IMG/VR virus record: IMGVR_UViG_3300048930_000409
Span: 1 to 64,000 of that record
Reading direction: 5' to 3' (one strand)
DNA: 64,000 nt
Origin: a virus
Shown: positions 1-64,000 of the stretch, piece after piece
Layout: every line of letters starts with the position of its first letter
Position numbering within the stretch: position 1 is the first letter of the stretch
Translations under genes and position numbers: made by a program
The notes under the pieces: model-generated
What the model was told of the DNA's origin: nothing
What the model saw: the letters and a program-made list of their open reading frames with translations, nothing else
Database searches by the model: none

Positions 1-19
1 GCGGTTAAATAGGTTACTA

Positions 20-76
20 CGTTCCACGTGGAACAATCGGTGTGGTACGGATGAGGTGGATGTTCCACGTGGAACA
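20..76. promoter_or_regulatory. Pair of parS-like palindromes
   Basis: GTTCCACGTGGAAC occurs twice, at 21-34 and 62-75; the second copy extends to the perfect 16-bp palindrome TGTTCCACGTGGAACA (61-76). This matches the general bacterial parS consensus (TGTTNCACGTGNAACA), the site bound by chromosomal-type ParB proteins. The copies are 41 bp apart, about four helical turns, so they would sit on the same face of the DNA. Both are followed by AAT. No parA or parB gene is in this window; one could lie to the left or host ParB could be used. I found no further full copy in the window. Confidence 0.75.
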
Positions 77-223
77 ATGATGGGTAGGGCTTGTTCTGCA
101 GAAGCTGCCTGACCATCCGTGTTGGCAACCCACCCCCACCCCCTCCCCCACCTAAATACTTCCCTTCCCACGGAATCCCCGAGTCGTCCGGGCCGCGGAC
201 TGGACCCCCCATCCCCTATCGAG
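77..223. other. Non-coding stretch upstream of first operon
   Basis: No convincing gene. Open frames here read through a C-rich tract (about 130-150) and give Pro-rich nonsense; none has a good ribosome binding site. The following gene is better started at 259. Confidence 0.5.
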
Positions 224-252
224 TTGACATCCCCATCCCTGCGGGGCATGAT
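224..252 (+). promoter_or_regulatory. Sigma70-type promoter
   Basis: TTGACA (224-229), a 17-bp spacer and CATGAT (247-252). This is the best -35 box in the left arm. Transcription would start at about 259, which is also the ATG of the first small gene, so that gene could be read from a leaderless or nearly leaderless mRNA. Confidence 0.7.
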
Positions 253-258
253 GGCCGC

Positions 259-387
259 ATGCCGACCCATCGACCCCTGCGCCCACTGGCCCCACCGCCC
301 GGCACGCTGACCCTGGCGACGTATGCCCTCGTGCTCTGCGCCGCGCCCCTCGTGCTGGGCTACCTGATCCTCCTGCTCTGGAGCTGA
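259..387 (+). CDS. Small single-pass membrane protein
   Basis: A 42-residue protein: a short basic and Pro-rich N-terminus, then one hydrophobic segment (about residues 20-41, ending ILLLWS) that reaches almost to the C-terminus. It opens an operon with the next two genes (5-nt gap, then ATGA overlap). The ATG lies only 6 nt after the -10 box; a weak GCGGGG lies 12 nt upstream. The frame stays open upstream to 91, but that part looks non-coding. Function unknown; a small toxic or envelope-directed early protein is possible. Confidence 0.45.
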   Translation: MPTHRPLRPLAPPPGTLTLATYALVLCAAPLVLGYLILLLWS

Positions 388-392
388 ATCCG

Positions 393-587
393 ATGCCCCC
401 ACACACGCCCGAGACGCGCCTGACCCTGGCGGATGATGAAAGTCAGCCCACGCCCGCCCCGAAACAGCACCGCCTGGAACCGCAACGCCCCGACCTCGGC
501 GACGCCCCACAGCCCGCCGACGCAGCCGTGCCTCCCTCCCCGTCCGCCACGCAGCACCCCCTCCCCGTCAGCAGCGCACAGCCATGA
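393..587 (+). CDS. Pro-rich hypothetical protein
   Basis: A 64-residue, Pro/Gln/Ala-rich, probably disordered protein. An SD-like CTGGAG lies upstream of the ATG, and its stop overlaps the next start (ATGA at 584), the coupling used throughout this genome. An overlapping frame (433-1059) is a shadow. No recognisable domain. Confidence 0.5.
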   Translation: MPPHTPETRLTLADDESQPTPAPKQHRLEPQRPDLGDAPQPADAAVPPSPSATQHPLPVSSAQP

Positions 588-1003
588 GCGAATGCGACCA
601 CACGCAGGCCCGCAGCACCCGCCCCGCAGCCGAGGCGCAGGAGCTGTTCACGCAGCCCCTCCCCGCCGACGGCAGCGCCGCCCCGCCGCAGGCCCTGCGC
701 GCCACGCCGCAGCCCCCAGACTTTACGTTTGTCAGCACCGGCCTCCACCAGGGCGAGGCCACCCTGCACGGCCAGCCCATGCGGGACCTTGCCTATCTGG
801 AAGTTTCGGACGGCGTCGACCAGCACCCCCAAGTCACCCTCACACTGCGCCCACGGGCGGGGATGTCCCTGGTCCTACCCCATGCGGGCGTGACGGTCCT
901 CTTGCAAACGATGCCTGGCTACAAGATTGTGAGCGTCGACCACCCCGACCGGGCAGAGACCACGTGGACGGCGGAGCGCATCGCGCCCGACGCGCCCGAG
1001 TGA
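584..1003 (+). CDS. Hypothetical protein
   Basis: A 139-residue protein translationally coupled to the gene before it. The first 45 residues are Ala/Pro/Gln-rich and probably disordered. The rest (about 48-139) alternates hydrophobic and polar residues as in a small beta-rich domain, including a VTLTLRP strand and a MPGYKIVSVD segment. Family not recognised. It ends 2 bp from the stop of a convergent leftward gene. Confidence 0.65.
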   Translation: MSECDHTQARSTRPAAEAQELFTQPLPADGSAAPPQALRATPQPPDFTFVSTGLHQGEATLHGQPMRDLAYLEVSDGVDQHPQVTLTLRPRAGMSLVLPHAGVTVLLQTMPGYKIVSVDHPDRAETTWTAERIAPDAPE

Positions 1004-1004
1004 A

Positions 1005-1322
1005 TCAGTATTCGTGCCGGGCGATTTGCGCGAGCACCGACGCCACCGTCGGGCCGTAGAAATACGGCGTGCCGACGGAATTGACGTCCGAGCACGAGGC
1101 ATAGGACGCCCGCCACCCGCCGTAATCGAGGCGTTCGAGGACGAGCATTTCCCGGTTGGCGAACGCGGCGCCCCGGTCTTCGTTGACGTCCCCGAACCCG
1201 ATGGTCTCGGCGGTGCCCTCGGCGTCGACGTTGACGCCCTCGCCCACCGGGTACATCGAGGCCATGTGGGCGCACACGCCCTTCAATTCGAGGATATCGT
1301 CGTCATTCAGGAAATCCGCCAT
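1005..1322 (-). CDS. Hypothetical acidic protein (leftward)
   Basis: A 105-residue protein starting MADFLNDDD. The start is fixed by a leader in which the SD GGAG is the loop of a GTTCC/GGAAC stem (1327-1340); the longer open frame to 1382 is leader sequence. It is the only leftward gene in the left 38 kb and converges on the gene at 584-1003. Acidic overall, with no family recognised. The opposite orientation with its own promoter suggests independent control. Confidence 0.7.
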   Translation of the reverse strand: MADFLNDDDILELKGVCAHMASMYPVGEGVNVDAEGTAETIGFGDVNEDRGAAFANREMLVLERLDYGGWRASYASCSDVNSVGTPYFYGPTVASVLAQIARHEY

Positions 1323-1395
1323 TGTCGTTCCCTCCGGAACCGGGGTCGCGTCCATCGCCGCCCCGCCCGTCGATTGTATCAACCAGTGCGCCCCT
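1323..1395 (-). promoter_or_regulatory. Promoter and SD-in-loop leader (leftward)
   Basis: On the minus strand a TTGATACAAT sequence (TACAAT as -10, near 1378) is followed by a GC-rich imperfect hairpin (GGGGCGGCG against CGCGACCCC), then GTTCC-GGAG-GGAAC (plus coordinates 1327-1340) and the ATG at 1322. Same design as the rightward leaders. Confidence 0.6.
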
Positions 1396-1511
1396 CCGCG
1401 CTTGAAAAGGCCCTCGAGAGTGGCCGAGCGAAAGCTGCATTCCCCACACTCTGGAGATGGAATCGAGCCCCGAGGCGTCCACTGCGCGATATCATCGGAA
1501 CGCGGGCGCCG

Positions 1512-1543
1512 AATGATGGCGGCCCACGGTCCCGGAGGGGAAC
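1512..1543 (+). promoter_or_regulatory. SD-in-loop leader
   Basis: AATGATGG (-10-like, 512-519) is followed after a short GC-rich stretch by TCCC-GGAG-GGGA (1530-1541): a 4-bp stem with the SD as tetraloop. The ATG follows at 1544. No good -35 box. Confidence 0.5.
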
Positions 1544-1891
1544 ATGTCAGAGGCCCGAATTTTCTCGTACATGGTGGTGCGTGCCATCACGGTCGAACCG
1601 GATGTCTACGTCACGATGCAAGTCTGGCGCGGCGTGGCCGACGTCACGGAAGGCTCCAGCTCGACCCCGGATGACGCCCCGGCGCGGGCTCGCGCCATCG
1701 AGGATGCCATCGCCACATGGACGCATCGCTCGCGTACGGGCAACGCGACGTTCGTCGAAGTGCGGCACGTCATTCTGGAAATCTACCCCGACGGGCACAC
1801 GGACATCGTGGAATCCTATTCCGAGTTCGTGGTCGGCGGGATGCACCTCGAAAACAAGCTGCCCGCCCTCGACGCGCGGTATCGCTCGTAA
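1544..1891 (+). CDS. Hypothetical protein
   Basis: A 115-residue protein with a beta-rich pattern (VVRAITVEPDVYVTMQVW, then VRHVILEIYPDG) and a central Ala-rich helix (RARAIEDAIATW). It is a single-gene unit: its own leader upstream, a terminator-like hairpin downstream (1904-1921). Family not recognised. Confidence 0.7.
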   Translation: MSEARIFSYMVVRAITVEPDVYVTMQVWRGVADVTEGSSSTPDDAPARARAIEDAIATWTHRSRTGNATFVEVRHVILEIYPDGHTDIVESYSEFVVGGMHLENKLPALDARYRS

Positions 1892-1903
1892 CGCCCCGAC
1901 CCG

Positions 1904-1922
1904 AGGCCCCTACGGGGGCCTT
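1904..1922 (+). terminator. Terminator-like hairpin
   Basis: AGGCCCC-tac-GGGGGCCT followed by TT. Compact GC-rich stem with a 3-nt loop just after the stop at 1891; only a weak T-tract. Confidence 0.5.
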
Positions 1923-1998
1923 GGCTTCCGCGTCACGCACCCAGGCAAAGCTTTGCCACCCCCATGAAAACAGAGGCGAAAGCCGACGTCTCCGTTGA

Positions 1999-2054
1999 TA
2001 CAATGGGGGCCACGGCGCCGCCATCGGCGCCCGACATCCCGGAGGGGATACATC
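1999..2054 (+). promoter_or_regulatory. Promoter, hairpin and SD-in-loop leader
   Basis: GTTGATACAATGGG (TACAAT at 1999-2004) is followed by the perfect hairpin GGCGCCG-ccat-CGGCGCC (2014-2031) and by ATCCC-GGAG-GGGAT (2036-2049), a 5-bp stem with the SD as tetraloop. The ATG is at 2055. No clear -35. Confidence 0.65.
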
Positions 2055-2471
2055 ATGGAGTTCACCACCGCCGTTTGCACCGCCTGTCTCGCCGAGTTCG
2101 ACGAACCGCTCGCCGACTCCGCGGGCGACACGCACCTTTGCCCGGCGTGCAACGGGCACGAGATTGACGGCACCGAGCCGAGCGTCCCGCCCACCTACCG
2201 CCACGTCAACGCGTACGAGGTCGGCCGATGCTACGGCGGGCCGGAGGAAGGCGGATGGTGGTACGACGCGGGCACGCCGCTCGGGAGCATCATGGTGGAG
2301 AACATCCCCGAGAACATCGAGGCCGGCAAAACCCTGTTGCGGGCCGTGTTCGGGCCAGGGTACGAGGGCAACCGCGACCGCCACTCGGCCGCCGGTGAAG
2401 AGAACCTGGAAATCTACGTCGAAGACCACGTCGCCCGCCCGTTCCCCGCGAGCCGCCCCCGGTACGAGTGA
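2055..2471 (+). CDS. Zinc-ribbon hypothetical protein
   Basis: A 138-residue protein. The N-terminus carries a two-knuckle zinc ribbon, CTAC near residues 8-11 and CPAC near 29-32, separated by an acidic loop. The C-terminal part is unassigned (YEVGRCYGG, GAGKT-like motifs absent). The start after the structured leader is preferred to the upstream frame, which is leader sequence. Zinc ribbons of this type recur in many small genes here (2055, 3324, 8862, 10662, 14064, 15182, 25010) and usually bind nucleic acid or protein; its partner is unknown. Confidence 0.7.
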   Translation: MEFTTAVCTACLAEFDEPLADSAGDTHLCPACNGHEIDGTEPSVPPTYRHVNAYEVGRCYGGPEEGGWWYDAGTPLGSIMVENIPENIEAGKTLLRAVFGPGYEGNRDRHSAAGEENLEIYVEDHVARPFPASRPRYE

Positions 2472-2482
2472 CCCACCCCCGG

Positions 2483-2500
2483 CCGCGCCTTCGGGCGCGG
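2483..2500 (+). terminator. UUCG-loop hairpin
   Basis: CCGCGCC-ttcg-GGCGCGG directly after the stop at 2471. A C(UUCG)G tetraloop gives a very stable RNA hairpin. There is no T-tract, so it may act as a 3'-end stabiliser rather than a terminator. Confidence 0.5.
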
Positions 2501-2583
2501 TCCACCTACACGCAGGGCAGGGAAAGCTCTGCCTGGGCTGGACAGCACCCCAGAAGTCAGCCCCGCAGCCATCGGTTTTACAG

Positions 2584-2659
2584 TGGACCAGTCCATCGCT
2601 GGTCGATATCATGGGGTGTTGGTTGCGTGGCGCGACCAACGCACCCCGGAGGGGGCGAC
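2584..2659 (+). promoter_or_regulatory. Promoter, long hairpin and SD-in-loop leader
   Basis: TGGACC (584-589), 17 bp, TATCAT (607-612). The transcript would begin with a long hairpin, GGGGTGTTGGTTGCG (613-627) pairing with 631-647, then CCCC-GGAG-GGGG (644-655). The CCCC belongs to both hairpins, so the two structures compete: closing the large hairpin frees the SD region, opening it lets the small SD hairpin form. Confidence 0.7.
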
Positions 2660-2965
2660 ATGAGCAAGACGACCGGTTCCTTGGCCCGTACGACGCAGGT
2701 TCACCGTTTCGACAGCACGGAGGCCGCGTACGACGCGTGCCAGTGCGACGACGCGGTGCAGTCGGGTCACATCCTCTGGATTCCGTCCGAGCACGTCGTC
2801 GGCATCGCGGGCACCTGGCCTGTGGCCGTGTCGACTGACCGGGGTGAGCTGCACACCACGACCGACCCCCTGCTGGGAGGCCGCGTGTCGGCCGCCAACA
2901 TCGCCCTCGCGGTGGCCTTCGCGCGGGAACGGGGCCTGTCGGTGCAGCGCGTGTTCGCCGAATAA
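2660..2965 (+). CDS. Hypothetical protein
   Basis: A 101-residue protein behind its own leader. Pattern of short strands and one Ala-rich helix (AANIALAVAFARERG near 78-92). One Cys pair-like motif (DACQCDD) but no zinc ribbon. Single-gene unit; the next promoter lies within 10 bp of its stop. Family not recognised. Confidence 0.65.
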   Translation: MSKTTGSLARTTQVHRFDSTEAAYDACQCDDAVQSGHILWIPSEHVVGIAGTWPVAVSTDRGELHTTTDPLLGGRVSAANIALAVAFARERGLSVQRVFAE

Positions 2966-2970
2966 CGGAG

Positions 2971-3045
2971 TCGACATCGCGATTCCTGCGTGACATCATC
3001 ATGGGGTCGGCAATCGCGCCGACCCCGTCTCCCGGAGGGGATGAC
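2971..3045 (+). promoter_or_regulatory. Promoter, perfect hairpin and SD-in-loop leader
   Basis: TCGACA (2971-2976), 17 bp, CATCAT (2994-2999). A perfect 9-bp stem follows, GGGGTCGGC (3003-3011) with GCCGACCCC (3018-3026), then TCCC-GGAG-GGGA (3030-3041) and the ATG at 3046. Confidence 0.7.
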
Positions 3046-3327
3046 ATGAAGAACGACCATGACCTCCACGTGGCCCGCCGCACGGCCCGCCGCATCCGCA
3101 TGCTGGCCTACGCGTTCGCGTATCAGCGCCGCCAGGGTATTTCCACTCCCATCGTCCGCATCTCTACTATCACGTTCGCGTGTGCGTCGCGGAGCGACCG
3201 CCTGCACGTGTTGGCCCGGATGCGCGGGGCAGGCGTGTACTGCACGCCCTACCGCGATGCCGTCTCCCCGTGGGCCGTGGCGGGCGACATCACGAAGGCT
3301 CGCGCGTTGATGGGCGGTGCGCGATGA
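3046..3327 (+). CDS. Hypothetical basic protein
   Basis: A 93-residue Arg-rich protein (HVARRTARRIRMLAYAFAYQRRQG in the N-terminal third). First gene of an operon running to about 5,744. Its stop overlaps the next start (ATGA at 3324). The basic helix could bind nucleic acid, but no motif settles this. Confidence 0.65.
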   Translation: MKNDHDLHVARRTARRIRMLAYAFAYQRRQGISTPIVRISTITFACASRSDRLHVLARMRGAGVYCTPYRDAVSPWAVAGDITKARALMGGAR

Positions 3328-3725
3328 AGCTCCCGAGCACCATCGAATTTCAGCCCCGCGAGATGCGCTTCCTGGTGGAGGATTCCGAGCGGGAGGATGA
3401 CGACCGCTTCCTCGCCCTGCCCGCCCGGTACGAGGTGTGCCCCCGGTGCGAGGGGAAAGGCACGCACTGGCACTCGGCGTTCGACGGCGGTATCACGCAG
3501 GAAGATCGCGACCGGGATTGGGATGATGAGTCCTGGGCGGGCCTGATGTCTGGGCGTTACGACGTCCAGTGCGAGGAATGCGAAGGCAAGCGCGTCGTGC
3601 CCGTGCCGGTCGAGTCCCGCACGACGCCCGAGGCCGAGCACGCCTTCCAGCTGTACACGTCCTACCTGGAGGACGAGGCGGACTACGCCGCCGAACGCGC
3701 CATGGAGCGGAGGATGGGATGCTGA
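3324..3725 (+). CDS. DnaJ-type zinc-finger protein
   Basis: A 133-residue protein with two CxxCxGx(G/R) knuckles: CPRCEGKG (about residues 39-46) and CEECEGKR (about 79-86). This is the layout of the DnaJ cysteine-rich zinc domain, here without a J-domain, so it is a stand-alone zinc protein rather than a chaperone. The flanks are acidic. The 15182 gene has the same pair of knuckles. Coupled by overlap to both neighbours. Confidence 0.7.
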   Translation: MKLPSTIEFQPREMRFLVEDSEREDDDRFLALPARYEVCPRCEGKGTHWHSAFDGGITQEDRDRDWDDESWAGLMSGRYDVQCEECEGKRVVPVPVESRTTPEAEHAFQLYTSYLEDEADYAAERAMERRMGC

Positions 3726-3937
3726 TCACACACCGAGAAATCAACCTGTTGAGGCGCATTTTTCTCTACAAACCCGACCGGTTTGTCTTCGAGATCTACC
3801 GGGGCCGCGTCCTCGTCACGGCCATCGCGCCCACGTGGCGCAGCTGCTGGGAGTGGAACCCCGACCCGATGTACCCGAACGGCGGGTACTGGCGCCCCGG
3901 CGGCGTCCGCGACCTCGAGGCCGCCGTCAATGACTGA
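3719..3937 (+). CDS. Hypothetical protein
   Basis: A 72-residue protein rich in aromatics (RRIFLYKPDRFVFEIYRG; WRSCWEWNPDPMYP). It starts 7 nt inside the end of the preceding gene. Probably a small beta-sheet domain; family not recognised. Confidence 0.6.
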   Translation: MLITHREINLLRRIFLYKPDRFVFEIYRGRVLVTAIAPTWRSCWEWNPDPMYPNGGYWRPGGVRDLEAAVND

Positions 3938-3946
3938 GAGGCTCGC

Positions 3947-4198
3947 ATGAGCAGCGATGGAAAGTGGTTAGCGGGCGCCGCCCTGGTCGTCTCCGTATTC
4001 ACATCCGTAGGCTTCTACAAAGCCTGCGAGTTTCGCGAGAGGGAAGCGGCGCGGCGCTACCGGTGTGTCACGCCGACGCAGACGTTCGAGCACGTCCAGG
4101 TCGGCTACACCTCCCACGGGTCGTGGCTTCTCATTCAAGACAACGGTCTTGAAATCAGAGGCTCCGGCCCCCTGTCCTGCACGGAGATTCTGCCATGA
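3947..4198 (+). CDS. Small membrane-anchored protein
   Basis: An 83-residue protein with an N-terminal hydrophobic segment (about residues 7-24, WLAGAALVVSVFTSVGFY) lacking a clear cleavage site, then a basic stretch and a compact C-terminal part with three Cys in all. Likely anchored in the inner membrane. It overlaps the next gene by ATGA. Confidence 0.6.
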   Translation: MSSDGKWLAGAALVVSVFTSVGFYKACEFREREAARRYRCVTPTQTFEHVQVGYTSHGSWLLIQDNGLEIRGSGPLSCTEILP

Positions 4199-4410
4199 AC
4201 ACCCACGACTACGAAGTCTTGGCCGAGGCGTTCGGCCTCTCGCTGGCCGATACCGCCGACGACACCGCCCGCAGCACCGTGCTGCGTGTGCTTGGCAACG
4301 TGACACGCATGCTGACCGAGACCTACCCCCGATTCCGGCAGGGGAACTTCGTGGGGCAGGTCTACGAAAACGAAGTTCTGATCCGACGACGGAGGTTGTC
4401 CCAGTCATGA
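4195..4410 (+). CDS. Hypothetical protein
   Basis: A 71-residue, mostly helical protein (YEVLAEAFGLSLADTADDTARSTVLRV and so on). Coupled by ATGA overlaps to the genes on each side. Family not recognised. Confidence 0.6.
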   Translation: MNTHDYEVLAEAFGLSLADTADDTARSTVLRVLGNVTRMLTETYPRFRQGNFVGQVYENEVLIRRRRLSQS

Positions 4411-4670
4411 GCACCATCAAGGAACGCAACACGCGCACGGCCCTCGTGTCGCTGTTTCCCTCGGACGCGCAGATCGTCGAGGCCCGCGCCGTCGTCACGG
4501 ACAACGTCCTGACGTGCCTGCGCATCGAGGCCGTCGACACGGACGCGGACCAAGTCCGTCACTTGATCGACATCGGATCGCTGTCCAACCTCAACGCCCT
4601 GATCGGCGGCCTCGTGGCGTTGCGCGACCACGTCCAGCTGATGGGACCGGATGACCTGGAGGAAAAGTGA
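4407..4670 (+). CDS. Hypothetical protein
   Basis: An 87-residue protein. The N-terminal half is strand-like (TALVSLFPSDAQIVEARAVV), the C-terminal half helical (SNLNALIGGLVALRDHVQLM). The ATG at 4407 overlaps the preceding stop; the longer open frame from 4065 is a shadow. Family not recognised. Confidence 0.6.
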   Translation: MSTIKERNTRTALVSLFPSDAQIVEARAVVTDNVLTCLRIEAVDTDADQVRHLIDIGSLSNLNALIGGLVALRDHVQLMGPDDLEEK

Positions 4671-4915
4671 CCGAAATCGCGATGGCATCGCTCACGCTAC
4701 TGACGATTGTCTGCGCACATGAAACCTACCGTGTCTACCGGAGGCACCGCGCGTTCGCCGCCGTCATGAAGCTGGGACGGGTGTGGCTTTTCCTCGAGCA
4801 CTCGCGGGGCCGAGTGATTGCAGGCACGCCCCGTGATGCAGAGCTCCGCGATGCCCAGAACATCATCCTCGCTGCGCGGGCATTCGCCTTGTCTGAACTG
4901 GAGAGGTACCTGTGA
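4667..4915 (+). CDS. Small protein with N-terminal hydrophobic segment
   Basis: An 82-residue protein starting with GTG that overlaps the previous stop (GTGA). Residues 4-18 are hydrophobic (IAMASLTLLTIVCAH) followed by YRVYRRHR, as in a short N-in membrane anchor with a basic cytoplasmic flank. C-terminal helix. Function unknown. Confidence 0.55.
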   Translation: MTEIAMASLTLLTIVCAHETYRVYRRHRAFAAVMKLGRVWLFLEHSRGRVIAGTPRDAELRDAQNIILAARAFALSELERYL

Positions 4916-5421
4916 ACTTCGACGACTACAACGCCGTCCGGCAGATGGCTCGCGAGCAGTTCAACTATTTCGAGCGAGACCAGCACAACGTCGCGCTGTC
5001 CGCCGCCATCGGTCACTTCCAGAGCGTCGTCAAAGATCTGGAAGACATTCGGGACGCGGTCCAGAAAGGGACCATGGAAGATTGGTCAGTCTACCAGCAT
5101 GTACAGTGGGCCTTCGAGCGCATCCATGGCCGCCGGCCCGCGAATACAGGCGACATGCGCCGGACTGTCAACGATGATGGGCGTACGGCGCCGATACCGG
5201 CCGCCAGTTACGGTTCGGAGGAACCGCCCATGCTCGCCAACGCCCCCGGCAAACTGTACCTGACCGTGGCCCCCGACGGTACCGTCTCCTTGTGGGACGC
5301 GCTCGAAACCGCCAACCACGCGCTCAGGGAAGCCCTGTGCATCCTCCCGCTCACGGATGAGCAGATGGCCGAGCTGCGCCGCGCCCACGCCATCGCCAAG
5401 GCCAAGGTCGAACCGAGATGA
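4912..5421 (+). CDS. Hypothetical protein with an internal leader in frame
   Basis: A 169-residue open frame starting with GTG in a GTGA overlap. Residues 1-80 form a helical domain (QMAREQFNYFERDQHNVALSAAI). Residues about 87-106 translate a sequence that looks like one of the phage's own promoter-leader modules (5150-5229), and a second start with the SD in a perfect loop follows at 5230. It is either a protein plus a nested C-terminal product, or a fusion of two former genes by loss of a stop. Confidence 0.6.
   Translation: MNFDDYNAVRQMAREQFNYFERDQHNVALSAAIGHFQSVVKDLEDIRDAVQKGTMEDWSVYQHVQWAFERIHGRRPANTGDMRRTVNDDGRTAPIPAASYGSEEPPMLANAPGKLYLTVAPDGTVSLWDALETANHALREALCILPLTDEQMAELRRAHAIAKAKVEPR
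5150..5229 (+). promoter_or_regulatory. Internal promoter and SD-in-loop leader
   Basis: GCGACA (5150-5155), 17 bp, GATGAT (5173-5178), then a GC-rich imperfect hairpin (GGCGTACGGCGCCG against CCGGCCGCC) and the perfect CGGTTC-GGAG-GAACCG (5211-5226), 6-bp stem with SD tetraloop. It ends 3 nt before the ATG at 5230. The whole module is translated in frame as part of 4912-5421. Confidence 0.6.
5230..5421 (+). CDS. Nested C-terminal product
   Basis: A 63-residue product in the same frame as 4912-5421, started from the internal SD-in-loop leader. Sequence pattern: a strand pair (GKLYLTVAPDGTVSLWD), then two helices (ALETANHALREALC; TDEQMAELRRAHAIA). It looks like a complete small domain, which favours an independent start. 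It overlaps the next gene by ATGA. Confidence 0.5.
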   Translation: MLANAPGKLYLTVAPDGTVSLWDALETANHALREALCILPLTDEQMAELRRAHAIAKAKVEPR

Positions 5422-5744
5422 TTACCATCCAGACACGCATCACCTTCACCGCGCCCGAAGTGGAGATGATCCACGCGCACGCCAACGCTGTCTGGGCCTA
5501 CATCGCGGGCGACTGTCTCGCTGGGTTGCGGGACATGGGCAGCAAGCGTACCTACATGACGCGGGCCGAAGTCCTGGACATGGTCCTGGACGCCGACCGC
5601 ATCGAAGAATCCATGCGCGGATTCATGCGCGACTGGGAACCGCGCCGTCGGGATGATTTCTTCGCTCGGTGGAACATCCTGGACTACAAGGCCCGCATCC
5701 GCCTGGTCACGCCCGCGTTCCCGCATCTGCGCTACGGCATGTGA
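5418..5744 (+). CDS. Hypothetical protein
   Basis: A 108-residue, mainly helical protein: EVEMIHAHANAVWAYIAGDCLAGL and VLDMVLDADRIEESMRGFMRDW. Last gene of the operon begun at 3046; a CTGCAG element follows. Family not recognised. Confidence 0.65.
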   Translation: MITIQTRITFTAPEVEMIHAHANAVWAYIAGDCLAGLRDMGSKRTYMTRAEVLDMVLDADRIEESMRGFMRDWEPRRRDDFFARWNILDYKARIRLVTPAFPHLRYGM

Positions 5745-5752
5745 CCAACCGT

Positions 5753-5847
5753 CTGCAGGGCCCTGCAGGGCCCGAACGGCACCGGGGACGGGTCACGGCA
5801 TGGCCCGACCCCATATCGCGTCCTGCAGGGGCGTGGAGGACCAAAGA
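5753..5847 (+). repeat. CTGCAG-bounded hairpin element, copy 1
   Basis: Tandem CTGCAGGGCCCTGCAGGG (5753-5770) at one end and CGTCCTGCAGG (5819-5829) at the other enclose a GC-rich hairpin (GGGGACGGGTC against GCCCGACCCC, loop containing GGCATG). Members of this family lie at operon junctions (also 14483, 37867, 57840; a decayed one at 8652). A GGAGG at 5836-5840 serves the gene starting at 5848. Confidence 0.6.
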
Positions 5848-6111
5848 ATGGCCATCGAAGACGCATACCACGTGTGTATCGACACCACCGGCACCGAGGG
5901 CACCGATGCCTATGCCGTGTGGCTGTGCAAGTACGAAGACGACCTCGACGACCGCAACGACCACCCCGGCGACATGCAGTTCTCGTTCATCGTCCATACC
6001 GCGCCGACCCGATGGGAAGCGATGCAGTATGTCGACGAACACTTCCCCAAGGCCGCCATCCGCTTCGTTCGCGAAGCCGACCGTCCCGGCCCGCGCGAGC
6101 TGCACACATGA
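5848..6111 (+). CDS. Hypothetical acidic protein
   Basis: An 87-residue protein: a strand-rich N-terminus (YHVCIDTTGT, AYAVWLCKYEDD) and a helix-strand C-terminus (WEAMQYVDEHFP). First gene after a CTGCAG element. Family not recognised. Overlaps the next gene by ATGA. Confidence 0.65.
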   Translation: MAIEDAYHVCIDTTGTEGTDAYAVWLCKYEDDLDDRNDHPGDMQFSFIVHTAPTRWEAMQYVDEHFPKAAIRFVREADRPGPRELHT

Positions 6112-6365
6112 TGACGGCCCTGCACGCTGACCGCCTGATGCTCCACATCCTGGTGACCTTTGTCTGGGCGCTGTGGCTGTCCCTGTTGTCCGAGGACATC
6201 GTCGCCGCTGGACGAACCCAGCGCCAGTACGAAGCCACGCGCACGCCACTGCCGCGCTTCTACGGGACGTATCGCTTGGCGATGATGTTCCTGATGCTGT
6301 ACTCGTTCCTGGCCTATGCCTGGTACTGGTACCGGGTGTGGACGACCCCGAATTTTCCAGTGTAA
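6108..6365 (+). CDS. Two-pass membrane protein
   Basis: An 85-residue protein with two hydrophobic segments, about residues 10-27 (LMLHILVTFVWALWLSLL) and 58-76 (MMFLMLYSFLAYAWYWY), joined by a basic loop containing RTQRQYEATR. The gene at 10115 has the same plan, including a TRQRNTRL loop, so the two look like diverged paralogues. Start at 6108 or 6111. Confidence 0.65.
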   Translation: MMTALHADRLMLHILVTFVWALWLSLLSEDIVAAGRTQRQYEATRTPLPRFYGTYRLAMMFLMLYSFLAYAWYWYRVWTTPNFPV

Positions 6366-6383
6366 CAGGCCATCACTGCATGG

Positions 6384-6430
6384 CATGATGGGTGGGTCGG
6401 CGATGATGCCGACCCGCCGTCCCGGAGGGG
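6384..6430 (+). promoter_or_regulatory. Promoter, hairpin and SD-in-loop leader
   Basis: CATGATGGG (-10 at 6384-6389; no good -35), then an 11-bp stem: GGTGGGTCGGC (6391-6401) with GCCGACCCGCC (6408-6418), then TCCC-GGAG-GGGA (6420-6431). Confidence 0.6.
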
Positions 6431-6433
6431 ATG

Positions 6434-6703
6434 ATGCTGACCTACTTCCAGTGCGAGTTCGCCCACTACGGCACCGTCGTCAAAGTGCATGTCGACCTCA
6501 AATCACACGAGGCGACCTACCTGGTGCTCCATCAGGGCGTCATCGTTCAGCACGGCCCCATCCACGCCCTCGTCCCTGGCACGACCTGGCGCGAGGTCGC
6601 CACCCCCGAACAGGTCCGTGACCTGATCCGTGCCCGCATCGAGGGCATTCACTTCTCCGCCCAGCTGCTGACGTCCCTGTCCACCCACACCGTAGGAGTG
6701 TAG
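6434..6703 (+). CDS. Hypothetical protein
   Basis: An 89-residue protein (90 if the ATG at 6431 is used; the second ATG has better SD spacing). Beta-rich N-terminus (FAHYGTVVKVHVDL, ATYLVLHQGVIVQHG) and a C-terminal helix. One nucleotide separates it from the next gene. Family not recognised. Confidence 0.65.
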   Translation: MLTYFQCEFAHYGTVVKVHVDLKSHEATYLVLHQGVIVQHGPIHALVPGTTWREVATPEQVRDLIRARIEGIHFSAQLLTSLSTHTVGV

Positions 6704-6704
6704 C

Positions 6705-7220
6705 ATGCCGATCAAGAAGGCTCGATTCACCGCACACGTGATGCTGACGCTGGAAGTCCCCGCGATCCCCCGCGGGTCCATAGTGGCCGACCCCGCGCTC
6801 GCTGCGCGTATCGGGAAGGCGCTCGACAACTACCTCGACGAGCTGCGCGGACAGGACCTCATCCTCTTCCGAGCGCTGATGTCCACGGGGCCTGGCGCCG
6901 ACACTGTCGGCGTGCGCTTGGCCGGCGCCGAGGTCACGAACGCGTACGTCGGCAGCCCCGGCGACCAGGACGAATCCGAGGACGATGAGCCTGCCAAGCG
7001 CCAGGAGCCTGACGTGCCCGCCCTGGCCCCCTACGACCAACACATCGCGCGGATGGCGATGATGGAGTACGTCAAGGGCCTGTCGTTGGACACCGAACCT
7101 CTCAACGAGGAAGAAGCCAGCCGCGTCGCGGCCCACAGCATCCGGTTGGGACAGATCTACGCGCACTACGCGATGCGGCGCCCCATCTACTCCCCCTACG
7201 CGCGGAGAACCCGGTCGTGA
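6705..7220 (+). CDS. Hypothetical protein
   Basis: A 171-residue protein. Residues 1-85 look like an alpha-beta domain (RFTAHVMLTLEVPAIP, then a helix LAARIGKALDNYLDEL). An acidic linker follows (about 86-105, GDQDESEDDEPAK) and a C-terminal helical part. Preceded by GGAGTGTAGC. Overlaps the next gene by GTGA. Family not recognised. Confidence 0.65.
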   Translation: MPIKKARFTAHVMLTLEVPAIPRGSIVADPALAARIGKALDNYLDELRGQDLILFRALMSTGPGADTVGVRLAGAEVTNAYVGSPGDQDESEDDEPAKRQEPDVPALAPYDQHIARMAMMEYVKGLSLDTEPLNEEEASRVAAHSIRLGQIYAHYAMRRPIYSPYARRTRS

Positions 7221-7576
7221 ACCGCCGCAATTTCTTGACTGGTGTCATCGTCTCGGCTGCGGCCGGGGCGGTGACGCTTGCCACGGACGAGGAAGTCTCC
7301 GCATTCGGCACGGGCACGCCCGCCCGGCTGACGCCCAAGCCAGAGCTGTCCCCCGGTCTCGTCACTGGCCCCATCGACCCGGCGCTCTACGTCCAGACCA
7401 CGGACGGGCGCTACGTGGAGGTCGGCCTGATCCGAGACATCCTGATCTCGAGTGAGCCAGGCAGAGCGATGTCCGTCGAGGGCACGTTCATGTCTTGGGG
7501 GGCGCCGGACCCCTTGCTGCTCCGCGCGTTGATGGGCGAATTTCCAAGTGGACGACGGTTTCACTGGCGCCCATAA
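7217..7576 (+). CDS. Exported protein with twin-arginine signal
   Basis: A 119-residue protein whose N-terminus, MNRRNFLTG, fits the Tat motif (RRxFLx), followed by a moderately hydrophobic Ala/Gly-rich segment (VIVSAAAGAVTLA). It would be folded in the cytoplasm and exported by the host Tat system. The mature part (about 30-119) has short strands (LYVQTTDGRYVEVGLI) and no recognised domain. The start is GTG in a GTGA overlap. Tat substrates are rare among phage early genes. The promoter for the next operon lies inside its last codons. Confidence 0.65.
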   Translation: MNRRNFLTGVIVSAAAGAVTLATDEEVSAFGTGTPARLTPKPELSPGLVTGPIDPALYVQTTDGRYVEVGLIRDILISSEPGRAMSVEGTFMSWGAPDPLLLRALMGEFPSGRRFHWRP

Positions 7577-7631
7577 TGGTTGATGTCGGGGGCGGGCATG
7601 GTGCTTGCCCCCACCACGGTTCGGAGGAACC
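7549..7631 (+). promoter_or_regulatory. Promoter, hairpin and SD-in-loop leader
   Basis: TGGACG (7549-7554), 17 bp, CATAAT (7572-7577), a GGGGGCGGGC / GCTTGCCCCC hairpin (about 7588-7612), then GGTTC-GGAG-GAACC (7618-7631), a 5-bp stem with the SD as tetraloop, immediately before the ATG. Confidence 0.7.
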
Positions 7632-7853
7632 ATGGCTGGCTCACCGTACACCCCGCATGACATCCCTCGGGAACAGATCATGTCGGACGCGCTCGAAGCG
7701 TTCGAGCATGACTGGACTCACGTCCGTGCTGCGATGCGCGAACGGCGCAACGACCAGGAGTGGTCCGCAGAGTACCGCGCCGCCTACGCCTCGTGCATGT
7801 ACGATGGCGACCGTTTCATCAAGCGTCTTCAGGATCTGTCCCGTGCCCTCTAA
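7632..7853 (+). CDS. Hypothetical protein
   Basis: A 73-residue helical, charged protein (EAFEHDWTHVRAAMRERRNDQEW, then YRAAYASCMYDGDRFIKRLQ). First gene of a three-gene unit with 7843 and 8057. Family not recognised. Confidence 0.65.
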   Translation: MAGSPYTPHDIPREQIMSDALEAFEHDWTHVRAAMRERRNDQEWSAEYRAAYASCMYDGDRFIKRLQDLSRAL

Positions 7854-8064
7854 GACGCCCCGCGCCCAAGCTCCCATCGTCGACGACGCGGGCCGTCGAC
7901 TCCGTCGCCAGTCCATCTACTCGGCCATGCACCCCGAGGCCCGCAAGGCCTTCAACGCTCTCGCCAAGCAGCACAACGTCTCGCGGTCATGGCTGGCCGC
8001 CTTCGCCATCGAAACCTTCCTGTACGGGGAAGGCAACACCTACGCCGAGGACCCCAATGCCTAA
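7843..8064 (+). CDS. Possible ribbon-helix-helix protein
   Basis: A 73-residue protein that starts with GTG 11 nt inside the preceding gene. A basic N-terminus (VDDAGRRLRRQ) leads into a strand-helix-helix pattern (IYSAMHPEARKAFNALAKQHNVSRSWLAAFAIETFL) resembling CopG/Arc-type DNA-binding proteins, including the turn NVSRSW between the helices. If so, it is a candidate regulator of the left arm. The match is by pattern only. Confidence 0.55.
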   Translation: MPSKTPRAQAPIVDDAGRRLRRQSIYSAMHPEARKAFNALAKQHNVSRSWLAAFAIETFLYGEGNTYAEDPNA

Positions 8065-8644
8065 CCTCACGCCAGAAGGACGCGAACGCTTGCTGGCGTT
8101 CGCCGACGACCTCACCGCTCAGGCCGACCGCTTCGACATGCATGCCTGGATCGGCGCCCGCGACTTCACGAAAGTTCTCTCCGAGTCGGCACCGGGGGAG
8201 CACGGCACGGTTGAAGCCTGCGGTACGACGTGCTGCATCGCGGGCGGTATCGTGCTGCATCACCGAGGCCTGTCCCCAGGAGACATCGACAAGATGCTGA
8301 TCACTCTGCCGTACTATGGCTACAAGCTCGACGGAACGCCGCGCGTGTCGCGCGCCGCGTACGGGGAGCGTCTCGCCCGGCTTCTGGGATTCTCTTCCTG
8401 GGAGGATGAGGCTGCGAGGCTGTTGTTCACAGACGCCGCTGACGGCGACATCGACGTCGAGATACGCAACCACCGGCTGGCCAACCGCCTGTTCCACGTC
8501 GACAACTGGCCGCCCGAGTACGGCAAGCGGTACGAAACCCTCGGCCCCGAGCGTCCTGTCGCTCGGGCCGAAGTAGCGGCAGACTACATCCGCCACTACG
8601 TCGCCGTCGATGGCGAGACCTGGGACCTGGACGGCGACGCGTAG
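8057..8644 (+). CDS. Hypothetical protein, CGTxxC family
   Basis: A 195-residue protein with the motif CGTTCCIAGG (about residues 55-64), followed by HH and a mostly helical C-terminal half with WEDEAARLLF and WPPEYGKRYE. The gene at 9597 has the matching layout: CGTTLCLCGQ at a similar position and WPEPFRTRY near the end. The two are diverged paralogues. The motif is familiar from phage hypothetical proteins, but no activity is known to me. Confidence 0.7.
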   Translation: MPNLTPEGRERLLAFADDLTAQADRFDMHAWIGARDFTKVLSESAPGEHGTVEACGTTCCIAGGIVLHHRGLSPGDIDKMLITLPYYGYKLDGTPRVSRAAYGERLARLLGFSSWEDEAARLLFTDAADGDIDVEIRNHRLANRLFHVDNWPPEYGKRYETLGPERPVARAEVAADYIRHYVAVDGETWDLDGDA

Positions 8645-8651
8645 CGCCGCC

Positions 8652-8745
8652 CTGTAGGACACGCGGGTCCGGGGCCGCCCCGGTCCCCGACCCGCGACCC
8701 GTTCGGGGCTTGTAGGGCCGCGCAGGCGCCCCCAGGAGGCCCCTC
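8652..8745 (+). terminator. Strong hairpin, decayed CTGCAG-type element
   Basis: CGCGGGTC (8662-8669) pairs with GACCCGCG (8689-8696); inside it GGGG (8671-8674) pairs with CCCC (8678-8681). It begins with CTGTAGGACACG, one base from the CTGCAGGACACG end of the 14483 element, so it looks like a degenerate copy. Its place after a stop suggests termination. The rest of 8697-8786 shows no gene. Confidence 0.5.
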
Positions 8746-8786
8746 CCGGGGCCGCATGCGGGACCACACCCGCCCACATTATCAAG

Positions 8787-8861
8787 TGGACCAAGGATTC
8801 CTGATCGACGATGATACATGGGTCGGCGGGAATGGCCCGCTGACATGCATCGGAGGATGCC
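8787..8861 (+). promoter_or_regulatory. Promoter, hairpin and SD-in-loop leader
   Basis: TGGACC (8787-8792), 17 bp, GATGAT (8810-8815). Hairpin GTCGGCGGG (8822-8830) with CCCGCTGAC (8836-8844), then GCATC-GGAG-GATGC (8847-8860), 5-bp stem with SD tetraloop, and ATG at 8862. Confidence 0.7.
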
Positions 8862-9170
8862 ATGGTACGAGTAGTGCTGCAGTCCGACGGCGAACCTGCC
8901 ACCTTCGGACAGTTGATGTTCGGTGCGGAGTTCGTCAAGCACGTCCGGGGCAACAAGCCCGGACAGATGACGGTGACGTCTCTGGATGACCACGGACACC
9001 CTACGGTCCTGTTCGCTATGGACGTCGAGGATGTCGTGTGCGATGGTTGCAACACGGTCGTCGCGCCGCACGATCCCTGCCTGCTGGCGTACAACCGGCT
9101 GTCGTGCTGGACCTGCGCGACGCGGTACTTCCTGGGCTCCCTGGTGCCCACCCTCACGGAGGCCGAGTAG
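8862..9170 (+). CDS. Zinc-binding hypothetical protein
   Basis: A 102-residue protein. The C-terminal half has CDGC (about residues 60-63) and, 20 residues later, CWTC, forming a likely zinc site. The N-terminal half is strand-rich (VRVVLQSDGEPATFGQLMFG). Followed by the gene at 9172 with one base between. Family not recognised. Confidence 0.65.
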   Translation: MVRVVLQSDGEPATFGQLMFGAEFVKHVRGNKPGQMTVTSLDDHGHPTVLFAMDVEDVVCDGCNTVVAPHDPCLLAYNRLSCWTCATRYFLGSLVPTLTEAE

Positions 9171-9171
9171 C

Positions 9172-9378
9172 ATGTACGTCCGGCCCAACTTCCCCACCAA
9201 GAAGGCCGTCAAGGACGCGATTGCTGCCGGCCAGGTCGTCACGGTCTTCAACCCCGGCCCGTTTGGCTCTCCCCCGGACACCGGCACGGCCACCGTCGAG
9301 GGGCCGCACTACCCGAAGCCGCACCGCTGGTATGGTGAAGTGACTATCGAGAACGGCCGCGTCACCAGCATCAAATAA
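9172..9378 (+). CDS. Hypothetical basic protein
   Basis: A 68-residue protein with an N-terminal helix (TKKAVKDAIAAGQ) and a beta-rich remainder ending WYGEVTIENGRVTSIK. GGAGG precedes the preceding stop. The segment 'KKAVKDAIAAG' is typical of short phage proteins that pack a helix against a sheet. Function unknown. Confidence 0.6.
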   Translation: MYVRPNFPTKKAVKDAIAAGQVVTVFNPGPFGSPPDTGTATVEGPHYPKPHRWYGEVTIENGRVTSIK

Positions 9379-9383
9379 CACAG

Positions 9384-9596
9384 TGGACATCCCCCGGCTG
9401 GCGGGGGATGATGTCCATGTTGGTTCGTCCCCGGTGGGACACGGAATTCTCCACCCCACCTTGAGTCACCCGTGAGGAGGGTCCGACGATGCGCTAGAGA
9501 CCACGCGATTCACTTCGCGCTTCGGAACACTTGCACGGGGGATGTGGGCTGGGTGCCCCGCCCCCCGTTTTTCCTGAAACGGTTCGGAGGAACCTC
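9384..9596 (+). promoter_or_regulatory. Attenuator-like leader with mini-ORF
   Basis: TGGACA (9384-9389), 17 bp, GATGAT (9407-9412). The 180-nt leader contains GAGGAGG (9474-9480) ideally placed before ATG-CGC-TAG (9489-9497), a two-codon mini-ORF. It also contains an intrinsic-terminator hairpin, CGGGGG (9536-9541) with CCCCCG (9562-9567) enclosing GGGC/GCCC, followed by TTTTT (9568-9572). Last comes GGTTC-GGAG-GAACC (9581-9594). A promoter, mini-ORF, terminator and SD hairpin in this order suggest attenuation. Confidence 0.65.
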
Positions 9597-10103
9597 ATGT
9601 CCGTCACCTATCCCGCGCCCCATCCCTCGGTCGCCGCCCCGCTGCTCGCGGCCGTCGAATCCCTGCTCAACCGCCCCGAGACGCTCGACATGGGCGTCTA
9701 CTATGACACGGACCCGGTCTGCGGCACGACGCTGTGCCTGTGCGGCCAGCTGGTCACCAACCACTACGCCAGTCTCGCGATGCCGGTGCCAGCCGACGTC
9801 GTCAAGACGAACTCCTGGTCGTCTGCGGCCCGCGCCATCACGGCGCTCACCGTGGAAGAGTGCAGTCGCCTGTTCCACACCATCGACTGGCCCGAGCCGT
9901 TCCGGACGCGCTACCGGGCGGCAGACGCCGCCCTCAGCGACCTGTACCACGTGTTCCGGCGACAGCCGGATAGTCCGATGGACCTCCCCATGAATCGGTG
10001 GACCGACCGCGAGCGGGCGGCCTACCGTAAAGTCGCCATGCGTCGGGTGCATATCCTCGCCGACCGCGTGGACGCGTTTCTGAACAACGACGACCACGCC
10101 TGA
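9597..10103 (+). CDS. Hypothetical protein, CGTxxC family
   Basis: A 168-residue paralogue of the 8057 gene: CGTTLCLCG motif near residues 42-50, then NHYASLAMPVPADV, a helical middle and a WPEPFRTRY segment, ending with a helical, charged C-terminus. It is preceded by the attenuator-like leader, the most elaborate in the window, so its dose is probably tightly set. Function unknown. Confidence 0.7.
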   Translation: MSVTYPAPHPSVAAPLLAAVESLLNRPETLDMGVYYDTDPVCGTTLCLCGQLVTNHYASLAMPVPADVVKTNSWSSAARAITALTVEECSRLFHTIDWPEPFRTRYRAADAALSDLYHVFRRQPDSPMDLPMNRWTDRERAAYRKVAMRRVHILADRVDAFLNNDDHA

Positions 10104-10114
10104 CCGGGGGTTCC

Positions 10115-10399
10115 ATGTCTGTCGACTTTGCTTGGGCCATCTGGCTAGTGTCCATCGCGTCGAGCAGCATCACGTCGCTCATCGCGGAAGCCGACACGCG
10201 GCAGCGAAACACACGGCTTCTAGAGCGACACCGGGACTCCTATGGAGTGCCCTACCGCCGACCGGGGAACGGCGAGCCGCCCCTGCCGCCGCCCGTGCTG
10301 CTCAAGGCGCATTGGGGGCTTCGCCTGGTCGGTGTCTACGCCATCGCGTCGACTTTGGTCTTGGTCGGGTGGGCAATTCTCACACTGGTGACGGCTTGA
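10115..10399 (+). CDS. Two-pass membrane protein
   Basis: A 94-residue protein with hydrophobic segments at about residues 5-24 and 70-91 (VGVYAIASTLVLVGWAILTLV), and a basic, Pro-rich loop between (TRQRNTRLLERH). Same plan as the 6108 gene. An upstream GGGGG-type SD precedes the ATG. Likely inner-membrane; role unknown. Confidence 0.65.
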   Translation: MSVDFAWAIWLVSIASSSITSLIAEADTRQRNTRLLERHRDSYGVPYRRPGNGEPPLPPPVLLKAHWGLRLVGVYAIASTLVLVGWAILTLVTA

Positions 10400-10400
10400 C

Positions 10401-10592
10401 ATGCTGCCCAGTAGCGAGTTCCGGCACCTGACCGATACCCAGTTACGCGAACGTGTTCGGCGCTTCAAGATGTACGGACGAAAGTCTGCGGAAGCGCACG
10501 AACGCGTGCGAATGCTGCAAGAGCTCGGCGTCCGGCGAGCGCTCAGGGCCGATGGCCGGTCCGTCATTGTGAAGCCCGAATCAAGGACGTAG
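10401..10592 (+). CDS. Hypothetical basic protein
   Basis: A 63-residue, strongly basic helical protein (TDTQLRERVRRFKMYGRKSAEAHERVRML). One base after the previous stop. The high Arg content and amphipathic helices could suit nucleic-acid binding; no family recognised. Confidence 0.6.
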   Translation: MLPSSEFRHLTDTQLRERVRRFKMYGRKSAEAHERVRMLQELGVRRALRADGRSVIVKPESRT

Positions 10593-10608
10593 CCGGGCGC
10601 CTGTGTGT

Positions 10609-10661
10609 CATGATGGGTGGGTCGGGGAATGGACCCCGGCCCCATCCCGGAGGGGATGACC
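10609..10661 (+). promoter_or_regulatory. Promoter-like sequence, hairpin and SD-in-loop leader
   Basis: CATGATGGG (-10 at 10609-10614; no convincing -35), a GGGTCGGGG / CCCCGGCCC hairpin, then ATCCC-GGAG-GGGAT (10644-10657), a perfect 5-bp stem with SD tetraloop, and the ATG at 10662. Confidence 0.6.
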
Positions 10662-11009
10662 ATGTACGAGTTCACCAAACACGGCGGCGTGACTGTCACT
10701 TGTGGCGCGTGCCACGCCCAGACCCCCGCCCACACGACCACGCGCCTCCGCATCGGCGACCCGCCCTCGTGGATGAAAGTCGAAACCGGTCAGTGGGATT
10801 TCTCGCACGACTGCGCGGCGACCCGCATCCTCAAGCTGCCCCGGACGGACACGGTCGATGCCTGCCCCGCGTGCGTCGACCGTCTCGCTCGTCAGCGCCG
10901 CCAGGGCGGAAACGATTACCTGCCGCGCCCGACCGCCCCTCGCATCACGAACAACTACATGAAGGCGATGCCGCGCCTGATCAAGACCGGAAAGGCAGCG
11001 ACACCATGA
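10662..11009 (+). CDS. Zinc-ribbon hypothetical protein
   Basis: A 115-residue protein with CGAC (about 14-17) and CPAC (about 68-71), separated by a loop with a further HDC: a zinc ribbon. The C-terminus is basic (RLARQRRQGG). First gene of an operon that continues by ATGA overlaps to 12,813. The upstream part of the frame is leader. Confidence 0.7.
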   Translation: MYEFTKHGGVTVTCGACHAQTPAHTTTRLRIGDPPSWMKVETGQWDFSHDCAATRILKLPRTDTVDACPACVDRLARQRRQGGNDYLPRPTAPRITNNYMKAMPRLIKTGKAATP

Positions 11010-11224
11010 ACGACGGACGCGCACGACGACTGCTGGCTCTGGTCGCCTCTTCCATGACGAACGAGGCGCACCGGACCGCACGGCTGACCCTGATGAAGAC
11101 CGAATGGACGGACCCCACGGCGGCGGATGAAGCGCTGGACCGTCTGGCCCGCCTGACCGGCATGCCCAAGGACACCTGGGCCCGTGCCCTGATCGAAGAC
11201 ATGAGAGGACGGAAGACCGCATGA
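11006..11224 (+). CDS. Hypothetical helical protein
   Basis: A 72-residue protein made of three predicted helices with Arg/Ala-rich faces (RRLLALVASSMTNEAHRTARLTLM; EALDRLARLTGM; WARALIEDM). ATGA overlaps on both sides. Family not recognised. Confidence 0.6.
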   Translation: MNDGRARRLLALVASSMTNEAHRTARLTLMKTEWTDPTAADEALDRLARLTGMPKDTWARALIEDMRGRKTA

Positions 11225-11727
11225 ACGACAACCCCTACACTGCCCACCCGGCCCGTGTTAGTCGACTGACCAGCCGAGCCAGCAACCTCGCGGCGGTCCT
11301 TCGGGCCGTCGCGGGAGACACGCCGGTCGCCGGAGAAGACCAGCTGAGACGCGCGGCAAAGCTGTTGCAGCCCGCTGCGGAACAGGCCTACGCCGGACTG
11401 AAGAACGTCCACGGCCGAGTCGAGTACGGGTTGATGACGGCCAGTGTCATCGGCGATGCCAACCCCGAGGGCAAAGCCGCTGCCCGGCGTCGGCGCCAGG
11501 CCGGGCGCAATGCCGCCAACCAAGCGGCACGGGCGGCCCGCCAGGAAGCCGAACGCACCCTGTTGCTGGAAATGGCCACCGTCTTCGACGACATGGCGCG
11601 GCTGGCGCGGTTTGCAGCTGACTCCATGGCCGACATGTCGGGCGCCATCAACACGCTGCGCGAAGCGGTCGGCGTGACGCACCGCGCCATGAAGAACATG
11701 GCCGAGTTCAAGGAGCCCCAGGCATGA
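11221..11727 (+). CDS. Ala-rich helical protein
   Basis: A 168-residue protein, almost entirely helical and Ala/Arg-rich. The central section (about residues 80-125) is strongly basic then acidic (KAAARRRRQAGRNAANQAARAARQ), as in a coiled coil. No Cys, no catalytic motif. It could be structural or an oligomeric scaffold. Coupled to both neighbours. Confidence 0.65.
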   Translation: MNDNPYTAHPARVSRLTSRASNLAAVLRAVAGDTPVAGEDQLRRAAKLLQPAAEQAYAGLKNVHGRVEYGLMTASVIGDANPEGKAAARRRRQAGRNAANQAARAARQEAERTLLLEMATVFDDMARLARFAADSMADMSGAINTLREAVGVTHRAMKNMAEFKEPQA

Positions 11728-11966
11728 AGCCCCGCACCTGGCTCCAGACTCAGAACATCCGCCTCGAAGAGTCCGGGCACGAGCTGGCCACGTGGACGCC
11801 CGGCGATGCCATGGGCACGCGCTACCGCATTGTGCGGAAGGGGATGGACTACGACGCCGAAAACTCGGTGTTGACGGCCCTCGGCCGGAAGGCCGCCGAC
11901 ACGATGGTGACGGCCTTCACGATTGGCTTCCACCGAGGACAGTATGCCCCCCGGCGCACCCACTGA
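11724..11966 (+). CDS. Hypothetical protein
   Basis: An 80-residue protein with a strand-rich centre (GTRYRIVRKGMDYDAE) and a helix near the C-terminus (KAADTMVTAFTIGFHRG). Coupled by ATGA to the previous gene. Family not recognised. Confidence 0.6.
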   Translation: MKPRTWLQTQNIRLEESGHELATWTPGDAMGTRYRIVRKGMDYDAENSVLTALGRKAADTMVTAFTIGFHRGQYAPRRTH

Positions 11967-11978
11967 CGAGAGGACATC

Positions 11979-12203
11979 ATGGGACCATCCGATCAGATCG
12001 AAGCGTTGACGGAGGAGAACCGTCAACTGACCACCCGCCTGAATGACATGCGGATGCGTCGAGACAACTTGGCCCGTCGGGTCGACTCCCTGAACAACAT
12101 GGTCCGTGCCCAGGACACGTTGATTCAGGAGCAGCACACTATGCTGCAGTCCGTCCTGATGGAGAACCCGACCTACGAACCGCCGAAGGTGTACGGCCGA
12201 TGA
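11979..12203 (+). CDS. Short coiled-coil protein
   Basis: A 74-residue protein whose first 55 residues form a continuous heptad pattern (IEALTEENRQLTTRLNDM, LARRVDSLNNMVRAQ). It resembles the short coiled coils phages use as adaptors or transcription-machinery binders. GAGAGGACATC precedes the ATG. Ends in an ATGA overlap. Confidence 0.65.
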   Translation: MGPSDQIEALTEENRQLTTRLNDMRMRRDNLARRVDSLNNMVRAQDTLIQEQHTMLQSVLMENPTYEPPKVYGR

Positions 12204-12463
12204 CGACTATCTGGAAATACGAGCTCGACGTCACGGACATCCAAGCGGTGCCCATGCCCGAGGGCGCTGTCATCCGGCACGTCGGACAACAGAATGGCCA
12301 GCTGTGCGTGTGGGCAGAAGTCAACGCGTCAGCCCCGTCCGTCGATCTCCTGTTCGAGATCATCGGCACGGGCAACCCGATGCCTGCGCGCAATCGCACC
12401 TACCGCGGAAGCGTGCAGGTCGGCATCTTCGTGTGGCACGTCTACACGGTGGACGGCCGATGA
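12200..12463 (+). CDS. Conserved phage protein, DUF7352-like
   Basis: An 87-residue protein that fits a widespread small phage family: an N-terminal TIWKYEL, then VPMPEGAVIRHVGQQNGQLCVWA, a GTGNPMP turn, and a C-terminal GxVQVGxFVWHVY strand. I recognise this as the family named DUF7352; no function is established. The order of the motifs matches along the full length. Coupled by ATGA to both sides. Confidence 0.7.
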   Translation: MTTIWKYELDVTDIQAVPMPEGAVIRHVGQQNGQLCVWAEVNASAPSVDLLFEIIGTGNPMPARNRTYRGSVQVGIFVWHVYTVDGR

Positions 12464-12813
12464 AGATCAGAATCAAGAAGCCCGCTGCCGCCCCGGCGCC
12501 TGCGCCACCGCGAGGCATCAAGCACTTGCCGGCCAGGACGGACGCCGAAGGGCTGAAGAACTACCATCGGAAGCCCCCGGTCGACAAGCGCATTTTGCTG
12601 CCGTCAGCCGGAGAAGTTCACGACATGTCGGCAGAACACCTGCTGCTCTGGAGCACGCTGACGTCGGAGTTCAACCGGGCGCTGCGCTTGGAGCGCGCTC
12701 GGCAACAGGCCATCAAGGAAGAAAAGCACGCATTGGCAAAGGTCGAGGCCGACACGCGGGACTCGGCCCTGGTCTACTGCTACGACAAGTACTCGGACTA
12801 CATCCCGTTCTAG
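12460..12813 (+). CDS. Hypothetical basic protein
   Basis: A 117-residue protein. It begins MKIRIKKPAAAPAPAPP, a Lys/Ala/Pro tail similar in style to the histone-like proteins at 12935 and 19215, then a helical, charged domain (SEFNRALRLERARQQAIKEEKHAL) ending YDKYSDYIPF. Last gene of the operon. Confidence 0.6.
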   Translation: MKIRIKKPAAAPAPAPPRGIKHLPARTDAEGLKNYHRKPPVDKRILLPSAGEVHDMSAEHLLLWSTLTSEFNRALRLERARQQAIKEEKHALAKVEADTRDSALVYCYDKYSDYIPF

Positions 12814-12827
12814 TCGCACGTTTGCAG

Positions 12828-12934
12828 TATACACCGAACCACTGGCGGTTTATCATTGGTTCATTGGATGCGGGCACGACGTCGGCATCTGACACGAACG
12901 GTTCGGTGAGAACCTGAACACCACGGAGGACATC
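12828..12934 (+). promoter_or_regulatory. Promoter and leader of the first histone-like gene
   Basis: TATACA (12828-12833), 17 bp, TATCAT (12851-12856). The leader has a direct repeat (CATTGGTTCATTGG), a relic SD-type hairpin GGTTC-ggtga-GAACC (12900-12914) that no longer holds an SD, and a separate ordinary SD (CGGAGGA, about 12924-12930) before the ATG. Confidence 0.55.
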
Positions 12935-13504
12935 ATGAAGCTCGGCATCGTGAAGAAGGCGGCGGTCAAGACCCCCGCACCGGCGAAGAAGAAAGTGGCC
13001 GCGAAGGCCAAGACCACCGACATGGTGACGGCCTCACTCGAGAACGCCGCCCCGGCCCCGGACGAGGCGTCCGCCCCCGCCGCCAAGGCCGACAAGACGG
13101 CCAAGGCCGAGAAGGCCCCCAAGGCGCCCAAGACCCCGAAGGAGAAGGCGCCGTCGAAGTTCGTCTCCCGCGACGCCCACGCGTTCACGCTGCCGAACGG
13201 CGACAAGTTCAACGACCGCCTGCGCGTGTCCGAGTTCCAGGACCTGACGTTCTACCAGAACGGCACCAAGAAGCTCACGGACGCCCAGCTGGTCGAGCTC
13301 TGGCAGGAGCAGTTCCCGACCGCGTGCGGCGGGGCGTTCAACGTCTTCCACGTCAAGGGTGCCCGCCGCGACTACAACGCGGGCAAGCACTCCAAGATGT
13401 TCGACGGCGTCAAGACCGGCGACCGCGTCTCGGTCGAGTACGACGCCACCAAGGCCGTCGTGCCCGTCCGTGGCAAGGCCGCCCCCACGACCGCGACGGC
13501 GTAG
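12935..13504 (+). CDS. Histone H1-like DNA-binding protein
   Basis: A 189-residue protein. Residues 1-75 are a Lys/Ala/Pro tail with AKK/KAPK repeats, like the tails of histone H1 and bacterial H1-like proteins. Residues about 76-180 form a globular part with a helix TDAQLVELWQEQFP and the segment HVKGARRDYNAGKH. The 19215 gene shares that module (TDAQLAEAMRVEFP, then HVAGIRSGYNTGAR). It has its own promoter and a strong terminator, consistent with an abundant nucleoid protein that coats phage or host DNA. Confidence 0.75.
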   Translation: MKLGIVKKAAVKTPAPAKKKVAAKAKTTDMVTASLENAAPAPDEASAPAAKADKTAKAEKAPKAPKTPKEKAPSKFVSRDAHAFTLPNGDKFNDRLRVSEFQDLTFYQNGTKKLTDAQLVELWQEQFPTACGGAFNVFHVKGARRDYNAGKHSKMFDGVKTGDRVSVEYDATKAVVPVRGKAAPTTATA

Positions 13505-13526
13505 GCCCTCCGACTCCGTCGTCGCG

Positions 13527-13574
13527 CCCGGTGTGCCTTCCCCTCCCAGTCGAAGGCACACCGGGTTTTTCTCT
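13527..13574 (+). terminator. Strong intrinsic terminator
   Basis: A perfect 14-bp stem, CCCGGTGTGCCTTC (13527-13540) with GAAGGCACACCGGG (13552-13565), an 11-nt loop and TTTTTCTCT. The best intrinsic terminator in the window, directly after the histone-like gene. Confidence 0.9.
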
Positions 13575-13584
13575 GGAGATATGC

Positions 13585-13815
13585 ATGGCCCTCAAGTGCT
13601 GCCCCGCGATGGTGGTCACGGTGCTACCTTCACACACGCCGCTGCGGTCGCGCACCATCGAACGCTTGTGCGGTGAGCCGCTCAATCCTGGGGAAGAGCT
13701 GTGCGAGCACCACCGGGCCGAGCAGGCCGAACTGAGCCGAAGGATTGCTCGCCGTAACGCCCAGAAGTTGCAGGATTACATGAAAGGCAAAGCCCGTGCC
13801 AAGACGGACGTTTGA
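13585..13815 (+). CDS. Cys/His-containing hypothetical protein
   Basis: A 76-residue protein: KCCPAMV at the N-terminus, then RLCGEPLNPGEELCEHHR, a likely zinc site (two Cys, His-His), and a basic C-terminal helix (SRRIARRNAQKLQDYMKGK). SD CTGGAGA upstream of the ATG. It starts just after the terminator, so it may rely on read-through. Overlaps the next gene by 20 nt. Confidence 0.6.
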   Translation: MALKCCPAMVVTVLPSHTPLRSRTIERLCGEPLNPGEELCEHHRAEQAELSRRIARRNAQKLQDYMKGKARAKTDV

Positions 13816-14080
13816 CATCCAGGGTCATACGACAGAAGTCGTGCGCCTGCCGTTCTTCGCGGGTCCGGATGGACACCTCGCGATCGAGGCGCACTTCATG
13901 AACAAGTGTCTGTCCGTGTTGAAGATGGTCTCGTCCAAGGCCGGTGATTCCGATACGGTCATTCACTTGACCGACACACGGCTCATCTACGGGATAGAGT
14001 GTCTGGATTCACTCATTCTCGGGTTGACGGCGTTCCGAGAAGAACTGCAGAAGAGAGCCAACCGTGGCGACATCCGATAG
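13796..14080 (+). CDS. Hypothetical protein
   Basis: A 94-residue protein with a GTG start inside the end of the previous gene. Strand-rich N-terminus (FDIQGHTTEVVRLPFF), then helices (LIYGIECLDSLILGLTAFREELQK). The second half resembles the 4407 product in layout (strand, then a helix with LxxLIxGLxAFRxxL), possibly a distant paralogue. Confidence 0.6.
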   Translation: MPRRTFDIQGHTTEVVRLPFFAGPDGHLAIEAHFMNKCLSVLKMVSSKAGDSDTVIHLTDTRLIYGIECLDSLILGLTAFREELQKRANRGDIR

Positions 14081-14270
14081 TGGCATTTGCCCGCGCTGCG
14101 GCGAACCGATGCCCCAGGGCGAAGCCGACCACGCCACGGCGTGCATCTACGAGCCGTGCAACGAAGTCTCGTGCAAGGCGTTGCGGAATCCGCTGACCTT
14201 CGATCAGATGACCGACGCCCAGCTGCACTTCCGCTACCACAAGATCGTCATCCCCCGGAGGCGTCCATGA
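14064..14270 (+). CDS. Zinc-finger hypothetical protein
   Basis: A 68-residue protein starting with GTG. CPRCGEPMPQGEADHATAC (about residues 9-27) gives a CxxC...HxxxC zinc site; another Cys pair follows (EPCNEVSCKAL). The C-terminus contains TDAQLHFRYHK. Overlaps both neighbours. Confidence 0.6.
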   Translation: MATSDSGICPRCGEPMPQGEADHATACIYEPCNEVSCKALRNPLTFDQMTDAQLHFRYHKIVIPRRRP

Positions 14271-14476
14271 CCGTGACTGAATTACATGAACACTTGGAGT
14301 CGATGATGGCTTGCAACCCGGCCATCGCCGAGCTCCCCGTCCGCGTGGTGCGCCCGAACGAAGCTACTCCCGCGACCCCGGTGGACGGGATTGCCTACCA
14401 CGCGTTCCTCGGTGAAGTCGTACTCGTGGCCCAGGTCCCGTACACGGTCGTCGAGCGGGCGAAACCCGGCCTGTAA
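14267..14476 (+). CDS. Hypothetical protein
   Basis: A 69-residue protein: N-terminal helix (VTELHEHLESMMACNPAIAEL) then strands (LPVRVVRPNE, AFLGEVVLVAQVPYTVV). Last gene before a CTGCAG element. Family not recognised. Confidence 0.6.
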   Translation: MTVTELHEHLESMMACNPAIAELPVRVVRPNEATPATPVDGIAYHAFLGEVVLVAQVPYTVVERAKPGL

Positions 14477-14482
14477 CATGTT

Positions 14483-14570
14483 CTGCAGGACACGCATGGC
14501 CCGGCCCGGCCCGTGGTATGGGCGGCGCCCCGTTCGTGTCCTGCAGGACCCCTAAGCCACGGAGGTGGCC
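14483..14570 (+). repeat. CTGCAG-bounded hairpin element, copy 2, with SD-in-loop
   Basis: CTGCAGGACACG (14483-14494) and CGTGTCCTGCAG (14535-14546) form a perfect 12-bp inverted repeat around a GC-rich hairpin with GTGGTATG in its loop. CCTAAG follows, then GCCAC-GGAG-GTGGC (14556-14569), a stem with SD tetraloop next to the ATG at 14571. This copy joins the two leader families in one junction. Confidence 0.7.
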
Positions 14571-14822
14571 ATGTCCGACGCCCCCATTCGTACCGTCACG
14601 CGTCGTTTCGGCTTTGACCGCGACGACCTGCAAGCCATCGCCGCCTGGTGGGTCGAGTCCGGCCAGGAACGGTGGGACAAGTCCGCCGAGGCCACGACGC
14701 CGGCTTGCGAGATGGAGATTCAAGACTTCCTGGATGCCTGTGTCCGAGGCAACCTCGCGGCCATCAAGGCAGAGCTCGCTGCCCGTGAGCCCCAGAAGAT
14801 GAAGGTCCGCATCAAGCGGTGA
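14571..14822 (+). CDS. Hypothetical protein
   Basis: An 83-residue helical, acidic protein (DDLQAIAAWWVESGQERWDKSAE, MEIQDFLDACVRGNLAAIKAEL) with a basic end (KMKVRIKR, similar to the start of the 12460 product). The GTG at 14565 in frame is part of the SD hairpin. Family not recognised. Confidence 0.65.
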   Translation: MSDAPIRTVTRRFGFDRDDLQAIAAWWVESGQERWDKSAEATTPACEMEIQDFLDACVRGNLAAIKAELAAREPQKMKVRIKR

Positions 14823-14830
14823 TTTTGCAG

Positions 14831-14903
14831 GTGACACCCGCCCCGCCTTTCGACGACGATGGGTGTGGGCGGATGGACCGCCCGACCCACATCGGAGGAT
14901 GTG
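14831..14903 (+). promoter_or_regulatory. Promoter, hairpin and SD-in-loop leader
   Basis: GTGACA (14831-14836), 18 bp, GACGAT (14855-14860). Hairpin GGGTGTGGGCGG / CCGCCCGACCC, then CACATC-GGAG-GATGTG (14888-14903), a perfect 6-bp stem with SD tetraloop that directly abuts the ATG at 14904. Confidence 0.65.
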
Positions 14904-15185
14904 ATGCGAGACGGAATTACGGTACACCCTGGCGGTGGCATGACCATCGAGGGCCCCATCCACATCGAGCTGTACCGGTTGATGGCGACCCGGTCGGCGC
15001 TGAAGCTGGAAGTCCGAACGGGCATGCAGATGTCCCGTGGCCGGTCGGCGGCCTCGGTCGCCCGGACCATCGTCGCGCTGCCAAAGCGCAACAAGGCCGA
15101 GCTGCTCGCCCAGCTGGAGGCGTACATCGAGACGTTTTGCGCCAACAACGGTCTCTCGGCCCCGTCGTGGGTGGGTGAGCGATGA
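14904..15185 (+). CDS. Hypothetical protein
   Basis: A 93-residue protein: short strands, then helices with basic residues (LEVRTGMQMSRGRSAASVARTIVALPKRNKAELLAQLEAYIE). The upstream part of the frame is leader. Stop overlaps the next start. Family not recognised. Confidence 0.65.
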   Translation: MRDGITVHPGGGMTIEGPIHIELYRLMATRSALKLEVRTGMQMSRGRSAASVARTIVALPKRNKAELLAQLEAYIETFCANNGLSAPSWVGER

Positions 15186-15580
15186 GCAACATCGAAGTTT
15201 GCCCCAAGTGCTACGGGGCCAAGGAGATCACCATCTTCCGCCAGACGAAGACGTGCGGCATGTGCGGCGGGCGCGGCTTCGTCGTCTATGGCACACCGCC
15301 CCCGGACGGCGCTTACGTCCTGCGCGCGACACCGGCGCCCCCGGACAAGCAAGGCTACCCGCTGGCGGCCGGGGGGTTCGACTTCACCCTGACCATCGAG
15401 GAGTACGCGGACGCGGACCTCGGCCCCGGTCTGCATGTGCGCGTCTGGATTCACCACCCGAACGAGGCCTTTGACTGGAACGGCACGCCCATCGGGACGT
15501 TCCAAGACCTCGAGCACGCGGCGCGGGCGTGCAATACGCTGTTCCCCGCGTATCCCCCTGCATTCGTCACCACGTCGTAA
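15182..15580 (+). CDS. DnaJ-type zinc-finger protein
   Basis: A 132-residue protein. CPKCYGAK (about residues 7-14) and CGMCGGRG (about 25-32) are the paired knuckles of a DnaJ-type zinc domain. The C-terminal 90 residues include a beta-rich section (FDFTLTIEEYADADLGPGLHVRVWIHH). No J-domain. Related in zinc layout to the 3324 gene. Confidence 0.7.
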   Translation: MSNIEVCPKCYGAKEITIFRQTKTCGMCGGRGFVVYGTPPPDGAYVLRATPAPPDKQGYPLAAGGFDFTLTIEEYADADLGPGLHVRVWIHHPNEAFDWNGTPIGTFQDLEHAARACNTLFPAYPPAFVTTS

Positions 15581-15587
15581 GGAGCGT

Positions 15588-16040
15588 ATGGACACCTCAC
15601 ACACCATGCCACTGGCGGACGCCATCGAGTTGATGGGCCGCGATTGGAACGACTTCACTCCCTGGTACACGGCGCTGGCCGAGAGACATCCGGCCGCATT
15701 CCCGTTGGCGCAGGCACCTATCCGCTGGCTGATGGCCATGCGCGGGTGGAAGTACCTGCGCGACGTCCCTCCGGGCCTGCCGACCCAGACCGGCGTGCCC
15801 CAGGACGCGCAATCCTGGTACGAGCTCAACATCACCGAGCGCCCGTTCCTGGTCATCGTCGGCGAGGTCGTGACGATCCTGTTCCTCGCCGAACTGCACT
15901 ACGAAGCGTACGAGTTCATCCGGCGCGTGCGCGACCTGATCGCGTGGCTCGGCGAGAACGACGACTACGACGAAGGCCAACTGTTCCACATCGTTCAGGA
16001 GTACGTGCGGCCGACAACGGCCATGCGCGAACTCTCGTAG
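15588..16040 (+). CDS. Hypothetical protein
   Basis: A 150-residue, largely helical protein with many aromatics (WNDFTPWYTALAERHPAAFPLAQAPIRWLMAMRGWKYL in two helices) and an acidic C-terminal region (GENDDYDEGQLFHIVQEYV). AAGGAGC precedes the ATG. Not predicted to be exported. Family not recognised. Confidence 0.65.
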   Translation: MDTSHTMPLADAIELMGRDWNDFTPWYTALAERHPAAFPLAQAPIRWLMAMRGWKYLRDVPPGLPTQTGVPQDAQSWYELNITERPFLVIVGEVVTILFLAELHYEAYEFIRRVRDLIAWLGENDDYDEGQLFHIVQEYVRPTTAMRELS

Positions 16041-16047
16041 GAGACCC

Positions 16048-16293
16048 ATGCCGCCGAAAAAGCTCAACCCCCGCACCAACGTCGAAGCCGCCATGGATTC
16101 CTTGCTACTCGCCGGACAAGCACGGCTGTGCATCGTGGCCACGTTCGACGTTCGGAAGTTGAAGACGTCTGACGTGCTCCAGACCGTCACCGAAGCTCTC
16201 GACGCCCTTCGGAATCAGGGTAAAATCGAGGCCGCCACCATCGAGTGGCCCCCGACCGACCCCCACGTCGAGGACGTCACACACCTGAACTAG
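16048..16293 (+). CDS. Hypothetical protein
   Basis: An 81-residue protein with an alternating alpha-beta pattern (ARLCIVATFDVRKL, SDVLQTVTEALDALRNQGKI, EAATIEWPPTDP), like a small ferredoxin-fold domain. GGAGACC precedes the ATG. Function unknown. Confidence 0.6.
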   Translation: MPPKKLNPRTNVEAAMDSLLLAGQARLCIVATFDVRKLKTSDVLQTVTEALDALRNQGKIEAATIEWPPTDPHVEDVTHLN

Positions 16294-16301
16294 AGGAGCC
16301 C

Positions 16302-16592
16302 ATGCCACACGACATCGTCACAGCCCAGATGTCCCCCACCCAGCGGGACACCATGTACCGACTGGCGAACACCGTCGCAGAAAGCTTGATCGCGGCGGGC
16401 GGCAACGAAGACGTTCGCATCTCGACGGTCGCGCTGCTGCGCGTCATCGCGGCCGTCATGGCGCGAAATCCCTGGGGCCGAGATCCGGTGACGCAGGCGC
16501 ACATCAGTGAGCTGTTGCCGCTGTACGTCCGCGCCGCCATCGAGTCCAACGACGGGAGTCGCATCATCCGACCGTTTTCCAAGTTGGTGTAG
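16302..16592 (+). CDS. Hypothetical helical protein
   Basis: A 96-residue helical protein (SPTQRDTMYRLANTVAESLIAAGG, TVALLRVIAAVMARNPWG, ISELLPLYVRAAIESNDG). GAGGAGC precedes the ATG. Family not recognised. Confidence 0.6.
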   Translation: MPHDIVTAQMSPTQRDTMYRLANTVAESLIAAGGNEDVRISTVALLRVIAAVMARNPWGRDPVTQAHISELLPLYVRAAIESNDGSRIIRPFSKLV

Positions 16593-16627
16593 CCCCGCAA
16601 GACAGGCACACGCCCATCGCTTGACGG

Positions 16628-16680
16628 TATGATGGGTGTGTGCCGTGGACGGACCCCGGCCCGCATCGGAGGATGCGACG
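16628..16680 (+). promoter_or_regulatory. Promoter-like sequence and SD-in-loop leader
   Basis: TATGATGGG (-10 at 16628-16633, no clear -35), a GC-rich hairpin (GTGTGCCGTGG / CGGACCCCGGCC, imperfect), then CGCATC-GGAG-GATGCG (16662-16677), a 6-bp stem with SD tetraloop, and ATG at 16681. Confidence 0.6.
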
Positions 16681-17406
16681 ATGAAGAACACGCCCGACCC
16701 GATTGCCGCCCGCATCATCAAGCTGTTCAACATGGCCACCCATGCCAACTCGAATCCCTTCGAGGCGGAGTTGGCCATGACCAAGATGCGCCAGATGATG
16801 GCGGAACACGACCTGTCGCTGGCCGACGTCGAGGCCGCCGCTGGGCGCACCGCCGAAAAGCCCCGCATCGAGATCGTCAAAGTCACGTCCTACACCCGCA
16901 AGGGGTTGTTGGCCCGCTATGACCACGCCATCGCCAACGCGGTCGCCACGCTGACTTCGACGTCCGGGTGGCTTCAGACCCGGTACCAGGGACCGCACAA
17001 GTGGCAGTCCATGCAGTTCATCGGCACCCCGGCCGATGCCGAGCTCGCCGCCCAGTTGTTCCACGTCTTCATCGGCGCCGCCCGCCACTACGCCCGGCTG
17101 GCCTACGGCGGCACGTGGAAGGTCAATCACTCATCCTTCGTGTACGGGTTCGGTAACCGCCTGAACGAGCGGGCCAAGGACTGGATGTCCGTGGTCGAAC
17201 CCGCCAAGCGAGCCCAGTACGGCATGATCTTGGTCGGCAAGTCGGCGGCAATCGATCAGTACAAGAATGAGTTGCTCGCCCCGTTCAAGGATCAGAAGAA
17301 GAAAAAAGTCCGGGACGTCGCCATCAACACCGAGGCGTACTTCAAGGGCGTCGACCGGGCCAACAACACCGACCTACTGAAGTCGGCCAAGATCGGCGGC
17401 CGGTGA
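16681..17406 (+). CDS. DUF2786-domain protein
   Basis: A 241-residue protein. Its N-terminal 40 residues (IIKLFNMATHANSNPFEAELA, then MRQMMAEHDLS) fit DUF2786, a short helical domain found in phage and bacterial proteins of unknown role. The C-terminal domain (about 80-215) has a conserved-looking helix pair (AELAAQLFHVFIGAARHYARLA) and a basic stretch (KDQKKKKVRD). Function unknown; possibly nucleic-acid related. The stop overlaps the start of the next gene. Confidence 0.75.
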   Translation: MKNTPDPIAARIIKLFNMATHANSNPFEAELAMTKMRQMMAEHDLSLADVEAAAGRTAEKPRIEIVKVTSYTRKGLLARYDHAIANAVATLTSTSGWLQTRYQGPHKWQSMQFIGTPADAELAAQLFHVFIGAARHYARLAYGGTWKVNHSSFVYGFGNRLNERAKDWMSVVEPAKRAQYGMILVGKSAAIDQYKNELLAPFKDQKKKKVRDVAINTEAYFKGVDRANNTDLLKSAKIGGR

Positions 17407-17675
17407 TGGGGTGGCTTCTCCTGGCGTTCGTCGCGGCCATCGTGGCGGCGTTCTTAGCGGGCTGTTTGGCCACGGCCGGGAACATGCCCGCGCCCCCGCC
17501 CCCGGACATCCTGCAGGAACCGCCAGCCCCCCGGAAGGGGTGGGTCATTGTGACCGGGCGGGGCAAATCGGCCAAGACGTGGAATTTCCCTGTGGACAAC
17601 GAAGGCGTGGCCATTGGATTATTCACCCAGAAGGGCGGCAATCTGGCCGCCATCACGGATTCGAGGCCTGCATGA
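17406..17675 (+). CDS. Putative lipoprotein
   Basis: An 89-residue protein (90 from the GTG at 17403). Residues 2-17 are hydrophobic and end in the lipobox LAGC, then a Pro-rich spacer (MPAPPPPD) and a small domain (KGWVIVTGRGKSAKTWNFPV). It should be lipidated and anchored in the envelope. Small phage lipoproteins made early often block superinfection by shielding a receptor (for example T5 Llp); that role is inferred. It overlaps the preceding and following genes. Confidence 0.7.
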   Translation: MGWLLLAFVAAIVAAFLAGCLATAGNMPAPPPPDILQEPPAPRKGWVIVTGRGKSAKTWNFPVDNEGVAIGLFTQKGGNLAAITDSRPA

Positions 17676-17770
17676 AAATCATCCGGTCGTACCGCGAACT
17701 CGCACTCTGGACGGTGGTTCTGGCGCTGGTACTGACGTGGGTCGCTGCTGTGCTGACGGAGCACCTGTGA
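17672..17770 (+). CDS. Very small membrane protein
   Basis: A 32-residue protein: MKIIRSYRE then a single hydrophobic helix (LALWTVVLALVLTWVAAVL). It overlaps the lipoprotein stop by ATGA, and its stop overlaps the next ATG. The pairing with a lipoprotein recalls two-component envelope cassettes. Confidence 0.5.
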   Translation: MKIIRSYRELALWTVVLALVLTWVAAVLTEHL

Positions 17771-18018
17771 TGCCGGGTGCTCCGCGCACGTACGAGCCAA
17801 CGCAGTACCCCATCCCCGGTCAGGATGGGCCGGGCGGCTTCAAGCACCGGTTGGCGCAGTACATCAAAGACCTGCCCGACCACCTCGAGATCGAATACGT
17901 ACGTCAATGGTTACCAGGCGAGGAACGGTTCACCGTTGATTGGCGCGAACAGGCCCGCCGCATCCGGGAGGGTGCCCCCTATGAGCTCACGATTACCATC
18001 CGTGACCGTCGGCGCTGA
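17770..18018 (+). CDS. Hypothetical protein
   Basis: An 82-residue protein. N-terminus Pro/Tyr-rich (TYEPTQYPIPGQDG), then an alpha-beta part with basic residues (WREQARRIREGAPYELTITIRDRRR). Starts in a TGATG overlap. Family not recognised. Confidence 0.6.
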   Translation: MPGAPRTYEPTQYPIPGQDGPGGFKHRLAQYIKDLPDHLEIEYVRQWLPGEERFTVDWREQARRIREGAPYELTITIRDRRR

Positions 18019-18280
18019 CCGGCACCCCGGTCCGTACTACGTCCGCGTCGGTTCGCTTGGGTGGCTGGCCTGGGACAAAACGGTCACCGACAGCCCCTTG
18101 CGTTCCGAAGTCGCCGCGTTCGAAGACAAGACAGAGAGCTTGATCGCCGCGATTTCGGCAACCCTTCAGACACGGCAAACCGTGTCGGTGTGTGTGTGGG
18201 CACGTGGAACGCCCACTGCAGGGGACTTACAGGGCTTCATGACGGTGGCGTGGTACACTCCGGGTAAATCGGGGGCTTAG
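17981..18280 (+). CDS. Hypothetical protein
   Basis: A 99-residue protein overlapping the end of the preceding gene by 38 nt. Strand-rich N-terminus (PGPYYVRVGSLGWLAWD), a helix (KTESLIAAISATLQTR) and a C-terminal strand pair. It ends 4 bp from a large inverted repeat. Family not recognised. Confidence 0.6.
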   Translation: MSSRLPSVTVGADRHPGPYYVRVGSLGWLAWDKTVTDSPLRSEVAAFEDKTESLIAAISATLQTRQTVSVCVWARGTPTAGDLQGFMTVAWYTPGKSGA

Positions 18281-18283
18281 GGT

Positions 18284-18484
18284 AAATGGGGACGGAAACT
18301 CTGCATCGCACCCCCCACACACCCCATGTCCCCACCCCGCCATCACCCCTTTCCCTTTCTTCCTTTTTCTAACTTGATGTAAATGTGTAATATATGGAAA
18401 TAAAAAAGAAGAAAGAGATACGGCGTCCGGGCGTGGGGGGTGGGGGCACCGGGGGGGTGGACTCCAGAGATTCCGTCCCCATTT
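18284..18484. repeat. 200-bp imperfect inverted repeat with AT-rich centre
   Basis: AAATGGGGACGGAAACTCTG (18284-18303) is matched, inverted, at 18465-18484 (19 of 20). The similarity continues inward as C-rich then pyrimidine-rich sequence (CCCTTTCCCTTTCTTCC) on the left and its G/purine-rich complement (GAAGAAAGAG) on the right, for nearly 100 bp per arm. The centre (about 18360-18412) is AT-rich, unlike the rest of the window. Options: replication origin, MITE-like insertion, or a very long terminator. Confidence 0.6.
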
Positions 18485-19083
18485 CCCCGAAACACCCGAC
18501 AGACCCGAAGACCCCGAATTCCCCGGACGCGCCACGGCCCTTCCTGGCCAACGTGGACAAGCACCGGCAACGGTTCCACGGGGGGAAGCTGTTCTTGCGG
18601 GAACTGACCTACGCCATCCAGCTGGACCAAGCTGAAGACAAGCTGGTGCTGCCGAGGTTGCGCCTGGAAGTGCGCGACGACCTGCCCACGTGGGTACCCC
18701 CGCGTCGACGGCGCAGACCCCGGCGGTCGCCCATCCCGAACCTGTCGCGGAAGAAGTACTTGCATTCCGTGCAGCTGAAGCAGTGGATGAAACGCATCAT
18801 CGAAATCCTGGCCGGCGAGCGCCAACACATGCGCGTGCTGCTGGTGCAAGATCCCGAGGCCGCCCCGTTGGAATGGGAGGGTCAGTGTGAGACGTGCGGG
18901 GCGACGTTCTCGGTCCGGGGCATCTGGTCCGACCGGGACCGCTTGCCGGACCTGGGAGGCACGGCGTTCCTGGACAACTGTGGCGCCCCGGACCGCGCCA
19001 TCCTGGAGCGCGTGATCATCCCCAGGAAGTCGCCGCAACGGCGGAATTGGCTCCGCATCAAGCGCATTGCGCCCCGGCGGTAA
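18394..19083 (+). CDS. Hypothetical protein with CxxC motif
   Basis: A 229-residue open frame. The first 55 residues (KKKKEI, then Gly-rich and Pro/Asp repeats) translate the right arm of the inverted repeat and look non-coding, so the true start may be downstream (for example GTG at 18457 or 18553). From about residue 55 it looks genuine: FHGGKLFLRELTYAIQLDQAEDKL, an Arg-rich segment (PPRRRRRPRR), helical middle, and CETCGATF (one zinc knuckle) with a later Cys. Function unknown. Confidence 0.55.
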   Translation: MEIKKKKEIRRPGVGGGGTGGVDSRDSVPISPKHPTDPKTPNSPDAPRPFLANVDKHRQRFHGGKLFLRELTYAIQLDQAEDKLVLPRLRLEVRDDLPTWVPPRRRRRPRRSPIPNLSRKKYLHSVQLKQWMKRIIEILAGERQHMRVLLVQDPEAAPLEWEGQCETCGATFSVRGIWSDRDRLPDLGGTAFLDNCGAPDRAILERVIIPRKSPQRRNWLRIKRIAPRR

Positions 19084-19112
19084 AAAAACAGGGGGCAGAC
19101 GCCGAATTAGTG

Positions 19113-19214
19113 TTGCAATGCATTTGCTGAGTGTGGACAATGGATATCGGCGCGTGGGTCGCATGTAGCGACCACGTAAGGCATCCCCCCTAGGGATCAA
19201 GGAGCACGAACATC
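19113..19214 (+). promoter_or_regulatory. Promoter and hairpin leader of second histone-like gene
   Basis: TTGCAA (19113-19118), 17 bp, GACAAT (19136-19141). The leader folds as CGTGGGTCGC-atgta-GCGACCACG (about 19153-19177), then a C-rich stretch and a plain SD AAGGAG before the ATG at 19215. Like the first histone-like gene, it lacks the SD-in-loop hairpin. Confidence 0.7.
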
Positions 19215-19748
19215 ATGGCAGTCGAGACCACCCCCACCCGAAAGCTCGGGTCCATCAAGACCGTCGCCAAGAAGGCGGCCCCGGCCCCCGCCCCGAAGAC
19301 CAAGGCCAAGAAGGTCGCCCCGGCCGCCGCGCCCGCCGTCGAGGCCAAGGCCGCCAAGACGCCGGCCGCGCCTCGCGAGCGCAAGACCGAGGGTCCGCGC
19401 GGTGCTCGCGGCATGGTGGGCGTGACGTCCGGCCTGTCCATCGCGGCGTTTCAGAACGAGTTGATGCGGAAGAACTTCCGCGCCAAGCTCACCGACGCGC
19501 AGCTGGCCGAGGCCATGCGCGTGGAGTTCCCGAGCGCCATCGCCTACACCGAGAAGCACGTGGCGGGCATCCGCTCGGGCTACAACACCGGCGCCCGTGG
19601 CAACGAGAAGCCCGACACGCCGCTGCCGCGTTTCGGCGAGGACGGCAAGCCGGTCACGGCGCGTGGCAAGGCGCCCAAGGAGCCCAAGGCCGAGAAGGCC
19701 GAGAAGGCGCCGAAGGCGAAGGTCACGACCAAGACCAAGAAGGGCTAG
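19215..19748 (+). CDS. Histone H1-like DNA-binding protein (paralogue)
   Basis: A 177-residue protein with Lys/Ala/Pro tails at both ends (KKAAPAPAPKTKAKK near the start; KAPKEPKAEKAEKAPKAK at the end) around a globular module (about 75-130) containing TDAQLAEAMRVEFP and HVAGIRSGYNTGAR, shared with the 12935 protein. Both have their own promoter and terminator. The two-tailed form could bridge DNA. It opens the replication block. Confidence 0.75.
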   Translation: MAVETTPTRKLGSIKTVAKKAAPAPAPKTKAKKVAPAAAPAVEAKAAKTPAAPRERKTEGPRGARGMVGVTSGLSIAAFQNELMRKNFRAKLTDAQLAEAMRVEFPSAIAYTEKHVAGIRSGYNTGARGNEKPDTPLPRFGEDGKPVTARGKAPKEPKAEKAEKAPKAKVTTKTKKG

Positions 19749-19782
19749 CGCGGCGGCGTCCTCCGTGACGCGTTGGCACTCG

Positions 19783-19820
19783 ACGGCCGGGATGGACGAA
19801 AGTCCCCCGGCCGTTTGTTC
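19783..19820 (+). terminator. Intrinsic terminator
   Basis: ACGGCCGGG (19783-19791) pairs with CCCGGCCGT (19806-19814); a GGAC/GTCC pair extends the stem inward; TTGTTC follows. Directly downstream of the second histone-like gene, as for the first. Confidence 0.75.
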
Positions 19821-19833
19821 AGGGAGATACTCC

Positions 19834-20013
19834 ATGACCCTCGATGAACTGATTACCCAGCTACAGGAACTCCGAGCCGACGCCCCGGAATACGGACCCC
19901 GCGACGTCAAAATCGAGTGGACGTGGATGCAGGCATCCATCGAAGACGTCGATGCTGGAACAGGACGGTTCGGGGACCGTGTCATCGTCATCAAGGCAGA
20001 CGTCGACGAATGA
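19834..20013 (+). CDS. Hypothetical small protein
   Basis: A 59-residue acidic protein with an N-terminal helix (TLDELITQLQELRADAPEYG) and a strand-rich end (RVIVIKADVDE). Similar short proteins (helix plus DVxI strand) are common in phages next to replication genes. Start supported by AGGGAGA; stop overlaps the helicase ATG. Confidence 0.65.
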   Translation: MTLDELITQLQELRADAPEYGPRDVKIEWTWMQASIEDVDAGTGRFGDRVIVIKADVDE

Positions 20014-21446
20014 AAACCTTCTGGCCCCATCAAGAGAAGGCGATGGCCTACGCCGCGCCCCGCGACCGCATCGCGCTGTTCATGGAAATGCGCTGCGGCA
20101 AGACGCCTGTGGCCATCCGCTGGATGCGGAACAAGCTCCCCCAGGGCGGCACGATCCTGGTCCTCGGTCCGACCGAGGTCCTGGACGATTGGATCGACGA
20201 GCTCCGGGACGAGGGCGAGACACGCATCCTGATGGCGGCGGGGATGAAGCCCGCCGACCGCGAGTCCCTGGTCGAAGAGATACGCAGCTACACCGGGTCA
20301 TCGCGTATCTGGGTGCTGTTCAACTACGAGGCCATCCGCGCATCGCAGGCCACGTTCCTCGAACGCGTGCCGACGTGGGACGGCATCATCGCAGACGAGT
20401 CGACCAAGCTCCGGAACCCGAAAGCCAAGACCACAAAGCTGGTCACGAAGCTTGGTGCCCGCGTCCGGTACCGGGCTATCCTGACGGGGTTACCCAATCC
20501 GGAAGGCCCCGAAGACTACTTCAGTCAGTTCGTGTTCCTCAACGGGCAGTTCATGGGGTCCGACAATTTCTGGCTGTGGAGAGAGCGCAAGTTCTTTCAG
20601 CCCGTCGGATTCCAAGCATGGAAGTGGGCCGCCCGTGCGACCACCGTCACCGAGATCAAGACCGAGGTCGCCCGCGAAGCGTTCCGCATGACGCGCAAGC
20701 GGGCCAAGATCGGCGGCGCCCTGCTCCAGAACCGATGGATGGTCGACCCCACCGAAGAGCAGGTCAAGGCGATGAAGTCAGTGATGAAACACTTCAGCGT
20801 CGGCGACCATCAAACGCAGTGGGCCACGGTACGCGACGTGTGGCTGGCCCGCATCGCTGGAGGCTACCTCCCAGAAGCGGGGCCGGTCGATGAGGAGACC
20901 GGTGAGCCGACGACGACGTACCGGATGATCTCGGACCGGAAACATCAGGCATTGTTGAACCGCCTGCAGACGGACTTAAGGGGTGAACCGGTCGTGGTGT
21001 GGTTCCGGTTCAACCGGGAACTGTACGACGTCCAACGCGTCCTGCAGGATGCCGGGATTGATGCGCGGGCGATTACCGGCATGACACCCCGCGTCGACCG
21101 GGTGAAGATCCGCACGGCGTTCAAGGAGGGGAAGTTCAACGTCATTCTCATCCAGCTGGCCACGGGGCTGTATGGGTTGAACCTCTCGAGAGCGTCGACC
21201 GCGATCTACTTCTCCAACAAGTACGATTTGGAAGTGCGCGCGCAATCGCAGGACCGCATCATCCACGGCATGAAGACATCGGCCTCGCACGTCATCGATC
21301 TGGTGTGCCGGGGGTCCATTGACGAGGCCGTCTCCAAGGCGTTGCGGAAGAAGTGGAACAACCAACAGGCCTTCGACATGGCCCTTGCGTCCGAGTGGGG
21401 CGCCCAATTCCAGAGGATGTATGGCAACGCTAAATCGCGACAGTGA
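20010..21446 (+). CDS. SNF2/DEAD-type DNA helicase
   Basis: A 478-residue superfamily 2 helicase. Motif I MRCGKT at about 27-32, motif II ADEST at 128-132 followed by KLRNPKAKTTK (the SNF2-like phage form), motif III-like ILTGLPNPEGPEDYFSQ near 157-173. The C-terminal RecA-like domain contains RFNRELYDVQRVL and motif VI QSQDRIIHG near 415-425. Compact phage SNF2-type helicases act in replication or recombination by remodelling forks. It is followed by a RuvC-like and a Cas4-like gene, as in phage recombination modules. Confidence 0.85.
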   Translation: MKTFWPHQEKAMAYAAPRDRIALFMEMRCGKTPVAIRWMRNKLPQGGTILVLGPTEVLDDWIDELRDEGETRILMAAGMKPADRESLVEEIRSYTGSSRIWVLFNYEAIRASQATFLERVPTWDGIIADESTKLRNPKAKTTKLVTKLGARVRYRAILTGLPNPEGPEDYFSQFVFLNGQFMGSDNFWLWRERKFFQPVGFQAWKWAARATTVTEIKTEVAREAFRMTRKRAKIGGALLQNRWMVDPTEEQVKAMKSVMKHFSVGDHQTQWATVRDVWLARIAGGYLPEAGPVDEETGEPTTTYRMISDRKHQALLNRLQTDLRGEPVVVWFRFNRELYDVQRVLQDAGIDARAITGMTPRVDRVKIRTAFKEGKFNVILIQLATGLYGLNLSRASTAIYFSNKYDLEVRAQSQDRIIHGMKTSASHVIDLVCRGSIDEAVSKALRKKWNNQQAFDMALASEWGAQFQRMYGNAKSRQ

Positions 21447-21996
21447 GTATCACTGGAAGAACTGGCCGGAGCACGACGACGCCTACCCGTGGCTGCTGTC
21501 GGTTGACCCTGGCTTGAACTCGTGCGGGTGGGCGCTGTGGTTCGATGGCCAGCTCGTCAAGGTCGGCGTCGTCAAACCCCGAAGGTCTGGTACACTGGGG
21601 GACCGTATGTCCACCATCCTGAATGCCATTGGAGAGGGGACAGCCGGACATCACACACTCCCGGGAAACAGGTACAAGTTCATCACGTCCGAGCCGCGCA
21701 TCCACTGCGTCATCGAGATGCCGCACTACCAGGAAGGCTCGGCCAAAGGATCGTTTGGCTGGAAAACGGGTGACTTGCAAAAATTGACGTTGCTCGTAGG
21801 ATTCCTGGCGGGGCATGATTGGGGGGCCGTGACATTGGCGACGCCGCGCGATTGGAAAGGCCAATTGCCCAAGGACGTTGTCATTCGTCGGGTGACCGCT
21901 CGACTGGGAAAATCCCGGTGCGAGCAGCTGGACATCAAAGCTGACGCGTGGGATGCGGTCGGCATTGGACTGTGGGCGTTGACGGGAAAGGTGTGA
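21421..21996 (+). CDS. RuvC-like Holliday junction resolvase
   Basis: A 191-residue protein with the RuvC/RNase H-fold acidic residues in order: D29 in SVDPGLNSCGWA, E99 in VIEMPHY, and D175/D178 in KADAWDAVGIGLWAL. These would bind two Mg2+ for strand cleavage at four-way junctions. It starts inside the last 26 nt of the helicase gene. It probably resolves recombination and replication intermediates before packaging. Confidence 0.85.
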   Translation: MATLNRDSEYHWKNWPEHDDAYPWLLSVDPGLNSCGWALWFDGQLVKVGVVKPRRSGTLGDRMSTILNAIGEGTAGHHTLPGNRYKFITSEPRIHCVIEMPHYQEGSAKGSFGWKTGDLQKLTLLVGFLAGHDWGAVTLATPRDWKGQLPKDVVIRRVTARLGKSRCEQLDIKADAWDAVGIGLWALTGKV

Positions 21997-21999
21997 TAC

Positions 22000-22179
22000 A
22001 TGCCTGAAGAAGAACGAATTCTGCATTTCTACTGGCTGCCTACGAATGCGGTGGCTTGCGGACGTCCGGGGCAGACGCCCATCGCATTCAGTTCGGCATT
22101 GGCCGAGCGCGTGACGTGCGAATCGTGCCGGATGACCGAGCTCTGGAAGTACGTCGCTCGGACGCGGGGTGTCCGGTGA
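22000..22179 (+). CDS. Small Cys-containing protein
   Basis: A 59-residue protein. HFYWLP near the start, ACGRPGQ and then VTCESCRMTE fit a very common small phage family (His/Trp, CGR, VTCxxCR) with a probable zinc site. Its GTGA overlap with the next gene and lack of gap after the resolvase support it. Function unknown. Confidence 0.65.
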   Translation: MPEEERILHFYWLPTNAVACGRPGQTPIAFSSALAERVTCESCRMTELWKYVARTRGVR

Positions 22180-22574
22180 CATGGATCGCGCCGTGGTACC
22201 AGCGCCAGCGTGAGTACCATCGCTCGGCCGAGTGGGGGACCGCCGCCGTCGCACGGGTGAAGTTCGCAGCGGGGGAGGCGTGGTCCGCCGAGGATTACGC
22301 CGACCTGATGCCGCCGATGCCTGATCTGTCGACGCACGCCACGCGTCAGCGGTCCGTCGTTCACATCAGGGACTGGCGGACCGGAGACGTGACGTACATC
22401 TGTCTTGGCGACATGACGGTGGACGCGATTCTGTTTCAGCAAGGAAAGCTGCGGCCCGACCGGACCGCGTTTGATGAAGCCTGGCATACCGCCTACGATC
22501 AGGAGCTCGACTACCGTGCCCAAGTCAGTGCCTACGAAACGCAAACCCACGGCCGCTACGACGGCGCAGGTTGA
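22176..22574 (+). CDS. Hypothetical protein
   Basis: A 132-residue protein starting with GTG in a GTGA overlap. N-terminal helical half (WYQRQREYHRSAEWGTAAVARVKFAAG) and a strand-rich centre (RSVVHIRDWRTGDVTYICLGDM). Overlaps the nuclease gene by 59 nt. Family not recognised. Confidence 0.6.
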   Translation: MTWIAPWYQRQREYHRSAEWGTAAVARVKFAAGEAWSAEDYADLMPPMPDLSTHATRQRSVVHIRDWRTGDVTYICLGDMTVDAILFQQGKLRPDRTAFDEAWHTAYDQELDYRAQVSAYETQTHGRYDGAG

Positions 22575-23571
22575 GGAGGCGTTCTACATTCTGGAACGCG
22601 ACGGCATCACGTTCTCGCTGCTGTCGACGTTCCGCGACTGCCGGTGGAAGGCCCGCAACTACATGAAGGGCATCACAAAGATGTCCATGGGCTTCCCCAT
22701 CGTCTTCGGCAACATCGTCCACGCCGCGCTGGAACACGCCTACCAGGGTGTCCGCGACGGCGAATGGGAGGGAGTCATTCCCCGGCCCGTGTTGGGTAAT
22801 CTGCTTGACACGTTGGAGGGAACGTTCAAGAAGGAAAACCCTCGGATGAATGCCGAGTTGACCCAGGACCTCGAGCTCACCATGCTGATGACACAGCAAG
22901 TGTTGCCCCGGTATTTTTCGTTCTGGTGGGAACGGGATAGCGAGCTCACGTGGCTCGAGACCGAGCAGGAGTTCAAGTTGCCGTGGGCGATCACCTTGCC
23001 TGCGGTGTCGGTGAACGGTATCTGGCAGCCCCGCGTGGTCAAGACGTACTTGCGCGGGAAGATCGACGGGTTGTTCGAGCGTGCGTCCGGGGTCGGGTCG
23101 TTCGAGACCAAGACCAAGGGCCGTGTCGAGCCGGGCAACCTGATGTCCATGTTGCCGTACAATCTGCAAGTCATGATCTACTTGCTGGCGGCCGAGATCC
23201 TGTACGGCAAAACGCCGACGTCAGTGATCTACAACATCGTGCGACGCCCGCAACTGCGACAGAAGCAGTCCGAGAACCTGGCGCAGTTCGCGCAGCGCAT
23301 CGGTGAAGACATCGATGATCGGCCCGACTTCTATTTCATGCGGATCAACATGGACCTCGAGCCGAACGACCTGAAACGGGGTCGGGCGAACCTCGACGAC
23401 TTGCTCCGTGACTTCGTGCTGTGGTGGATCGGCGAGGGCGGGCACTACCCGAACGACAACCACTGCGAAAACAAGTACGGGACGTGCGAGTTTCTGAACT
23501 GGTGCGACGGGAGCATGCGGAACCAGTACTACATCCGGCCGAAAATGTTCAGCGAATTGGGGGACGTATGA
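22516..23571 (+). CDS. Cas4/RecB-family PD-(D/E)XK nuclease
   Basis: A 351-residue protein. GNIVHAALEHAY (His near 69), KIDGLFE with Asp near 184, and FETKTKG (Glu 197, Lys 199) give the PD-(D/E)XK active site. A Cys near residue 42 (RDCRWK) plus three C-terminal Cys (HCENKYGTCEFLNWC) match the 4Fe-4S arrangement of Cas4 and AddB nucleases. It probably resects DNA ends to produce ssDNA for the annealing/recombination proteins encoded downstream. The GTG start overlaps the preceding gene. Confidence 0.85.
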   Translation: MPKSVPTKRKPTAATTAQVEEAFYILERDGITFSLLSTFRDCRWKARNYMKGITKMSMGFPIVFGNIVHAALEHAYQGVRDGEWEGVIPRPVLGNLLDTLEGTFKKENPRMNAELTQDLELTMLMTQQVLPRYFSFWWERDSELTWLETEQEFKLPWAITLPAVSVNGIWQPRVVKTYLRGKIDGLFERASGVGSFETKTKGRVEPGNLMSMLPYNLQVMIYLLAAEILYGKTPTSVIYNIVRRPQLRQKQSENLAQFAQRIGEDIDDRPDFYFMRINMDLEPNDLKRGRANLDDLLRDFVLWWIGEGGHYPNDNHCENKYGTCEFLNWCDGSMRNQYYIRPKMFSELGDV

Positions 23572-24065
23572 GCAATGAAACGCCCGTGTTGACGAAAGAA
23601 CAGCGAGAGAGATTGACGAGAATCGCTCGCAACTCCATGGTCGGAGGAGACCTCCAAGCGGTACTCGCTGCCCTCACCGCCGCCGAGCAGCAGGTGACGG
23701 AGCTGCGGCGGGAGCGGGCCGACCTTGGCGCTCAACTCTACGCGCAGACCGAGCGGGTCAAGCACCTGCTCGACACCATCGACGTGGAGCGCACTGGGCG
23801 CAAGGAAGCCGAAGCCGCCCGCGACGTCGCGCGGGAGGAGGCCGAAAAGTGGCGCACTGCCGCCCGCGTGCTCTGTGGTGCCCATGTTGGCGTTCCGCAG
23901 GCGACGTGCCCGGTGTGTGACCTCGCAGCCGCGCGGGAGGAGACGGCGAGGCTGAGAGGTGCGCTCGAGTTCTACGCTACTCACCACAGCGGCTACGGCG
24001 CAACGGCCAGAGCTGCCCTCACCCCCACCCCGCCCCAGCCCGCGGCGCGGACGGAGGAGGGGTAG
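23568..24065 (+). CDS. Coiled-coil protein
   Basis: A 165-residue protein. Residues about 35-110 are a long coiled coil (EQQVTELRRERADLGAQL, RKEAEAARDVAREEAEKW). CGAHVG...CPVC (about 104-120) may bind zinc, and a second short coil follows. The C-terminus, AARTEEG, recurs at the ends of two other reading frames (24944, 25010). Similar coiled coil plus CPVC proteins are widespread in phages; role unknown. Confidence 0.65.
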   Translation: MSNETPVLTKEQRERLTRIARNSMVGGDLQAVLAALTAAEQQVTELRRERADLGAQLYAQTERVKHLLDTIDVERTGRKEAEAARDVAREEAEKWRTAARVLCGAHVGVPQATCPVCDLAAAREETARLRGALEFYATHHSGYGATARAALTPTPPQPAARTEEG

Positions 24066-24068
24066 ATG
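24045..24068 (+). repeat. Gene-junction repeat, copy 1
   Basis: GCGCGGACGGAGGAGGGG followed by TAGATG: end of one gene (ARTEEG stop), a strong SD and the next ATG in one unit. Exact copies at 24989-25012 and 25220-25243. Confidence 0.75.
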
Positions 24069-24281
24069 ACAGTTGTAACGATTGATTGCGGCGGCGGTTG
24101 CCGCTACGAGGTGCCTGTGTATCTCATCGCTGAAGTGCATCACGGCTTTGGCGGATGGGGCTCCAGTGGCGTACGCCGCGTGACGCTCACGACCGGCAAG
24201 GTGTACACCGAAGTCGAGAACCTCGATGAGATTCGACGTGCCATCGCCGAAGCACCGGAGCCCCCGGCGGTGCCCCGATGA
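24066..24281 (+). CDS. Hypothetical protein
   Basis: A 71-residue protein, strand-rich (VVTIDCGGGCRYEVPVYLIAEV), with a short C-terminal helix. It is started by the GGAGGAGGGG of the junction repeat. Overlaps the next gene by ATGA. Confidence 0.6.
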   Translation: MTVVTIDCGGGCRYEVPVYLIAEVHHGFGGWGSSGVRRVTLTTGKVYTEVENLDEIRRAIAEAPEPPAVPR

Positions 24282-24649
24282 CCCGCGAAGCCGCCCAGTC
24301 CGCGGCCCGCGCCCTGCTCGACGCGATGGCGGGGACGACGCCAAAGGGATGCTCTTACACAGCCCCGACATTCGGCGCGAATTACCCGGATGGCGTGTGT
24401 GTCGAGGGCTACTTGTGGGATGCCGACTCCGGCGACTCAGACGGAGATGGATGGGTTTACACGAGCGGCGGAGAGATCCCGTGCCCGTTCTGTAACCGAG
24501 GCGCGGCCATCGAGGCGTGCGCGGAGGAGATGGCTTTCGACAGCCCGAACGAGCGCCACAGGTCGCACCACTTCAGGAAGCGGGCCGAGAAGCGCATCGA
24601 CACGCACCTGCACGACATGCAGCTTCGCTACGGACCGTTCAGGCGATGA
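24278..24649 (+). CDS. Cys-rich hypothetical protein
   Basis: A 123-residue protein. PCPFCNRG (about residues 68-75) is a zinc knuckle, with further Cys at GCSY, GVCVEG and EACAEE. The C-terminal third is basic and His-rich (ERHRSHHFRKRAEKRIDTHLHD). Function unknown; no homologue recognised. Confidence 0.6.
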   Translation: MTREAAQSAARALLDAMAGTTPKGCSYTAPTFGANYPDGVCVEGYLWDADSGDSDGDGWVYTSGGEIPCPFCNRGAAIEACAEEMAFDSPNERHRSHHFRKRAEKRIDTHLHDMQLRYGPFRR

Positions 24650-24726
24650 CAACCAAATACATCGCCCGCGCCTGCCCCGCCCGCCTCGGGCCGGTGCTGC
24701 GGGCGCTGATGGGGAGGACTAGATGA
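24646..24726 (+). CDS. Very small basic protein
   Basis: A 26-residue reading frame (MTTKYIARACPARLGPVLRA...) with ATGA overlaps at both ends, which is the only support for it beyond the absence of other coding in the gap. Confidence 0.35.
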   Translation: MTTKYIARACPARLGPVLRALMGRTR

Positions 24727-24947
24727 GCACCGTTGTGATCAACCCGAACGACACCGCGGATGCCGTTAAGCGAAGGTATCAGGCAGTGTACGGCGAGGAC
24801 GCCTACGACCGCCTTGGCGACGATGAAGACGCGTGCCAGGACGAACCATACGGGTATCGGGCGCGTCTGCTGGCGAAGGCGCACGCGTTGCTCCACCGCG
24901 AAGAAGGCCGAAGCATGTACGGAGAGCCGCCCGAGGCCCCTCGATGA
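24723..24947 (+). CDS. Hypothetical acidic protein
   Basis: A 74-residue protein: helical N-terminus (DTADAVKRRYQAVYGEDAYDRL), acidic centre (GDDEDACQDEP) and a helix (RARLLAKAHALLHREE). ATGA overlaps at both ends. Family not recognised. Confidence 0.55.
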   Translation: MSTVVINPNDTADAVKRRYQAVYGEDAYDRLGDDEDACQDEPYGYRARLLAKAHALLHREEGRSMYGEPPEAPR

Positions 24948-25009
24948 CCCGCCCACCCGACTTCGACTTGGGGACGGCGGAGGGGATTGCGCGGACGGAG
25001 GAGGGGTAG
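24944..25009 (+). CDS. Very small ORF ending ARTEEG
   Basis: A 21-residue frame ending in the ARTEEG stop of the junction repeat. It is probably the remnant of a gene shortened by recombination between junction repeats. Confidence 0.3.
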   Translation: MTRPPDFDLGTAEGIARTEEG

Positions 25010-25012
25010 ATG
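24989..25012 (+). repeat. Gene-junction repeat, copy 2
   Basis: Identical over 24 bp to 24045-24068, again carrying ARTEEG-stop, SD and the next ATG. Confidence 0.75.
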
Positions 25013-25240
25013 GCCTGCACAGGAATCTCCGCATCGTGGTGCCCTGAGTGTGGCAACTGCACCTGCCCATACGACGAGGCGGTCGGCTACATCGGCGACA
25101 GGGACACGCCAGGATGCCCGCTCCATGACCCGAACTCGCCGCACGCCGAGTGGAAGTTCTTCTGCGGTTTGGAGCAGGCCGAGTCAATGCCGCCACTGGT
25201 AATGCGAAACCAGCCCGCGGCGCGGACGGAGGAGGGGTAG
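25010..25240 (+). CDS. Zinc-binding hypothetical protein
   Basis: A 76-residue protein. CPECGNCTCP (about residues 11-20), then CPLHD and CGLEQ, provide six or more Cys/His ligands. Ends AARTEEG from the junction repeat. Function unknown. Confidence 0.6.
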   Translation: MACTGISASWCPECGNCTCPYDEAVGYIGDRDTPGCPLHDPNSPHAEWKFFCGLEQAESMPPLVMRNQPAARTEEG

Positions 25241-25243
25241 ATG
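25220..25243 (+). repeat. Gene-junction repeat, copy 3
   Basis: Third exact copy of the 24-bp junction; with copy 1 the identity extends upstream through CAGCCCGCG. Confidence 0.75.
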
Positions 25244-25528
25244 AGTTCTTGGATACAGCATGTCTCGCGACCGGCGCCGCACGTCCCAGTGCCGTGCTCG
25301 TATTGCTCGACGCCTGCGATGTCGCGCACATCGAACTGTGTCTCATGCGGCGGGCCCTTGGTGTGGCCCGACATCGTCGAGGAATACATCGAGCGCCGCA
25401 TCGACATCAGCCGTGATATTCTCGACGTGACGAGCATGGGTGACACGTTTCAGACGTTTCAAGTAGGAAAAAAAACCGCCATTTTGTCAGAAACCATCGT
25501 GCGGTCGTCTGTGCAAAAAACCAGTTGA
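25241..25528 (+). CDS. Zinc-ribbon hypothetical protein
   Basis: A 95-residue protein with CSYC (about 19-22) and CVSC (about 33-36), a tight zinc ribbon, then a helix (VEEYIERRIDISRDIL). Its last 30 codons are clearly less GC-rich (runs of A) and overlap the promoter at 25525, so the real C-terminus or the whole 24-25.5 kb block may be recently acquired. Confidence 0.6.
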   Translation: MSSWIQHVSRPAPHVPVPCSYCSTPAMSRTSNCVSCGGPLVWPDIVEEYIERRIDISRDILDVTSMGDTFQTFQVGKKTAILSETIVRSSVQKTS

Positions 25529-25553
25529 CGCAGGGTGTGGCATGTTCCATGAT
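25525..25553 (+). promoter_or_regulatory. Strong sigma70-type promoter
   Basis: TTGACG (25525-25530), 17 bp, CATGAT (25548-25553), followed by GG as in the left-arm leaders. An A-rich stretch lies upstream (25514-25520), like an UP element. The 120-nt leader to 25674 contains no clear gene. It should drive the nucleotide and replication operon. Confidence 0.75.
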
Positions 25554-25673
25554 GGTGTTCCACCGGGCGGGGAAACACGCAGTGGATGGGCACGCGGACG
25601 GTCCTCGAGGCACTCCGATACCCACGACCTGATGATGCCCGCCCGGTGACTGTTCGAGATACTCGAGGACTTC

Positions 25674-26531
25674 GTGAACTATACTGAAGAGATCGTCATC
25701 ATCGGCGGCGGCATGGTCGGGCGCGTAGCCCAGCGATACATGCCGGATGCCTTGATTCTGGATTGGGGGCCGCCCCCGGTCGCCACGCCCCGGCCACAGA
25801 CGTACGGCGCTATCTACTGGTGGGAGCCAGTTGCCGACCTGCCGTGTGTCCAGTTCCAGGTCCTGACCACCATCGACGGCGAGACGCCCACCCCCGAGGG
25901 CATTCGCGCGTACAAGGAACGCGTGGGCAAGGGATTCGAGGTCCAGACCCGGCCCGATGCCGTCGCCCGGCAGTTCCAGCCGCTGTCGCACGGGTATGCG
26001 CCGACGTCGTTCCCAGCGCCGTCCCGCATCATGTACCGCGCCAGAGTCGAGCGTATCGACCCCGACGTCCGCATGCTGCACATGGTGAACGGGGACACGT
26101 ACCTGTACACACACCTGGTGTCGACTATCCCGCTGCCGGCGCTGCTGAAGATGCTGCCGTTCGACGCCGTCGATCAGTTCGAGCATATGGAGTTCCGGTC
26201 GCGCCCCATCTTTGTCACGGTTGCTCCTGACGACCATGAAGCCCGCACCGTGCTCCAGGTCAACTACTCGACGACGGGCAATGCTTACCGCGAGACGCGG
26301 CATCTGGACGGGTCCACCCATCGGGAGTATGCTTCGGCGCCGATGTACACCGAGTTGCCCGTGAAAAAGCTGGTGCCGGGGCGCATCTACGACGCTTTGC
26401 AATCCGCCGAACTGTTGCTGCACCTGCGTGGGATGGCCATCCACAGCTTCGGCCGCTATGGTCGGTGGGACTCGGACGAGTTGCTGCACATGACCGACGC
26501 CCAGCTCCGGACGTTCGCGTCACTTCTCTAG
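25674..26531 (+). CDS. FAD-dependent oxidoreductase-like protein
   Basis: A 285-residue protein with an N-terminal dinucleotide-binding fold: strand IVIIGGGMVG (GxGxxG, about 7-16), then a helix and ALILDWG. The segment HLVSTIPLPALLKML (about 145-160) resembles the FAD/amine-oxidase family. No membrane segment. A GTG start with GAGGAC upstream. First gene of the nucleotide block; in other phages FAD enzymes of this kind act on modified thymine bases. That role is inferred from position only. Confidence 0.7.
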   Translation: MNYTEEIVIIGGGMVGRVAQRYMPDALILDWGPPPVATPRPQTYGAIYWWEPVADLPCVQFQVLTTIDGETPTPEGIRAYKERVGKGFEVQTRPDAVARQFQPLSHGYAPTSFPAPSRIMYRARVERIDPDVRMLHMVNGDTYLYTHLVSTIPLPALLKMLPFDAVDQFEHMEFRSRPIFVTVAPDDHEARTVLQVNYSTTGNAYRETRHLDGSTHREYASAPMYTELPVKKLVPGRIYDALQSAELLLHLRGMAIHSFGRYGRWDSDELLHMTDAQLRTFASLL

Positions 26532-26539
26532 GAGACATC

Positions 26540-26674
26540 ATGAAGATACTTCGTGCCCTTTGGCGCCTGATCGTCAGCGACGACAAGCCATTCAGTCAGG
26601 AATGGATGGATTCCCTCAAGTACGACCGCCAGGGATGGGCGGACGCCCCCTCATGGAAGAGGCTGGGACGATGA
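26540..26674 (+). CDS. Hypothetical small protein
   Basis: A 44-residue protein (MKILRALWRLIVSDDKPFSQ...), basic and Trp-rich. GGAGACATC precedes the ATG and its stop overlaps the next ATG. Function unknown. Confidence 0.55.
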   Translation: MKILRALWRLIVSDDKPFSQEWMDSLKYDRQGWADAPSWKRLGR

Positions 26675-27642
26675 GCGAGTGGGGAAAGATCTGGCACGAC
26701 CAGTACGGGTTCAATCGGAAGTTTCGGCCCGACCCCGAGACGGACGCGGAACGAGCCGAGCAGGTCAAGGACATTGCCCTGTTGATGCAGTCTGAGATCC
26801 ATGAGTTGCTCCAGACCGTGGCGTGGAAGAAGCATCGGAAGGACACCCGGCACCGCCCGAACATGGCGCATAGCCATGAAGAACTCACGGACATCTTCAA
26901 GTACTTCGTAACGCTGTGCAACCTGTTTGATGTCACGCCAGAAGCGCTCCAGCGCTTGTACTGGGCTAAGTCGGCCGTGTGCGAGCAGCGATATGTCGAA
27001 GAGTGGGTGTCCGACTACGCGCGGGGCAACCTGCGGGCCAAGGTGGCCATCGTCGACCTGGACAACGTCATCTTTGACTACATCGATCACTTCGGCAACT
27101 TCCTGTACCTGCAGCCCCTGGGCGACGACGTACGGCTGACTCTGATTCGCCTGATCGGCGAACGCAAGTGGATCAGCGCCGAGTCGACAGGCATTCCGGT
27201 GTCGGTGTTCGAGGCGTACAAGCACATGTACCGGACCAGCGGCGCGAAGGCGCACCTGCCCTTGATGCCGTACGCCAAGGAATTTATGCAGGCGCTTCGC
27301 GGGTTGGGATACGTCATCATCGTTGTCACGTCACGGCCGATTGACCGCTACCCGAACCTGATGATGGACACGATTGCCAGTCTGAACCGACACGGCCTGC
27401 CGTACGACCACGTCTGGCACGGCCCGTCAAAGAAAACCGTCCTCGTCGAACGGCTGTCGCCGATGCCGTCGCAGATCTTCGCGATCGACGATGACCCGAA
27501 GTATGTCCAGGAATACGTCAGCCTGGGCATTCCTGTCTTCCATGTGTTGAACGGAGGGACGACCCCGCTGACACAGACGGTCGGGCGCGTACCCGTCGCC
27601 GACCTGGAAGATGCGTTGAACTGCCTGCACCTGATCGGATAG
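26671..27642 (+). CDS. MazG-like pyrophosphatase fused to HAD phosphatase
   Basis: A 323-residue two-domain protein. Residues about 25-115: an all-alpha NTP pyrophosphatase (MazG/dUTPase-like), with E42xxE45 and E70/E71...D74 as the metal ligands. Residues about 122-320: a HAD phosphatase, motif I VDLDNVIFDY (D129, D131), motif II VTSRP (about 220), motif IV AIDDDPKY (D273-275), similar to 5'(3')-deoxyribonucleotidases. Together the domains could take a dNTP to the nucleoside: NTP to NMP, then NMP to nucleoside. It lies beside thyX. Confidence 0.8.
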   Translation: MSEWGKIWHDQYGFNRKFRPDPETDAERAEQVKDIALLMQSEIHELLQTVAWKKHRKDTRHRPNMAHSHEELTDIFKYFVTLCNLFDVTPEALQRLYWAKSAVCEQRYVEEWVSDYARGNLRAKVAIVDLDNVIFDYIDHFGNFLYLQPLGDDVRLTLIRLIGERKWISAESTGIPVSVFEAYKHMYRTSGAKAHLPLMPYAKEFMQALRGLGYVIIVVTSRPIDRYPNLMMDTIASLNRHGLPYDHVWHGPSKKTVLVERLSPMPSQIFAIDDDPKYVQEYVSLGIPVFHVLNGGTTPLTQTVGRVPVADLEDALNCLHLIG

Positions 27643-27647
27643 CACCC

Positions 27648-28802
27648 ATGCCTGACTACGCTGACGCGGGCCACCGCCCGCACGCCGACCACCGGGGGGA
27701 GACCCCTGACTTCAAGATCACGAATGGCCCCGAGTCCATTTCCGTGACGCTGGACACCTGGGGGCCTCGCGACTACTACTCCGCGATGTTCGACTACCTC
27801 CAGTCGAACTGGGGCGGGGCGCCGTCGCGGATTCAGGAGGCGTTGGACCACCCAGAAATTGACGTCGACCACGATGTCGAAGTGTACCTCGACGCGTGCT
27901 TCGGCGGGCGCACACTCCAGCAAGTGTTGGAGGGCATCACGTTCTGGTTCACCATCGACGGCGTAACTCGCGCCATGACTCATGAGATGGTGCGTGCTCG
28001 GTTCGCCGCGTTCATGCAGCATGGCGGGCGCGACAACGACTGGCGCCATCGGGACTGGACCATGCCCGAGACGATCCGCCGGGCCTCAGGCGCTCGCATG
28101 CCGCCGCATCCCACAGCGCCCTGGGACGGCAAACGAGGAAAAGACCGAGTCGACGCCAAGAACCAGTGGCTGAGAGAACAGCTTGACGCCGACCCGACAC
28201 TCCGGTGGACGTGTATCACCGACCACCAGCCTGTCGAAGCGCTGCTCGGCGCCTACGACGAAATCCTGCCCGATGACCGGTTCGGGTTGCAGGATGTCAT
28301 CGAACACCACCTCCGTGAAGGCAAGCGCATCTACGCCGCGCTGGTCGACGCAGGCATACCGTGGCAGGACGCGCGGCGGCTGCTGCCCATCGGCACGCAG
28401 ACGTACATCCACGGGATTTACAACTTCATTTCGTTGCGCGACTTCCTGGCCAACCGGATGGAGTTCATCATGGACTGGGAAATCAACTGCGTCGCGCAGC
28501 TGATGTACCGCGAGATCCTGATGAAGTGCCCGCCTCTCATCGGCAAGTACCTGGGGTCGCACTCCGACCGCCAGGGCCGTGCCGCGTTCGCCGGACTGGA
28601 CTCGTGGCCCCCGGACATGAAGTACCAGCCCACGTTCGAGCAGGAAGACCCCGTGCTGACGCCGCGCCAGCATCGCCGTGAGCAGATGCCGTTCTGGGTC
28701 CTGGCCCAGTCGTCGTTGGACGGCGGGCCGGTGAAGTGGATTCCCACGAACGGCACCTACCCCCACGACCATCCCGACGCCCCCAAGCCGAGGACTCGGT
28801 GA
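27648..28802 (+). CDS. thyX: Divergent flavin-dependent thymidylate synthase
   Basis: A 384-residue protein, longer than typical ThyX (220-260). The ThyX signature RHRxxSxxxxSxR is recognisable at residues 116-128 as RxRFAAFMQHGGR: correct spacing and the arginines are kept, but His and both serines are replaced (A117, A121, G126). The C-terminal part is typical (QDARRLLPIGTQTYIHGI...LRDFLANRMEF). The enzyme normally methylates dUMP using FAD and methylenetetrahydrofolate. The altered binding residues suggest a changed nucleotide substrate or a different one-carbon product. Confidence 0.75.
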   Translation: MPDYADAGHRPHADHRGETPDFKITNGPESISVTLDTWGPRDYYSAMFDYLQSNWGGAPSRIQEALDHPEIDVDHDVEVYLDACFGGRTLQQVLEGITFWFTIDGVTRAMTHEMVRARFAAFMQHGGRDNDWRHRDWTMPETIRRASGARMPPHPTAPWDGKRGKDRVDAKNQWLREQLDADPTLRWTCITDHQPVEALLGAYDEILPDDRFGLQDVIEHHLREGKRIYAALVDAGIPWQDARRLLPIGTQTYIHGIYNFISLRDFLANRMEFIMDWEINCVAQLMYREILMKCPPLIGKYLGSHSDRQGRAAFAGLDSWPPDMKYQPTFEQEDPVLTPRQHRREQMPFWVLAQSSLDGGPVKWIPTNGTYPHDHPDAPKPRTR

Positions 28803-29029
28803 CCGTGCGGCGGGTCCACCCCCTGAACGCCTGGTTCCTGGGGGTGTTGGAGAAGCACCACGGGGCTGACCTGGACAGCCTCGCGGGATACGGTGACGAC
28901 CATCAACGAAGTGACGAGGAGTACAATGGCGAAAGTGAAGCGCATGCCCCCGAAGAAAGCCGGCGACGTGTTGGCCAAGGCCCCCAAGGCCAAAGCCGAC
29001 GACGCCCCGGCGTTCGCCCTACCGACTGA
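28799..29029 (+). CDS. Uncertain small ORF
   Basis: Begins with GTG overlapping the thyX stop (GTGA), which is this phage's usual coupling, and its first 30 codons look coding (VHPLNAWFLGVLEKHHGADLDSL). It has no stop before 29029 and so overlaps the ATPase gene by 104 nt. Either a short gene with a long overlap or a remnant. Confidence 0.35.
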   Translation: MTVRRVHPLNAWFLGVLEKHHGADLDSLAGYGDDHQRSDEEYNGESEAHAPEESRRRVGQGPQGQSRRRPGVRPTD

Positions 29030-29825
29030 CCTGTCGGAGCCGTCCGATTCGTTGCAGGATTACAGCATCCTGCTGTACGGCGCGAAGAAGATCGGCAAGA
29101 CCACCTTGGCGTCGATGTTCCCTGGCGCCTACTTCCTGATGACGGAGCCGGGCGGCCGGGCGCTCCGCATCTACCAGACGCCTGTCACCACGTGGAAGAC
29201 GGCCAAGGACGCGTTGCGGGCGCTGGAGAAGAACCCCGGCAAGTTCCGCACCGTCGTCGTCGATACGGTCGACATGCTGTACCAGCTGTGCTTCGCGCAC
29301 GTCGGCAAGATCGAGGGGTGGGATCACCCGTCCGAGGAAGCGTGGGGCAAGGGATGGGCGGCGCTCCGCAAGGAGTTGTCCGACTACATCACGCGCCTGA
29401 TGGCGTTGCCGATGGGCGTCGTGCTGATCTCCCATGCCACGGAGAAGGAGGTCCAGAAGAGGGACGGCACGAAGTACGACCGCATCCAGCCGACCATGTC
29501 GGGCATGGCCCGCGACTTGGTCGAGGCCATGGTCGATATCTGGATGTACTACGACTACGACGGCGAGGAGCGCGTGTTGCTGCTCCAGGGAGACGACCAC
29601 ATCGCGGCGGGCCACCGCCTGCAGGAACACTTCAGGGCACCGGACGGCGTCCGGTATGTGCGGTCGGTCCCCATGGGGAACGCGCCTGAAGTGGGGTTCA
29701 AGAACCTGATGGCGGCCTTCGACAACACGTTGCCGGTCCCCGACGACGTCGACGAGCCGCCGCCCGCCGTCGCGGCCCCGAAGGCCGTGAAGAAGATGGG
29801 CGTCAAGAAGAAAGCGAAGGCGTGA
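28926..29825 (+). CDS. Sak4-like RecA-family ATPase
   Basis: A 299-residue protein. Walker A GAKKIGKTT at about 52-60, Walker B TVVVDTVDML (Asp near 113), then VVLISHATE (sensor-like). N- and C-terminal tails are Lys/Ala-rich (KKMGVKKKAKA at the end). This is the plan of Sak4-type phage recombinases, which anneal ssDNA with a partner SSB. The SSB-like gene at 30885 and the nuclease at 22516 complete the set. The ATG at 28926 follows an ACGAGGA. Confidence 0.8.
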   Translation: MAKVKRMPPKKAGDVLAKAPKAKADDAPAFALPTDLSEPSDSLQDYSILLYGAKKIGKTTLASMFPGAYFLMTEPGGRALRIYQTPVTTWKTAKDALRALEKNPGKFRTVVVDTVDMLYQLCFAHVGKIEGWDHPSEEAWGKGWAALRKELSDYITRLMALPMGVVLISHATEKEVQKRDGTKYDRIQPTMSGMARDLVEAMVDIWMYYDYDGEERVLLLQGDDHIAAGHRLQEHFRAPDGVRYVRSVPMGNAPEVGFKNLMAAFDNTLPVPDDVDEPPPAVAAPKAVKKMGVKKKAKA

Positions 29826-29971
29826 TGGCGACATCGACCAATCCCCGTGACTGGAAAATCGAGTTGGCGTTGCTGCTCCGCGAGTTGACCGAGATCGCCA
29901 AGGTCGCGCGGGCCAGTTTGGAACAGGAAGCCGAGCACGCTCGGAAAATTCGGGAACGGTCCACGCGATGA
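29825..29971 (+). CDS. Small helical protein
   Basis: A 48-residue protein, one long charged helix (WKIELALLLRELTEIAKVARASLEQEAEHA). The ATG overlaps the ATPase stop and its stop overlaps the next ATG. Function unknown. Confidence 0.55.
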   Translation: MATSTNPRDWKIELALLLRELTEIAKVARASLEQEAEHARKIRERSTR

Positions 29972-30882
29972 AGGTCAGCGTCAAGCGCGTCGGGTCGCGG
30001 CCGGTCGACCATCCGTCCGAGGACCGCCCACAGCTGTGGCAAAAGTCCATGGCGGTGTGCATCCCGTCCTCGGGGCGGCCCGCGCTCTTGGCTAAGACGC
30101 TGCACACGCAACCGTTCCTGAACGACCGGTCCACCTTCATCGGCGTGGCCACTCACGAAGCCGCCGAGTACCGGACGATGCTTCGCACGGTCGCGCCGTC
30201 AGTCCGACTGGTGACGTACGACAACCCCGAGGGGTCTATTGCGGTCTGCCGTGAGCACTTGCGACAGGCCGCGTTGGACGCCATTCCTGGCGGCCGGATG
30301 GACCGCTTCTGGGTCGTCGTCACGGACGATAACGCGTCGTACTCGTACACGGCGCTCCAGACCTTGGTCGGGGTCGCGTCGTCGTGGCGGGAGCAGCCCT
30401 GCATCGTCGCAGGGATGCACGGCACGGCGGCGCACTTCGACCGTCACCGCATCGGAGAAATGGAGGTGCATGCCGGGTATCGATCCTATCCGCAGGTCGC
30501 CATGATCTTCCAAGTCTACCCCGCGTCGATGTACGCGGACTACGCGTATCCCGCTGATGCGTATGGACTGGATGACCGGCACCTGGCGTTTTGGGCCATT
30601 GCGAAAAAAGGTTTGACCCGTAGTCAATTCCGCGTTGCAATGGACGCACCGTTTCGGAAGTCGCGGTACCAAGCTGGCGGGCAAGGCGACGCGAGGAAAC
30701 GGGCACGAAAGACGGGGCTGGCCATCGCACGGTTGGCCCTGGACTTCCCTGAATTGGTCGGGACACGCGGCACGTTCCCGACTCCATGGCAAATCATCTT
30801 TGCCCTTGCCGAGGGCAAGCAGGTTGACCGGTTGGCGGCCGGCAGCATGCGTAGTGAATCCGCCTTGATCCACCAGGAGTAG
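29968..30882 (+). CDS. Glycosyltransferase-like protein
   Basis: A 304-residue protein. N-terminal GT-A-like pattern: VCIPSSGRP (about 30-38), a Rossmann-like run of strands, and WVVVTDDNASY (DDN near 120-122) in the place of a nucleotide-sugar-binding DxD motif. Later SYPQVAMIFQVYPAS and DDRHLAFWAIAKKG are conserved-looking. It resembles the glycosyltransferases found in phage base-modification loci (TET-associated type). No TET/JBP gene is in the window, so its acceptor is open: base, or small molecule. Confidence 0.6.
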   Translation: MKVSVKRVGSRPVDHPSEDRPQLWQKSMAVCIPSSGRPALLAKTLHTQPFLNDRSTFIGVATHEAAEYRTMLRTVAPSVRLVTYDNPEGSIAVCREHLRQAALDAIPGGRMDRFWVVVTDDNASYSYTALQTLVGVASSWREQPCIVAGMHGTAAHFDRHRIGEMEVHAGYRSYPQVAMIFQVYPASMYADYAYPADAYGLDDRHLAFWAIAKKGLTRSQFRVAMDAPFRKSRYQAGGQGDARKRARKTGLAIARLALDFPELVGTRGTFPTPWQIIFALAEGKQVDRLAAGSMRSESALIHQE

Positions 30883-30884
30883 TC

Positions 30885-31784
30885 GTGGCCAAGAAGACCG
30901 CAGCACCCCAGACCGATTTCCAGAAGGCTCTCAAGAAGTCCGGCGCCAACTGGGACTCCGCGCGTGAGAAGGCCGCCACCAGCAAGGGCGGCGCCTACCA
31001 GGAATTCGACGACGGCAAGTACCTCGCTCGCGTCCAGAAGATGGAGCCCGGCGTCAACACCAAGGGCCCCTACATCATGGTGATGTTCAAGTTCGTGGAC
31101 GGCGACTACGAGGGCCAGACCAAGCCGCTGTTCCAGAACCTCCAGACGGACGAGAACCTCTTCCACGCCGCCAAGCTGATCGGTTCCTTCGGGTACGAGA
31201 TCCCCGAGAACATCGCCGACATCGAGAGCATCTGCGAAGCCATCACGGCCGAAAAGCCGCTCTGCAAGATCACCATCAAGACCAAGGGCGAGTACCAGAA
31301 CGTCTTCCTCGACAAGGTCATCTCCAGCGACGAGGGCGACGAGGACGCCGAGGAGGAGGACGGCGACGAGGACGCCGAGGAGGAATCCGCCGAGGCCGAG
31401 GCCGAGGACGAGGACGAGACCGAGGAGGCCGACGAGGAGTCCGAGGAAGAGGAATCCGAGGACGAGGACGAGGACGAGGAAGAAGAGGAAGACGAGGAGG
31501 AGGCCGACGAGGACGACACGGCCGAACTCGAGATCGGCATGCGAGTCGAGGCCGAGACGGCCAAGGGCACGCGCCAGGGCGTCGTCCACAAGATGGACCC
31601 CGCCGCCGAGACCGTCAAGATCCGCGATGACGCGGGCAAGATCTTCACGGTGCCCGCCTCGGCCGTCTCGCTTCTGGCCGATGTCCCCGACGAGCCCGAA
31701 CCGCCTCCGGCCAAGCCGAAGGGCGTGAAGAAGCCGGCCGCCCCGGTGACCCCGGCGCCGACGACCAAGAAGAAGACCAAGTAG
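30885..31784 (+). CDS. ssDNA-binding protein with acidic tail
   Basis: A 299-residue protein starting with GTG. Residues 1-145 fit the phage Sak4-associated SSB type (DUF669-like): KYLARVQKMEPGVNTKGPYIMVMFKFVDGDYEG, then FQNLQT. Residues about 149-216 are almost all Asp/Glu/Ser. A small strand-rich, KOW/Tudor-like domain follows (IGMRVEAETAKGTRQGVVHK), and a Lys/Pro tail. Acidic tails in SSBs bind partner proteins and compete with DNA. Expected partner: the Sak4-like ATPase and polymerase. Confidence 0.75.
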   Translation: MAKKTAAPQTDFQKALKKSGANWDSAREKAATSKGGAYQEFDDGKYLARVQKMEPGVNTKGPYIMVMFKFVDGDYEGQTKPLFQNLQTDENLFHAAKLIGSFGYEIPENIADIESICEAITAEKPLCKITIKTKGEYQNVFLDKVISSDEGDEDAEEEDGDEDAEEESAEAEAEDEDETEEADEESEEEESEDEDEDEEEEEDEEEADEDDTAELEIGMRVEAETAKGTRQGVVHKMDPAAETVKIRDDAGKIFTVPASAVSLLADVPDEPEPPPAKPKGVKKPAAPVTPAPTTKKKTK

Positions 31785-31815
31785 CACTGCCCGGCCCCGA
31801 CCGGGTGTAGGACCA

Positions 31816-31850
31816 TGCGGGGGCGGGCGCGATGCCTTCCCCCGCATTTC
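31816..31850 (+). terminator. Terminator-like hairpin
   Basis: TGCGGGGG (31816-31823) pairs with CCCCCGCA (31839-31846), then TTTCCTG. Downstream of the SSB gene (stop 31784), so the highly acidic SSB may be made in extra amounts. Confidence 0.55.
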
Positions 31851-31868
31851 CTGTCACGGAGGACACCT

Positions 31869-32249
31869 ATGTCAGACATGCCGTCATCGTTCGCCGAATT
31901 GTTGCGGGGCCTGCAGGACCCTCCAGCGGACCCGCCCGTGCCCCCGGACCCCGACACCATGGACGTCGGCGAGTCCCGCCCCGTGACCCTGCAGGAGGCG
32001 TTGTGGGTCGAAGAGATCCGGGCCATGGCCGAACCATCCGCCAAGATCCGGGCCATCACCGCGTTGCTGCATGTCCGGTCAGGCGAGACGGTCAAGCATG
32101 AGCAGTTGGCCATCATGCCGCTGGAAGACTTTCACCGGGCCGTGTCTCGCATGATGGCGGACCTGATGCCCAAACTGGAGAAGGCTCAGCACCTCGCGTC
32201 GATGCTGAACTTGTTCCGTCAGACGCCGCCGAACGGGAGCGGACATTGA
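31869..32249 (+). CDS. Hypothetical protein
   Basis: A 126-residue protein. A Pro/Asp-rich N-terminus (DPPADPPVPPDPDTMDVGE), then helices (LQEALWVEEIRAMAEPSAKIRAITALL; FHRAVSRMMADLMPKLEKAQHLASML). The upstream SD is CACGGAGGACAC. Family not recognised. Stop overlaps the next start. Confidence 0.6.
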   Translation: MSDMPSSFAELLRGLQDPPADPPVPPDPDTMDVGESRPVTLQEALWVEEIRAMAEPSAKIRAITALLHVRSGETVKHEQLAIMPLEDFHRAVSRMMADLMPKLEKAQHLASMLNLFRQTPPNGSGH

Positions 32250-32518
32250 AGGCCCAGCTGAACGACGGCCCACAGGTGTGGTTCTGGTGCGCTGGGTGCG
32301 AGACGCATCATGCAATCGACCCAACCAAGTGGACATGGAACGGCGACACTGAACGGCCAACGTTCCGGCCATCGGTACTCGTGACCTACACATTCGGGGT
32401 CGAGCGCACGCCCAAGCGTTGTCACTCGTTCGTAACCGACGGGCATATTCAGTACCTCGACGACTGCACACATGCGCTCGCCGGGCAGACCGTGCTGTTG
32501 GAGGATGTCGAGCTATGA
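32246..32518 (+). CDS. DUF6527-like phage protein
   Basis: A 90-residue protein: FWCAGCETHHAID, then WTWNGDTERPTFRPSVLV, CHSFVTDGHIQYLDDCTHALAGQTVLL. This order matches the small zinc-containing phage family DUF6527 along its whole length. Function unknown. The start is TTG (overlapping the previous stop); the next ATG overlaps its stop. Confidence 0.75.
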   Translation: MKAQLNDGPQVWFWCAGCETHHAIDPTKWTWNGDTERPTFRPSVLVTYTFGVERTPKRCHSFVTDGHIQYLDDCTHALAGQTVLLEDVEL

Positions 32519-33150
32519 ACCCCAGGAAGTTCACCGCGCTGGTCGGCCGGTTCTTCCAAGACTGCATGGGAGTCATGGCCCCGAAGAATTCAGACTACAA
32601 TCCGGACGCCGCCGTTCTACTGGATGTGTTCCGGGCGGCCTGTGAAGAAGGGTATCCCCCGGAAACGGTGCTGCGCGTGTTTCTCCGCAAACACTGGACT
32701 GTCATCCGGGGATGGACCCAGGGGCACGTGCATCTGTCCGAGGGACTGGACTCCCGAATGCATGATGCCGCGAACTACATCGGCATGCTGTACATACTGT
32801 CCGTCCCAGAATATCGGGACGAAATCTTCGCAGGTATCTTGAAACTCGAGGGGCAAGCATGCGCGTGCGGGTGCGTCGGACAGCTGGCAGTCAGGGAGTC
32901 ATACGACGGGAATCGAGTCAGAGACGAGCTCCTGTTGCCCCCACGGTGCGAACACGGCGCGCTGTTCCTGTGGCTACTGAGATTGAAAAGTACTTTGGAT
33001 TCGAGTCCCGCGTCGTGGCCCATGACACGGAAGGTACTGGACTCGTTCCGTACGGCCCAGTCAGCTATTGGGGCTACGCCCCCGCCCGACCGTTCGCCTT
33101 CGCGTACTGCGACGCCACCGGCCGCACGGCCTACGTCCGATACACCGTAG
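32515..33150 (+). CDS. Nmad1/DUF1599-like protein
   Basis: A 211-residue open frame. Residues 1-110 resemble Nmad1 (nucleotide-modification-associated domain 1, DUF1599): KNSDYNPDAA, a helix VFRAACEEG, then LDSRMHDAANYIGMLYIL. The domain is helical, MazG-like, and linked by genome context to base modification in phages. The C-terminal 100 residues overlap the polymerase gene out of frame and look partly non-coding. The true stop may have been lost. Confidence 0.6.
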   Translation: MNPRKFTALVGRFFQDCMGVMAPKNSDYNPDAAVLLDVFRAACEEGYPPETVLRVFLRKHWTVIRGWTQGHVHLSEGLDSRMHDAANYIGMLYILSVPEYRDEIFAGILKLEGQACACGCVGQLAVRESYDGNRVRDELLLPPRCEHGALFLWLLRLKSTLDSSPASWPMTRKVLDSFRTAQSAIGATPPPDRSPSRTATPPAARPTSDTP

Positions 33151-35324
33151 ACCCGTATACGCGCAAGCCGCTGATCGAAAACGACGAAGACTGGGACCAC
33201 ATCGTCGCGCTGCACGCCAGCGAGGAGTTCATCAAGGTCGGCCACAACATCGGCTATGACATGCGGATGGATCGGATGGTCGGGGCGCCTATTCTGGGCG
33301 ATATCCACGACACGATGATTCTGGCGCACGTCATCACGGGCGGCGACGAGCTGATGTACGGCTTGAAACCGTTGGCCAAGAAATACTTGGACTACCCGGA
33401 TGACGACGAAAAGATCCTCGAGGCGGCCGTCAACATGGCCCGCCGTGCCGCCAAGGCACAAGGGTTTTTGATTGCCGGGGGCAAGAAAGAGGTCGAGCGC
33501 GGCGACCATGTCGTGTTCGCGGGCAGCAAACCGGCCAAGGCCGACTACTGGCTTGGTCCGGAAGAGATGTGCGAGGAGTACGCTGTCGGCGACGTCCGGC
33601 GCACCATGCTGATGTTCCTGCTGTGGTTCGAGCGTCTGATGCGCGACCAGCGAGGGGCTGTCACGTACGCCCGAGAGATGCAGTTGTTCCGGGCTCTCCG
33701 TCGGATGGAAGACCGGGGTACGCGGGTCGACCCCGTGCATGCGGCGAAGCTGGTGAAGTGGTACAACGCTTACGCCGCCCGCATGCGCCGATGGGCCGAT
33801 GCCAACGGGGCCGAGGGCGTGAACTTCCGGTCGCCCAAGCAGCTGTGCCGCATCTTCTACGATGAACGTGGCCTGGAACCGGCGTACACTAAGAAAGGTC
33901 ACGAGAAAATCGAGCTCGCCCGCGCCATGGGCGAGGAACCCGATTGGGAGGCGTTGAAGAAGCATAGGTCGTTGGGCAAGGACCAGTTGGCCGAATGGGG
34001 CGGCAAAGACGAACTGACCGACACGTACAAAGACGAGATGGCCAAGGCCATCTTGGAATGGCGGGCGGCCAAGCAGAGCATCAGTTCGTTCCTGAACATT
34101 TACGAGAAGTTCTGGTATCCCGAGGGGCCGGTGTACCAGACCGAAGAAAATCTCGCCGAGTACAACCGGCGCCTCACCCTGTCGCCCCAGGAGAAGGTCG
34201 AATGGGAAAAGGACGAGTGGGTGTTCGTCCTGCACCCGAACTACAACCAGACCGGGGCCGTGACTGGGCGTATGACGTGCTCCGACCCGAATCTGCAGCA
34301 GGTCGCCTCTGCGACTACTGGTTTGCGCAAGGCCGACATCCCGAGCCGACCGAGAGAATGCTTCGGCCCGCGACCCGGATGCATCTGGTATCTACCCGAC
34401 TACTCGCAGGTGGAAGTGTGGCTCTTCGCGTTCCTCTCCGGGGAACCGAACATGAAGGGCCTGCTCTTGTCTGGACACGATTTCCACAGCGGAGTCGCGT
34501 CAAAAACGTTTACCTCGCGACCGGACTACGAAGAGCGGAGCAAGTATTACCGGAAGCTGGCCAAGCTGATCATGTTCGGCAAGCTGTATGGTGGTGGTGT
34601 TGGTTCACGGGAGAAGCCGGGCCGCATGACCAAACTGCTCCAGATGCCGTTCGACGAAGCGAAGGAGTTCATCGAGTCGTTCGATGAGGAGTTCGCCCAG
34701 GCCACCGCGTTCATGAAGCGCATGGCCAAGGACGCCAAGCGTACCGGCGAGGCGTTCAACATCTTCGGCCGGCGCTACGTCCTGGGCCCGGACTGGGCCT
34801 ACAAGGTCGTGAACTATCTGATCCAGGGTGCCGCGGCGGACATCCTGAAGAATGCCACCATCCGGCTGGACTGGATGTTGCAGACGCGCTGGGAGATCCT
34901 CGACCCCCGGTGCCGCATGATCAACTCCATCCACGACGAGTTCATGGTCGAGGTACCGTACACCGTCCATTCACGGCGCCTGATGTACGAGATTATCTAC
35001 ACGATGCAGATGGATTCCGCCCTGGCCGGGTTGCCGGTGCCGCTGCCGATTGGCATCAAGACCGCCAAGAAGCGATGGTCCCACACCACGGACGTGGACA
35101 TTCCCGACTGGGTGAAAGGTGGCGTGCCGCGTGGCCCGGAGGGCACTCGATACTTCCGTGATCTGGAACGACATATGCAGGATTGCCCGTATACGGAATC
35201 CTATGCCGGGGCGCAAGCCCAATTTGCCCGCACGCGAGCTGCTCTTGATTTACGCGACGCTGAGCGCGAGCCAGAGCCAGATCGGGCTGCTCCGCGACGA
35301 AATCGAAGAAGAACGGCGGCTTAG
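32970..35324 (+). CDS. Family A DNA polymerase
   Basis: A 784-residue polymerase. 3'-5' exonuclease: HDTEG (DxE, residues about 19-21) and HNIGYDM (NxxxD). Polymerase: motif A LPDYSQVEVW (about 475), motif B RKLAKLIMFGKLYGGG (about 525-540), motif C SIHDEFMVE (about 653). The exo Asp-Glu near the N-terminus favours the GTG at 32970; an ATG with a good SD at 32859 adds 37 Arg-rich residues that look non-coding. It replicates the genome with the primase-helicase encoded next. The C-terminus (EREPEPDRAAPRRNRRR) is disordered. Confidence 0.9.
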   Translation: MATEIEKYFGFESRVVAHDTEGTGLVPYGPVSYWGYAPARPFAFAYCDATGRTAYVRYTVDPYTRKPLIENDEDWDHIVALHASEEFIKVGHNIGYDMRMDRMVGAPILGDIHDTMILAHVITGGDELMYGLKPLAKKYLDYPDDDEKILEAAVNMARRAAKAQGFLIAGGKKEVERGDHVVFAGSKPAKADYWLGPEEMCEEYAVGDVRRTMLMFLLWFERLMRDQRGAVTYAREMQLFRALRRMEDRGTRVDPVHAAKLVKWYNAYAARMRRWADANGAEGVNFRSPKQLCRIFYDERGLEPAYTKKGHEKIELARAMGEEPDWEALKKHRSLGKDQLAEWGGKDELTDTYKDEMAKAILEWRAAKQSISSFLNIYEKFWYPEGPVYQTEENLAEYNRRLTLSPQEKVEWEKDEWVFVLHPNYNQTGAVTGRMTCSDPNLQQVASATTGLRKADIPSRPRECFGPRPGCIWYLPDYSQVEVWLFAFLSGEPNMKGLLLSGHDFHSGVASKTFTSRPDYEERSKYYRKLAKLIMFGKLYGGGVGSREKPGRMTKLLQMPFDEAKEFIESFDEEFAQATAFMKRMAKDAKRTGEAFNIFGRRYVLGPDWAYKVVNYLIQGAAADILKNATIRLDWMLQTRWEILDPRCRMINSIHDEFMVEVPYTVHSRRLMYEIIYTMQMDSALAGLPVPLPIGIKTAKKRWSHTTDVDIPDWVKGGVPRGPEGTRYFRDLERHMQDCPYTESYAGAQAQFARTRAALDLRDAEREPEPDRAAPRRNRRRTAA

Positions 35325-35388
35325 GTTGGCGGCCGAAACAGAACTACGTCGCTTGACTGCTCAAGAGGACACACATGGCATCCGGTAA
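35203..35388 (+). CDS. Small coiled-coil protein
   Basis: A 61-residue protein (MPGRKPNLPARELLLIYATLS..., then a helix IGLLRDEIEEERRLRLAAETELRRL). It overlaps the polymerase end by 122 nt in another frame and the next gene by 14. The overlap is long for this genome, so either this frame or the polymerase tail may be the less constrained one. Confidence 0.45.
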   Translation: MPGRKPNLPARELLLIYATLSASQSQIGLLRDEIEEERRLRLAAETELRRLTAQEDTHGIR

Positions 35389-37528
35389 TCCGCTTCCGCT
35401 GTTCGAGGCACACGGGGTCCAGTTCGAAGGGTTCACCGACGATCAGGCCTACGGGACGTGTCCGTTCACCGGCAAGAGCAAGAAGTTCTACGTCAACAAG
35501 ACCACCGGCCTGTGGGACTCCAAGAACACGGGCAAGTCGGGGAACATCCCGCAATTCCTCTCAGAGATGGCCTTGCAGTACGCGGCGGCGATGACGCCCG
35601 TGCTGCTGAAGAAATTGGCCGCCGACCGGGGCGTCGACCCTATTGCGTTCGAGGGATGGAGCATCGGATGGAATGGGTCCGAGTACACGGTGCCTGCGTC
35701 GGGCCCTGATGGACTGGTGACCGATATCCGGTTCTACACCCCCGGTCGGAAGATGCGGTCGACTACGGGCGCCAAAACGAACCTGTTCGGCGCCCACCGG
35801 TTGAAGGAAGACAACACGGGCATCGTCTTCGTGTGCGAAGGCGAATGGGATGCCGTGGCCTGGGCCTGGGTGCTGAAGACCGCCAACAAAGCCGGGGCGG
35901 TTGTCGGCGTGCCGGGTGCGGCCACGTTCAAGCCTGAGTGGGCAACGTACCTGCGGAACAAGCGGGTGTTCGCCATGTACGACCACGACAAGGCCGGGCG
36001 CGAGGGACTGCAGTTGTGCGCCGAACGGTGCGCCAACACGGCGACGAACGTCTCAGGGCTGACGTGGCCTGACGACACCCCAGACGGGTGGGACGTCCGC
36101 GACGAGGTCAAGGCCAACTCGTCGAACATCCTTCGCATCAATACACTGGTCCGCACCTTGATGGGGCGGTTCGAGCCGGTGACGGTGGCCAAGGGCATGA
36201 AGAATGCCAAGCCGCCCGTGGCCCCGCCGCCCGCCTCCCGCAAGGGTGAGGCAAACACGTTGCCGCCTCCCGGGGCCAGCCGCGTGTCCACGTTCAAGGC
36301 TCCGTCGCTGGAGAAGGTGGAGGAGACGTTCCGGAAGTGGTTGTTCCTGGACAACACAGACGCTCTGCGTATCATGCTGGCGTGTGTGGTATCCCAGCAA
36401 ATCGACGGGTCGCCCATCTGGGTCTTTCTGGTGGCGCCGCCCGGCGGGTCCAAGACCGAACACCTGAATTCGCTGTCGACGGTGGCCCACGTCATGATGA
36501 CGTCATCGCTGACGCCGCACTCCCTGATTTCGGGGGCGAACTTCAAGAGCAACGAAGACCCGTCGTTGATTCCACAGCTGGACGGCAAGGTCCTGGTCAT
36601 CAAAGACTTCACCGCGATCATCGGCATGCGTGATGCCGACAAGGAAGAAATCTTTGCCATCCTGCGCGATGCGTACGATGGCCACTGTGGGAAGGTATTC
36701 GGCAATGGCATTCAGCGCAAGTACGACTCGCGCTTTACGATTCTTGGAGCAGTTACACCACGCATTTATGACCTTGGCTCCAACCACGCTGCCTTGGGAG
36801 AACGGTTCCTCAAATTCACGCTCGGAGATAACCTCGACCACGTTGCCGAGGAAGACATCATCCGGCGAGCCATTACCAATATCAATCGCGAGACGTCCAT
36901 GCGGGCCGAGCTCGCGGACGTCGTCAACGCGTTCCTGACCCAAACGGTCAAGACCGACGTGGTGCCCACCATCCCAGAAGAGATCATGAAGCTGATCATC
37001 AATCTGGCGCGGTTCGGTGCCCGCATGCGGGGGACGGTCTCCCGCGATCAGTTCCGCCACGACGTCATGACGTCGCGGCCCTCGGCCGAGGTCGGGTCAC
37101 GTCTGGGCGTCCAGATGGCGAAGTTGGGGCAGTCGTTGGCTATGGTGGCCGGGCGCACCGAAGTCAACATGGACGACTACCGGCTGATGAAGAAGACGAT
37201 GTTGGATACCATCCCCCAGCGACTGGAGGACATGGTCCGACTGATGTACCGGGCGTGCCCAACCCGTAATCACTACATGTCGGCGCGGGAACTGGAGATG
37301 GTGACCCGGTATCCCTCGGCGACGGTCATCCGGTTGTTGCAAGATTTGATCGTGCTGAACGTCGTGCGGCGGGAGGTCGGTGAGGGCGCCGTCGCGGCCA
37401 AGCCCCGGTACACGCTGTCGGATTACATCCGCCGCGCCTTGAACCAAGCGCACCTGTACATCACGGAAGAGGAATATGCCCGCAAGTCGGCTATCGCCAT
37501 GCGGATCAAGCGAAAGAAGGTTTCGTGA
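35375..37528 (+). CDS. Primase-helicase
   Basis: A 717-residue bifunctional replication protein. N-terminus: a reduced zinc domain (CPFTGKSKKFYVNK, one Cys left). Toprim primase core: FVCEGEWDAVAW (about 152) and FAMYDHDKAGREG (about 203). C-terminal helicase: Walker A PPGGSKTEHL (about 353-360), Walker B VLVIKDF (about 407), and a basic C-terminus (RIKRKKVS). It lays primers and unwinds at the fork; the polymerase gene precedes it. Confidence 0.85.
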   Translation: MASGNPLPLFEAHGVQFEGFTDDQAYGTCPFTGKSKKFYVNKTTGLWDSKNTGKSGNIPQFLSEMALQYAAAMTPVLLKKLAADRGVDPIAFEGWSIGWNGSEYTVPASGPDGLVTDIRFYTPGRKMRSTTGAKTNLFGAHRLKEDNTGIVFVCEGEWDAVAWAWVLKTANKAGAVVGVPGAATFKPEWATYLRNKRVFAMYDHDKAGREGLQLCAERCANTATNVSGLTWPDDTPDGWDVRDEVKANSSNILRINTLVRTLMGRFEPVTVAKGMKNAKPPVAPPPASRKGEANTLPPPGASRVSTFKAPSLEKVEETFRKWLFLDNTDALRIMLACVVSQQIDGSPIWVFLVAPPGGSKTEHLNSLSTVAHVMMTSSLTPHSLISGANFKSNEDPSLIPQLDGKVLVIKDFTAIIGMRDADKEEIFAILRDAYDGHCGKVFGNGIQRKYDSRFTILGAVTPRIYDLGSNHAALGERFLKFTLGDNLDHVAEEDIIRRAITNINRETSMRAELADVVNAFLTQTVKTDVVPTIPEEIMKLIINLARFGARMRGTVSRDQFRHDVMTSRPSAEVGSRLGVQMAKLGQSLAMVAGRTEVNMDDYRLMKKTMLDTIPQRLEDMVRLMYRACPTRNHYMSARELEMVTRYPSATVIRLLQDLIVLNVVRREVGEGAVAAKPRYTLSDYIRRALNQAHLYITEEEYARKSAIAMRIKRKKVS

Positions 37529-37884
37529 CGCCTCACAAACGAGCCGGGTTGGTTGGGCTGGTCGCGTTGTTCTTCATCGCGTCCGTCTACGATGCGCGAC
37601 AGTACAAGTGGGAGCGGGATGAACTGCGCCGGATGCTGGACGAGTCGTATGACATGAACTGGCGACTGATGCAGGACTGCCCGTCGGTGGCACCGTCGGG
37701 ATCGCTGGCCGGGGAGGGCGTGCGATTGGAAAAGCCGTCCTGCCCCGAGTCCGGATGGTTTCTGGTTGACGGCCGTCTGGAGGGACGTGACTGCGAGGGA
37801 AAGGTTACGGTTGTGTTCGGACCGGGGGATGTGGGCGTCGGACGTGTTCCCGCGATGCCGGTCTTACGTCCTGCAGAACCCTAA
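37525..37884 (+). CDS. Membrane-anchored hypothetical protein
   Basis: A 119-residue protein starting with GTG (GTGA overlap). Residues 7-21 form a hydrophobic anchor (GLVGLVALFFIASVY), then a helix (QYKWERDELRRMLDESYD) and a periplasmic-type tail with four Cys. Last rightward gene; similar in layout to phage Rz-type proteins, though no Rz1-like partner is seen next to it. Confidence 0.55.
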   Translation: MTPHKRAGLVGLVALFFIASVYDARQYKWERDELRRMLDESYDMNWRLMQDCPSVAPSGSLAGEGVRLEKPSCPESGWFLVDGRLEGRDCEGKVTVVFGPGDVGVGRVPAMPVLRPAEP

Positions 37885-37960
37885 GGGCGACGTTCGGGGG
37901 TCCGGACATACCATGGGGGCGGCCCCCACCCCCGCGCCCCGCATATGCGTCTGCAGGACG
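37867..37960. repeat. CTGCAG-bounded hairpin element, copy 3
   Basis: CGTCCTGCAG (37867-37876) and CTGCAGGACG (37951-37960) form a perfect 10-bp inverted repeat. Inside, CGGGGGTCCGGACATACCATGGGG includes the shared GGTATG (minus strand) and a CTAAG next to the left end. It begins inside the last codons of 37525-37884, at the junction of the two transcription blocks. Confidence 0.65.
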
Positions 37961-37962
37961 AA

Positions 37963-38069
37963 TGAACGTACGGGGGGACGGCGGGCACCCGGCCACGGGC
38001 AAGGAGCAACAGACGCGGCCGGGACAACGGTGGCGAAGCGCTGGTGCCCGCCGCCCCCTCGTACGTTCA
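37963..38069. terminator. Long hairpin at the convergent junction
   Basis: Arms of 27 nt, TGAACGTACG (start at 37963) to GGGCACC (37989), pair with 38043-38069 with two mismatches. An inner CGGCC/GGCCG pair (37990-37994, 38016-38020) extends it. The right end includes the stop codon of the leftward endolysin gene. It lies exactly between the rightward and leftward blocks, so it probably ends both transcripts; it has no T-tract. Confidence 0.75.
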
Positions 38070-38582
38070 CTTGGCAATGTCCGCGATGCGGTTCAGCCAG
38101 CCCTTCAAATTCGCCCGCTGCTTGGGCAACCGCCGCACCTCATCGTGACAGTGCCGCTCCCATTCGGCCCGGTACATCCGCCGCATGGCTACAGGGTCCG
38201 TAGCGCGATTGACGGCGCCCGCCGTGACCGGACCCACGACCCCGTCGACCGCGACGCCCACGATTCGCTGCAGACCGCGTGCCGCATCGTCGGGGCCGGA
38301 CATCACGCCCCAATGCACGGCCATCTCAGCCAGGGCGGCATCCTTCAACAACGAGAACCCCGGCCCCCGGATGTACCACGCCCGGTAGATCCGGATAGCC
38401 GTATCCCGTGTCAACGCCTGCATGTCGGCAAGGGTTGCGGTGCGCCTCAGCCACTTGGAGTAGGTGCGCCACGTGATGCCCCACTTGGTCAAGCCACCGA
38501 GATCCGTCGCGTGATTTGTCAGCTTCCCCGTCTCCCACCGGAGCACGGATTCCAGGATGGCGGATTCCTCGAGGTCGGTCAT
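38067..38582 (-). CDS. Endolysin, GH108-type muramidase
   Basis: A 171-residue protein. The N-terminal VLRWETGKLTNHATDLGGLTKWGIT aligns with the GH108 muramidase signature (E-x-G-x...D...GG-T-K-x-GIT); the Glu in WETG is the catalytic acid. The C-terminal half (about 85-171, LAEMAVHWGVMSG...LQRIVGVAVDGVVGP) matches the peptidoglycan-binding domain that follows in this family. No signal peptide, so it needs a holin. Stop lies in the junction hairpin; ATGA overlap with the next gene upstream. Confidence 0.85.
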   Translation of the reverse strand: MTDLEESAILESVLRWETGKLTNHATDLGGLTKWGITWRTYSKWLRRTATLADMQALTRDTAIRIYRAWYIRGPGFSLLKDAALAEMAVHWGVMSGPDDAARGLQRIVGVAVDGVVGPVTAGAVNRATDPVAMRRMYRAEWERHCHDEVRRLPKQRANLKGWLNRIADIAK

Positions 38583-38947
38583 GGCGCCGCCACCTCCTCA
38601 CGGGACTGATGCTGGGAGCGAAGTTCCGCGCGAACGTTGCGTGTGGTCTGCACAACGAGCAGGAAGGCAAACGCCGCCAGCACAGACTCCTTTACTAGAA
38701 TCAAGTTGTTGGCAGGCATCGGGTATCGGAGCGCGATGGCGCTGAGCACGATGATGGCGCCGCCGAAGTACCGCACCATAACGTCGCCAGTCTTTGTCAT
38801 TGCGAGCCACGCCCACGGGCGCGTCGCCGTATACCGCCGCGCCATCAAATAGCTACGGCGATACTGCAGCATCAACCATGTCTGCAGCGCAAACGATGTC
38901 GATACGCACACCACGACACACACAAACAGCAAAGTTTCAATCGTCAC
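38579..38947 (-). CDS. Membrane protein, possible holin
   Basis: A 122-residue protein with three hydrophobic segments (about 4-25, 62-75, 83-100). The cytoplasmic part RRSYLMARRYTATRPWAWLAM resembles the loop of the 39137 protein (FRRSHWRKYRFLHILAM), so they may be paralogues. Directly upstream (in transcription) of the endolysin, the usual place for a holin. Confidence 0.6.
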   Translation of the reverse strand: MTIETLLFVCVVVCVSTSFALQTWLMLQYRRSYLMARRYTATRPWAWLAMTKTGDVMVRYFGGAIIVLSAIALRYPMPANNLILVKESVLAAFAFLLVVQTTRNVRAELRSQHQSREEVAAP

Positions 38948-39128
38948 GGCTTGGATCCTTCACATAGATGCCGGAGACCACGCGTGCTTCCATGCACAGA
39001 GCATGGACACGGTGTTTCAGTTCGTCCAGTTCTCCGGCGTCACGCCGCTCGGGTACCGGGGGAAAGCGCACATCGTCGACAGGCTTGCTCGGTCGGAACG
39101 GGGCCGGGGTACGATTCAGGCGGTCCAT
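38937..39128 (-). CDS. Hypothetical small protein
   Basis: A 63-residue protein (MDRLNRTPAPFRPSK..., then a helix ELDELKHRVHALCMEARVV). GGAGGCTCC precedes the ATG. Overlaps the downstream gene by 11 nt. Function unknown. Confidence 0.55.
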   Translation of the reverse strand: MDRLNRTPAPFRPSKPVDDVRFPPVPERRDAGELDELKHRVHALCMEARVVSGIYVKDPSRDD

Positions 39129-39136
39129 GGAGCCTC

Positions 39137-39574
39137 CTACTCTGGGGAGATTTCTGGACGGCCAGCACGGTTCCATTCGGCGACGGCGCGGTGCCGGTCA
39201 TACATCGCCCAGATGCCCTTGGTGATTGACGCGACAGCAATGATGATGACGCTGATCCGGTTCGAGTACACGGACGCCAAGATCATGTCGGCATGCTCGG
39301 TCGTGTGATTGGCGATCTGGATCAGGGGCGGCGGAGATGTCAACACGCCCCGCGTACCCTGCTGAAGAATGGCCAACGCCTGAATCAGCCGGAGGACGGC
39401 GGTCCGGTTGCCCGACATCGCCAGGATGTGGAGGAACCGGTACTTCCGCCAGTGCGACCGTCGAAATGCGGAGTAGCGCATCATGACGTCCCAGCACTCG
39501 ACGGCATGCACCACGACCATCAGGACGCCAAGGGCCAGGGCCCACCACTCGACCGGGTATGCGTAAAACGTCAT
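39137..39574 (-). CDS. Membrane protein
   Basis: A 145-residue protein with hydrophobic segments near residues 7-25 (WWALALGVLMVVVHAVECW) and 110-128 (ISVIIIAVASITKGIWAMY), and an amphipathic middle (RTAVLRLIQALAIL). In the lysis region; holin or antiholin is possible. See 38579 for the shared loop. Confidence 0.55.
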   Translation of the reverse strand: MTFYAYPVEWWALALGVLMVVVHAVECWDVMMRYSAFRRSHWRKYRFLHILAMSGNRTAVLRLIQALAILQQGTRGVLTSPPPLIQIANHTTEHADMILASVYSNRISVIIIAVASITKGIWAMYDRHRAVAEWNRAGRPEISPE

Positions 39575-39798
39575 CGGGACTTTCCCTTCATCCGTTCGTG
39601 AATCAAGAAATTGTGGGCATCCCACAAGATCGGCGCCAGCTGGTTGCGTAGCGCGTGCAATTCTTCACGGTGGTCGGGTTTCGGCGGTAGGGGTGCGACG
39701 TCCAACGGGGGCGGGGCCTCCACGCGTCCAAAGCGCCGAATGAACTGCACGACCCGGTCAATCACGGGGTGCTTCTTCCTTCTTGGCTTCAATGACAT
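39571..39798 (-). CDS. Hypothetical basic protein
   Basis: A 75-residue protein, basic N-terminus (SLKPRRKKHPVIDRVVQFIRRFGR), Pro-rich linker, helical end. It overlaps its neighbours on both sides by 4 and 41 nt. Family not recognised. Confidence 0.5.
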   Translation of the reverse strand: MSLKPRRKKHPVIDRVVQFIRRFGRVEAPPPLDVAPLPPKPDHREELHALRNQLAPILWDAHNFLIHERMKGKSR

Positions 39799-40060
39799 GC
39801 TTGGTGACCCCCATCAGCTGGTACACCAGTTTGCGCGTTTCCCGGAGTTCAACGTCTTGTTCGGCGATACGCTTGTCGCGGATGTCGATGGCCTCTTTGG
39901 CAGCCTTCTCGATGACAGCGACGATACGCTCGTGCGACGTGGCAAACAGCCACCACGGCTTTGCTTTCCACCCGCCATACAGGATGGCGAGCAACAAGGC
40001 GCCGATTGACCCGCCGCCGATAGCTTTGAGAATCAGATCAAACGACGGGTCAGTCGGCAT
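39758..40060 (-). CDS. Single-pass membrane protein with coiled coil
   Basis: A 100-residue protein with one hydrophobic segment (about 15-30, GGSIGALLLAILYGGW) followed by a long helix (ERIVAVIEKAAKEAIDIRDKRIAEQDVELRETRKLVYQL). This is the plan of phage i-spanins and of small holins. The signal-peptide gene next to it could be its partner. Confidence 0.6.
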   Translation of the reverse strand: MPTDPSFDLILKAIGGGSIGALLLAILYGGWKAKPWWLFATSHERIVAVIEKAAKEAIDIRDKRIAEQDVELRETRKLVYQLMGVTKHVIEAKKEEAPRD

Positions 40061-40064
40061 GGCA

Positions 40065-40418
40065 TTACTTCTTTGGAGCGGGGGCCTTGACCAGCACCAT
40101 CTTCTGGAAGTCCCACGAGTCAACGTCGGGGTCGCCCTTGGCTTCCGTGATCAGCCGACGCGTCAGCGCCTGGGTCTGCGTCTTGGAGGCCGCCTCGCGC
40201 ATGGTGGCGTTCTCGGCCAGGAGTTGAGAGATGAGCGCATCTTTCTGGGCGAGCTGTTCCTGCATTCGCAACAGCGCTGCTTCGAACTGCCCAGCCTTCT
40301 GTTCTGCGGTCAAGGTCGCCCCGACGGTCAGGGCGTTCGGGGCGGTCGTCTGGCCGTAGGCCATCGTGCCGAGGATCAGCATCGTGGCCGTGAGTGTTCC
40401 GAAGATGAACCGAATCAT
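40065..40418 (-). CDS. Exported coiled-coil protein
   Basis: A 117-residue protein with a signal peptide (MIRFIFGTLTATMLILGTMA, cleavage after AYG or GQ) and a coiled coil (QFEAALLRMQEQLAQKDALISQLLAENATMREA). Its SD AAGGA lies in the loop of a GTGC/GCAC stem 6 nt before the ATG. Periplasmic; spanin-like or virion-associated. Confidence 0.6.
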   Translation of the reverse strand: MIRFIFGTLTATMLILGTMAYGQTTAPNALTVGATLTAEQKAGQFEAALLRMQEQLAQKDALISQLLAENATMREAASKTQTQALTRRLITEAKGDPDVDSWDFQKMVLVKAPAPKK

Positions 40419-40496
40419 GTGTGCTCCTTGCACGTCACCGGTAGCGGTGACTCGTTAAAGGGGGAATCGGCGCGGAGCGACCGCGCCGATCCAGGG

Positions 40497-40958
40497 TTAC
40501 CGGCGCACGGCCCGGACGAAGGCCCCGGTGCGCTGGTTGATGCCGGTCAGGTCCGTGCGGCCATCGCCGTCCAGATCTCCGGCCGTCCAGACCATGTTCG
40601 GGCTGAGGCGTACCCACTCGAACTGCTCCCAGACACCCATGGCGGCGTAGGGCGACGTGTAGCCGAACGGCGTCGACTTCACGAGCAGGTGCCATTCCGA
40701 GTCGGCGTTGTAGATCAGGATGTCGGCCGTGGGCTTGACGCGCACGGGGACCGCCGGACCGTAGACGTTCAGGTGTGTCGGCGGCGCGTAGGCATCGTTC
40801 AGCACCAGAACCTGGCATCGGCAGATGCCACCGGGGTCCGACTGCTCGACGAACGTGGACCCGTTCGCGGCAGGGAAGGTACGGTCCTGCGCTTCGGCGG
40901 GCGCCGCCAGCGTGGACATCAGGAACAGCATCATCAGGGACCACAGAAACTTCGTCAT
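40497..40958 (-). CDS. Secreted protein with DxDxDG motif
   Basis: A 153-residue protein with a clear signal peptide (MTKFLWSLMMLFLMSTLAAPAEA). The mature part is beta-rich and ends with AGDLDGDGRTDLTGI, a calcium-binding FG-GAP/VCBS-like repeat. Such repeats occur in adhesins and integrin-like beta-propellers. A signal peptide on a late-cluster protein is unusual. The frame extends upstream to 41456 as a shadow. Confidence 0.65.
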   Translation of the reverse strand: MTKFLWSLMMLFLMSTLAAPAEAQDRTFPAANGSTFVEQSDPGGICRCQVLVLNDAYAPPTHLNVYGPAVPVRVKPTADILIYNADSEWHLLVKSTPFGYTSPYAAMGVWEQFEWVRLSPNMVWTAGDLDGDGRTDLTGINQRTGAFVRAVRR

Positions 40959-41006
40959 GTTCTCATCCTCAAGGGTGGGCGTCCGGATCGACGCGACCCC
41001 CGAATG

Positions 41007-41048
41007 GTACCGCGACACGGGGGCATATCCCCTGCAAAGTCGCGGTAC
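41007..41048 (-). terminator. Strong hairpin between late genes
   Basis: GTACCGCGAC (41007-41016) pairs perfectly with GTCGCGGTAC (41039-41048), with GGGG/CCCC inside. Located between the 41054 and 40497 genes. No T-tract on the minus strand, so it may protect or process the late mRNA. Confidence 0.6.
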
Positions 41049-41053
41049 TGGTA

Positions 41054-41308
41054 TTAGGTCAATGACTCGCGTACGTCGATCTCGTCCATCATGACTTGCG
41101 TGCTCGTCGGCGTACGCAGTCCGGCGAGCATGCCCCCGAACGACACAGGCACGGTCGCCGCGATGGGGAACCCCGGCTTGCCCGCCGCAATGTTCGCAGC
41201 GACGAGCGTGTTGATGGCGTTGACGTCGGTACCCAGCGCCTGCGCGGCAAGCGCCTTTGTCAGGTAGTAGTCGCGGAACTGCAAGGCGCGAATCTCGTAG
41301 ACCTTCAT
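41054..41308 (-). CDS. Hypothetical late protein
   Basis: An 84-residue protein: helical N-terminus (YEIRALQFRDYYLTKALAAQALG) and an Ala/Gly-rich C-terminal half (AANIAAGKPGFPIAATVPVSFGG). AAGGAGA precedes the ATG. It lies just after the tail fibre in transcription order; similar small proteins follow fibre genes in phages and may assist folding, but this is inferred. Confidence 0.55.
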   Translation of the reverse strand: MKVYEIRALQFRDYYLTKALAAQALGTDVNAINTLVAANIAAGKPGFPIAATVPVSFGGMLAGLRTPTSTQVMMDEIDVRESLT

Positions 41309-41320
41309 GTAGTCGTCTCC

Positions 41321-44300
41321 TTACGGGCAGAGCCCTGAGTAATTGACAATCAACCCACCAGACACAATCAAATTGCACGAAGCCGTAACAGCAAGCGTCC
41401 CGCTCCAGCCGGGGGTTGATCCTGCGTAGTATTGCGTCGCGTACATAGTGTCCCACGGGTTAGACGCTGAACCGATACGGGATGTGCTTGTCGCTTCCCC
41501 GGACTCGAAGGCGTACGATTGCCCAGACACCGCCGGCACACCGAGGTAGAGCGTCTGAACACCTGACACAACGCCTAGTTGAAGGTGCGCCGAACCGCCA
41601 CGCATGTTCAGGTAGTCGCCAGTGGCGTTGCCCCAAATAGATGCGTCAGGAGATCCTGCTGTGCCCCACGAGATCGCCTTTGCTGCTGCGTAAGTTGACG
41701 TGCCTGCAACGAAGTTCAGGCCGTTGTTTTGCGTCAGCGCGAAGTTGCCCGTGCTCGTAACGTTGCCGCCCGTCGACAGTAGAATGCTGCCCGTGCTGGT
41801 GATATCGCCTGAATTGCCGTCGAACTCGAGCGTACAGCCAACTGCTGTCTTACACAGCCGGAAGTAGCGGTCAGTAATCTGCACGTACCCCTTGGCGCCG
41901 ACGCCCGAATGCCAATCGCCGAGCAACCACCCGTTCGCCGCACTCAACGACGCATAGAGTGTGCCTGCAGAGTTGTATGCCTCGATAGCGCCGCCGTACG
42001 TGATCTGGAATCGTTCATTGGACACCGACCCGAACTTCGCCATTGACGCATCGAGGATAGTTCGTGCCGTGCCGGCCGTGTCGTTGATCTGCACCTGCGT
42101 CGAGTTGACGACCACGCGCTGCGTTGTGCCGACGCGGAACAACGCCTGCGTGCTATCGATGTACAAGTTCTCCTGTCCAGCACCATCCTGGCCAATGAGC
42201 ACCGCGCCCGTCGAACGGTCCACATAGAACCTCCGTTCGGCCGCATCGTCGTACATCTGGATGCCCGGAGAAGACAACGTGATCAAGGGGTTGGTGCCCC
42301 ATCGCAACGCGACGACCCCAGGATCGATGTACGTGTTGGCCTGCCCCGCGCCTGACTGACCCAGCAGAATGCTCGCATCGGGTGCAAAGCGAGCGTTCTG
42401 CGTCGTGCCGCTAGTCATGAAGCGAATGCCGTTCGTCGTGTCGATACCGAGCCACCCACCTGAAGGGTTGCCGAACGCGGCGCCCCATACGGTGGAGGCG
42501 CCATAGTCGAACAGCCCCTTCATGTTGCCGAGCGCCCATCGCGTCGACAGGGCGTTGTACGTCGTGCTGGTGCGCTCGTATCCCTGAATGGTCGGCCCCT
42601 GCTCGCCACTGCCCTTGATCGACTGGATAGCGTACATGTTGATGCCGCCATCCCCCGTCGTGCCAGTGTTCGCCAACGCGACGCCGCCTGCCCACGCGCG
42701 GGCCGGGAACACGCCACCGTAGCCGCGCGTCACGTCGTAGGAATACGGCGTCAGACCGATGCCCACAATCTCGACGGTCACACTGCGCCAATTCGCCGAT
42801 GAGATCGTCAGGGGCGAGGACGCGGCCACCGACGTGGCCAGGATCGGCCCATTGCTGTCGAAGCTGGCCGATTCCGGCACGGCGGTATTGTTCGAGCGCA
42901 GGGTGTACCCCGAAGGAGCGTTCTGGATGTTCGTACCTGCCGACGACATCGCCGCCCGCGCGACCCAGGAACTGTAGTCGGATTTGGACAGCGTCAGCGA
43001 CGGGTACGACAGCGACGTACTGGCGGCGCCGTTGTCGTGGCTGCACGACACAGGAATCGGCATGGTGCCCGCACTGCTGCGATACACGGACGACATTACA
43101 CTGGTTGCGTTCGTCCACGTGCCCGACGCGGTACCCGCGCCCGAAGCAATCAGGTATCCCACGCGTACACTGGTACTGCCCCCGCTCTGCGTACACAGCG
43201 TGGTCCACCCGCCGCCCGGCAGAGAAGGCGCCGTCGCAGCGTTCCGGAACGCGAACACCAGCAACAGGTCGCCCGCCTGATGCGTGGGCAGCGTGACGCT
43301 TGTGGCAACCGCTTCGGCTTCTCCCACGAACGAGATACTCGACGCCCCGGCGCGTGGCCCGCCCGTCACCTGCACGAACTCGGTCTGCAAGTTGTCATTA
43401 ATGTAGGCGATGTCATTGACCGCCATCTCGTTGTGCGTGGTCAGGAACGTGGTGGCTCCCGAGGAGACCGCCGCTTCCAGCTTAGTTGTCGGCGTGACCA
43501 GTACGGCACCGCCGACAGTCGAAATGGCATCCTGCGCGACCAGCGTCGTCGCGAACAGGCTCCGGACCCACAGGTTCGCGTACTGACTGGCGTAGACTCC
43601 CAGGTCCGTCGTGAAGTCCTGGTCCGGCCCGACCTGACGCACACCGGGGCCAAAGTACAGGCCATTGGCGATGCTGGCCGCTGCCGTCGACCGAAACAAC
43701 GTCGACCACGACGACCCGGCATCGTTCCCGGCCTCGAACCGGAAGTTGCCCCCGACGATGCCAGCACGCCAGTTGCGCGACCCCGAGGCATTACCCGTCG
43801 CGTTGTACTCCCAGTAGGCGTTCGTGCCCGTATTGCCGATCCAGGTGCGCCCGCTGTCATAGGCACGAAGCAATGCGGTCGCGCCTGTGGCTGAGTCATA
43901 GACCGTGAACGGATCGGCCGACCCGCGATAGCCAGTGGCCGTGACCAGGTCATTGACCGTCAAGGGCTCAACAAACGTGATAGCCGTATCCCCGAACTGC
44001 GCGACGTTGGCGCTGTCGGCGACGTTGCGGATGTCGACGGTCCCACTACTGGTGCGAATCCCTCCGGTGCCCGTGATCAGGTCGTTGGCCCCGGACAGAG
44101 ACAGGTTGGCGTTGACCGTGGTCGCGCGGTTCAGGGCAATCGCCGAGTCGCCAATCGTCGCGGAGTCCGACGAATCGGCGACGTTCCGAATCACCACGCT
44201 GCCCGAGCCTGCGCGAATACCGCCCGTCCCGACGATGAGGTCGTTGGCGCCGCCAATTGTGAGCGCGCCATTGCTGGTCAACCCTCCGTTGAAGATCGCG

Positions 44301-44602
44301 GTCGCCGTGAAGGTCTGGGCCGGCACCCATGTCTGGGCAGTGTCGGTGAAGCCCGTCACGCCTGGCAGGTCCGTCTTGGCCAGAGCGCGGCGGACCACCT
44401 CGAAGTTCGACGTCCCGATCAGGAGCACCTGCGTGCCGCCCGAAGTGCCTAGGCCCTCCAACCGCACGGTAGACCCTGCAGGCGGCGCGTACGTGCCGAC
44501 CGACAAGGCACCCGCGACCTGGTTCGGTTGTGCCTGTAGCGTCCCTGCAGACGCCCACAGGGCCATCCACACGACCATCATCACCATCCATCGGTGCATC
44601 AT
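41321..44602 (-). CDS. Large tail fibre protein with signal-like N-terminus
   Basis: A 1,093-residue fibre-like protein. The N-terminus (MMHRWMVMMVVWMALWASAG...QAQ) reads as a Sec signal peptide. Repeats follow: GANDLIVGTGGIRAGSG...IRNVADSSDSATIGD and, 65 residues on, GANDLITGTGGIRTSSG...IRNVADSANVAQFGD. The rest is Ser/Thr/Gly-rich and beta-like throughout, as in trimeric fibres. Located distal to the baseplate hub gene, overlapping its stop by TGATG, as expected for a receptor-binding fibre. The signal peptide is unexplained. Confidence 0.7.
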   Translation of the reverse strand: MMHRWMVMMVVWMALWASAGTLQAQPNQVAGALSVGTYAPPAGSTVRLEGLGTSGGTQVLLIGTSNFEVVRRALAKTDLPGVTGFTDTAQTWVPAQTFTATAIFNGGLTSNGALTIGGANDLIVGTGGIRAGSGSVVIRNVADSSDSATIGDSAIALNRATTVNANLSLSGANDLITGTGGIRTSSGTVDIRNVADSANVAQFGDTAITFVEPLTVNDLVTATGYRGSADPFTVYDSATGATALLRAYDSGRTWIGNTGTNAYWEYNATGNASGSRNWRAGIVGGNFRFEAGNDAGSSWSTLFRSTAAASIANGLYFGPGVRQVGPDQDFTTDLGVYASQYANLWVRSLFATTLVAQDAISTVGGAVLVTPTTKLEAAVSSGATTFLTTHNEMAVNDIAYINDNLQTEFVQVTGGPRAGASSISFVGEAEAVATSVTLPTHQAGDLLLVFAFRNAATAPSLPGGGWTTLCTQSGGSTSVRVGYLIASGAGTASGTWTNATSVMSSVYRSSAGTMPIPVSCSHDNGAASTSLSYPSLTLSKSDYSSWVARAAMSSAGTNIQNAPSGYTLRSNNTAVPESASFDSNGPILATSVAASSPLTISSANWRSVTVEIVGIGLTPYSYDVTRGYGGVFPARAWAGGVALANTGTTGDGGINMYAIQSIKGSGEQGPTIQGYERTSTTYNALSTRWALGNMKGLFDYGASTVWGAAFGNPSGGWLGIDTTNGIRFMTSGTTQNARFAPDASILLGQSGAGQANTYIDPGVVALRWGTNPLITLSSPGIQMYDDAAERRFYVDRSTGAVLIGQDGAGQENLYIDSTQALFRVGTTQRVVVNSTQVQINDTAGTARTILDASMAKFGSVSNERFQITYGGAIEAYNSAGTLYASLSAANGWLLGDWHSGVGAKGYVQITDRYFRLCKTAVGCTLEFDGNSGDITSTGSILLSTGGNVTSTGNFALTQNNGLNFVAGTSTYAAAKAISWGTAGSPDASIWGNATGDYLNMRGGSAHLQLGVVSGVQTLYLGVPAVSGQSYAFESGEATSTSRIGSASNPWDTMYATQYYAGSTPGWSGTLAVTASCNLIVSGGLIVNYSGLCP

Positions 44603-46593
44603 CACTGGTTCTCCAACGAAGACATGCCCACGAAGCCAGACGCCGTAGCGGCCGACATGTTCATTTCCAACTGGTAAACCCCGTCCACGGTCACCACCGG
44701 GAGATTGTGAACAACCTCGGACACATTGGGTGCCGCGACAGCGCCGCTGCTCGCCGAGGCTGTGCCCAGAATGGTCGTGCCATCCGTGTAGTTCTTCATC
44801 CGGAACTGGCACGTCAAGGCCCCGTTGCTGGATGAGAAGTAGGTGCGGAACCGCAACGCGTTCGGGAAGTCGGCTGCCTTGAGCAAGACCGGCACCGCAT
44901 TCGGCACCGGGCGCCAGCCCGTCGTGTTGACCGGTTCGGAGTTGTTGCCGCCCAGCAGGATACGGACCGGGCCAGCCGTCGTGCCGCCCCCGCCTGTCGA
45001 TCCACCCGTGCCCGGCGTCGCAGGAATCACGCCGCCCGGCGACGACGGCGCCGCCGCGCCCGACGACGACACGGCAGCGGCTTCGTTGTCGGGTGTCATC
45101 TCGCGCCAGAAGTCAATGAACCGCTCCCGGTACGAATTGCCGAGCGCCATTTCGATGACGTACTTCAGCGTGTAGGAATCGTCATCCACGCCCGACACGG
45201 ACAGCACGACGAAGTTGACCGTCGACAAGCCTCGGTTCGGCAGGTTGACCGGCACACGGGCACCTACGACGGCGTACGTCTCGTCATAGGTTTCCATGGT
45301 CAACATGGTCTGTGGCGCTTGCCCGTACCGCGTGATCAGTTCGTCGGCATACGCCTGCGCGACTTCCTTGACCGAGGTCTGGGGGTAATCATCTGACCGG
45401 CTGAAGAACCCGTACGTCGAGACCCCTGTCGGATTGCCTGCGCCGACTACCAGCGGGAACTGTGTGACATACTCCACCAGAAGAAAATCGTTGCTGTCCA
45501 GCAGCGTTTCGGACACGTTCTGAACGATGCGGTTGTTCGCGGGGTCGTACTCGTACGGAGCGCCGGACCCCAACGCGCCCAAGACCTTGGTCGCATCCAC
45601 GGCGCCAGGATTCGTGGTCACGACAACTTGGCCGATGTCCTCGACTGGGTCGACCACGGGGAACGCGAACAGCGGGAAGTATCGCGTGACGCCGTCGCCG
45701 TAGATGTAGTCCGCGAAGTAGCCCTGGCCCGTGCCTCCGAAGAATACCCGCTGGTCGTTGCGGTAGTCGTCGAAGTTGCGTTCAATCTCGATGGTGCCTT
45801 CCAACGGCGTTGCGCTGGTCATGGTCGGCAACGTGACCGTCGAGGGCGGGTACGCGCGGAAGACATTGTCCGGCGTAATGGTCCAGATCCATTCCTCTTT
45901 CTGGACAAGGCGGTCCGTTGGCTCCATCCCTGGGCGCCATGAATAGCTGAGCAGCGATCCAATCGCGGACCCGGCCGGCATCGCGGGGTCCAAGCGCGTG
46001 CCGAACGCGAAGTTCAACGTCTGCTGAATGACCGTCAACGCGTCCTTGGTCGTCACGGACGGCAAGAAATACGTGTTGATCAGGATGCGGTTGATGTAGG
46101 AGTTGTAGTCCTGACACGTGACGGTGAACCGGTGGCCCGAGTCGGCCGAGAACGGTGACTCCCCCAGACGCGTGATGAACCCGCCCCACAGCCACTTGGC
46201 CAGAATGGACGACGACGACACGGCGGCCCCGGCCGGGAACTCCAGCGTCCCCGCCGTGGATGAGCTCCTGGTCATGATTCGGGCGATCAGGGTAATGCCC
46301 GGCCCGCCGCCGTTCGGGATGGACAGGACGCGCCCGACGTCTGTCGTGTTCAAGGGCCCGCCCGCCGTCACGGTGAAGTTGACCGATCCGTTAACGGTCT
46401 GGATTGTCATGGTGCGACGGTCCTTGACCAGCTGCACCGTGTGGCCAATGACCGGCCGATACGACCCGTCCGTCGAGATCAGCGAGCACGTCAACGTGCC
46501 CTGCTCCTGGACCGTGGACTCGTACTCCAACGTCCCCGGCACTAGGTGCAGGTTGCGGTCGGCGTTGTTGATGTACAGCGTCAGGACGTCCAT
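44602..46593 (-). CDS. Baseplate hub / tail tip protein
   Basis: A 663-residue protein directly after the tape measure gene. Strand-rich from the start (LTLYINNADRNLHLVPGTLEYESTV), with a central RFTVTCQDYN and VVSVSGVDDDSYTLKYVIEM. This fits the hub and distal tail proteins that form the siphovirus tail tip. The C-terminal third (about 545-663), after a Ser/Pro/Gly-rich linker, is a separate beta domain that may bind the fibre or receptor. Confidence 0.7.
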   Translation of the reverse strand: MDVLTLYINNADRNLHLVPGTLEYESTVQEQGTLTCSLISTDGSYRPVIGHTVQLVKDRRTMTIQTVNGSVNFTVTAGGPLNTTDVGRVLSIPNGGGPGITLIARIMTRSSSTAGTLEFPAGAAVSSSSILAKWLWGGFITRLGESPFSADSGHRFTVTCQDYNSYINRILINTYFLPSVTTKDALTVIQQTLNFAFGTRLDPAMPAGSAIGSLLSYSWRPGMEPTDRLVQKEEWIWTITPDNVFRAYPPSTVTLPTMTSATPLEGTIEIERNFDDYRNDQRVFFGGTGQGYFADYIYGDGVTRYFPLFAFPVVDPVEDIGQVVVTTNPGAVDATKVLGALGSGAPYEYDPANNRIVQNVSETLLDSNDFLLVEYVTQFPLVVGAGNPTGVSTYGFFSRSDDYPQTSVKEVAQAYADELITRYGQAPQTMLTMETYDETYAVVGARVPVNLPNRGLSTVNFVVLSVSGVDDDSYTLKYVIEMALGNSYRERFIDFWREMTPDNEAAAVSSSGAAAPSSPGGVIPATPGTGGSTGGGGTTAGPVRILLGGNNSEPVNTTGWRPVPNAVPVLLKAADFPNALRFRTYFSSSNGALTCQFRMKNYTDGTTILGTASASSGAVAAPNVSEVVHNLPVVTVDGVYQLEMNMSAATASGFVGMSSLENQ

Positions 46594-46596
46594 GGA

Positions 46597-49500
46597 CTAT
46601 CGCCTCACCACGCCACGGTCGCGGAGGTACCGGGCACCGTGCCGCATGCTGGACCCGCCGATCTTCCGCCCGTCCAACCAGACATCGACGTTCGGCTGCG
46701 TGCTACCGGACCGGTGCATATCGTCGCGCAACGGCCGCACGACCTCGGCCTCACGCTCGCCAATCATCGCCAACGTCGGCTTGTACACGATGCCGCCTGT
46801 TGCTAGATGCGGGACATTGAGCGTGGGGTCCGGGCGTTCCGACGCCGGCAGTTCCGGACCATCGCCTTGCTGCTCGAACTCGTACGGGATCTTGAGCGTC
46901 GGCATGTTGCGGAACTGGTTCGCAATAGTGTCGGGCAGCTCTCCGGTCTTGTTCGTGATCTCGTTGATACCACCCTTGGCTTTGTCGACAAACCCCTTCC
47001 ACGCGGCAGGCACTTCGCCCCCGAGGGCCGTGATCAGCGCGGCCAGTCCCGACATCAGAATGTTGTTCAACGACAGCTGCTCGTCCTTGATGACGCCCGT
47101 GGCAATCCCCTGCGCAATCAACTTGGCGGTCGCCTCGTCGATGGGGATGCCCATCTGATGGTGCGCCTCGTACACGTTCTGGAGATACCCCTGCATCAAT
47201 CGGAGCGTCTCGTTCTCCGTGAATCCGGCGGCGATCAGGGAGTCGTACGTCTGCATCCCCTGGGTCTCCATATCGGCCAACGACTCGGCGTTCAAGGCTC
47301 CGGTGATCGAGGCCGCCATCATCATGGTGTTCAAGGCACTGGCCGAATCCACGAGCTCCCGGTTCTGATTAACCCGGTCACGGAACTCGGCCAACCCGGC
47401 GACGGCCGTCCCCTCCATCGACAGGCCCAGGCCCTGGTACATGCTGATCAGGGAATCGAGCGCTGGTCCCATAGCATCCAGTGCCGCAATCGTCCCCATG
47501 CCGCCCTGTTCGGCGGCGACGAACCCGGCCAGCGCAAGGCGCCCCATTCTGGCGAGTTCGTCTCCGGCGGTGGCGGCGCCCTGGGCCTGCTTGGCCATCA
47601 ACTCGGCCAATGCCTTGTTGGCTTCCTGTGCAGCCTTTCGGTTGGCGTCCGAGTCGTCGTCCTTCAACGCGGTCTGGGCATCCTCGACGGCTTTCCGCGC
47701 CGCCTCCATGTCCGTCTTCAACGTGCCGTACTGCTTGGACAGGCCGCCGAATACGCCGGTGAGGGCCGTGGAGTACTTCGTCGTCTGCTCGGCCAGTACC
47801 TTGTACACGTCAGCCGACCGCACGCCCATGGATTCGTTCAGGGCGATGATCTCGGCAATGACGGGCGGCGCGATGCGGCCAGTCGTCTCGACGGCCGTGA
47901 CGATGTTAGCGAAGTTATCCTTGAGTACCTTGGCGGCATCAGCCGCGTCGAAGATGCCCCGCTCCAACATGACGAAGACATCGCGCAACTTGCCGATCTT
48001 GTCAAGGTTAGCATCCCACCCGCCAACCTCGCCGACGATGTCCGACATGTTGTACAGGCCAGCGGCCACCTGATCGCCGAACTGCTTCTTGCTCTTCTTG
48101 ATTTTGTCGGCCAATCCCTTGCTGATGTCGCCGCCCCACTCCTGGCCGACATCTTCCATGATAGACCGCGTCTCGCGTCCACGCCAGTAGGCGACCATGA
48201 TGCCGACGATAGCGCCCGCGACAGCGCCCCAGACACCGGCCACCATCATGCCCTTGCCCATGGAGGCTGCAATGCCCGCGCCGATGGCCCCGCCGTACAT
48301 CGCCCCGGTCGAGGCACCGCCCAACATGTTCTTCATCAAAGAATCGCCCGACGTCGCCTGGGCCAGTGCCCCGACCCCGGCCAGCATCCCTGACGCCAGG
48401 CCCATCATCCCATCCATCATCATCTGGCCGCCGCCAGCGACTTTTTTCTTCATCATGTCCCAGCCCTTGTCGAACTGGGCAAACCCTTCGGAGAACATGT
48501 CCCCGGCCGTCAAGGCGGCCTGTCCCGCGCCTGCGATGCCTGCGATGAACGACACCCAAGAATCCGCCCCGGCACCGACCGTCTGGGCAATCTGCTGGAA
48601 CTGCTGGGTGAGGGTCGCCAACGGCGCCCGCCACGCGCCCAGGAACTTTCCGCTCATGGCAATTTGCGCGTCGTACATCTTCTTCCACGCTTTTCCGATG
48701 GACTCGGCGCTGAACTTGCCCGAATCCGCCATCTGCGTGAAGTCGGTCTCCGCCCCGTCGGCTGCTTCCTTCATGGCCTCGTTGGTCAGGATACCGGCTT
48801 CCCTCATGCGGAAGACGATGGTGTCTGCCGTGCGGTTGACGACGTCGATGCGGAACTGCGCCTCGGCATTGATGGCCGTGACCGCCTCGGCATACGCCCC
48901 GGCGTTTTCCGCCTTGGTCTGCTTCAGGCCTTCAATCTTGGCCTTGCGTTCGTTCTCGATTCCCTGAATCGTAGCAGCGACACGGGACGATTCGGAGTCC
49001 TGAATCGCCAGATTCGACGCACGGGCCACCTGTGCGAGTGCTTCATACTCGTCGCGGGTATCCTGCTGGAGCTTGTTCATGTACGCGAGGTCCGACGTGT
49101 CCAACGTCATCTGTCCGCTGGCCGGGTCGAACATCGCAAACGCGTTCTTGTTGTTCAAGGCCTCCGACGCGTCGGCAACGCTCTTCAAGTTGCCGATCAT
49201 CTCGATACCCCAGGCCCGGCCCGTGACGCGCAACTTGTCGATCTCGCTGCCCCACGCTTCGAGGACCAGCGGCATCGGCGTGTTCTGCGACACGGCCTCG
49301 TTAACGGCCTCGGACATGTCATACAGGTCCAGCAGGAACGCCGTCATCAGTGATTTGCGCGTCCGCTCGTACGGTTCCCGTGCGGCGCGGTCGTCGGCCT
49401 TGGGCGTCGTTGGCGGACCCGTCTCGGGCGGCTTGCCAGTCGGCTCGCCTGCAGGCGCCCCCGGTACCGGCGTCGACTTGCCCAACTGAATGTCCCGGTT

Positions 49501-51789
49501 CTTCACCCCCCAGCCGAGGTCTGCCATCGTCTGGTTGATTTGCTTGATACGCTCTTCGAGGGCGTTGGCCTTTTCGATTTCTCGGGCAATCGCTGACTCG
49601 CGATCCTCTTTCGTCGCACGGCGCCCACTTACGCCTGCAATGATTTCCGTGCCGTCCCCGATGGCCTTGGCACGGCGACGAAGAGTCTCGGCGGCGAGCG
49701 CGGCCTTCTCCTTCTCGATCCGCATGTCCTGCACGTTGAAGGCCAACTGCTCCTTCGCGGCCTGGATGTTGTTCCACCGCTGCGCCGCCTGCAGCTTCAA
49801 CGAATCCAGGAGCTCGTTGGACCGAGCCGTCTCGTTCTGGAACCCCTCGGCGCTGTACCCCGTCCACTTAGCCAACTCTTCCGTGGCACGGCGCAAGTTG
49901 TTCTTTTCTTCCTTGGTCAAGTTGACCTTCTTGGAGAGGTCGTCGTATACCCGAATGACCTCGGCCAACTTGGTTTCCATCTTCTCCAAGGATGCGGAAT
50001 TTTTCCCCATCTCGGCGACGGCCGCCGTGTTGTCTGTCTTCCACTTGTACAGCGCGATGCCTGTCGTCACGATGGCCGTTGCCAGCATGCCCCACGGCCC
50101 CGCCAGCCTAGGCAGGAAAGATGCCAACGTTCGGCCAACGTTCAGCATGCCAGTCCATGCGGCAGCCATCTTGCCGGTCCCCGTGACCATCACCGGCACC
50201 GTGTTCTGGGCAATCATCTTCCCGGTATCGGCGAACGAGTACATCGCGCCCCGGAGGCCCAGGATGGATGACGATGTCGTGGCCGATGCCACGGTGGTAG
50301 CCATCATCCCTGCAGACGCCGCCTTGGACCAATTGTTCCAGGCCGCGACCCCAGATGCCGCCGCCGATGCCGCGTTGACTACAGTGCCTGCCACGGTGCC
50401 CATGGCCCGTCCGTACACGACCGTAGCCGCGTGCCCGACCGTCAGGTAGTTCGTCGCCAGGTGGACCGCCGTCCCGAACGTCGAGATCGCCCGCAGCGGC
50501 ACCGCGACCCCCGCCCCCAGGGCACTGAGTGCCGACAGCATACCGCCCATGACATAGACGGCCGGACCCAACACGGCCAAGAATGCCGCCATGCCGAGCG
50601 CGGTCGACTTGACCGGACCAGGCAGCTGCGCGAACATCTTGAATACTTCACTCAGTACGCCGACACCAGTCTTCAGTGTCGGGAGCAAGTCATTCTTGAG
50701 AATAGGCAAGAAGTCCTGGAACAACTGAATACCAAGAATCTTTGCCGACTCCGTCACCTGCTTCAGCTGATTGGAGAACGCCTCCATCTGCTTCTTGGCG
50801 ACCCGTTCGGCCGTTCCCGCCACATCGCCCAGGATGCCTTCGAACCGCTGCATCTCCGGTCCCATGCCCAACAGGGCCTGAATCGCGCCCCGGCTCTTGT
50901 CCTGGAATCCGAGCAACGAGATCGCGGCGAACTTTTGCTGGGCGCTCATGCCCTCCGTATAGCGAGCAATGTCGTTGATGACTTCGCCCATGGAGCGCAA
51001 GTTGCCTTCGAGGTTGTAGACCTCGATGCCTTCCTTCTTCCACGTCTCGGCGTTCTTTACGGACGCTTTCTGCATGTCGCGCAGGGCGATGTACATCTGC
51101 TCGCCGGCGCGCTGACCCTTGATGTTCTGCGATGCGAACGCCATCAGGGCACTGACGCCCTGTTCGATGCTCAGCCCGTACTGGTTGATGGCACCACCCG
51201 CACGGGTGGAGATCGCCTTGGCGAAGTCTTCGACCGTGCCGAGCGCGGAGTTGTTGGCGGCGGTCAAGATGTCGGCCATCTTGGCCATACCCTCGACCTT
51301 GCCCGTCGTCCCGAGCGAGGCATCGCCGACCGCCGTCACCGCGCCGGCCAGGTAGTCGCCCGCGTCGGACAACTTCATGACACCGGCCTGTGCGAAGTTG
51401 GCAACGGTCTGCAACGACCCCATCGAGTCTTCAGCCGACAAGCCCGCCGATGCCAAGTCGTAGTACGCCTCGGCGGCCTCGGTCGCGCCGAACTTCGTGG
51501 ACCGCGCGACCGTGAACGCCGTTTCCTCCATCTGCTTGCGGAGGGCGTCGTTCATGTTGCTCATGATCGAGGTGGACTCGGTCATGGCCTTGTCAAAGTC
51601 GGCGCCGAACTTCCCAATCGCCCCGAGGGCGCCGGCCAAGGGTGCGGACACCCCGAAGGTGATCCGCGACCCCAGGCTGGCCAGGCGATTGCCCATCGCG
51701 TCGAACGTCCGCTCGACGCGGCTAACGTCGCCGGCGAGTGACCCGCTCTGGATTCCGACTCGTACGAGGATCTCTCCAACGGTAGGCAT
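46597..51789 (-). CDS. Tail tape measure protein
   Basis: A 1,730-residue protein, the longest in the window. Residues about 60-330 match the TP901-type tape measure core (FDKAMTESTSIMSNMNDALRK, then GATEAAEAYYDLASAGLSAEDS). Long helical regions, hydrophobic segments (about 1120-1240, Gly/Met/Ala-rich) and a Trp/Gly-rich centre follow. It sets tail length: at about 0.15 nm per residue it predicts a tail near 260 nm. Confidence 0.9.
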   Translation of the reverse strand: MPTVGEILVRVGIQSGSLAGDVSRVERTFDAMGNRLASLGSRITFGVSAPLAGALGAIGKFGADFDKAMTESTSIMSNMNDALRKQMEETAFTVARSTKFGATEAAEAYYDLASAGLSAEDSMGSLQTVANFAQAGVMKLSDAGDYLAGAVTAVGDASLGTTGKVEGMAKMADILTAANNSALGTVEDFAKAISTRAGGAINQYGLSIEQGVSALMAFASQNIKGQRAGEQMYIALRDMQKASVKNAETWKKEGIEVYNLEGNLRSMGEVINDIARYTEGMSAQQKFAAISLLGFQDKSRGAIQALLGMGPEMQRFEGILGDVAGTAERVAKKQMEAFSNQLKQVTESAKILGIQLFQDFLPILKNDLLPTLKTGVGVLSEVFKMFAQLPGPVKSTALGMAAFLAVLGPAVYVMGGMLSALSALGAGVAVPLRAISTFGTAVHLATNYLTVGHAATVVYGRAMGTVAGTVVNAASAAASGVAAWNNWSKAASAGMMATTVASATTSSSILGLRGAMYSFADTGKMIAQNTVPVMVTGTGKMAAAWTGMLNVGRTLASFLPRLAGPWGMLATAIVTTGIALYKWKTDNTAAVAEMGKNSASLEKMETKLAEVIRVYDDLSKKVNLTKEEKNNLRRATEELAKWTGYSAEGFQNETARSNELLDSLKLQAAQRWNNIQAAKEQLAFNVQDMRIEKEKAALAAETLRRRAKAIGDGTEIIAGVSGRRATKEDRESAIAREIEKANALEERIKQINQTMADLGWGVKNRDIQLGKSTPVPGAPAGEPTGKPPETGPPTTPKADDRAAREPYERTRKSLMTAFLLDLYDMSEAVNEAVSQNTPMPLVLEAWGSEIDKLRVTGRAWGIEMIGNLKSVADASEALNNKNAFAMFDPASGQMTLDTSDLAYMNKLQQDTRDEYEALAQVARASNLAIQDSESSRVAATIQGIENERKAKIEGLKQTKAENAGAYAEAVTAINAEAQFRIDVVNRTADTIVFRMREAGILTNEAMKEAADGAETDFTQMADSGKFSAESIGKAWKKMYDAQIAMSGKFLGAWRAPLATLTQQFQQIAQTVGAGADSWVSFIAGIAGAGQAALTAGDMFSEGFAQFDKGWDMMKKKVAGGGQMMMDGMMGLASGMLAGVGALAQATSGDSLMKNMLGGASTGAMYGGAIGAGIAASMGKGMMVAGVWGAVAGAIVGIMVAYWRGRETRSIMEDVGQEWGGDISKGLADKIKKSKKQFGDQVAAGLYNMSDIVGEVGGWDANLDKIGKLRDVFVMLERGIFDAADAAKVLKDNFANIVTAVETTGRIAPPVIAEIIALNESMGVRSADVYKVLAEQTTKYSTALTGVFGGLSKQYGTLKTDMEAARKAVEDAQTALKDDDSDANRKAAQEANKALAELMAKQAQGAATAGDELARMGRLALAGFVAAEQGGMGTIAALDAMGPALDSLISMYQGLGLSMEGTAVAGLAEFRDRVNQNRELVDSASALNTMMMAASITGALNAESLADMETQGMQTYDSLIAAGFTENETLRLMQGYLQNVYEAHHQMGIPIDEATAKLIAQGIATGVIKDEQLSLNNILMSGLAALITALGGEVPAAWKGFVDKAKGGINEITNKTGELPDTIANQFRNMPTLKIPYEFEQQGDGPELPASERPDPTLNVPHLATGGIVYKPTLAMIGEREAEVVRPLRDDMHRSGSTQPNVDVWLDGRKIGGSSMRHGARYLRDRGVVRR

Positions 51790-52080
51790 TCGTATCGACC
51801 TCGTCGAATTTCGGTCCCATCATGCGGCCCAAAATCTTTTCGGGCCGCATCGCGCCACTCTTCGGTCGCCCGTTGATCAGGTAGGAGACCGCAATTGCCC
51901 GAACTTCTTCTTCGCGCCGCTGCCGGTAGATATACCCCAACAGCAACCAGTTGAACTCCGTTGGCGTCAGCCGATAGAATTCATCGGGCTTCAACGCCAA
52001 CGGGCCGAACGCGGTCGGTAGGGCGCGGACAATCCACTCGGTCCAAGAAAGGTTCTCTTCGGCCCGAGGTGTGAGCGCTT
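51722..52080 (-). CDS. Tail assembly chaperone, frameshifted part
   Basis: The -1 frame behind the first chaperone. It is open from 51722 back through and beyond the 52081 stop. From the TTG at 52000 it gives 92 residues (LKPDEFYRLTPTEFNWLLLGYIY, RQRREEEVRAIA). The codons between 52001 and 52080 also look coding (LSWTEWIVRALPTAFGP). There is no SD before the TTG. In lambda and many siphoviruses this second chaperone (gpT type) is made only by a programmed -1 frameshift. I found no classical slippery heptamer. Confidence 0.7.
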
Positions 52081-52536
52081 CTACTGACCCTGGGACGGGA
52101 CGTCGGACGGGCTCAGGACGTGGCCCTCGATGTCGTCGTGGCTCACGGGCGCCGGACCGACCGCCTTCGGACCGGCTGCCGCCAGGGCCTTCTTCCTGAA
52201 ATCCTCGGCACGTCCGAACGCGCCGTGCTCCTGGGCCACCTCATACGCGAAGGCCAGCAGCTTCTCGATGCCGTTGTCGGGACGCGCCTCGTCGGAGACG
52301 TACTCCTGGATCAGGTCACCGACCTGCCGCACGGTGATACGCCGGTCTTCGTGCTGAAACCCGGCCCACAGCAGCCCGCGCACCACGGCGAAGATCGCCT
52401 TCTGCTGCATCAGCTGGCCGAAGCCCATGCCGGTTTCCTGCTCGAAGTCGCTGAGTGCGTTCATGTCGAACTTCAGCGTACGGACGTGGCCCTCGTAGGG
52501 CTCGAAAAAAGTGAAATTCCTTGCCTGAATGGCCAT
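52081..52536 (-). CDS. Tail assembly chaperone
   Basis: A 151-residue protein immediately upstream of the tape measure gene, where the gpG-type chaperone lies in siphoviruses. FDMNALSDFEQETGMGFGQLMQQ and VRGLLWAGFQHED fit tail-assembly chaperones of this type. The C-terminal 45 residues are Ala/Pro-rich and probably disordered. The SD AAGGA lies in the loop of a GAGC/GCTC stem. Confidence 0.75.
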   Translation of the reverse strand: MAIQARNFTFFEPYEGHVRTLKFDMNALSDFEQETGMGFGQLMQQKAIFAVVRGLLWAGFQHEDRRITVRQVGDLIQEYVSDEARPDNGIEKLLAFAYEVAQEHGAFGRAEDFRKKALAAAGPKAVGPAPVSHDDIEGHVLSPSDVPSQGQ

Positions 52537-52620
52537 GGTGAGCTCCTTGCTCTTCTGGGGGTGTTTCGGGACCGCCCCCGCCCGGAGACGGCCCCGCCCT
52601 GATTGCCCGACGGCCGCTGG

Positions 52621-53049
52621 TTAGGCGACAGCCCGCGTCAGCACGTTCGAGGCGCCGCCGCCCGCACGGAACGTGCAGGACGTCATGCCCAGGGTGCCGA
52701 CCTCGCCCGCGATGGGCGAGTAGTTCTCCAGCACGGCGTTGCCCGAGTACATCGGGTTGGTCGCGCTGGTGGCCGAGCCCTTGACGGCCTTGGCCGTCAC
52801 CGGGAACGACGCGGCGCCGATCAGCGGGAACAGCGTGGCGTCGACCGACCCCGCCGCGAAGTCCTGCGTGAACTCGACCTCGAGGCTCCAGTTCTTGAGC
52901 CCCGGCTTGGACGACCGCGTCCCCGACGTGCCCATGACGGTGTCGTCGAGCATCTCGGCTTCGTAGTTGAGGGTGAGCGACTTGACGTGGTCGCTGAGGT
53001 CGATCGAGTTGACCGTCAGCAATGCGTCGGTATAGACGAGTGTGGGCAT
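52621..53049 (-). CDS. Major tail tube protein, copy 2
   Basis: A 142-residue beta-rich protein sharing SLTLNYEAEMLDDTVMGTSGTRSS and SKPGLK with the 53062 protein. It has the expected plan of a tail tube subunit (VYTDALLTVNSIDLSDHVKS; WSLEVEFTQDF). Likely the tube or its minor variant. GGGAGATCATC precedes the ATG. Confidence 0.75.
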   Translation of the reverse strand: MPTLVYTDALLTVNSIDLSDHVKSLTLNYEAEMLDDTVMGTSGTRSSKPGLKNWSLEVEFTQDFAAGSVDATLFPLIGAASFPVTAKAVKGSATSATNPMYSGNAVLENYSPIAGEVGTLGMTSCTFRAGGGASNVLTRAVA

Positions 53050-53061
53050 GATGATCTCCCG

Positions 53062-53787
53062 TTACTGGATCCCGAGGACCAGGAACGCATTGAAGACGGG
53101 CGAGGTACCGGAAATGGTCCAATCGACCCGCCAGTACTGGTCGGTCACCGGACCGGCCAATTCCAGCCACTGGGCGCCGATGGCGGTCGCCGGAGCGAAC
53201 GTCAGGCGCGTCGTCGGCGACCCGAACCCGACGACGGTGGCACTCTTGACGGTCACGGTCATCGAGGGCGTCGTGCCCCCGGCTTGCGTGACATGCAGTG
53301 CTGCGTAGACCCGCTGCGTGGACAGCGCGGCGCCCAACTGCTGCACCGTGCCGGTCCCCGTGGCGGTCTTGGTCCCCGGTGCCAGCATGACAATCCCGCG
53401 CACCAGCGGCGTGTTGGAGCTCATGCCCGAGAACTCCGACGCCATCAGGGCGCCGACTTCACCGGAGAGCGGGTTGTACGTGCCGTTGACGGCTCGCACG
53501 GAGTAGCCTCGGTCGCCGATGATGTTCCCATCCGGTGAGAACGACATGACCTCACGCGCGGCGCCGATGCGGTTGTAGACGACGGCGTCCACGTCCGTGT
53601 CCCAGAAGATCGAGCCATTGAACTCGAACCCCTTGAGACCGGGCTTGGACGACCGGGTACCAGACGTTCCGAAGACCGTGTCATCCAGCATCTCGGCGCT
53701 GTACGACATGTCGATGGAGTTGTGGTACCCAGACAGGTTGTACCCGCCGAGGAACACCTTGCAGTCCAGGAGCGTCTGGGTCGCCAT
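53062..53787 (-). CDS. Major tail tube protein, copy 1
   Basis: A 241-residue tail tube paralogue: SYSAEMLDDTVFGTSGTRSS then KPGLKGFEFNGSIFW in the N-terminal half. The C-terminal 100 residues (RVYAALHVTQAGGTTPSMTVTVKSA) are an added Ig-like or carbohydrate-binding beta domain not present in copy 2. The two may form a mixed or two-layer tube, one carrying surface domains. Confidence 0.75.
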   Translation of the reverse strand: MATQTLLDCKVFLGGYNLSGYHNSIDMSYSAEMLDDTVFGTSGTRSSKPGLKGFEFNGSIFWDTDVDAVVYNRIGAAREVMSFSPDGNIIGDRGYSVRAVNGTYNPLSGEVGALMASEFSGMSSNTPLVRGIVMLAPGTKTATGTGTVQQLGAALSTQRVYAALHVTQAGGTTPSMTVTVKSATVVGFGSPTTRLTFAPATAIGAQWLELAGPVTDQYWRVDWTISGTSPVFNAFLVLGIQ

Positions 53788-53790
53788 GGG

Positions 53791-54045
53791 TTACTTGCCC
53801 TTCTTGTCCGAGACCTCGGCGATGACGCCATCCACGGCGGCCGAGGCGGCCGGGCTGACTTCATCCTGCGGAGTCCGCGTGACCTTCAGGAACCCGTACT
53901 GGCGGACGAGCCAGTCCTCGCGCTCCGGGTCGAGGGCGAGAGGCACCGACACTTCGCCAGCGGCGATGATGTGGGCCTCGCCCGTGTCGACATCGCGGAC
54001 ATGGATGTCCTGCGTGCCGATGTTCTTGTAAACCTTCTTGCTCAT
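53791..54045 (-). CDS. Small tail-region protein
   Basis: An 84-residue protein: beta-rich N-terminus (KVYKNIGTQDIHVRDVDTG), LALDPEREDWLVRQYGFLKV, and an Ala/Lys-rich tail (DKKGK). Position between tail completion and tail tube genes. Similar short proteins with a KNxGxxxI start are common there in phages; function unknown. Confidence 0.65.
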   Translation of the reverse strand: MSKKVYKNIGTQDIHVRDVDTGEAHIIAAGEVSVPLALDPEREDWLVRQYGFLKVTRTPQDEVSPAASAAVDGVIAEVSDKKGK

Positions 54046-54308
54046 CCGATCGTCTCCCCGCATTTCTTGCAGTAGAACCGGTTCACGTGGCCCATGGACG
54101 GGCTGCTCACACGGGCATCTTCCGGATGCGTACATCCCTGGACGCCCTCTTCGGACCCTTCCGGGTCCGCTTCTGGATCGGGTTCGAGTTCGACGTCCTC
54201 CTTGAGAAATTCGAGAAAGTGGCCAATCGCCAAATCGACGGCGGCACACTGCGCTCGAATGGCTTGGAGCAGCAGCACCAGCATGCGAAGACGGGCGTTG
54301 CCGTTCAT
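54042..54308 (-). CDS. Hypothetical late protein with zinc motif
   Basis: An 88-residue protein: helical N-terminal half (RLRMLVLLLQAIRAQCAAVDLAIGHF), acidic centre (DPEADPEGSEEG), and a C-terminal CTHPEDARV...FYCKKCGE, a likely CH..CxxC zinc site. Overlaps both neighbours by 4 nt. Function unknown. Confidence 0.6.
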   Translation of the reverse strand: MNGNARLRMLVLLLQAIRAQCAAVDLAIGHFLEFLKEDVELEPDPEADPEGSEEGVQGCTHPEDARVSSPSMGHVNRFYCKKCGETIG

Positions 54309-54715
54309 GGATTCTTGCGCCTCACGTGGAGGTTGAATGCGTACTGCATGAGCCCGTCGTTCTCCGTGACCCCCATGGACCAGGGCGGCTGAATCGCCTC
54401 AATCAAGAAGTACCGGGTGCCGAGCACTTCTCCCTGGAAACCGTCGAACCGATCGTGCAAGTCCAGGGCGACGGATTCGGCCACTTCAGGGTCCGTCCGC
54501 CGTACGTAGACTTGTACGTGCGGTTGATGGTACACCGTCGCGGCCTTTCCGACACCCATAGTCTTCTCGGCGCGTCGGCCCATGGTCGGAATCAGGGCGA
54601 CGATGTTCGCGGGCTTGCCCGTCCACCGGCCCAGCTGAATGGTGGCGATGGGGCCGGACATCGTCCCGTGGCCCCACAGCTGCACCAACGACCCGAGCTC
54701 TTGAAGCATTCCCAC
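54305..54715 (-). CDS. Tail terminator / minor capsid-like protein
   Basis: A 136-residue protein with strand-rich HVQVYVRRTDPEVAESVALDLHDRF and ending MQYAFNLHVRR, typical of the tail terminator/minor capsid (gp17-like) family that closes the tail at the head side. Gene position between connector-type and tail tube genes agrees. Confidence 0.7.
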   Translation of the reverse strand: MGMLQELGSLVQLWGHGTMSGPIATIQLGRWTGKPANIVALIPTMGRRAEKTMGVGKAATVYHQPHVQVYVRRTDPEVAESVALDLHDRFDGFQGEVLGTRYFLIEAIQPPWSMGVTENDGLMQYAFNLHVRRKNP

Positions 54716-54716
54716 G

Positions 54717-55406
54717 TCAGCCCTCCGTCTCCGATTTGAAGATCTCGGCGATCTGTTCTGCCTTGCTGCCCGACGGCGGTTCCGGTTCGTGACGAATGGT
54801 TACCGCTCTGGTGGCACCGCCTGACGACGTGCCCTTCTTTACGAGCATGGGCGGGCGTCCTGACGGGCTCGAGGACACCGTCGGCTGGTTGGCCAGAAAC
54901 TTTCGAATTTCGTCCCCCACGATGTCGACGTAATCGGCGCTGACTTCCGCGGCGGCTTTTTCCAGAAATTTTGCCTGCCTGCCTCGATCCGACGGGGGGA
55001 TTTCCTTGAACCCTGGAAGTGTCTCCCCTGGCTGGCGAAACTTGACCCATGTGGACTCGTGGATCTTCCAGGCATACTCCGTGTCGTAACTGATCGTGTA
55101 CTCTCCGACGGATGACGACCCGAAGTCTTGCGTGCCTTTGCTGACCTTTCCGGAGTCCCTCGTGTTCCCCGTCCGATGGGGGACCATGTCATTTGAAAAC
55201 TTCAAGATTCGCGCCGCTGCGAAGTAGGCGCCGTGCCCCGCGCGACGGCGAAAGTTTCCCGTGAACGTGCCCCAGTACTTCTTCAGTTCAGGAAGACCCG
55301 CGATCTCAAAGTCGAACAGCATCGGGTAGGAGCCATTCCCACCCTTTGTCCATTCGTCATCCGGTTGAGGAAGTCGCCGGAATTTGGTCCCTGCGCTGAA
55401 GGCCAC
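54717..55406 (-). CDS. Head-tail joining / minor tail protein, HK97 gp10-like
   Basis: A 229-residue protein. AARILKFSNDMVPHRTGNTRDSGKV and YTISYDTEYAWKIHES fit the HK97 gp10 type of head-tail joining protein (basic helix, then HRTGxxR and aligned Tyr/Ala motif). The C-terminal 60 residues are Ser/Pro-rich. GTG start. The HNH gene sits just upstream of this start on the other strand. Confidence 0.7.
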   Translation of the reverse strand: MAFSAGTKFRRLPQPDDEWTKGGNGSYPMLFDFEIAGLPELKKYWGTFTGNFRRRAGHGAYFAAARILKFSNDMVPHRTGNTRDSGKVSKGTQDFGSSSVGEYTISYDTEYAWKIHESTWVKFRQPGETLPGFKEIPPSDRGRQAKFLEKAAAEVSADYVDIVGDEIRKFLANQPTVSSSPSGRPPMLVKKGTSSGGATRAVTIRHEPEPPSGSKAEQIAEIFKSETEG

Positions 55407-55407
55407 G

Positions 55408-55428
55408 TTATGCGCTCTGACGGTGGTA
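55408..55428 (-). repeat. Original 3' end of the 55869 gene, displaced
   Basis: On the minus strand this reads TAC CAC CGT CAG AGC GCA TAA, coding Tyr-His-Arg-Gln-Ser-Ala-stop. The same peptide and stop, with four synonymous changes, ends the gene at 55869-56270. It is the leftover end of that gene, cut off by insertion of the HNH gene. Confidence 0.85.
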
Positions 55429-55446
55429 CGGTGGTACCATACCGGT

Positions 55447-55872
55447 ATGGACCCACACTGGTTTTACAACCGAACTACCCAAACCCCCACTTGCTGGGAG
55501 TGGAAAGGATGCCGAGCGAGAAACGGATACGGCAAATTGAAGTACAAAGGAGAGGTGCTGTACGCACATCGGAAATCCTTTGAACTCCATAACGGACCGG
55601 TCCCTCCGGGAAAATCGGTTCTTCACACTTGCGATAACCGAGCGTGCGTGCGCCCATCCCACTTGTACCTTGGCACTCAACAAGACAACATGACCGACCG
55701 AGTTGTAAGGGGACGGCACCCTAACACTCGTTTGACCCTCGATGAAGTTCTTGAAATTCGACGGCTGTACGGCACCATGAGTGTCTCCGCCATTGCTCGC
55801 AACTACCCTCACATGACCAGGGCAGCTGTGTACGACGTTGCGGTACGACGCTCGTGGAGTCATGTTGCTTAG
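55447..55872 (+). CDS. Free-standing HNH homing endonuclease
   Basis: A 141-residue protein: CWEWKGCRARNGYGKLKYKG near residues 17-36, then the HNH core AHRKSFELHNGPV, VLHTCDNRACVRPSHLYLGT (His-Asn-His with paired Cys), and DNMTDRVVRGRHPN. The C-terminal 45 residues (LDEVLEIRRLYGTMSVSAIARNY) are a helix-turn-helix for site recognition. It is the only plus-strand gene in the leftward late block and less GC-rich. Its stop overlaps that of the 55869 gene. Confidence 0.9.
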   Translation: MDPHWFYNRTTQTPTCWEWKGCRARNGYGKLKYKGEVLYAHRKSFELHNGPVPPGKSVLHTCDNRACVRPSHLYLGTQQDNMTDRVVRGRHPNTRLTLDEVLEIRRLYGTMSVSAIARNYPHMTRAAVYDVAVRRSWSHVA

Positions 55873-55888
55873 GCAGACTGTCTATGGT
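55447..55888. mobile_element. HNH gene insertion with recoded flank
   Basis: The insertion lies between a displaced original gene end (55408-55428) and a recoded copy of the same six codons and stop (55868-55888, minus strand: TAC CAT AGA CAG TCT GCC TAA). The recoded copy restores the interrupted gene and should destroy the endonuclease target, as expected for a mature homing gene. Confidence 0.8.
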
Positions 55889-56270
55889 ACATGAAGCCGC
55901 ACTGAATCAGGTAGTGGTGCAACCCCTGTTCATCGGGATAGCGCCCTACCGAGAAAATCTCTGGTTCCTGGTCTTCCCACCGGACGTCCGGGGGCAACAC
56001 CAACTTGTCCTGGATCGTGAAGATGCCGATGGACCCGCCCTCTAGCGGGCGCCGATCCTCGTCCACGGGCACGCCATCCGTATAGACGTCGTAGATGACG
56101 GCACTGTCTTCGTTCAACGCCCGCCGCAACGCCACGCCCCGGCCGACAATCCGCGCCCGGTATCGCTGCACGGGGCCGAACGTCTTGCGCAAGAAGGCGT
56201 CCGTGCCCGTGTACGGCGCGACCGTGACCGTGTCGGTCATCATCGACAGGAATTCGTTGTCGAAGGCCAT
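55869..56270 (-). CDS. Head-tail connector-region protein
   Basis: A 133-residue protein between the adaptor gene and the joining protein gene. Beta-rich (DTVTVAPYTGTDAFLRKTFG; FTIQDKLVLPPDVRW; IFSVGRYPDE), consistent with a head-closure (stopper) protein. Its last six codons and stop are a recoded replacement brought by the HNH insertion. Confidence 0.65.
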   Translation of the reverse strand: MAFDNEFLSMMTDTVTVAPYTGTDAFLRKTFGPVQRYRARIVGRGVALRRALNEDSAVIYDVYTDGVPVDEDRRPLEGGSIGIFTIQDKLVLPPDVRWEDQEPEIFSVGRYPDEQGLHHYLIQCGFMYHRQSA

Positions 56271-56674
56271 TAGTGGTCGTGCATCCCTTTGCGGAATGCC
56301 CCCTGGATCAGATCCGACCGGTTGCGGGCCGTCTGGTTCTGGATGACGTACACGCCGCCTGCCGTGGGGATACCGCTGATCGCGGGGTCACCGCCGCCCA
56401 CCTGCAACGTGGTCTTCAACTTCACGAACTGTTCGTACCGCTGACTGGCGAGGATTTTGAGATCGCCGACCCACTTGTCGACCTGCCGGGCGTACCGCGC
56501 GATCAAGGCGTCCACGGCCAGGACCGACGCGGCACGCGGTGAGCCGCCCACCGACGCCAGCAGCGCCACGATCTCCTCGTCCTGCATTTGCGGATCTTCG
56601 GAGTAGATGTCTCCAATCATGAAGCGCACTTGGTCGAGGGCCGTTTGCTGCGAAGCGTCGTACGAGAAACTCAC
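56270..56674 (-). CDS. Head-tail adaptor protein
   Basis: A 134-residue protein. DQVRFMIGDIYSEDPQMQDEEIVALL then AASVLAVDALIARYARQ is the pattern of gp6-type adaptors that bind the portal ring. Stop and the next ATG overlap by one base. Confidence 0.75.
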   Translation of the reverse strand: MSFSYDASQQTALDQVRFMIGDIYSEDPQMQDEEIVALLASVGGSPRAASVLAVDALIARYARQVDKWVGDLKILASQRYEQFVKLKTTLQVGGGDPAISGIPTAGGVYVIQNQTARNRSDLIQGAFRKGMHDH

Positions 56675-56683
56675 CGCGGCCTC

Positions 56684-56938
56684 CTACTGGTCGGGGTCGG
56701 AGTACAGCGCGTCCCGGTCGGCCTGTACGTCGGCCAGGAACTGGTTGGCGCGGGCCTTGAGCAGTTCCGCCAGCTGCAGCGTCGTCAGCTCGGGGTACGG
56801 CGTGGGGTCCGGAGCGTTGGCGCGGAACGTGTTGTACAGCGCCAGAATGCCCGCGATCCCCATGCCCACCTTCCCAGCCAGCGGGGAGATGAAGTCGAGG
56901 ACCGAGTTGACCTTGTCGAGGTTCTGCTGAAGGGACAT
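56684..56938 (-). CDS. Small membrane or helical protein
   Basis: An 84-residue protein with one hydrophobic segment (about 14-30, ISPLAGKVGMGIAGILALY) then helices (LTTLQLAELLKARANQFLADVQ). In the connector region, so possibly virion-associated; role unknown. Confidence 0.55.
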   Translation of the reverse strand: MSLQQNLDKVNSVLDFISPLAGKVGMGIAGILALYNTFRANAPDPTPYPELTTLQLAELLKARANQFLADVQADRDALYSDPDQ

Positions 56939-56945
56939 GATGCTC

Positions 56946-57755
56946 CTAGGCGACGGGCGCCGGAACCGGGGACCGGAACAGGTCACGAATGGCCTGCAGT
57001 TGCTTGATCAGATCGTTGACCTTGACGGCTGTCTCCCCGATGCCGGGCGAGATGTTCGGCAACACGGATTCCAGCGACGTCAAGATCGCCTTGGCCTGCG
57101 TGGCCAGCGTCTGCTGCTCGGCGACGGTCGTGGCCACCTCGTACGCGATCAGGACGTCGGCCAGCTTGCCGATTTGCGTCCCGGCCGTCTCGAACACGTC
57201 GAGCAGGGTCTCGTACTGCTTCTGGTCGAGCGTCTTAACGGCGTACGCCTCCTTGGCGAACGACCGGGCTTCCTGGAGGATAGAGACCGCCCGGAGTCCC
57301 TCGGCCGAGATACGCCGCTGTGCCACGTCGGGCGACACGTCGACCGCCCGGCCCGCACACCCCGCCATCAGACCGAACGCCAGCAGCGCGGCCATCAGTT
57401 TCCGAACGGAGTTCGAGTTGGTCATCTCGACCGGACCGGGGTCCGCGACGTCGGGCGCCTTCATGTCGGCCGCCGCTCTCGTGAGGGCCATGGACGGCGT
57501 CACCACCATCGGGTTCGAGGCTTGGTTGGCCAGGTACCGCTGGAACAGTACCGTGCGGTTCTCCTTGACCCACGACGCGACCGCCGAGATGCCCAGGATG
57601 ACGAGGCCCGTAGCGAACTCCGCGAAGTTCGACACGGCCGGCGTCCAGTCACCTTCGGTCACGATGCCCTTGGCGATCAGGAAGCCGCCCAGGATGGACA
57701 GCAGCTTGATGAATCCCGACTTGAACAACCGTTCGTACAGTACCCGTTCCAACAT
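56946..57755 (-). CDS. Membrane protein fused in frame to a lipoprotein
   Basis: A 269-residue open frame. Residues 1-80: a membrane protein with two hydrophobic segments (FIKLLSILGGFLIAKGIVTEGDW; LVILGISAVASWV), like a common phage membrane family. From about residue 110 (MTNSNSVRKLMAALLAFGLMAGC) the sequence is a complete lipoprotein signal with lipobox, then a helical periplasmic domain. No stop lies between. Either a second start makes a separate lipoprotein, or two genes have fused. Confidence 0.6.
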   Translation of the reverse strand: MLERVLYERLFKSGFIKLLSILGGFLIAKGIVTEGDWTPAVSNFAEFATGLVILGISAVASWVKENRTVLFQRYLANQASNPMVVTPSMALTRAAADMKAPDVADPGPVEMTNSNSVRKLMAALLAFGLMAGCAGRAVDVSPDVAQRRISAEGLRAVSILQEARSFAKEAYAVKTLDQKQYETLLDVFETAGTQIGKLADVLIAYEVATTVAEQQTLATQAKAILTSLESVLPNISPGIGETAVKVNDLIKQLQAIRDLFRSPVPAPVA

Positions 57756-57839
57756 GGTCTCTCCTTGGTTTTGGGGGGTCATACCGTCGCCGTGCCGTTT
57801 CGGGGCAACCCCACGCCCCCGGACGGCCCCTATTTCGTT

Positions 57840-57915
57840 CTGCAGGACGCTAAGACGGGCGATCGGGGGTCCGGCCATACCACGGGCCACCCCCGGCGTC
57901 GCAAACGTCCTGCAG
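57840..57915 (-). repeat. CTGCAG-bounded hairpin element, copy 4
   Basis: CTGCAGGACG (57840-57849) and CGTCCTGCAG (57906-57915) form a perfect 10-bp inverted repeat. On the minus strand the inside reads CGGGGGT-GGCC-cgtggtat-GGCC-GG-ACCCCCG, sharing CCCGTGGTATGG with copy 2. It precedes the 56946 gene, which has a second GC-rich hairpin and AAGGAGA nearer its ATG. Confidence 0.65.
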
Positions 57916-57928
57916 GACCGGAAACCCA

Positions 57929-58306
57929 TCATGCGCCCACCCGCCGGAGTTCCTGGACATAGAACACGATCAGGCGGTGCAACATGCCGCCCCCGGTGTA
58001 GGCCACCTTCAACGTCATCCACCGCTTCTGAATCCGGGCGGCCCCGACCGCGACCGTGTCCAACGGGCCGAGGCGCACTTCGAACCGGTCGGCATAGAAC
58101 GCCCCGCCGTTCACGTTGAAGAAGCTCTGGTTGTCGCGGTCGTTGATGATGGCCTGCGTCGCGGCATCCTCGAGCGTGATGGAGGCCGAGACGACCTCCT
58201 CGGGCTGGAGGACGTCGCCGTTCTCCTTGACGATGGCGGCCGTGTACAGGACGGACCCGCCCTCGGGCACGGGAACCGTGAATTCCTTGATCGCGTAGTC
58301 CGGCAT
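57929..58306 (-). CDS. Hypothetical late protein
   Basis: A 125-residue beta-rich protein (YAIKEFTVPVPEGGSVLYTAAIVKENGDVL; FEVRLGPLDTVAVGAARIQKRW) resembling a small tail-fibre-associated or neck domain. Between a fibre-like gene and the lipoprotein. Family not recognised. Confidence 0.6.
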   Translation of the reverse strand: MPDYAIKEFTVPVPEGGSVLYTAAIVKENGDVLQPEEVVSASITLEDAATQAIINDRDNQSFFNVNGGAFYADRFEVRLGPLDTVAVGAARIQKRWMTLKVAYTGGGMLHRLIVFYVQELRRVGA

Positions 58307-58314
58307 GGCCGCCT

Positions 58315-60015
58315 CTACAGACTGTCGAACAACTGTTCCTGCGTGACCGACGTCCGTCGCAACACTTCTTGAACCACTTCTGGGGTGAGGAACGATTCAC
58401 CCCGGACGCCTGCGGTCCGCATGGCTTCGTTCAAGACCCAGACGATATAATACGTCACCGGGACATTGACGACGACCAAGTCTCCGTTGATGGCCCACAC
58501 CATCGCCACGGTGCCCTGCGCGTGGATGGCGGTCGACAACGCCCCGGTCAGTCCCAAGGACATCGCGGCGGTGCCGACAAGGGCGGCGGATGGCTTGAAC
58601 AGGTCGCCGGTCACGCCCACGCTCACGGGCAAGGTGCCCCCGAGGGCGATGGCCGTCGACAGGTCGCCGGTCACCCCCACCGTCAGCGGTGTCGCCCCGG
58701 CCAGCGCCAGCGCTGTAGCCAACGCCCCGGACACCTGCACCGACATCGGCGCGGCCCCGCCCAGCGCGATGGCCGTCGACAACGCTCCCGATAGGCCGAG
58801 GACCATGTCCGCTGCGCCGGCCAGCGTACTGTTCCCGAGCAGGGCGCCCGTCACGTCCCACGCCATCGGCAACGCGCCAGCGAAGGAGATGACGGTCAGC
58901 AACTGCCCGGTATTACTCACCACGACAGGCAACGCGCCGGTCAGGGCAATCGCGGTCGACAGGTCACCGGTCAGGGCAAACGCCGCGCCCAGGTCACCCG
59001 ACAGCCCGGACCCGACGACCAGCCCGCCCGTCACGCCGAACACGGCCCCAACGGAGGCGGCCAGTTGAATCTGGGTCGTCAGGTTTGCTGACGCAGCTAT
59101 CGCTATCGGAACGGACCCGCCGAGTGCGATACTGGTCAGCAGATCGCCGGAGGCGGCCATCGCCATTGCGGCATTGCCATTCAAGGCAATCGCGGTCGAC
59201 AGCGCTCCCGTCACGCCGAACGCGGACGCGGCCGACCCAGCCAGCGCGATCTGCGTCGACAAGGCGCCTGTCGCGGCCACCGATGCTGCCATCGCGCCCG
59301 CCATGGTGATCTGCGTCGACAGCGCGCCAGTCAACGAAGCCGTAACATTCAGGGCGCCGTCGAATGTCGCGGGACTGCCGCCTGACACGAGCGGAAACGC
59401 CACCATGCACGCGTAGGCGAACCGCGCCGTTCCGATGTTGGTGAAGTTGCCCCGCTGATCGGACTCTGCGGATATCGAATTCCGCCATCCAAAATACTGC
59501 TGGTTGCCTCCGACGGTGCCCTTTGTCCAACCGGCGCCTTCGACAGTGCCGCTGTTCGATCCGCTGATGCGGCCGATTACGAACATCAGTGTCGGACCGG
59601 TTGTGTCGACATCCCCGACCGCGCCCGCGTAGTGATCGCCGTCGTTGATACCGTCGTAGAACGTTGACGCAATCGGCGTCGCCAACGGATCAAGTCCCGT
59701 ACACTCGAACGCCGTGCAGAACATGTTCTGCGCCGTGCCTGTAACTTGCGCGATGCTGATGTCGTGATTGCCGGCGCTCACGCCGAACTTTACGAAGATG
59801 TATTGCGGGAACGACCCGAGCGACGGACGACTGTCGCCCACCAACACAAAGTCTCCCGCGTCCAGGTTCGTCGTGATGATGTACTCACGCGACGCCGACG
59901 ACTCGCGCCCGATCAGCACTACAAGGTCGCTCCCGCCCGCCACCCCTAGAAGCTGCAGGAGTGACGGGCCGGGAGTGCCGCTGTAGACGTTGCTCTGCTG
60001 AATGGGCGCGGCCAT
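58315..60015 (-). CDS. Fibre protein with about 20-residue repeats
   Basis: A 566-residue protein. Residues 1-215: a globular beta domain (LVVLIGRESSASREYIIT; FVKFGVSAGNHDISIAQV). Residues about 216-515: some 14 tandem repeats of the form TGxLSTxIALxGxxPxxxxV (for example TGDLSTAIALGGTLPVSVGV). They lack Cys and charged residues. The regular hydrophobic turns suggest a beta-solenoid or fibre shaft. A short C-terminal domain (LNEAMRTAGV..., VVQEVLRRTSV) follows. Likely a fibre or decoration protein. Confidence 0.65.
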   Translation of the reverse strand: MAAPIQQSNVYSGTPGPSLLQLLGVAGGSDLVVLIGRESSASREYIITTNLDAGDFVLVGDSRPSLGSFPQYIFVKFGVSAGNHDISIAQVTGTAQNMFCTAFECTGLDPLATPIASTFYDGINDGDHYAGAVGDVDTTGPTLMFVIGRISGSNSGTVEGAGWTKGTVGGNQQYFGWRNSISAESDQRGNFTNIGTARFAYACMVAFPLVSGGSPATFDGALNVTASLTGALSTQITMAGAMAASVAATGALSTQIALAGSAASAFGVTGALSTAIALNGNAAMAMAASGDLLTSIALGGSVPIAIAASANLTTQIQLAASVGAVFGVTGGLVVGSGLSGDLGAAFALTGDLSTAIALTGALPVVVSNTGQLLTVISFAGALPMAWDVTGALLGNSTLAGAADMVLGLSGALSTAIALGGAAPMSVQVSGALATALALAGATPLTVGVTGDLSTAIALGGTLPVSVGVTGDLFKPSAALVGTAAMSLGLTGALSTAIHAQGTVAMVWAINGDLVVVNVPVTYYIVWVLNEAMRTAGVRGESFLTPEVVQEVLRRTSVTQEQLFDSL

Positions 60016-60021
60016 GTCGAG

Positions 60022-60381
60022 TTACACGCCAGCCTTCTGCGTGCCAGACAGGGCGCCGAGATCGATCATGCCCTGCTCGAGAGCGCTCTGCGCGGCTGCA
60101 ATCATCGCCGCAACGGCCGCCAACGCTCCGGCGTTCATCTTCACTCGAGCCAGGAAGTTGAGTCGTTCGACATCGATTTCGAGGATACCTCCACTGATGT
60201 GATACCGCGCGTCCAGTACCGGGGCATCGGGACTGGTCGTCGACGTCATCTTCCCCAGACCGTTGATCGTGCCGCGATCCGTGTCGTACACGATCTGGCT
60301 CAGGTAGAACTTGTCGTATGCTGTAGACCCAGCCCCGCCGAGGACGGTCTTCAGCTGCGGAGGAGTTGAAAGCGTGATCAT
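60022..60381 (-). CDS. Hypothetical late protein
   Basis: A 119-residue protein: strand-rich N-terminal two-thirds (YDKFYLSQIVYDTDRGTINGLG; GGILEIDVERLNFLARV), Ala-rich helix (ALAAVAAMIAAAQSALEQ) at the end. AAGGAGC precedes the ATG. Between two fibre-like genes. Function unknown. Confidence 0.6.
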   Translation of the reverse strand: MITLSTPPQLKTVLGGAGSTAYDKFYLSQIVYDTDRGTINGLGKMTSTTSPDAPVLDARYHISGGILEIDVERLNFLARVKMNAGALAAVAAMIAAAQSALEQGMIDLGALSGTQKAGV

Positions 60382-60390
60382 GACTGCTCC

Positions 60391-60825
60391 TTACGTCAGC
60401 GACGCGGTCAGCGTGCCAGCCGGGAACGACGGGGCCGGGTCGCTGTTGTTGATGGTCTTGGGCGCGTTCAGCGCCCCCTGCATCGCCACGCTACCGCCCG
60501 TGGGGGCCGTCATCAGGGCGAAGTGCGTTGCGGTGCCCCAGTTCGCCGACGGCACCGGGAACGTCACCGTCAGCAGGTTCGAGGTCGTGCCGGTCGTCCC
60601 GCTGCTGGCGCCGGTACCCGAGTTCTGGGTGTTGCGCCAGTTCGTGGAATTGCATGGCACCTGCACGCGGGCGTAGCTACCGCCAGTGATCTCGGTGCCG
60701 CCGCCCGCATCCGACGGAGCGCCCGTGAACAGCGCGACGTACCAGTCGGTCGGGGCCGTGTGCTGGATACCCCGGAACAGGTGATCGATGAGAAGATTCT
60801 CGAGATAGTCGGTAGCTGCAGACAT
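60391..60825 (-). CDS. Tail fibre-family protein
   Basis: A 144-residue protein. DYLENLLIDHLFRGIQHTAPTDWYVALFTGAP matches a family found as a separate protein or domain in phage tail fibres (YVALFT signature). Gly/Thr/Ser-rich centre and strand-rich end. AAGGAGA, in a GGT/ACC mini stem, precedes the ATG. Confidence 0.7.
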   Translation of the reverse strand: MSAATDYLENLLIDHLFRGIQHTAPTDWYVALFTGAPSDAGGGTEITGGSYARVQVPCNSTNWRNTQNSGTGASSGTTGTTSNLLTVTFPVPSANWGTATHFALMTAPTGGSVAMQGALNAPKTINNSDPAPSFPAGTLTASLT

Positions 60826-60834
60826 TGGGTCTCC

Positions 60835-62391
60835 TTACCGTACGCGGAACGCGACGGCCTTCATGTTGTTGCTGTCACGCCGCTCGTCGAGGACTTCGAC
60901 GCCCGGTCCCTTCACGAAACTGCTGATATCCTTGTCGGCGCGGATCGGAAACATCACGCCCCGATTGCCGACACCCACGGCACGGAAGGCCCCTCGGCCA
61001 TCCTGGATGAACTTCTCCACAGCACGGACGTCGTCCGTCGTCGGGAAGGCATCGGCACGGAAGGGCGCCTCGGCCCAGTGCCCGCGCCACACGCGGTCGT
61101 CACTCATCGGAATGGCGTCCAGGCCTGCGTTGAACGCATCCAGGCAGCGGTCCGTGTCCGGCCCCCACCCCATGCACCACAGCCCATCGTCGTGGTGGAA
61201 GCACATGACATGCTTGCGGGCGCGGCTGTGCGCGGCAGCGGCAAACGCCGCCATCTCGCTCTGGCAGACATCCCCGTTTCGGCCGTCGCGGCGGAGGTCG
61301 CCGAAGTTGCACGGCTCGCCGGAATCGAACGGCATGTCTTCCAGCTGGTGATGGTCGCGGTTCATCTCCTTGCTGTCGATGACGGCGGCCTCGCCCGAGC
61401 GCTTGATCCACTCGGTCCAGAACACTCCCGTGTCGCGGGAGATGTGGGCCGAGACGTACGTCGCCGGACGGCGCGAGAACTTCGGGTCGTGCCAGTCGGC
61501 GCCGTCGATGCCCGACAGGTTGACCATGGCATCAGGGTCTTCACGGCGGATCATGTCCACCACACGCCACAGGAACGCTTCACTGCGGGAGAAGCCGATG
61601 TTCTTGAACTCGTTCGCCACTTCCCAAATGACGTTGTTCTCGAACGTCAGGGCACGCACAAACGTCTCGGCGTACCGCATCAGCGCCGTCTGCCGGTGCG
61701 GATGGCCATCGACCACGTCGCGGCGGTCGCGCCAGTCCTCGAACGAGACGGCGTCCGCATCGGGCAGCAGTTCGTGCAGGTCGCCGAAGATGAACCAGCG
61801 CACCTTGAGCCCGTGGCGTGCCGCCTCCTGGGTGAGTTCACGCGCGGCCGTGAACGTCTCGGGCGTGTTCGGAATGGTCAGGTCCAGGCCCGTCAGGGCG
61901 CGGGCCGTGTCGGACCAGTATGGACCGCCCAGACTGCCGGCGCACCGAAGAATCGTCACTCGCTTGGACGCCGCCCGCGCCATCCACGCGGAGACATGAG
62001 ACTTGCGCCCCTGCATCCAGTGGGACAGCAGGCTCATGGCGGTGAACTCGCGCCAATCGAACAGGCCCAGGTCTGTCATGAACCAGCGCTTGCTGGGCGA
62101 TACGCGGAGCGGAAGCGTCGTGTCCGGACGCGCGGCCGGGGGCGGCGTCTCCGGCTCATCCGGCACGGGCACCGGCTTCGCGTGCATGTCCTTGTATTCC
62201 TGGGTGGAGTGCCACCAGGCGACCAAGGCTTCCTTGGAGAGCGTGCGGTTGGCTTCGAGCGACGCGAACGCCGTCAGCCAGGCCGCCATGAAGTCCGCGT
62301 CCGCCAGCACTTGCGGAAACGGACGCCATGGCGCCTCGGTTCGGATGATGTCGACGATGGTGGCCCACTCGTGGGACTGGTAGGGTCGCAT
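60835..62391 (-). CDS. Glycoside hydrolase-like virion protein
   Basis: A 518-residue protein. Residues about 105-430 resemble a (beta/alpha)8 glycosidase of the GH5-like type: VTILRCAGSLG, AARHGLKVRWFIFGDL, then NNVIWEVANEF (Asn-Glu, probable acid/base, near 258) and AAVIDSKEMNRD (possible nucleophile Glu). N-terminal 90 residues are helical with a Pro-rich linker. Position among fibre genes suggests a depolymerase that cuts host surface polysaccharide. Confidence 0.65.
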   Translation of the reverse strand: MRPYQSHEWATIVDIIRTEAPWRPFPQVLADADFMAAWLTAFASLEANRTLSKEALVAWWHSTQEYKDMHAKPVPVPDEPETPPPAARPDTTLPLRVSPSKRWFMTDLGLFDWREFTAMSLLSHWMQGRKSHVSAWMARAASKRVTILRCAGSLGGPYWSDTARALTGLDLTIPNTPETFTAARELTQEAARHGLKVRWFIFGDLHELLPDADAVSFEDWRDRRDVVDGHPHRQTALMRYAETFVRALTFENNVIWEVANEFKNIGFSRSEAFLWRVVDMIRREDPDAMVNLSGIDGADWHDPKFSRRPATYVSAHISRDTGVFWTEWIKRSGEAAVIDSKEMNRDHHQLEDMPFDSGEPCNFGDLRRDGRNGDVCQSEMAAFAAAAHSRARKHVMCFHHDDGLWCMGWGPDTDRCLDAFNAGLDAIPMSDDRVWRGHWAEAPFRADAFPTTDDVRAVEKFIQDGRGAFRAVGVGNRGVMFPIRADKDISSFVKGPGVEVLDERRDSNNMKAVAFRVR

Positions 62392-62398
62392 GGTCAGG

Positions 62399-62770
62399 TT
62401 ACCTGCACTGGAATTCGATGGGAACGACGACCGGGGCCACGCCCGGCGGAATGTTCGGCTGATACCAATTTGTGACGGTGGCCCCGCACTTCACGAGGCC
62501 GCCATCACACACCAACTCGCCGAACGCCATGACCTGCATGCCCGCTACTTCGGACTCGGGGAAGAGGTCAGCGATGCGGATTTCCCAGGCAGCGCCTGGT
62601 TCGACAAGCTGAGCCCATGTTCGGCGCCGACCGTCAGTGAAGACGAACGCAAGCTCGACGCGAGTGGCTCGATCACGTGAGTTGAACCCTCCCACATACG
62701 AATCAAGGAATCGTCCGTCACGTCGCCAGATCCCGGCTTGCCCGATGACGCCTGCGCCTCCGCGACGACA
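62399..62770 (-). pseudogene. Frame-shifted continuation of the FnIII protein
   Basis: The frame after position about 62770 (minus strand) continues with clear coding character: GIWRRDGRFLDSYVGGFNS, RVELAFVFTDGRRRTWAQ, WEIRIADLFPESE, ending VVVPIEFQCR. The FnIII frame in the same stretch looks random and Ser-rich. Either a frameshift (real or sequencing error) splits one gene, or this is a separate gene with an internal start (for example GTG in YVGGF). Confidence 0.55.
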
Positions 62771-63159
62771 CCCCGGAAATTCCCCGGTGCTCCCGGTGGC
62801 GTCGCTCTCCTGAAAAGCAGGGAGTTCGAGTGGACCGACTTCAGCGTCCCGGAGATGGCACGGAGCGAGGCGTAGAAGTTCTTGACCGATGGCATCTCCG
62901 ACACGGTCACTTCCAGGCTCACGGCATTCGGGTCGTTGATCGCGATGGTCTTCAGCACTTGGCCGGACACCCCCTCGCCGGTCTGGGCCGTGTTGGCGAA
63001 GACCACTTCGTACCCCGTCACGGGGTCGCCGGTCGTGGGCTTGTCCCACCCCAGCTGCACGGACGTCGCCGACGGGAGCAGCACGATCTCGGGCGGGGCC
63101 TGCGCCAGTGCGACCGTCGAGGTCAAGCACAGCATCAGGAACATCATCAAGACTCTCAT
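62545..63159 (-). CDS. Secreted FnIII-like protein
   Basis: A 204-residue open frame with a signal peptide (MRVLMMFLMLCLTSTVALA) and a fibronectin type III domain (about 22-120, SVQLGWDKPTTGDPVTGYEVVFA; KNFYASLRAIS). The last 65 residues look frame-shifted (see 62399). AAGGAG sits 6 nt before this ATG. FnIII domains are common on phage surfaces, but a signal peptide is not. Confidence 0.6.
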   Translation of the reverse strand: MRVLMMFLMLCLTSTVALAQAPPEIVLLPSATSVQLGWDKPTTGDPVTGYEVVFANTAQTGEGVSGQVLKTIAINDPNAVSLEVTVSEMPSVKNFYASLRAISGTLKSVHSNSLLFRRATPPGAPGNFRGVVAEAQASSGKPGSGDVTDDSLIRMWEGSTHVIEPLASSLRSSSLTVGAEHGLSLSNQALPGKSASLTSSPSPK

Positions 63160-63178
63160 GGACATCTCCTTGCACGTA

Positions 63179-63214
63179 GAAGAAACGGCCCGCACATGCA
63201 ACACGTGCGGGCCG
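63179..63214 (-). terminator. Intrinsic terminator (leftward)
   Basis: CGGCCCGCAC (63186-63195) pairs perfectly with GTGCGGGCCG (63205-63214), 9-nt loop; on the minus strand it is followed by TTTCTTCT. It follows the capsid and the 63250 gene, typical for limiting read-through after the capsid. Confidence 0.75.
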
Positions 63215-63249
63215 AGTGACCTCGATCGTTGGTGTCGAGGGCGAACCGC

Positions 63250-63666
63250 CTACTTCTTCGCCGTCTTCTTGGCCTTGGCCGGGGCCTTCGTCTTCTTGGC
63301 CTTGGCCGGCTTCACCGGGGGCGGGGGAGGCGCGTCATCTTCTTCCTCCTCGTCATCCTCGGTCTCGGTCTCGTCGACGTCGGCATCGTCGTCTTCGGTC
63401 ACATCGACCGCGTCGGATTCCTCCTCGTCCTCGACGGACTCCTGCGCGGCAGCGGCCTTGCGACCACGTGCCAGCGGGGCGGCCTCGGCGTCGAAGGAAG
63501 ACGTCAGGCCCATGGCCTCGGCGTACTCCTCCGGCGTCGCAGGCCGAATCATGCGCGTAGACGTCATCGCGGCTTCGTTGCGGAAGCTGCCCGTGTCCAC
63601 GAGGTCTCCCCGTTCATACGCCTCGCCAAAGGCGGTGAAGGGCTTGACCACTACAGAAATCGCCAT
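63250..63666 (-). CDS. Acidic and Lys-tailed head-region protein
   Basis: A 138-residue protein. Residues 1-70 form a small domain (AISVVVKPFTAFGEAYERGDLVD), then an acidic segment (about 78-113, mostly Asp/Glu), PPPPP and a Lys/Ala tail (KPAKAKKTKAPAKAKK). First gene after the capsid gene; an internal or scaffold-like head protein, or a DNA-binding accessory, is possible. AAGGAGG precedes the ATG. Confidence 0.65.
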   Translation of the reverse strand: MAISVVVKPFTAFGEAYERGDLVDTGSFRNEAAMTSTRMIRPATPEEYAEAMGLTSSFDAEAAPLARGRKAAAAQESVEDEEESDAVDVTEDDDADVDETETEDDEEEEDDAPPPPPVKPAKAKKTKAPAKAKKTAKK

Positions 63667-63693
63667 GTCCGTTCCTCCTTGCTGGTGGACGGG

Positions 63694-64000
63694 TTATCCG
63701 ACGATGTTCTCGATGAACACGCCGAGGTCGGGCGCCACGGCCTTGTTGTCGAACGCGACCTCCATCTCGTACCGCGTCGACTTGGTCAGCGGCACCGGGA
63801 TGGTCGCCACGCCCGCGCCGAGGCCGAGGCCACCGGACACGCCGGTCCAGCGGAACGTGTAGCCCGCCGACGGAGTCAGTCGACCGGGGTTCGCAGCCAC
63901 GTGCCCGAACCAGGCCGACTTGCCGAAGATGAACGACACGGCCTTGGTCGCGCGCTCGGGCGCCGTGTTGACGACGGCCTTGGCGATCAGGATGCGGTCG
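63694..64000 (-). CDS. Major capsid protein, C-terminal part
   Basis: The frame is open to the right edge, so the gene starts outside the window. The visible 101 residues (DRILIAKAVVNTAPERATKAV, then FIFGKSAWFGHVAANPG, ending VFIENIVG) have the strand-rich pattern of the C-terminal HK97-fold domain, and STRYEMEVAFDNKAVAPDLGVF is a typical ending. Gene order (capsid first, then connectors and tail) supports it. Partial; start not seen. Confidence 0.7.
   Translation of the reverse strand, partial: DRILIAKAVVNTAPERATKAVSFIFGKSAWFGHVAANPGRLTPSAGYTFRWTGVSGGLGLGAGVATIPVPLTKSTRYEMEVAFDNKAVAPDLGVFIENIVG

What the first reader, a model, noticed from the sequence alone, without database searches (positions are those of the whole stretch)
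1323..16680. Shine-Dalgarno GGAG held as the tetraloop of a mini-hairpin, repeated with changing stems
At least twelve leaders carry the SD as NNNN-GGAG-N'N'N'N': TCCC/GGGA (1530, 3030, 6420), ATCCC/GGGAT (2036, 10644), CCCC/GGGG (644 of 2584 leader), GCATC/GATGC (8847), CACATC/GATGTG (14888), CGCATC/GATGCG (16662), GGTTC/GAACC (7618, 9581), CGGTTC/GAACCG (5211), GCCAC/GTGGC (14556), and GTTCC/GGAAC on the minus strand (1327). The stems differ but stay complementary, so the structure, not the sequence, is being kept. This points to a translation control element recognised by, or protecting from, a phage or host factor.
Basis: seen in the sequence. Interest (0 to 1): 0.8.

Follow-up and report, generated by a model that had tools for sequence, protein, structure and literature searches.

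The report
Phage ribosome-binding sites in variable hairpins
In one stretch of a little-known phage genome, almost every gene that starts a new transcript carries its ribosome-landing sequence in the loop of a tiny RNA hairpin whose stem sequence changes but stays paired, which points to a shared, structure-based start signal whose function is still untested.

Summary
All 14 hairpins exist at the stated places. GGAG occurs 516 times in the window; stems of at least 4 Watson-Crick pairs flank 14 leader copies but only 3 of the other 502. Shuffling 3' arms among leaders never reproduced the pairing (0 of 100,000). Five of six stem positions show changes on both sides.

The hairpin is tied to promoter-proximal genes: 13 of 18 early-region genes with an upstream gap of at least 50 bp have it, against 0 of 86 other genes. 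The usual leader is -10 box, hairpin 1 near the predicted transcript 5' end, SD hairpin, start codon. Hairpin 1 is supported (leader halves pair better than swapped halves, 1 in 20,000). One relative (TerL 79% identical) carries three SD hairpins, one re-stemmed around a five-base loop; more distant relatives show no enrichment.

Most likely it is a structure-conserved translation-initiation module that displays the SD and keeps it out of competing G+C-rich pairings. Whether a protein recognises it is untested; CsrA and RegB sequence requirements are not met. Closest known are the SAS/ESAS elements of cluster K mycobacteriophages, conserved in sequence rather than in pairing. New variant of a known kind; all evidence is sequence-based.

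The parts
1327..1340 (-). SD hairpin GTTCC-GGAG-GGAAC, leader of gene 1005-1322
1342..1364 (-). hairpin 1 (loop ATGGA) of the same leader
1373..1378 (-). -10-like TACAAT
1490..1495 (+). -10-like TATCAT
1504..1525 (+). hairpin 1
1530..1541 (+). SD hairpin TCCC-GGAG-GGGA, leader of gene 1544-1891
1999..2004 (+). -10-like TACAAT
2014..2031 (+). hairpin 1
2036..2049 (+). SD hairpin ATCCC-GGAG-GGGAT, leader of gene 2055-2471 (orthologue in L036 also has an SD hairpin)
2607..2612 (+). -10-like TATCAT (with -35-like TGGACC)
2616..2643 (+). hairpin 1
2644..2655 (+). SD hairpin CCCC-GGAG-GGGG, leader of gene 2660-2965
2997..3002 (+). -10-like CATCAT (2994-2999 is an alternative)
3003..3026 (+). hairpin 1
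3030..3041 (+). SD hairpin TCCC-GGAG-GGGA, leader of gene 3046-3327
5173..5178 (+). -10-like GATGAT inside ORF 4912-5421
5211..5226 (+). SD hairpin CGGTTC-GGAG-GAACCG before an internal in-frame ATG (5230)
6384..6389 (+). -10-like CATGAT
6394..6415 (+). hairpin 1
6418..6433 (+). SD hairpin CGTCCC-GGAG-GGGATG (4 Watson-Crick pairs plus 2 with G-U), leader of gene 6434-6703
7572..7577 (+). -10-like CATAAT (with -35-like TGGACG)
7588..7612 (+). hairpin 1
7618..7631 (+). SD hairpin GGTTC-GGAG-GAACC, leader of gene 7632-7853
8810..8815 (+). -10-like GATGAT (with -35-like TGGACC)
8822..8844 (+). hairpin 1
8847..8860 (+). SD hairpin GCATC-GGAG-GATGC, leader of gene 8862-9170
9581..9594 (+). SD hairpin GGTTC-GGAG-GAACC, leader of gene 9597-10103 (terminator-like hairpin upstream, no clear promoter)
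10609..10614 (+). -10-like CATGAT
10619..10642 (+). hairpin 1
10643..10658 (+). SD hairpin CATCCC-GGAG-GGGATG, leader of gene 10662-11009
14556..14569 (+). SD hairpin GCCAC-GGAG-GTGGC, leader of gene 14571-14822 (promoter and hairpin 1 unclear)
14855..14860 (+). -10-like GACGAT
14867..14883 (+). hairpin 1 (loop ATGGA)
14888..14903 (+). SD hairpin CACATC-GGAG-GATGTG, leader of gene 14904-15185
16628..16633 (+). -10-like TATGAT
16662..16677 (+). SD hairpin CGCATC-GGAG-GATGCG, leader of gene 16681-17406 (DUF2786/DUF7168 protein)

Best explanation
These are copies of a structured 5' leader used by promoter-proximal genes of the phage's non-structural gene region. A sigma-70-like promoter is followed by hairpin 1, which begins within a few bases of the predicted transcript 5' end, and then by a 4-6 bp mini-hairpin that shows GGAG as a tetraloop, 9-14 nt before the ATG. 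Shown by sequence: the hairpins, their covariation, their link to promoter-proximal starts, and their presence in a close relative. Inferred: the mini-hairpin is a translation-initiation module. It holds the SD in a local loop instead of a longer G+C-rich helix, and the 30S subunit nucleates on the loop and opens the short stem, so the stem sets the rate of de novo initiation on the first gene. Genes inside operons mostly overlap the previous stop codon and can be reached by coupled ribosomes without it. No trans-acting factor is required by this model.
For: Enrichment and covariation. Link to de novo starts: 13/18 early genes with gap >=50 bp against 0/86 others, Fisher 7e-13; among GGAG-bearing starts 13/16 against 0/40, 3e-10. 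Promoter-like hexamers score above those before other GGAG (p = 3e-6). Hairpin 1: own halves -252 kcal/mol in sum against -208 +/- 10 for swapped halves, 1 of 20,000 as low. In 12 leaders GGAG is predicted unpaired with mean probability 0.91-0.93, falling to about 0.5 when the SD hairpin is forbidden; other GGAG starts of the window average 0.38. Relative L036: the leader at 1340-1402 (-) pairs around the pentaloop GGAGG; the copy at 1197 (-) starts about 9 nt after the upstream stop codon without a promoter, which argues for translation rather than transcription or 5'-end protection; a third copy is at the contig end.
Against: Nothing here measures translation. A four-base loop cannot form a full SD/anti-SD helix without opening, so the hairpin (-6 to -10.5 kcal/mol) could repress rather than help. 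Forbidding pairs in an energy model is not an experiment, and the 0.38 for other starts is computed on stretches without known transcript ends. Gene 12935, the early gene with the second-highest total coding score, keeps a similar hairpin but has its SD outside it, which fits a repressive stem better. The orthologous leader in L042 has part of its SD in the stem. The L036 third copy and part of the window ensemble (2648, 3034, 1335) have competing folds.
Confidence: 0.45

Rival explanations
1. The hairpin is a lock and label: it keeps initiation low, and a phage or host RNA-binding protein that recognises a GGAG loop on a short stem represses or releases this set of genes together (CsrA-like logic, possibly a new protein).
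For: The loop and closing C-G pair are invariant while stems vary, as expected for a loop- and shape-reading protein; SD hairpins exposing GGA are the known target shape of CsrA (PMC7366521); several genes across 15 kb share it, like a regulon; stems of -6 to -10.5 kcal/mol can slow initiation; gene 12935 has its SD outside the hairpin.
Against: CsrA consensus ANGGA in only 1 of 14; no CsrA gene in the phage with a working control; invariance of CGGAGG is also explained by the SD itself plus its closing pair; no candidate protein was identified.
Confidence: 0.25
2. The leader mainly protects mRNA: hairpin 1 blocks 5'-end-dependent decay and the SD hairpin hides the single-stranded SD from nucleases, including RegB-like enzymes that cut GGAG.
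For: Hairpin 1 begins within a few bases of the predicted 5' end and the two hairpins cover most of the leader; structure protects GGAG from T4 RegB, although RegB alone prefers GGA unpaired with the fourth G constrained (PMC3014915).
Against: The L036 copy at 1197 (-) is inside an operon without hairpin 1; the stem frames exactly the SD rather than any site; the 3' context does not fit the RegB consensus (2-4 of 7 positions); the RegB gene search had no working control.
Confidence: 0.18
3. The two hairpins act on transcription, for example as a put-like antiterminator RNA or a pause/attenuation signal.
For: Two tandem hairpins directly after promoters, as I recall for HK022 put sites (from memory); a terminator-like hairpin precedes the 9581 copy.
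Against: The second hairpin is always centred on the SD with a start codon 9-14 nt after GGAG begins; one relative copy has no promoter; stems vary freely.
Confidence: 0.05
4. The repeats are DNA-level inverted repeats (operators or recombination sites), or copies of one cassette whose pairing is only inherited.
For: Some copies are identical over 16 bp (ACGGTTCGGAGGAACC three times), so copying has happened; cluster K ESAS repeats are thought to be DNA sites.
Against: About six different stem types with double changes at five positions; a DNA-binding protein would need a conserved sequence; the repeats are centred on the SD.
Confidence: 0.06

Closest known systems
Start-Associated Sequences (SAS) of cluster K mycobacteriophages (PMC3203893, PMC12699233)
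   Same: Short repeated element on the SD a few bases before the start codon of many non-structural genes in one phage genome; flanks of GGG and CCC around ATAGGAG could form a short hairpin with the SD in the loop.
   Different: SAS is kept as a sequence: most copies are identical, and of 26 near-consensus variants in 8 phages 23 break a pair while 4 contain a compensated pair. Here the stem sequence changes freely and stays paired. SAS is absent from the window: 23 matches with up to 3 mismatches, 20 expected.
Extended SAS (ESAS) of cluster K mycobacteriophages (PMC3203893, PMC11373665)
   Same: A promoter plus an inverted repeat directly upstream of about half of the SAS copies.
   Different: The ESAS repeat contains the promoter and was judged unlikely to pair as RNA; here hairpin 1 lies downstream of the -10 and its halves pair better than swapped halves.
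CsrA/RsmA target hairpins (PMC7366521)
   Same: GGA of the SD exposed in the loop of a short hairpin.
   Different: ANGGA is missing in 13 of 14; loop of 4 closed by C-G.
T4 RegB GGAG sites (PMC3014915)
   Same: GGAG in translation initiation regions of early phage mRNAs.
   Different: RegB sites prefer an A-rich 3' context; here a G-rich or variable 3' arm follows.

Membership tests
Cluster K SAS | 13-bp consensus GGGATAGGAGCCC within two mismatches near start codons | tested here: not met
   Only one match with 2 mismatches (42572-42584), not at a leader; total at chance
Cluster K SAS | Repeated SD-overlapping element upstream of many non-structural genes | tested here: met
   14 copies, all in 1-17 kb
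Cluster K ESAS | 17-bp imperfect inverted repeat overlapping a SigA-like promoter upstream of the SAS | tested here: not met
   Promoter-like hexamers present but the paired repeat lies after the -10 and is not one conserved sequence
CsrA target | GGA in a hairpin loop over the SD | tested here: met
   GGAG tetraloop by prediction and covariation
CsrA target | ANGGA core | tested here: not met
   1 of 14
CsrA target | Binding by CsrA of phage or host | not testable with these tools
   No CsrA gene found in the phage; host unknown
RegB target | GGAGRAYARAA context | tested here: not met
   2-4 of 7 positions after GGAG
RegB target | A RegB enzyme present | tested here: inconclusive
   No hit, but no control rang
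Rfam families | Match at the gathering score | tested here: not met
   Only three sub-threshold matches to eukaryotic families

The most novel reading that the evidence does not exclude
A phage-wide post-transcriptional regulon in which a so far unknown phage or host protein reads a GGAG tetraloop on any short stem and switches the promoter-proximal genes of the early region on or off together.
Probability: 0.2. Interest if true: 0.85.

Novelty: new variant of a known kind. Interest (0 to 1): 0.58.

Why it matters
Single mRNAs with an SD in a hairpin are known, but here about 14 copies in one genome keep the pairing while the stem sequence changes, so natural compensatory variation is available as a ready-made test of how an SD displayed in a loop affects initiation. 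It also offers a question for the unexplained flanks of the cluster K SAS: whether they pair. If a factor reads the loop, it would be a new phage regulon; if not, it is a natural design for keeping the SD usable in G+C-rich leaders.

Tried and rejected
Exact DNA scans of IMG/VR for two stem types plus ATG gave single hits in unrelated contigs, no relatives. Protein scans with polymerase and primase found only a 100% identical contig lacking the region; the 16681 protein found none. TerL and gene-2055 alignments gave about 120 further loci, but stems of >=4 were as frequent at GGAG with a start (53 of 6122) as without (56 of 7249). A covariance model built from ten leaders gave only weak hits outside its training set: L036:1340-1388 at E 1.6 and the held-out window leader 7591 at E 2.1, none convincing elsewhere; it has only six pairs, because hairpin 1 does not align by column. 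The RNAalifold consensus recovers only the SD hairpin. A TerL scan of bacterial genomes found no host. My first forbidden-hairpin fold was invalid, because the constraint unpaired the bases altogether; one search replaces it. Cluster K phages do not show an excess of SD-in-loop hairpins with stems >=5; a 12-bp hairpin with an ATAGGAG loop in Aminay is not at its SAS. Chance and base composition as explanation: rejected.
Full report
What the window is. The window is bases 1-64000 of a 76,211-base IMG/VR virus record, 64% G+C. A stretch of about 126 bp at the window's start recurs at the far end of the contig except for the last few bases, so the record probably covers nearly the whole genome, although IMG/VR calls it linear. 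Polymerase, primase, SNF2 helicase, AAA_24 and PD-(D/E)XK proteins lie on the plus strand, and terminase and virion-side genes on the minus strand. Named phages are only distantly related: the best terminase matches are about 27% identical. The host is unknown.

Observation. Of 516 GGAG on both strands 17 have a stem of 4 or more Watson-Crick pairs: 14 leaders and 3 others, so the background is 3 of 502. The sum of contiguous pairs is 70, against 29.9 +/- 5.9 after shuffling 3' arms among leaders (0 of 100,000 as high). On the ungapped alignment A3, 89% of cells pair, five of six pairs have double changes, and sliding the partner by one to three columns destroys the signal. There are about six stem types (NTCCC, CCCC, GTTCC, GGTTC, CATC, CCAC). 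Three copies share ACGGTTCGGAGGAACC, so some copying has occurred and the 14 are not all independent.

Where they occur. My gene calls are a simple codon-usage scheme and not curated. With them, 13 of 18 genes in the first 17.5 kb that have an upstream gap of at least 50 bp carry the hairpin, against 0 of 28 tightly packed genes there and 0 of 58 elsewhere (Fisher 7e-13). Restricted to starts with GGAG, it is 13 of 16 against 0 of 40 (3e-10). The 14th copy lies inside ORF 4912-5421, in frame with an internal ATG. The cut of 50 bp was chosen by me, but no hairpin lies at a smaller gap.

Anatomy. A -10-like hexamer ends 31-45 nt before GGAG in 12 of 14 leaders, and hexamer scores exceed those before other GGAG (p = 3e-6). 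The -35 matches are partial. A stricter promoter scan of 1-17.5 kb found 7 sites against 2.2 expected; three are in front of these leaders (2648, 3034, 7623) and one in front of gene 12935. Between -10 and SD lies hairpin 1. Its halves pair better with each other than when swapped among leaders (1 of 20,000; mean z -2.0), but not every leader shows it: 14561 and 16668 do not have low folding energy, and 9586 has a terminator-like hairpin instead. Several hairpin-1 loops contain ATGG. Transcript ends are predicted from the -10, not mapped.

Relatives. L036 (14.4 kb, TerL 79% identical) carries three SD hairpins in its early region: one with a promoter-like hexamer and a pentaloop GGAGG, one on the orthologue of gene 2055 starting about 9 nt after the previous stop codon, and one at the contig end. 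An orthologue in L042 (50% identical) has hairpin AGAGGG-ATGGA-CCCTCT followed by CCCTCT-GAAGG-AGAGGG, two mutually exclusive folds. Among about 120 further loci there is no enrichment.

What it does. Folding 12 leaders from the predicted 5' end gives GGAG unpaired with mean probability 0.91-0.93. If the SD hairpin is forbidden this falls to about 0.5, and other GGAG starts average 0.38. This supports display of the SD, away from competing pairing, and is my first choice. It remains a model result, and the same stem (-6 to -10.5 kcal/mol) could slow initiation. Gene 12935, the early gene with the second-highest total coding score, keeps a GGTTC-GGTGA-GAACC hairpin but has a free SD downstream, which hints at a repressive stem; it is one case. 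The L036 copy without promoter argues that the SD hairpin is about translation rather than transcription or 5'-end protection.

Known relatives in kind. SAS and ESAS of cluster K mycobacteriophages are the nearest published elements: an SD-overlapping repeat at many starts, about half of the copies with a promoter-bearing inverted repeat. Across eight cluster K phages I found that SAS flanks can pair (GGG/CCC around ATAGGAG), but variants mostly break the pairing (23 of 26 near variants, 4 with a compensated pair), and there is no excess of long SD-in-loop stems. The window lacks the SAS sequence. CsrA targets share the shape but not the ANGGA core; RegB sites share GGAG but not the context. 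No Rfam family matches. My paper searches found no description of a phage with many re-stemmed SD hairpins, but the library is partial.

Verdict. A real, selected-looking RNA structure, a new variant of phage start-associated elements. Function and any recognising factor are open.

Noticed in passing
window 21-34 and 62-75; L003 12203-12216 and 12244-12257: Two perfect GTTCCACGTGGAAC palindromes (ParB-box-like, from memory) inside a roughly 126-bp near-terminal repeat of the contig.
   Followed up: partly
window 4912-5421: A promoter-like hexamer and SD hairpin inside an ORF precede an in-frame ATG at 5230, suggesting a nested 63-residue product.
   Followed up: no
window 12898-12915: Leader of gene 12935 has GGTTC-GGTGA-GAACC, a hairpin like the others but with the SD (12926) moved downstream out of it.
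   Followed up: partly
window 9383-9500: Promoter-like site followed by GTCCC-CGGT-GGGAC and a two-codon minigene ATGCGCTAG with an SD-like GAGGAGGG; its -10 region shares 26 bp with L036.
   Followed up: no
L042 8953-9013: Leader of the gene-2055 orthologue can form two mutually exclusive hairpins, AGAGGG-ATGGA-CCCTCT or CCCTCT-GAAGG-AGAGGG.
   Followed up: partly
window 5762, 5822, 14540, 17510 and others: CCTGCAGG palindromes occur 11 times in the window, several in intergenic leaders.
   Followed up: no
L160 (Aminay) 9152: A 12-bp hairpin with loop ATAGGAG lies 36 nt upstream of a true SAS.
   Followed up: no
L003 11561-12053, window 2520: GGGAAAGCT motif repeated six times near the contig ends; also twice in L036.
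   Followed up: no
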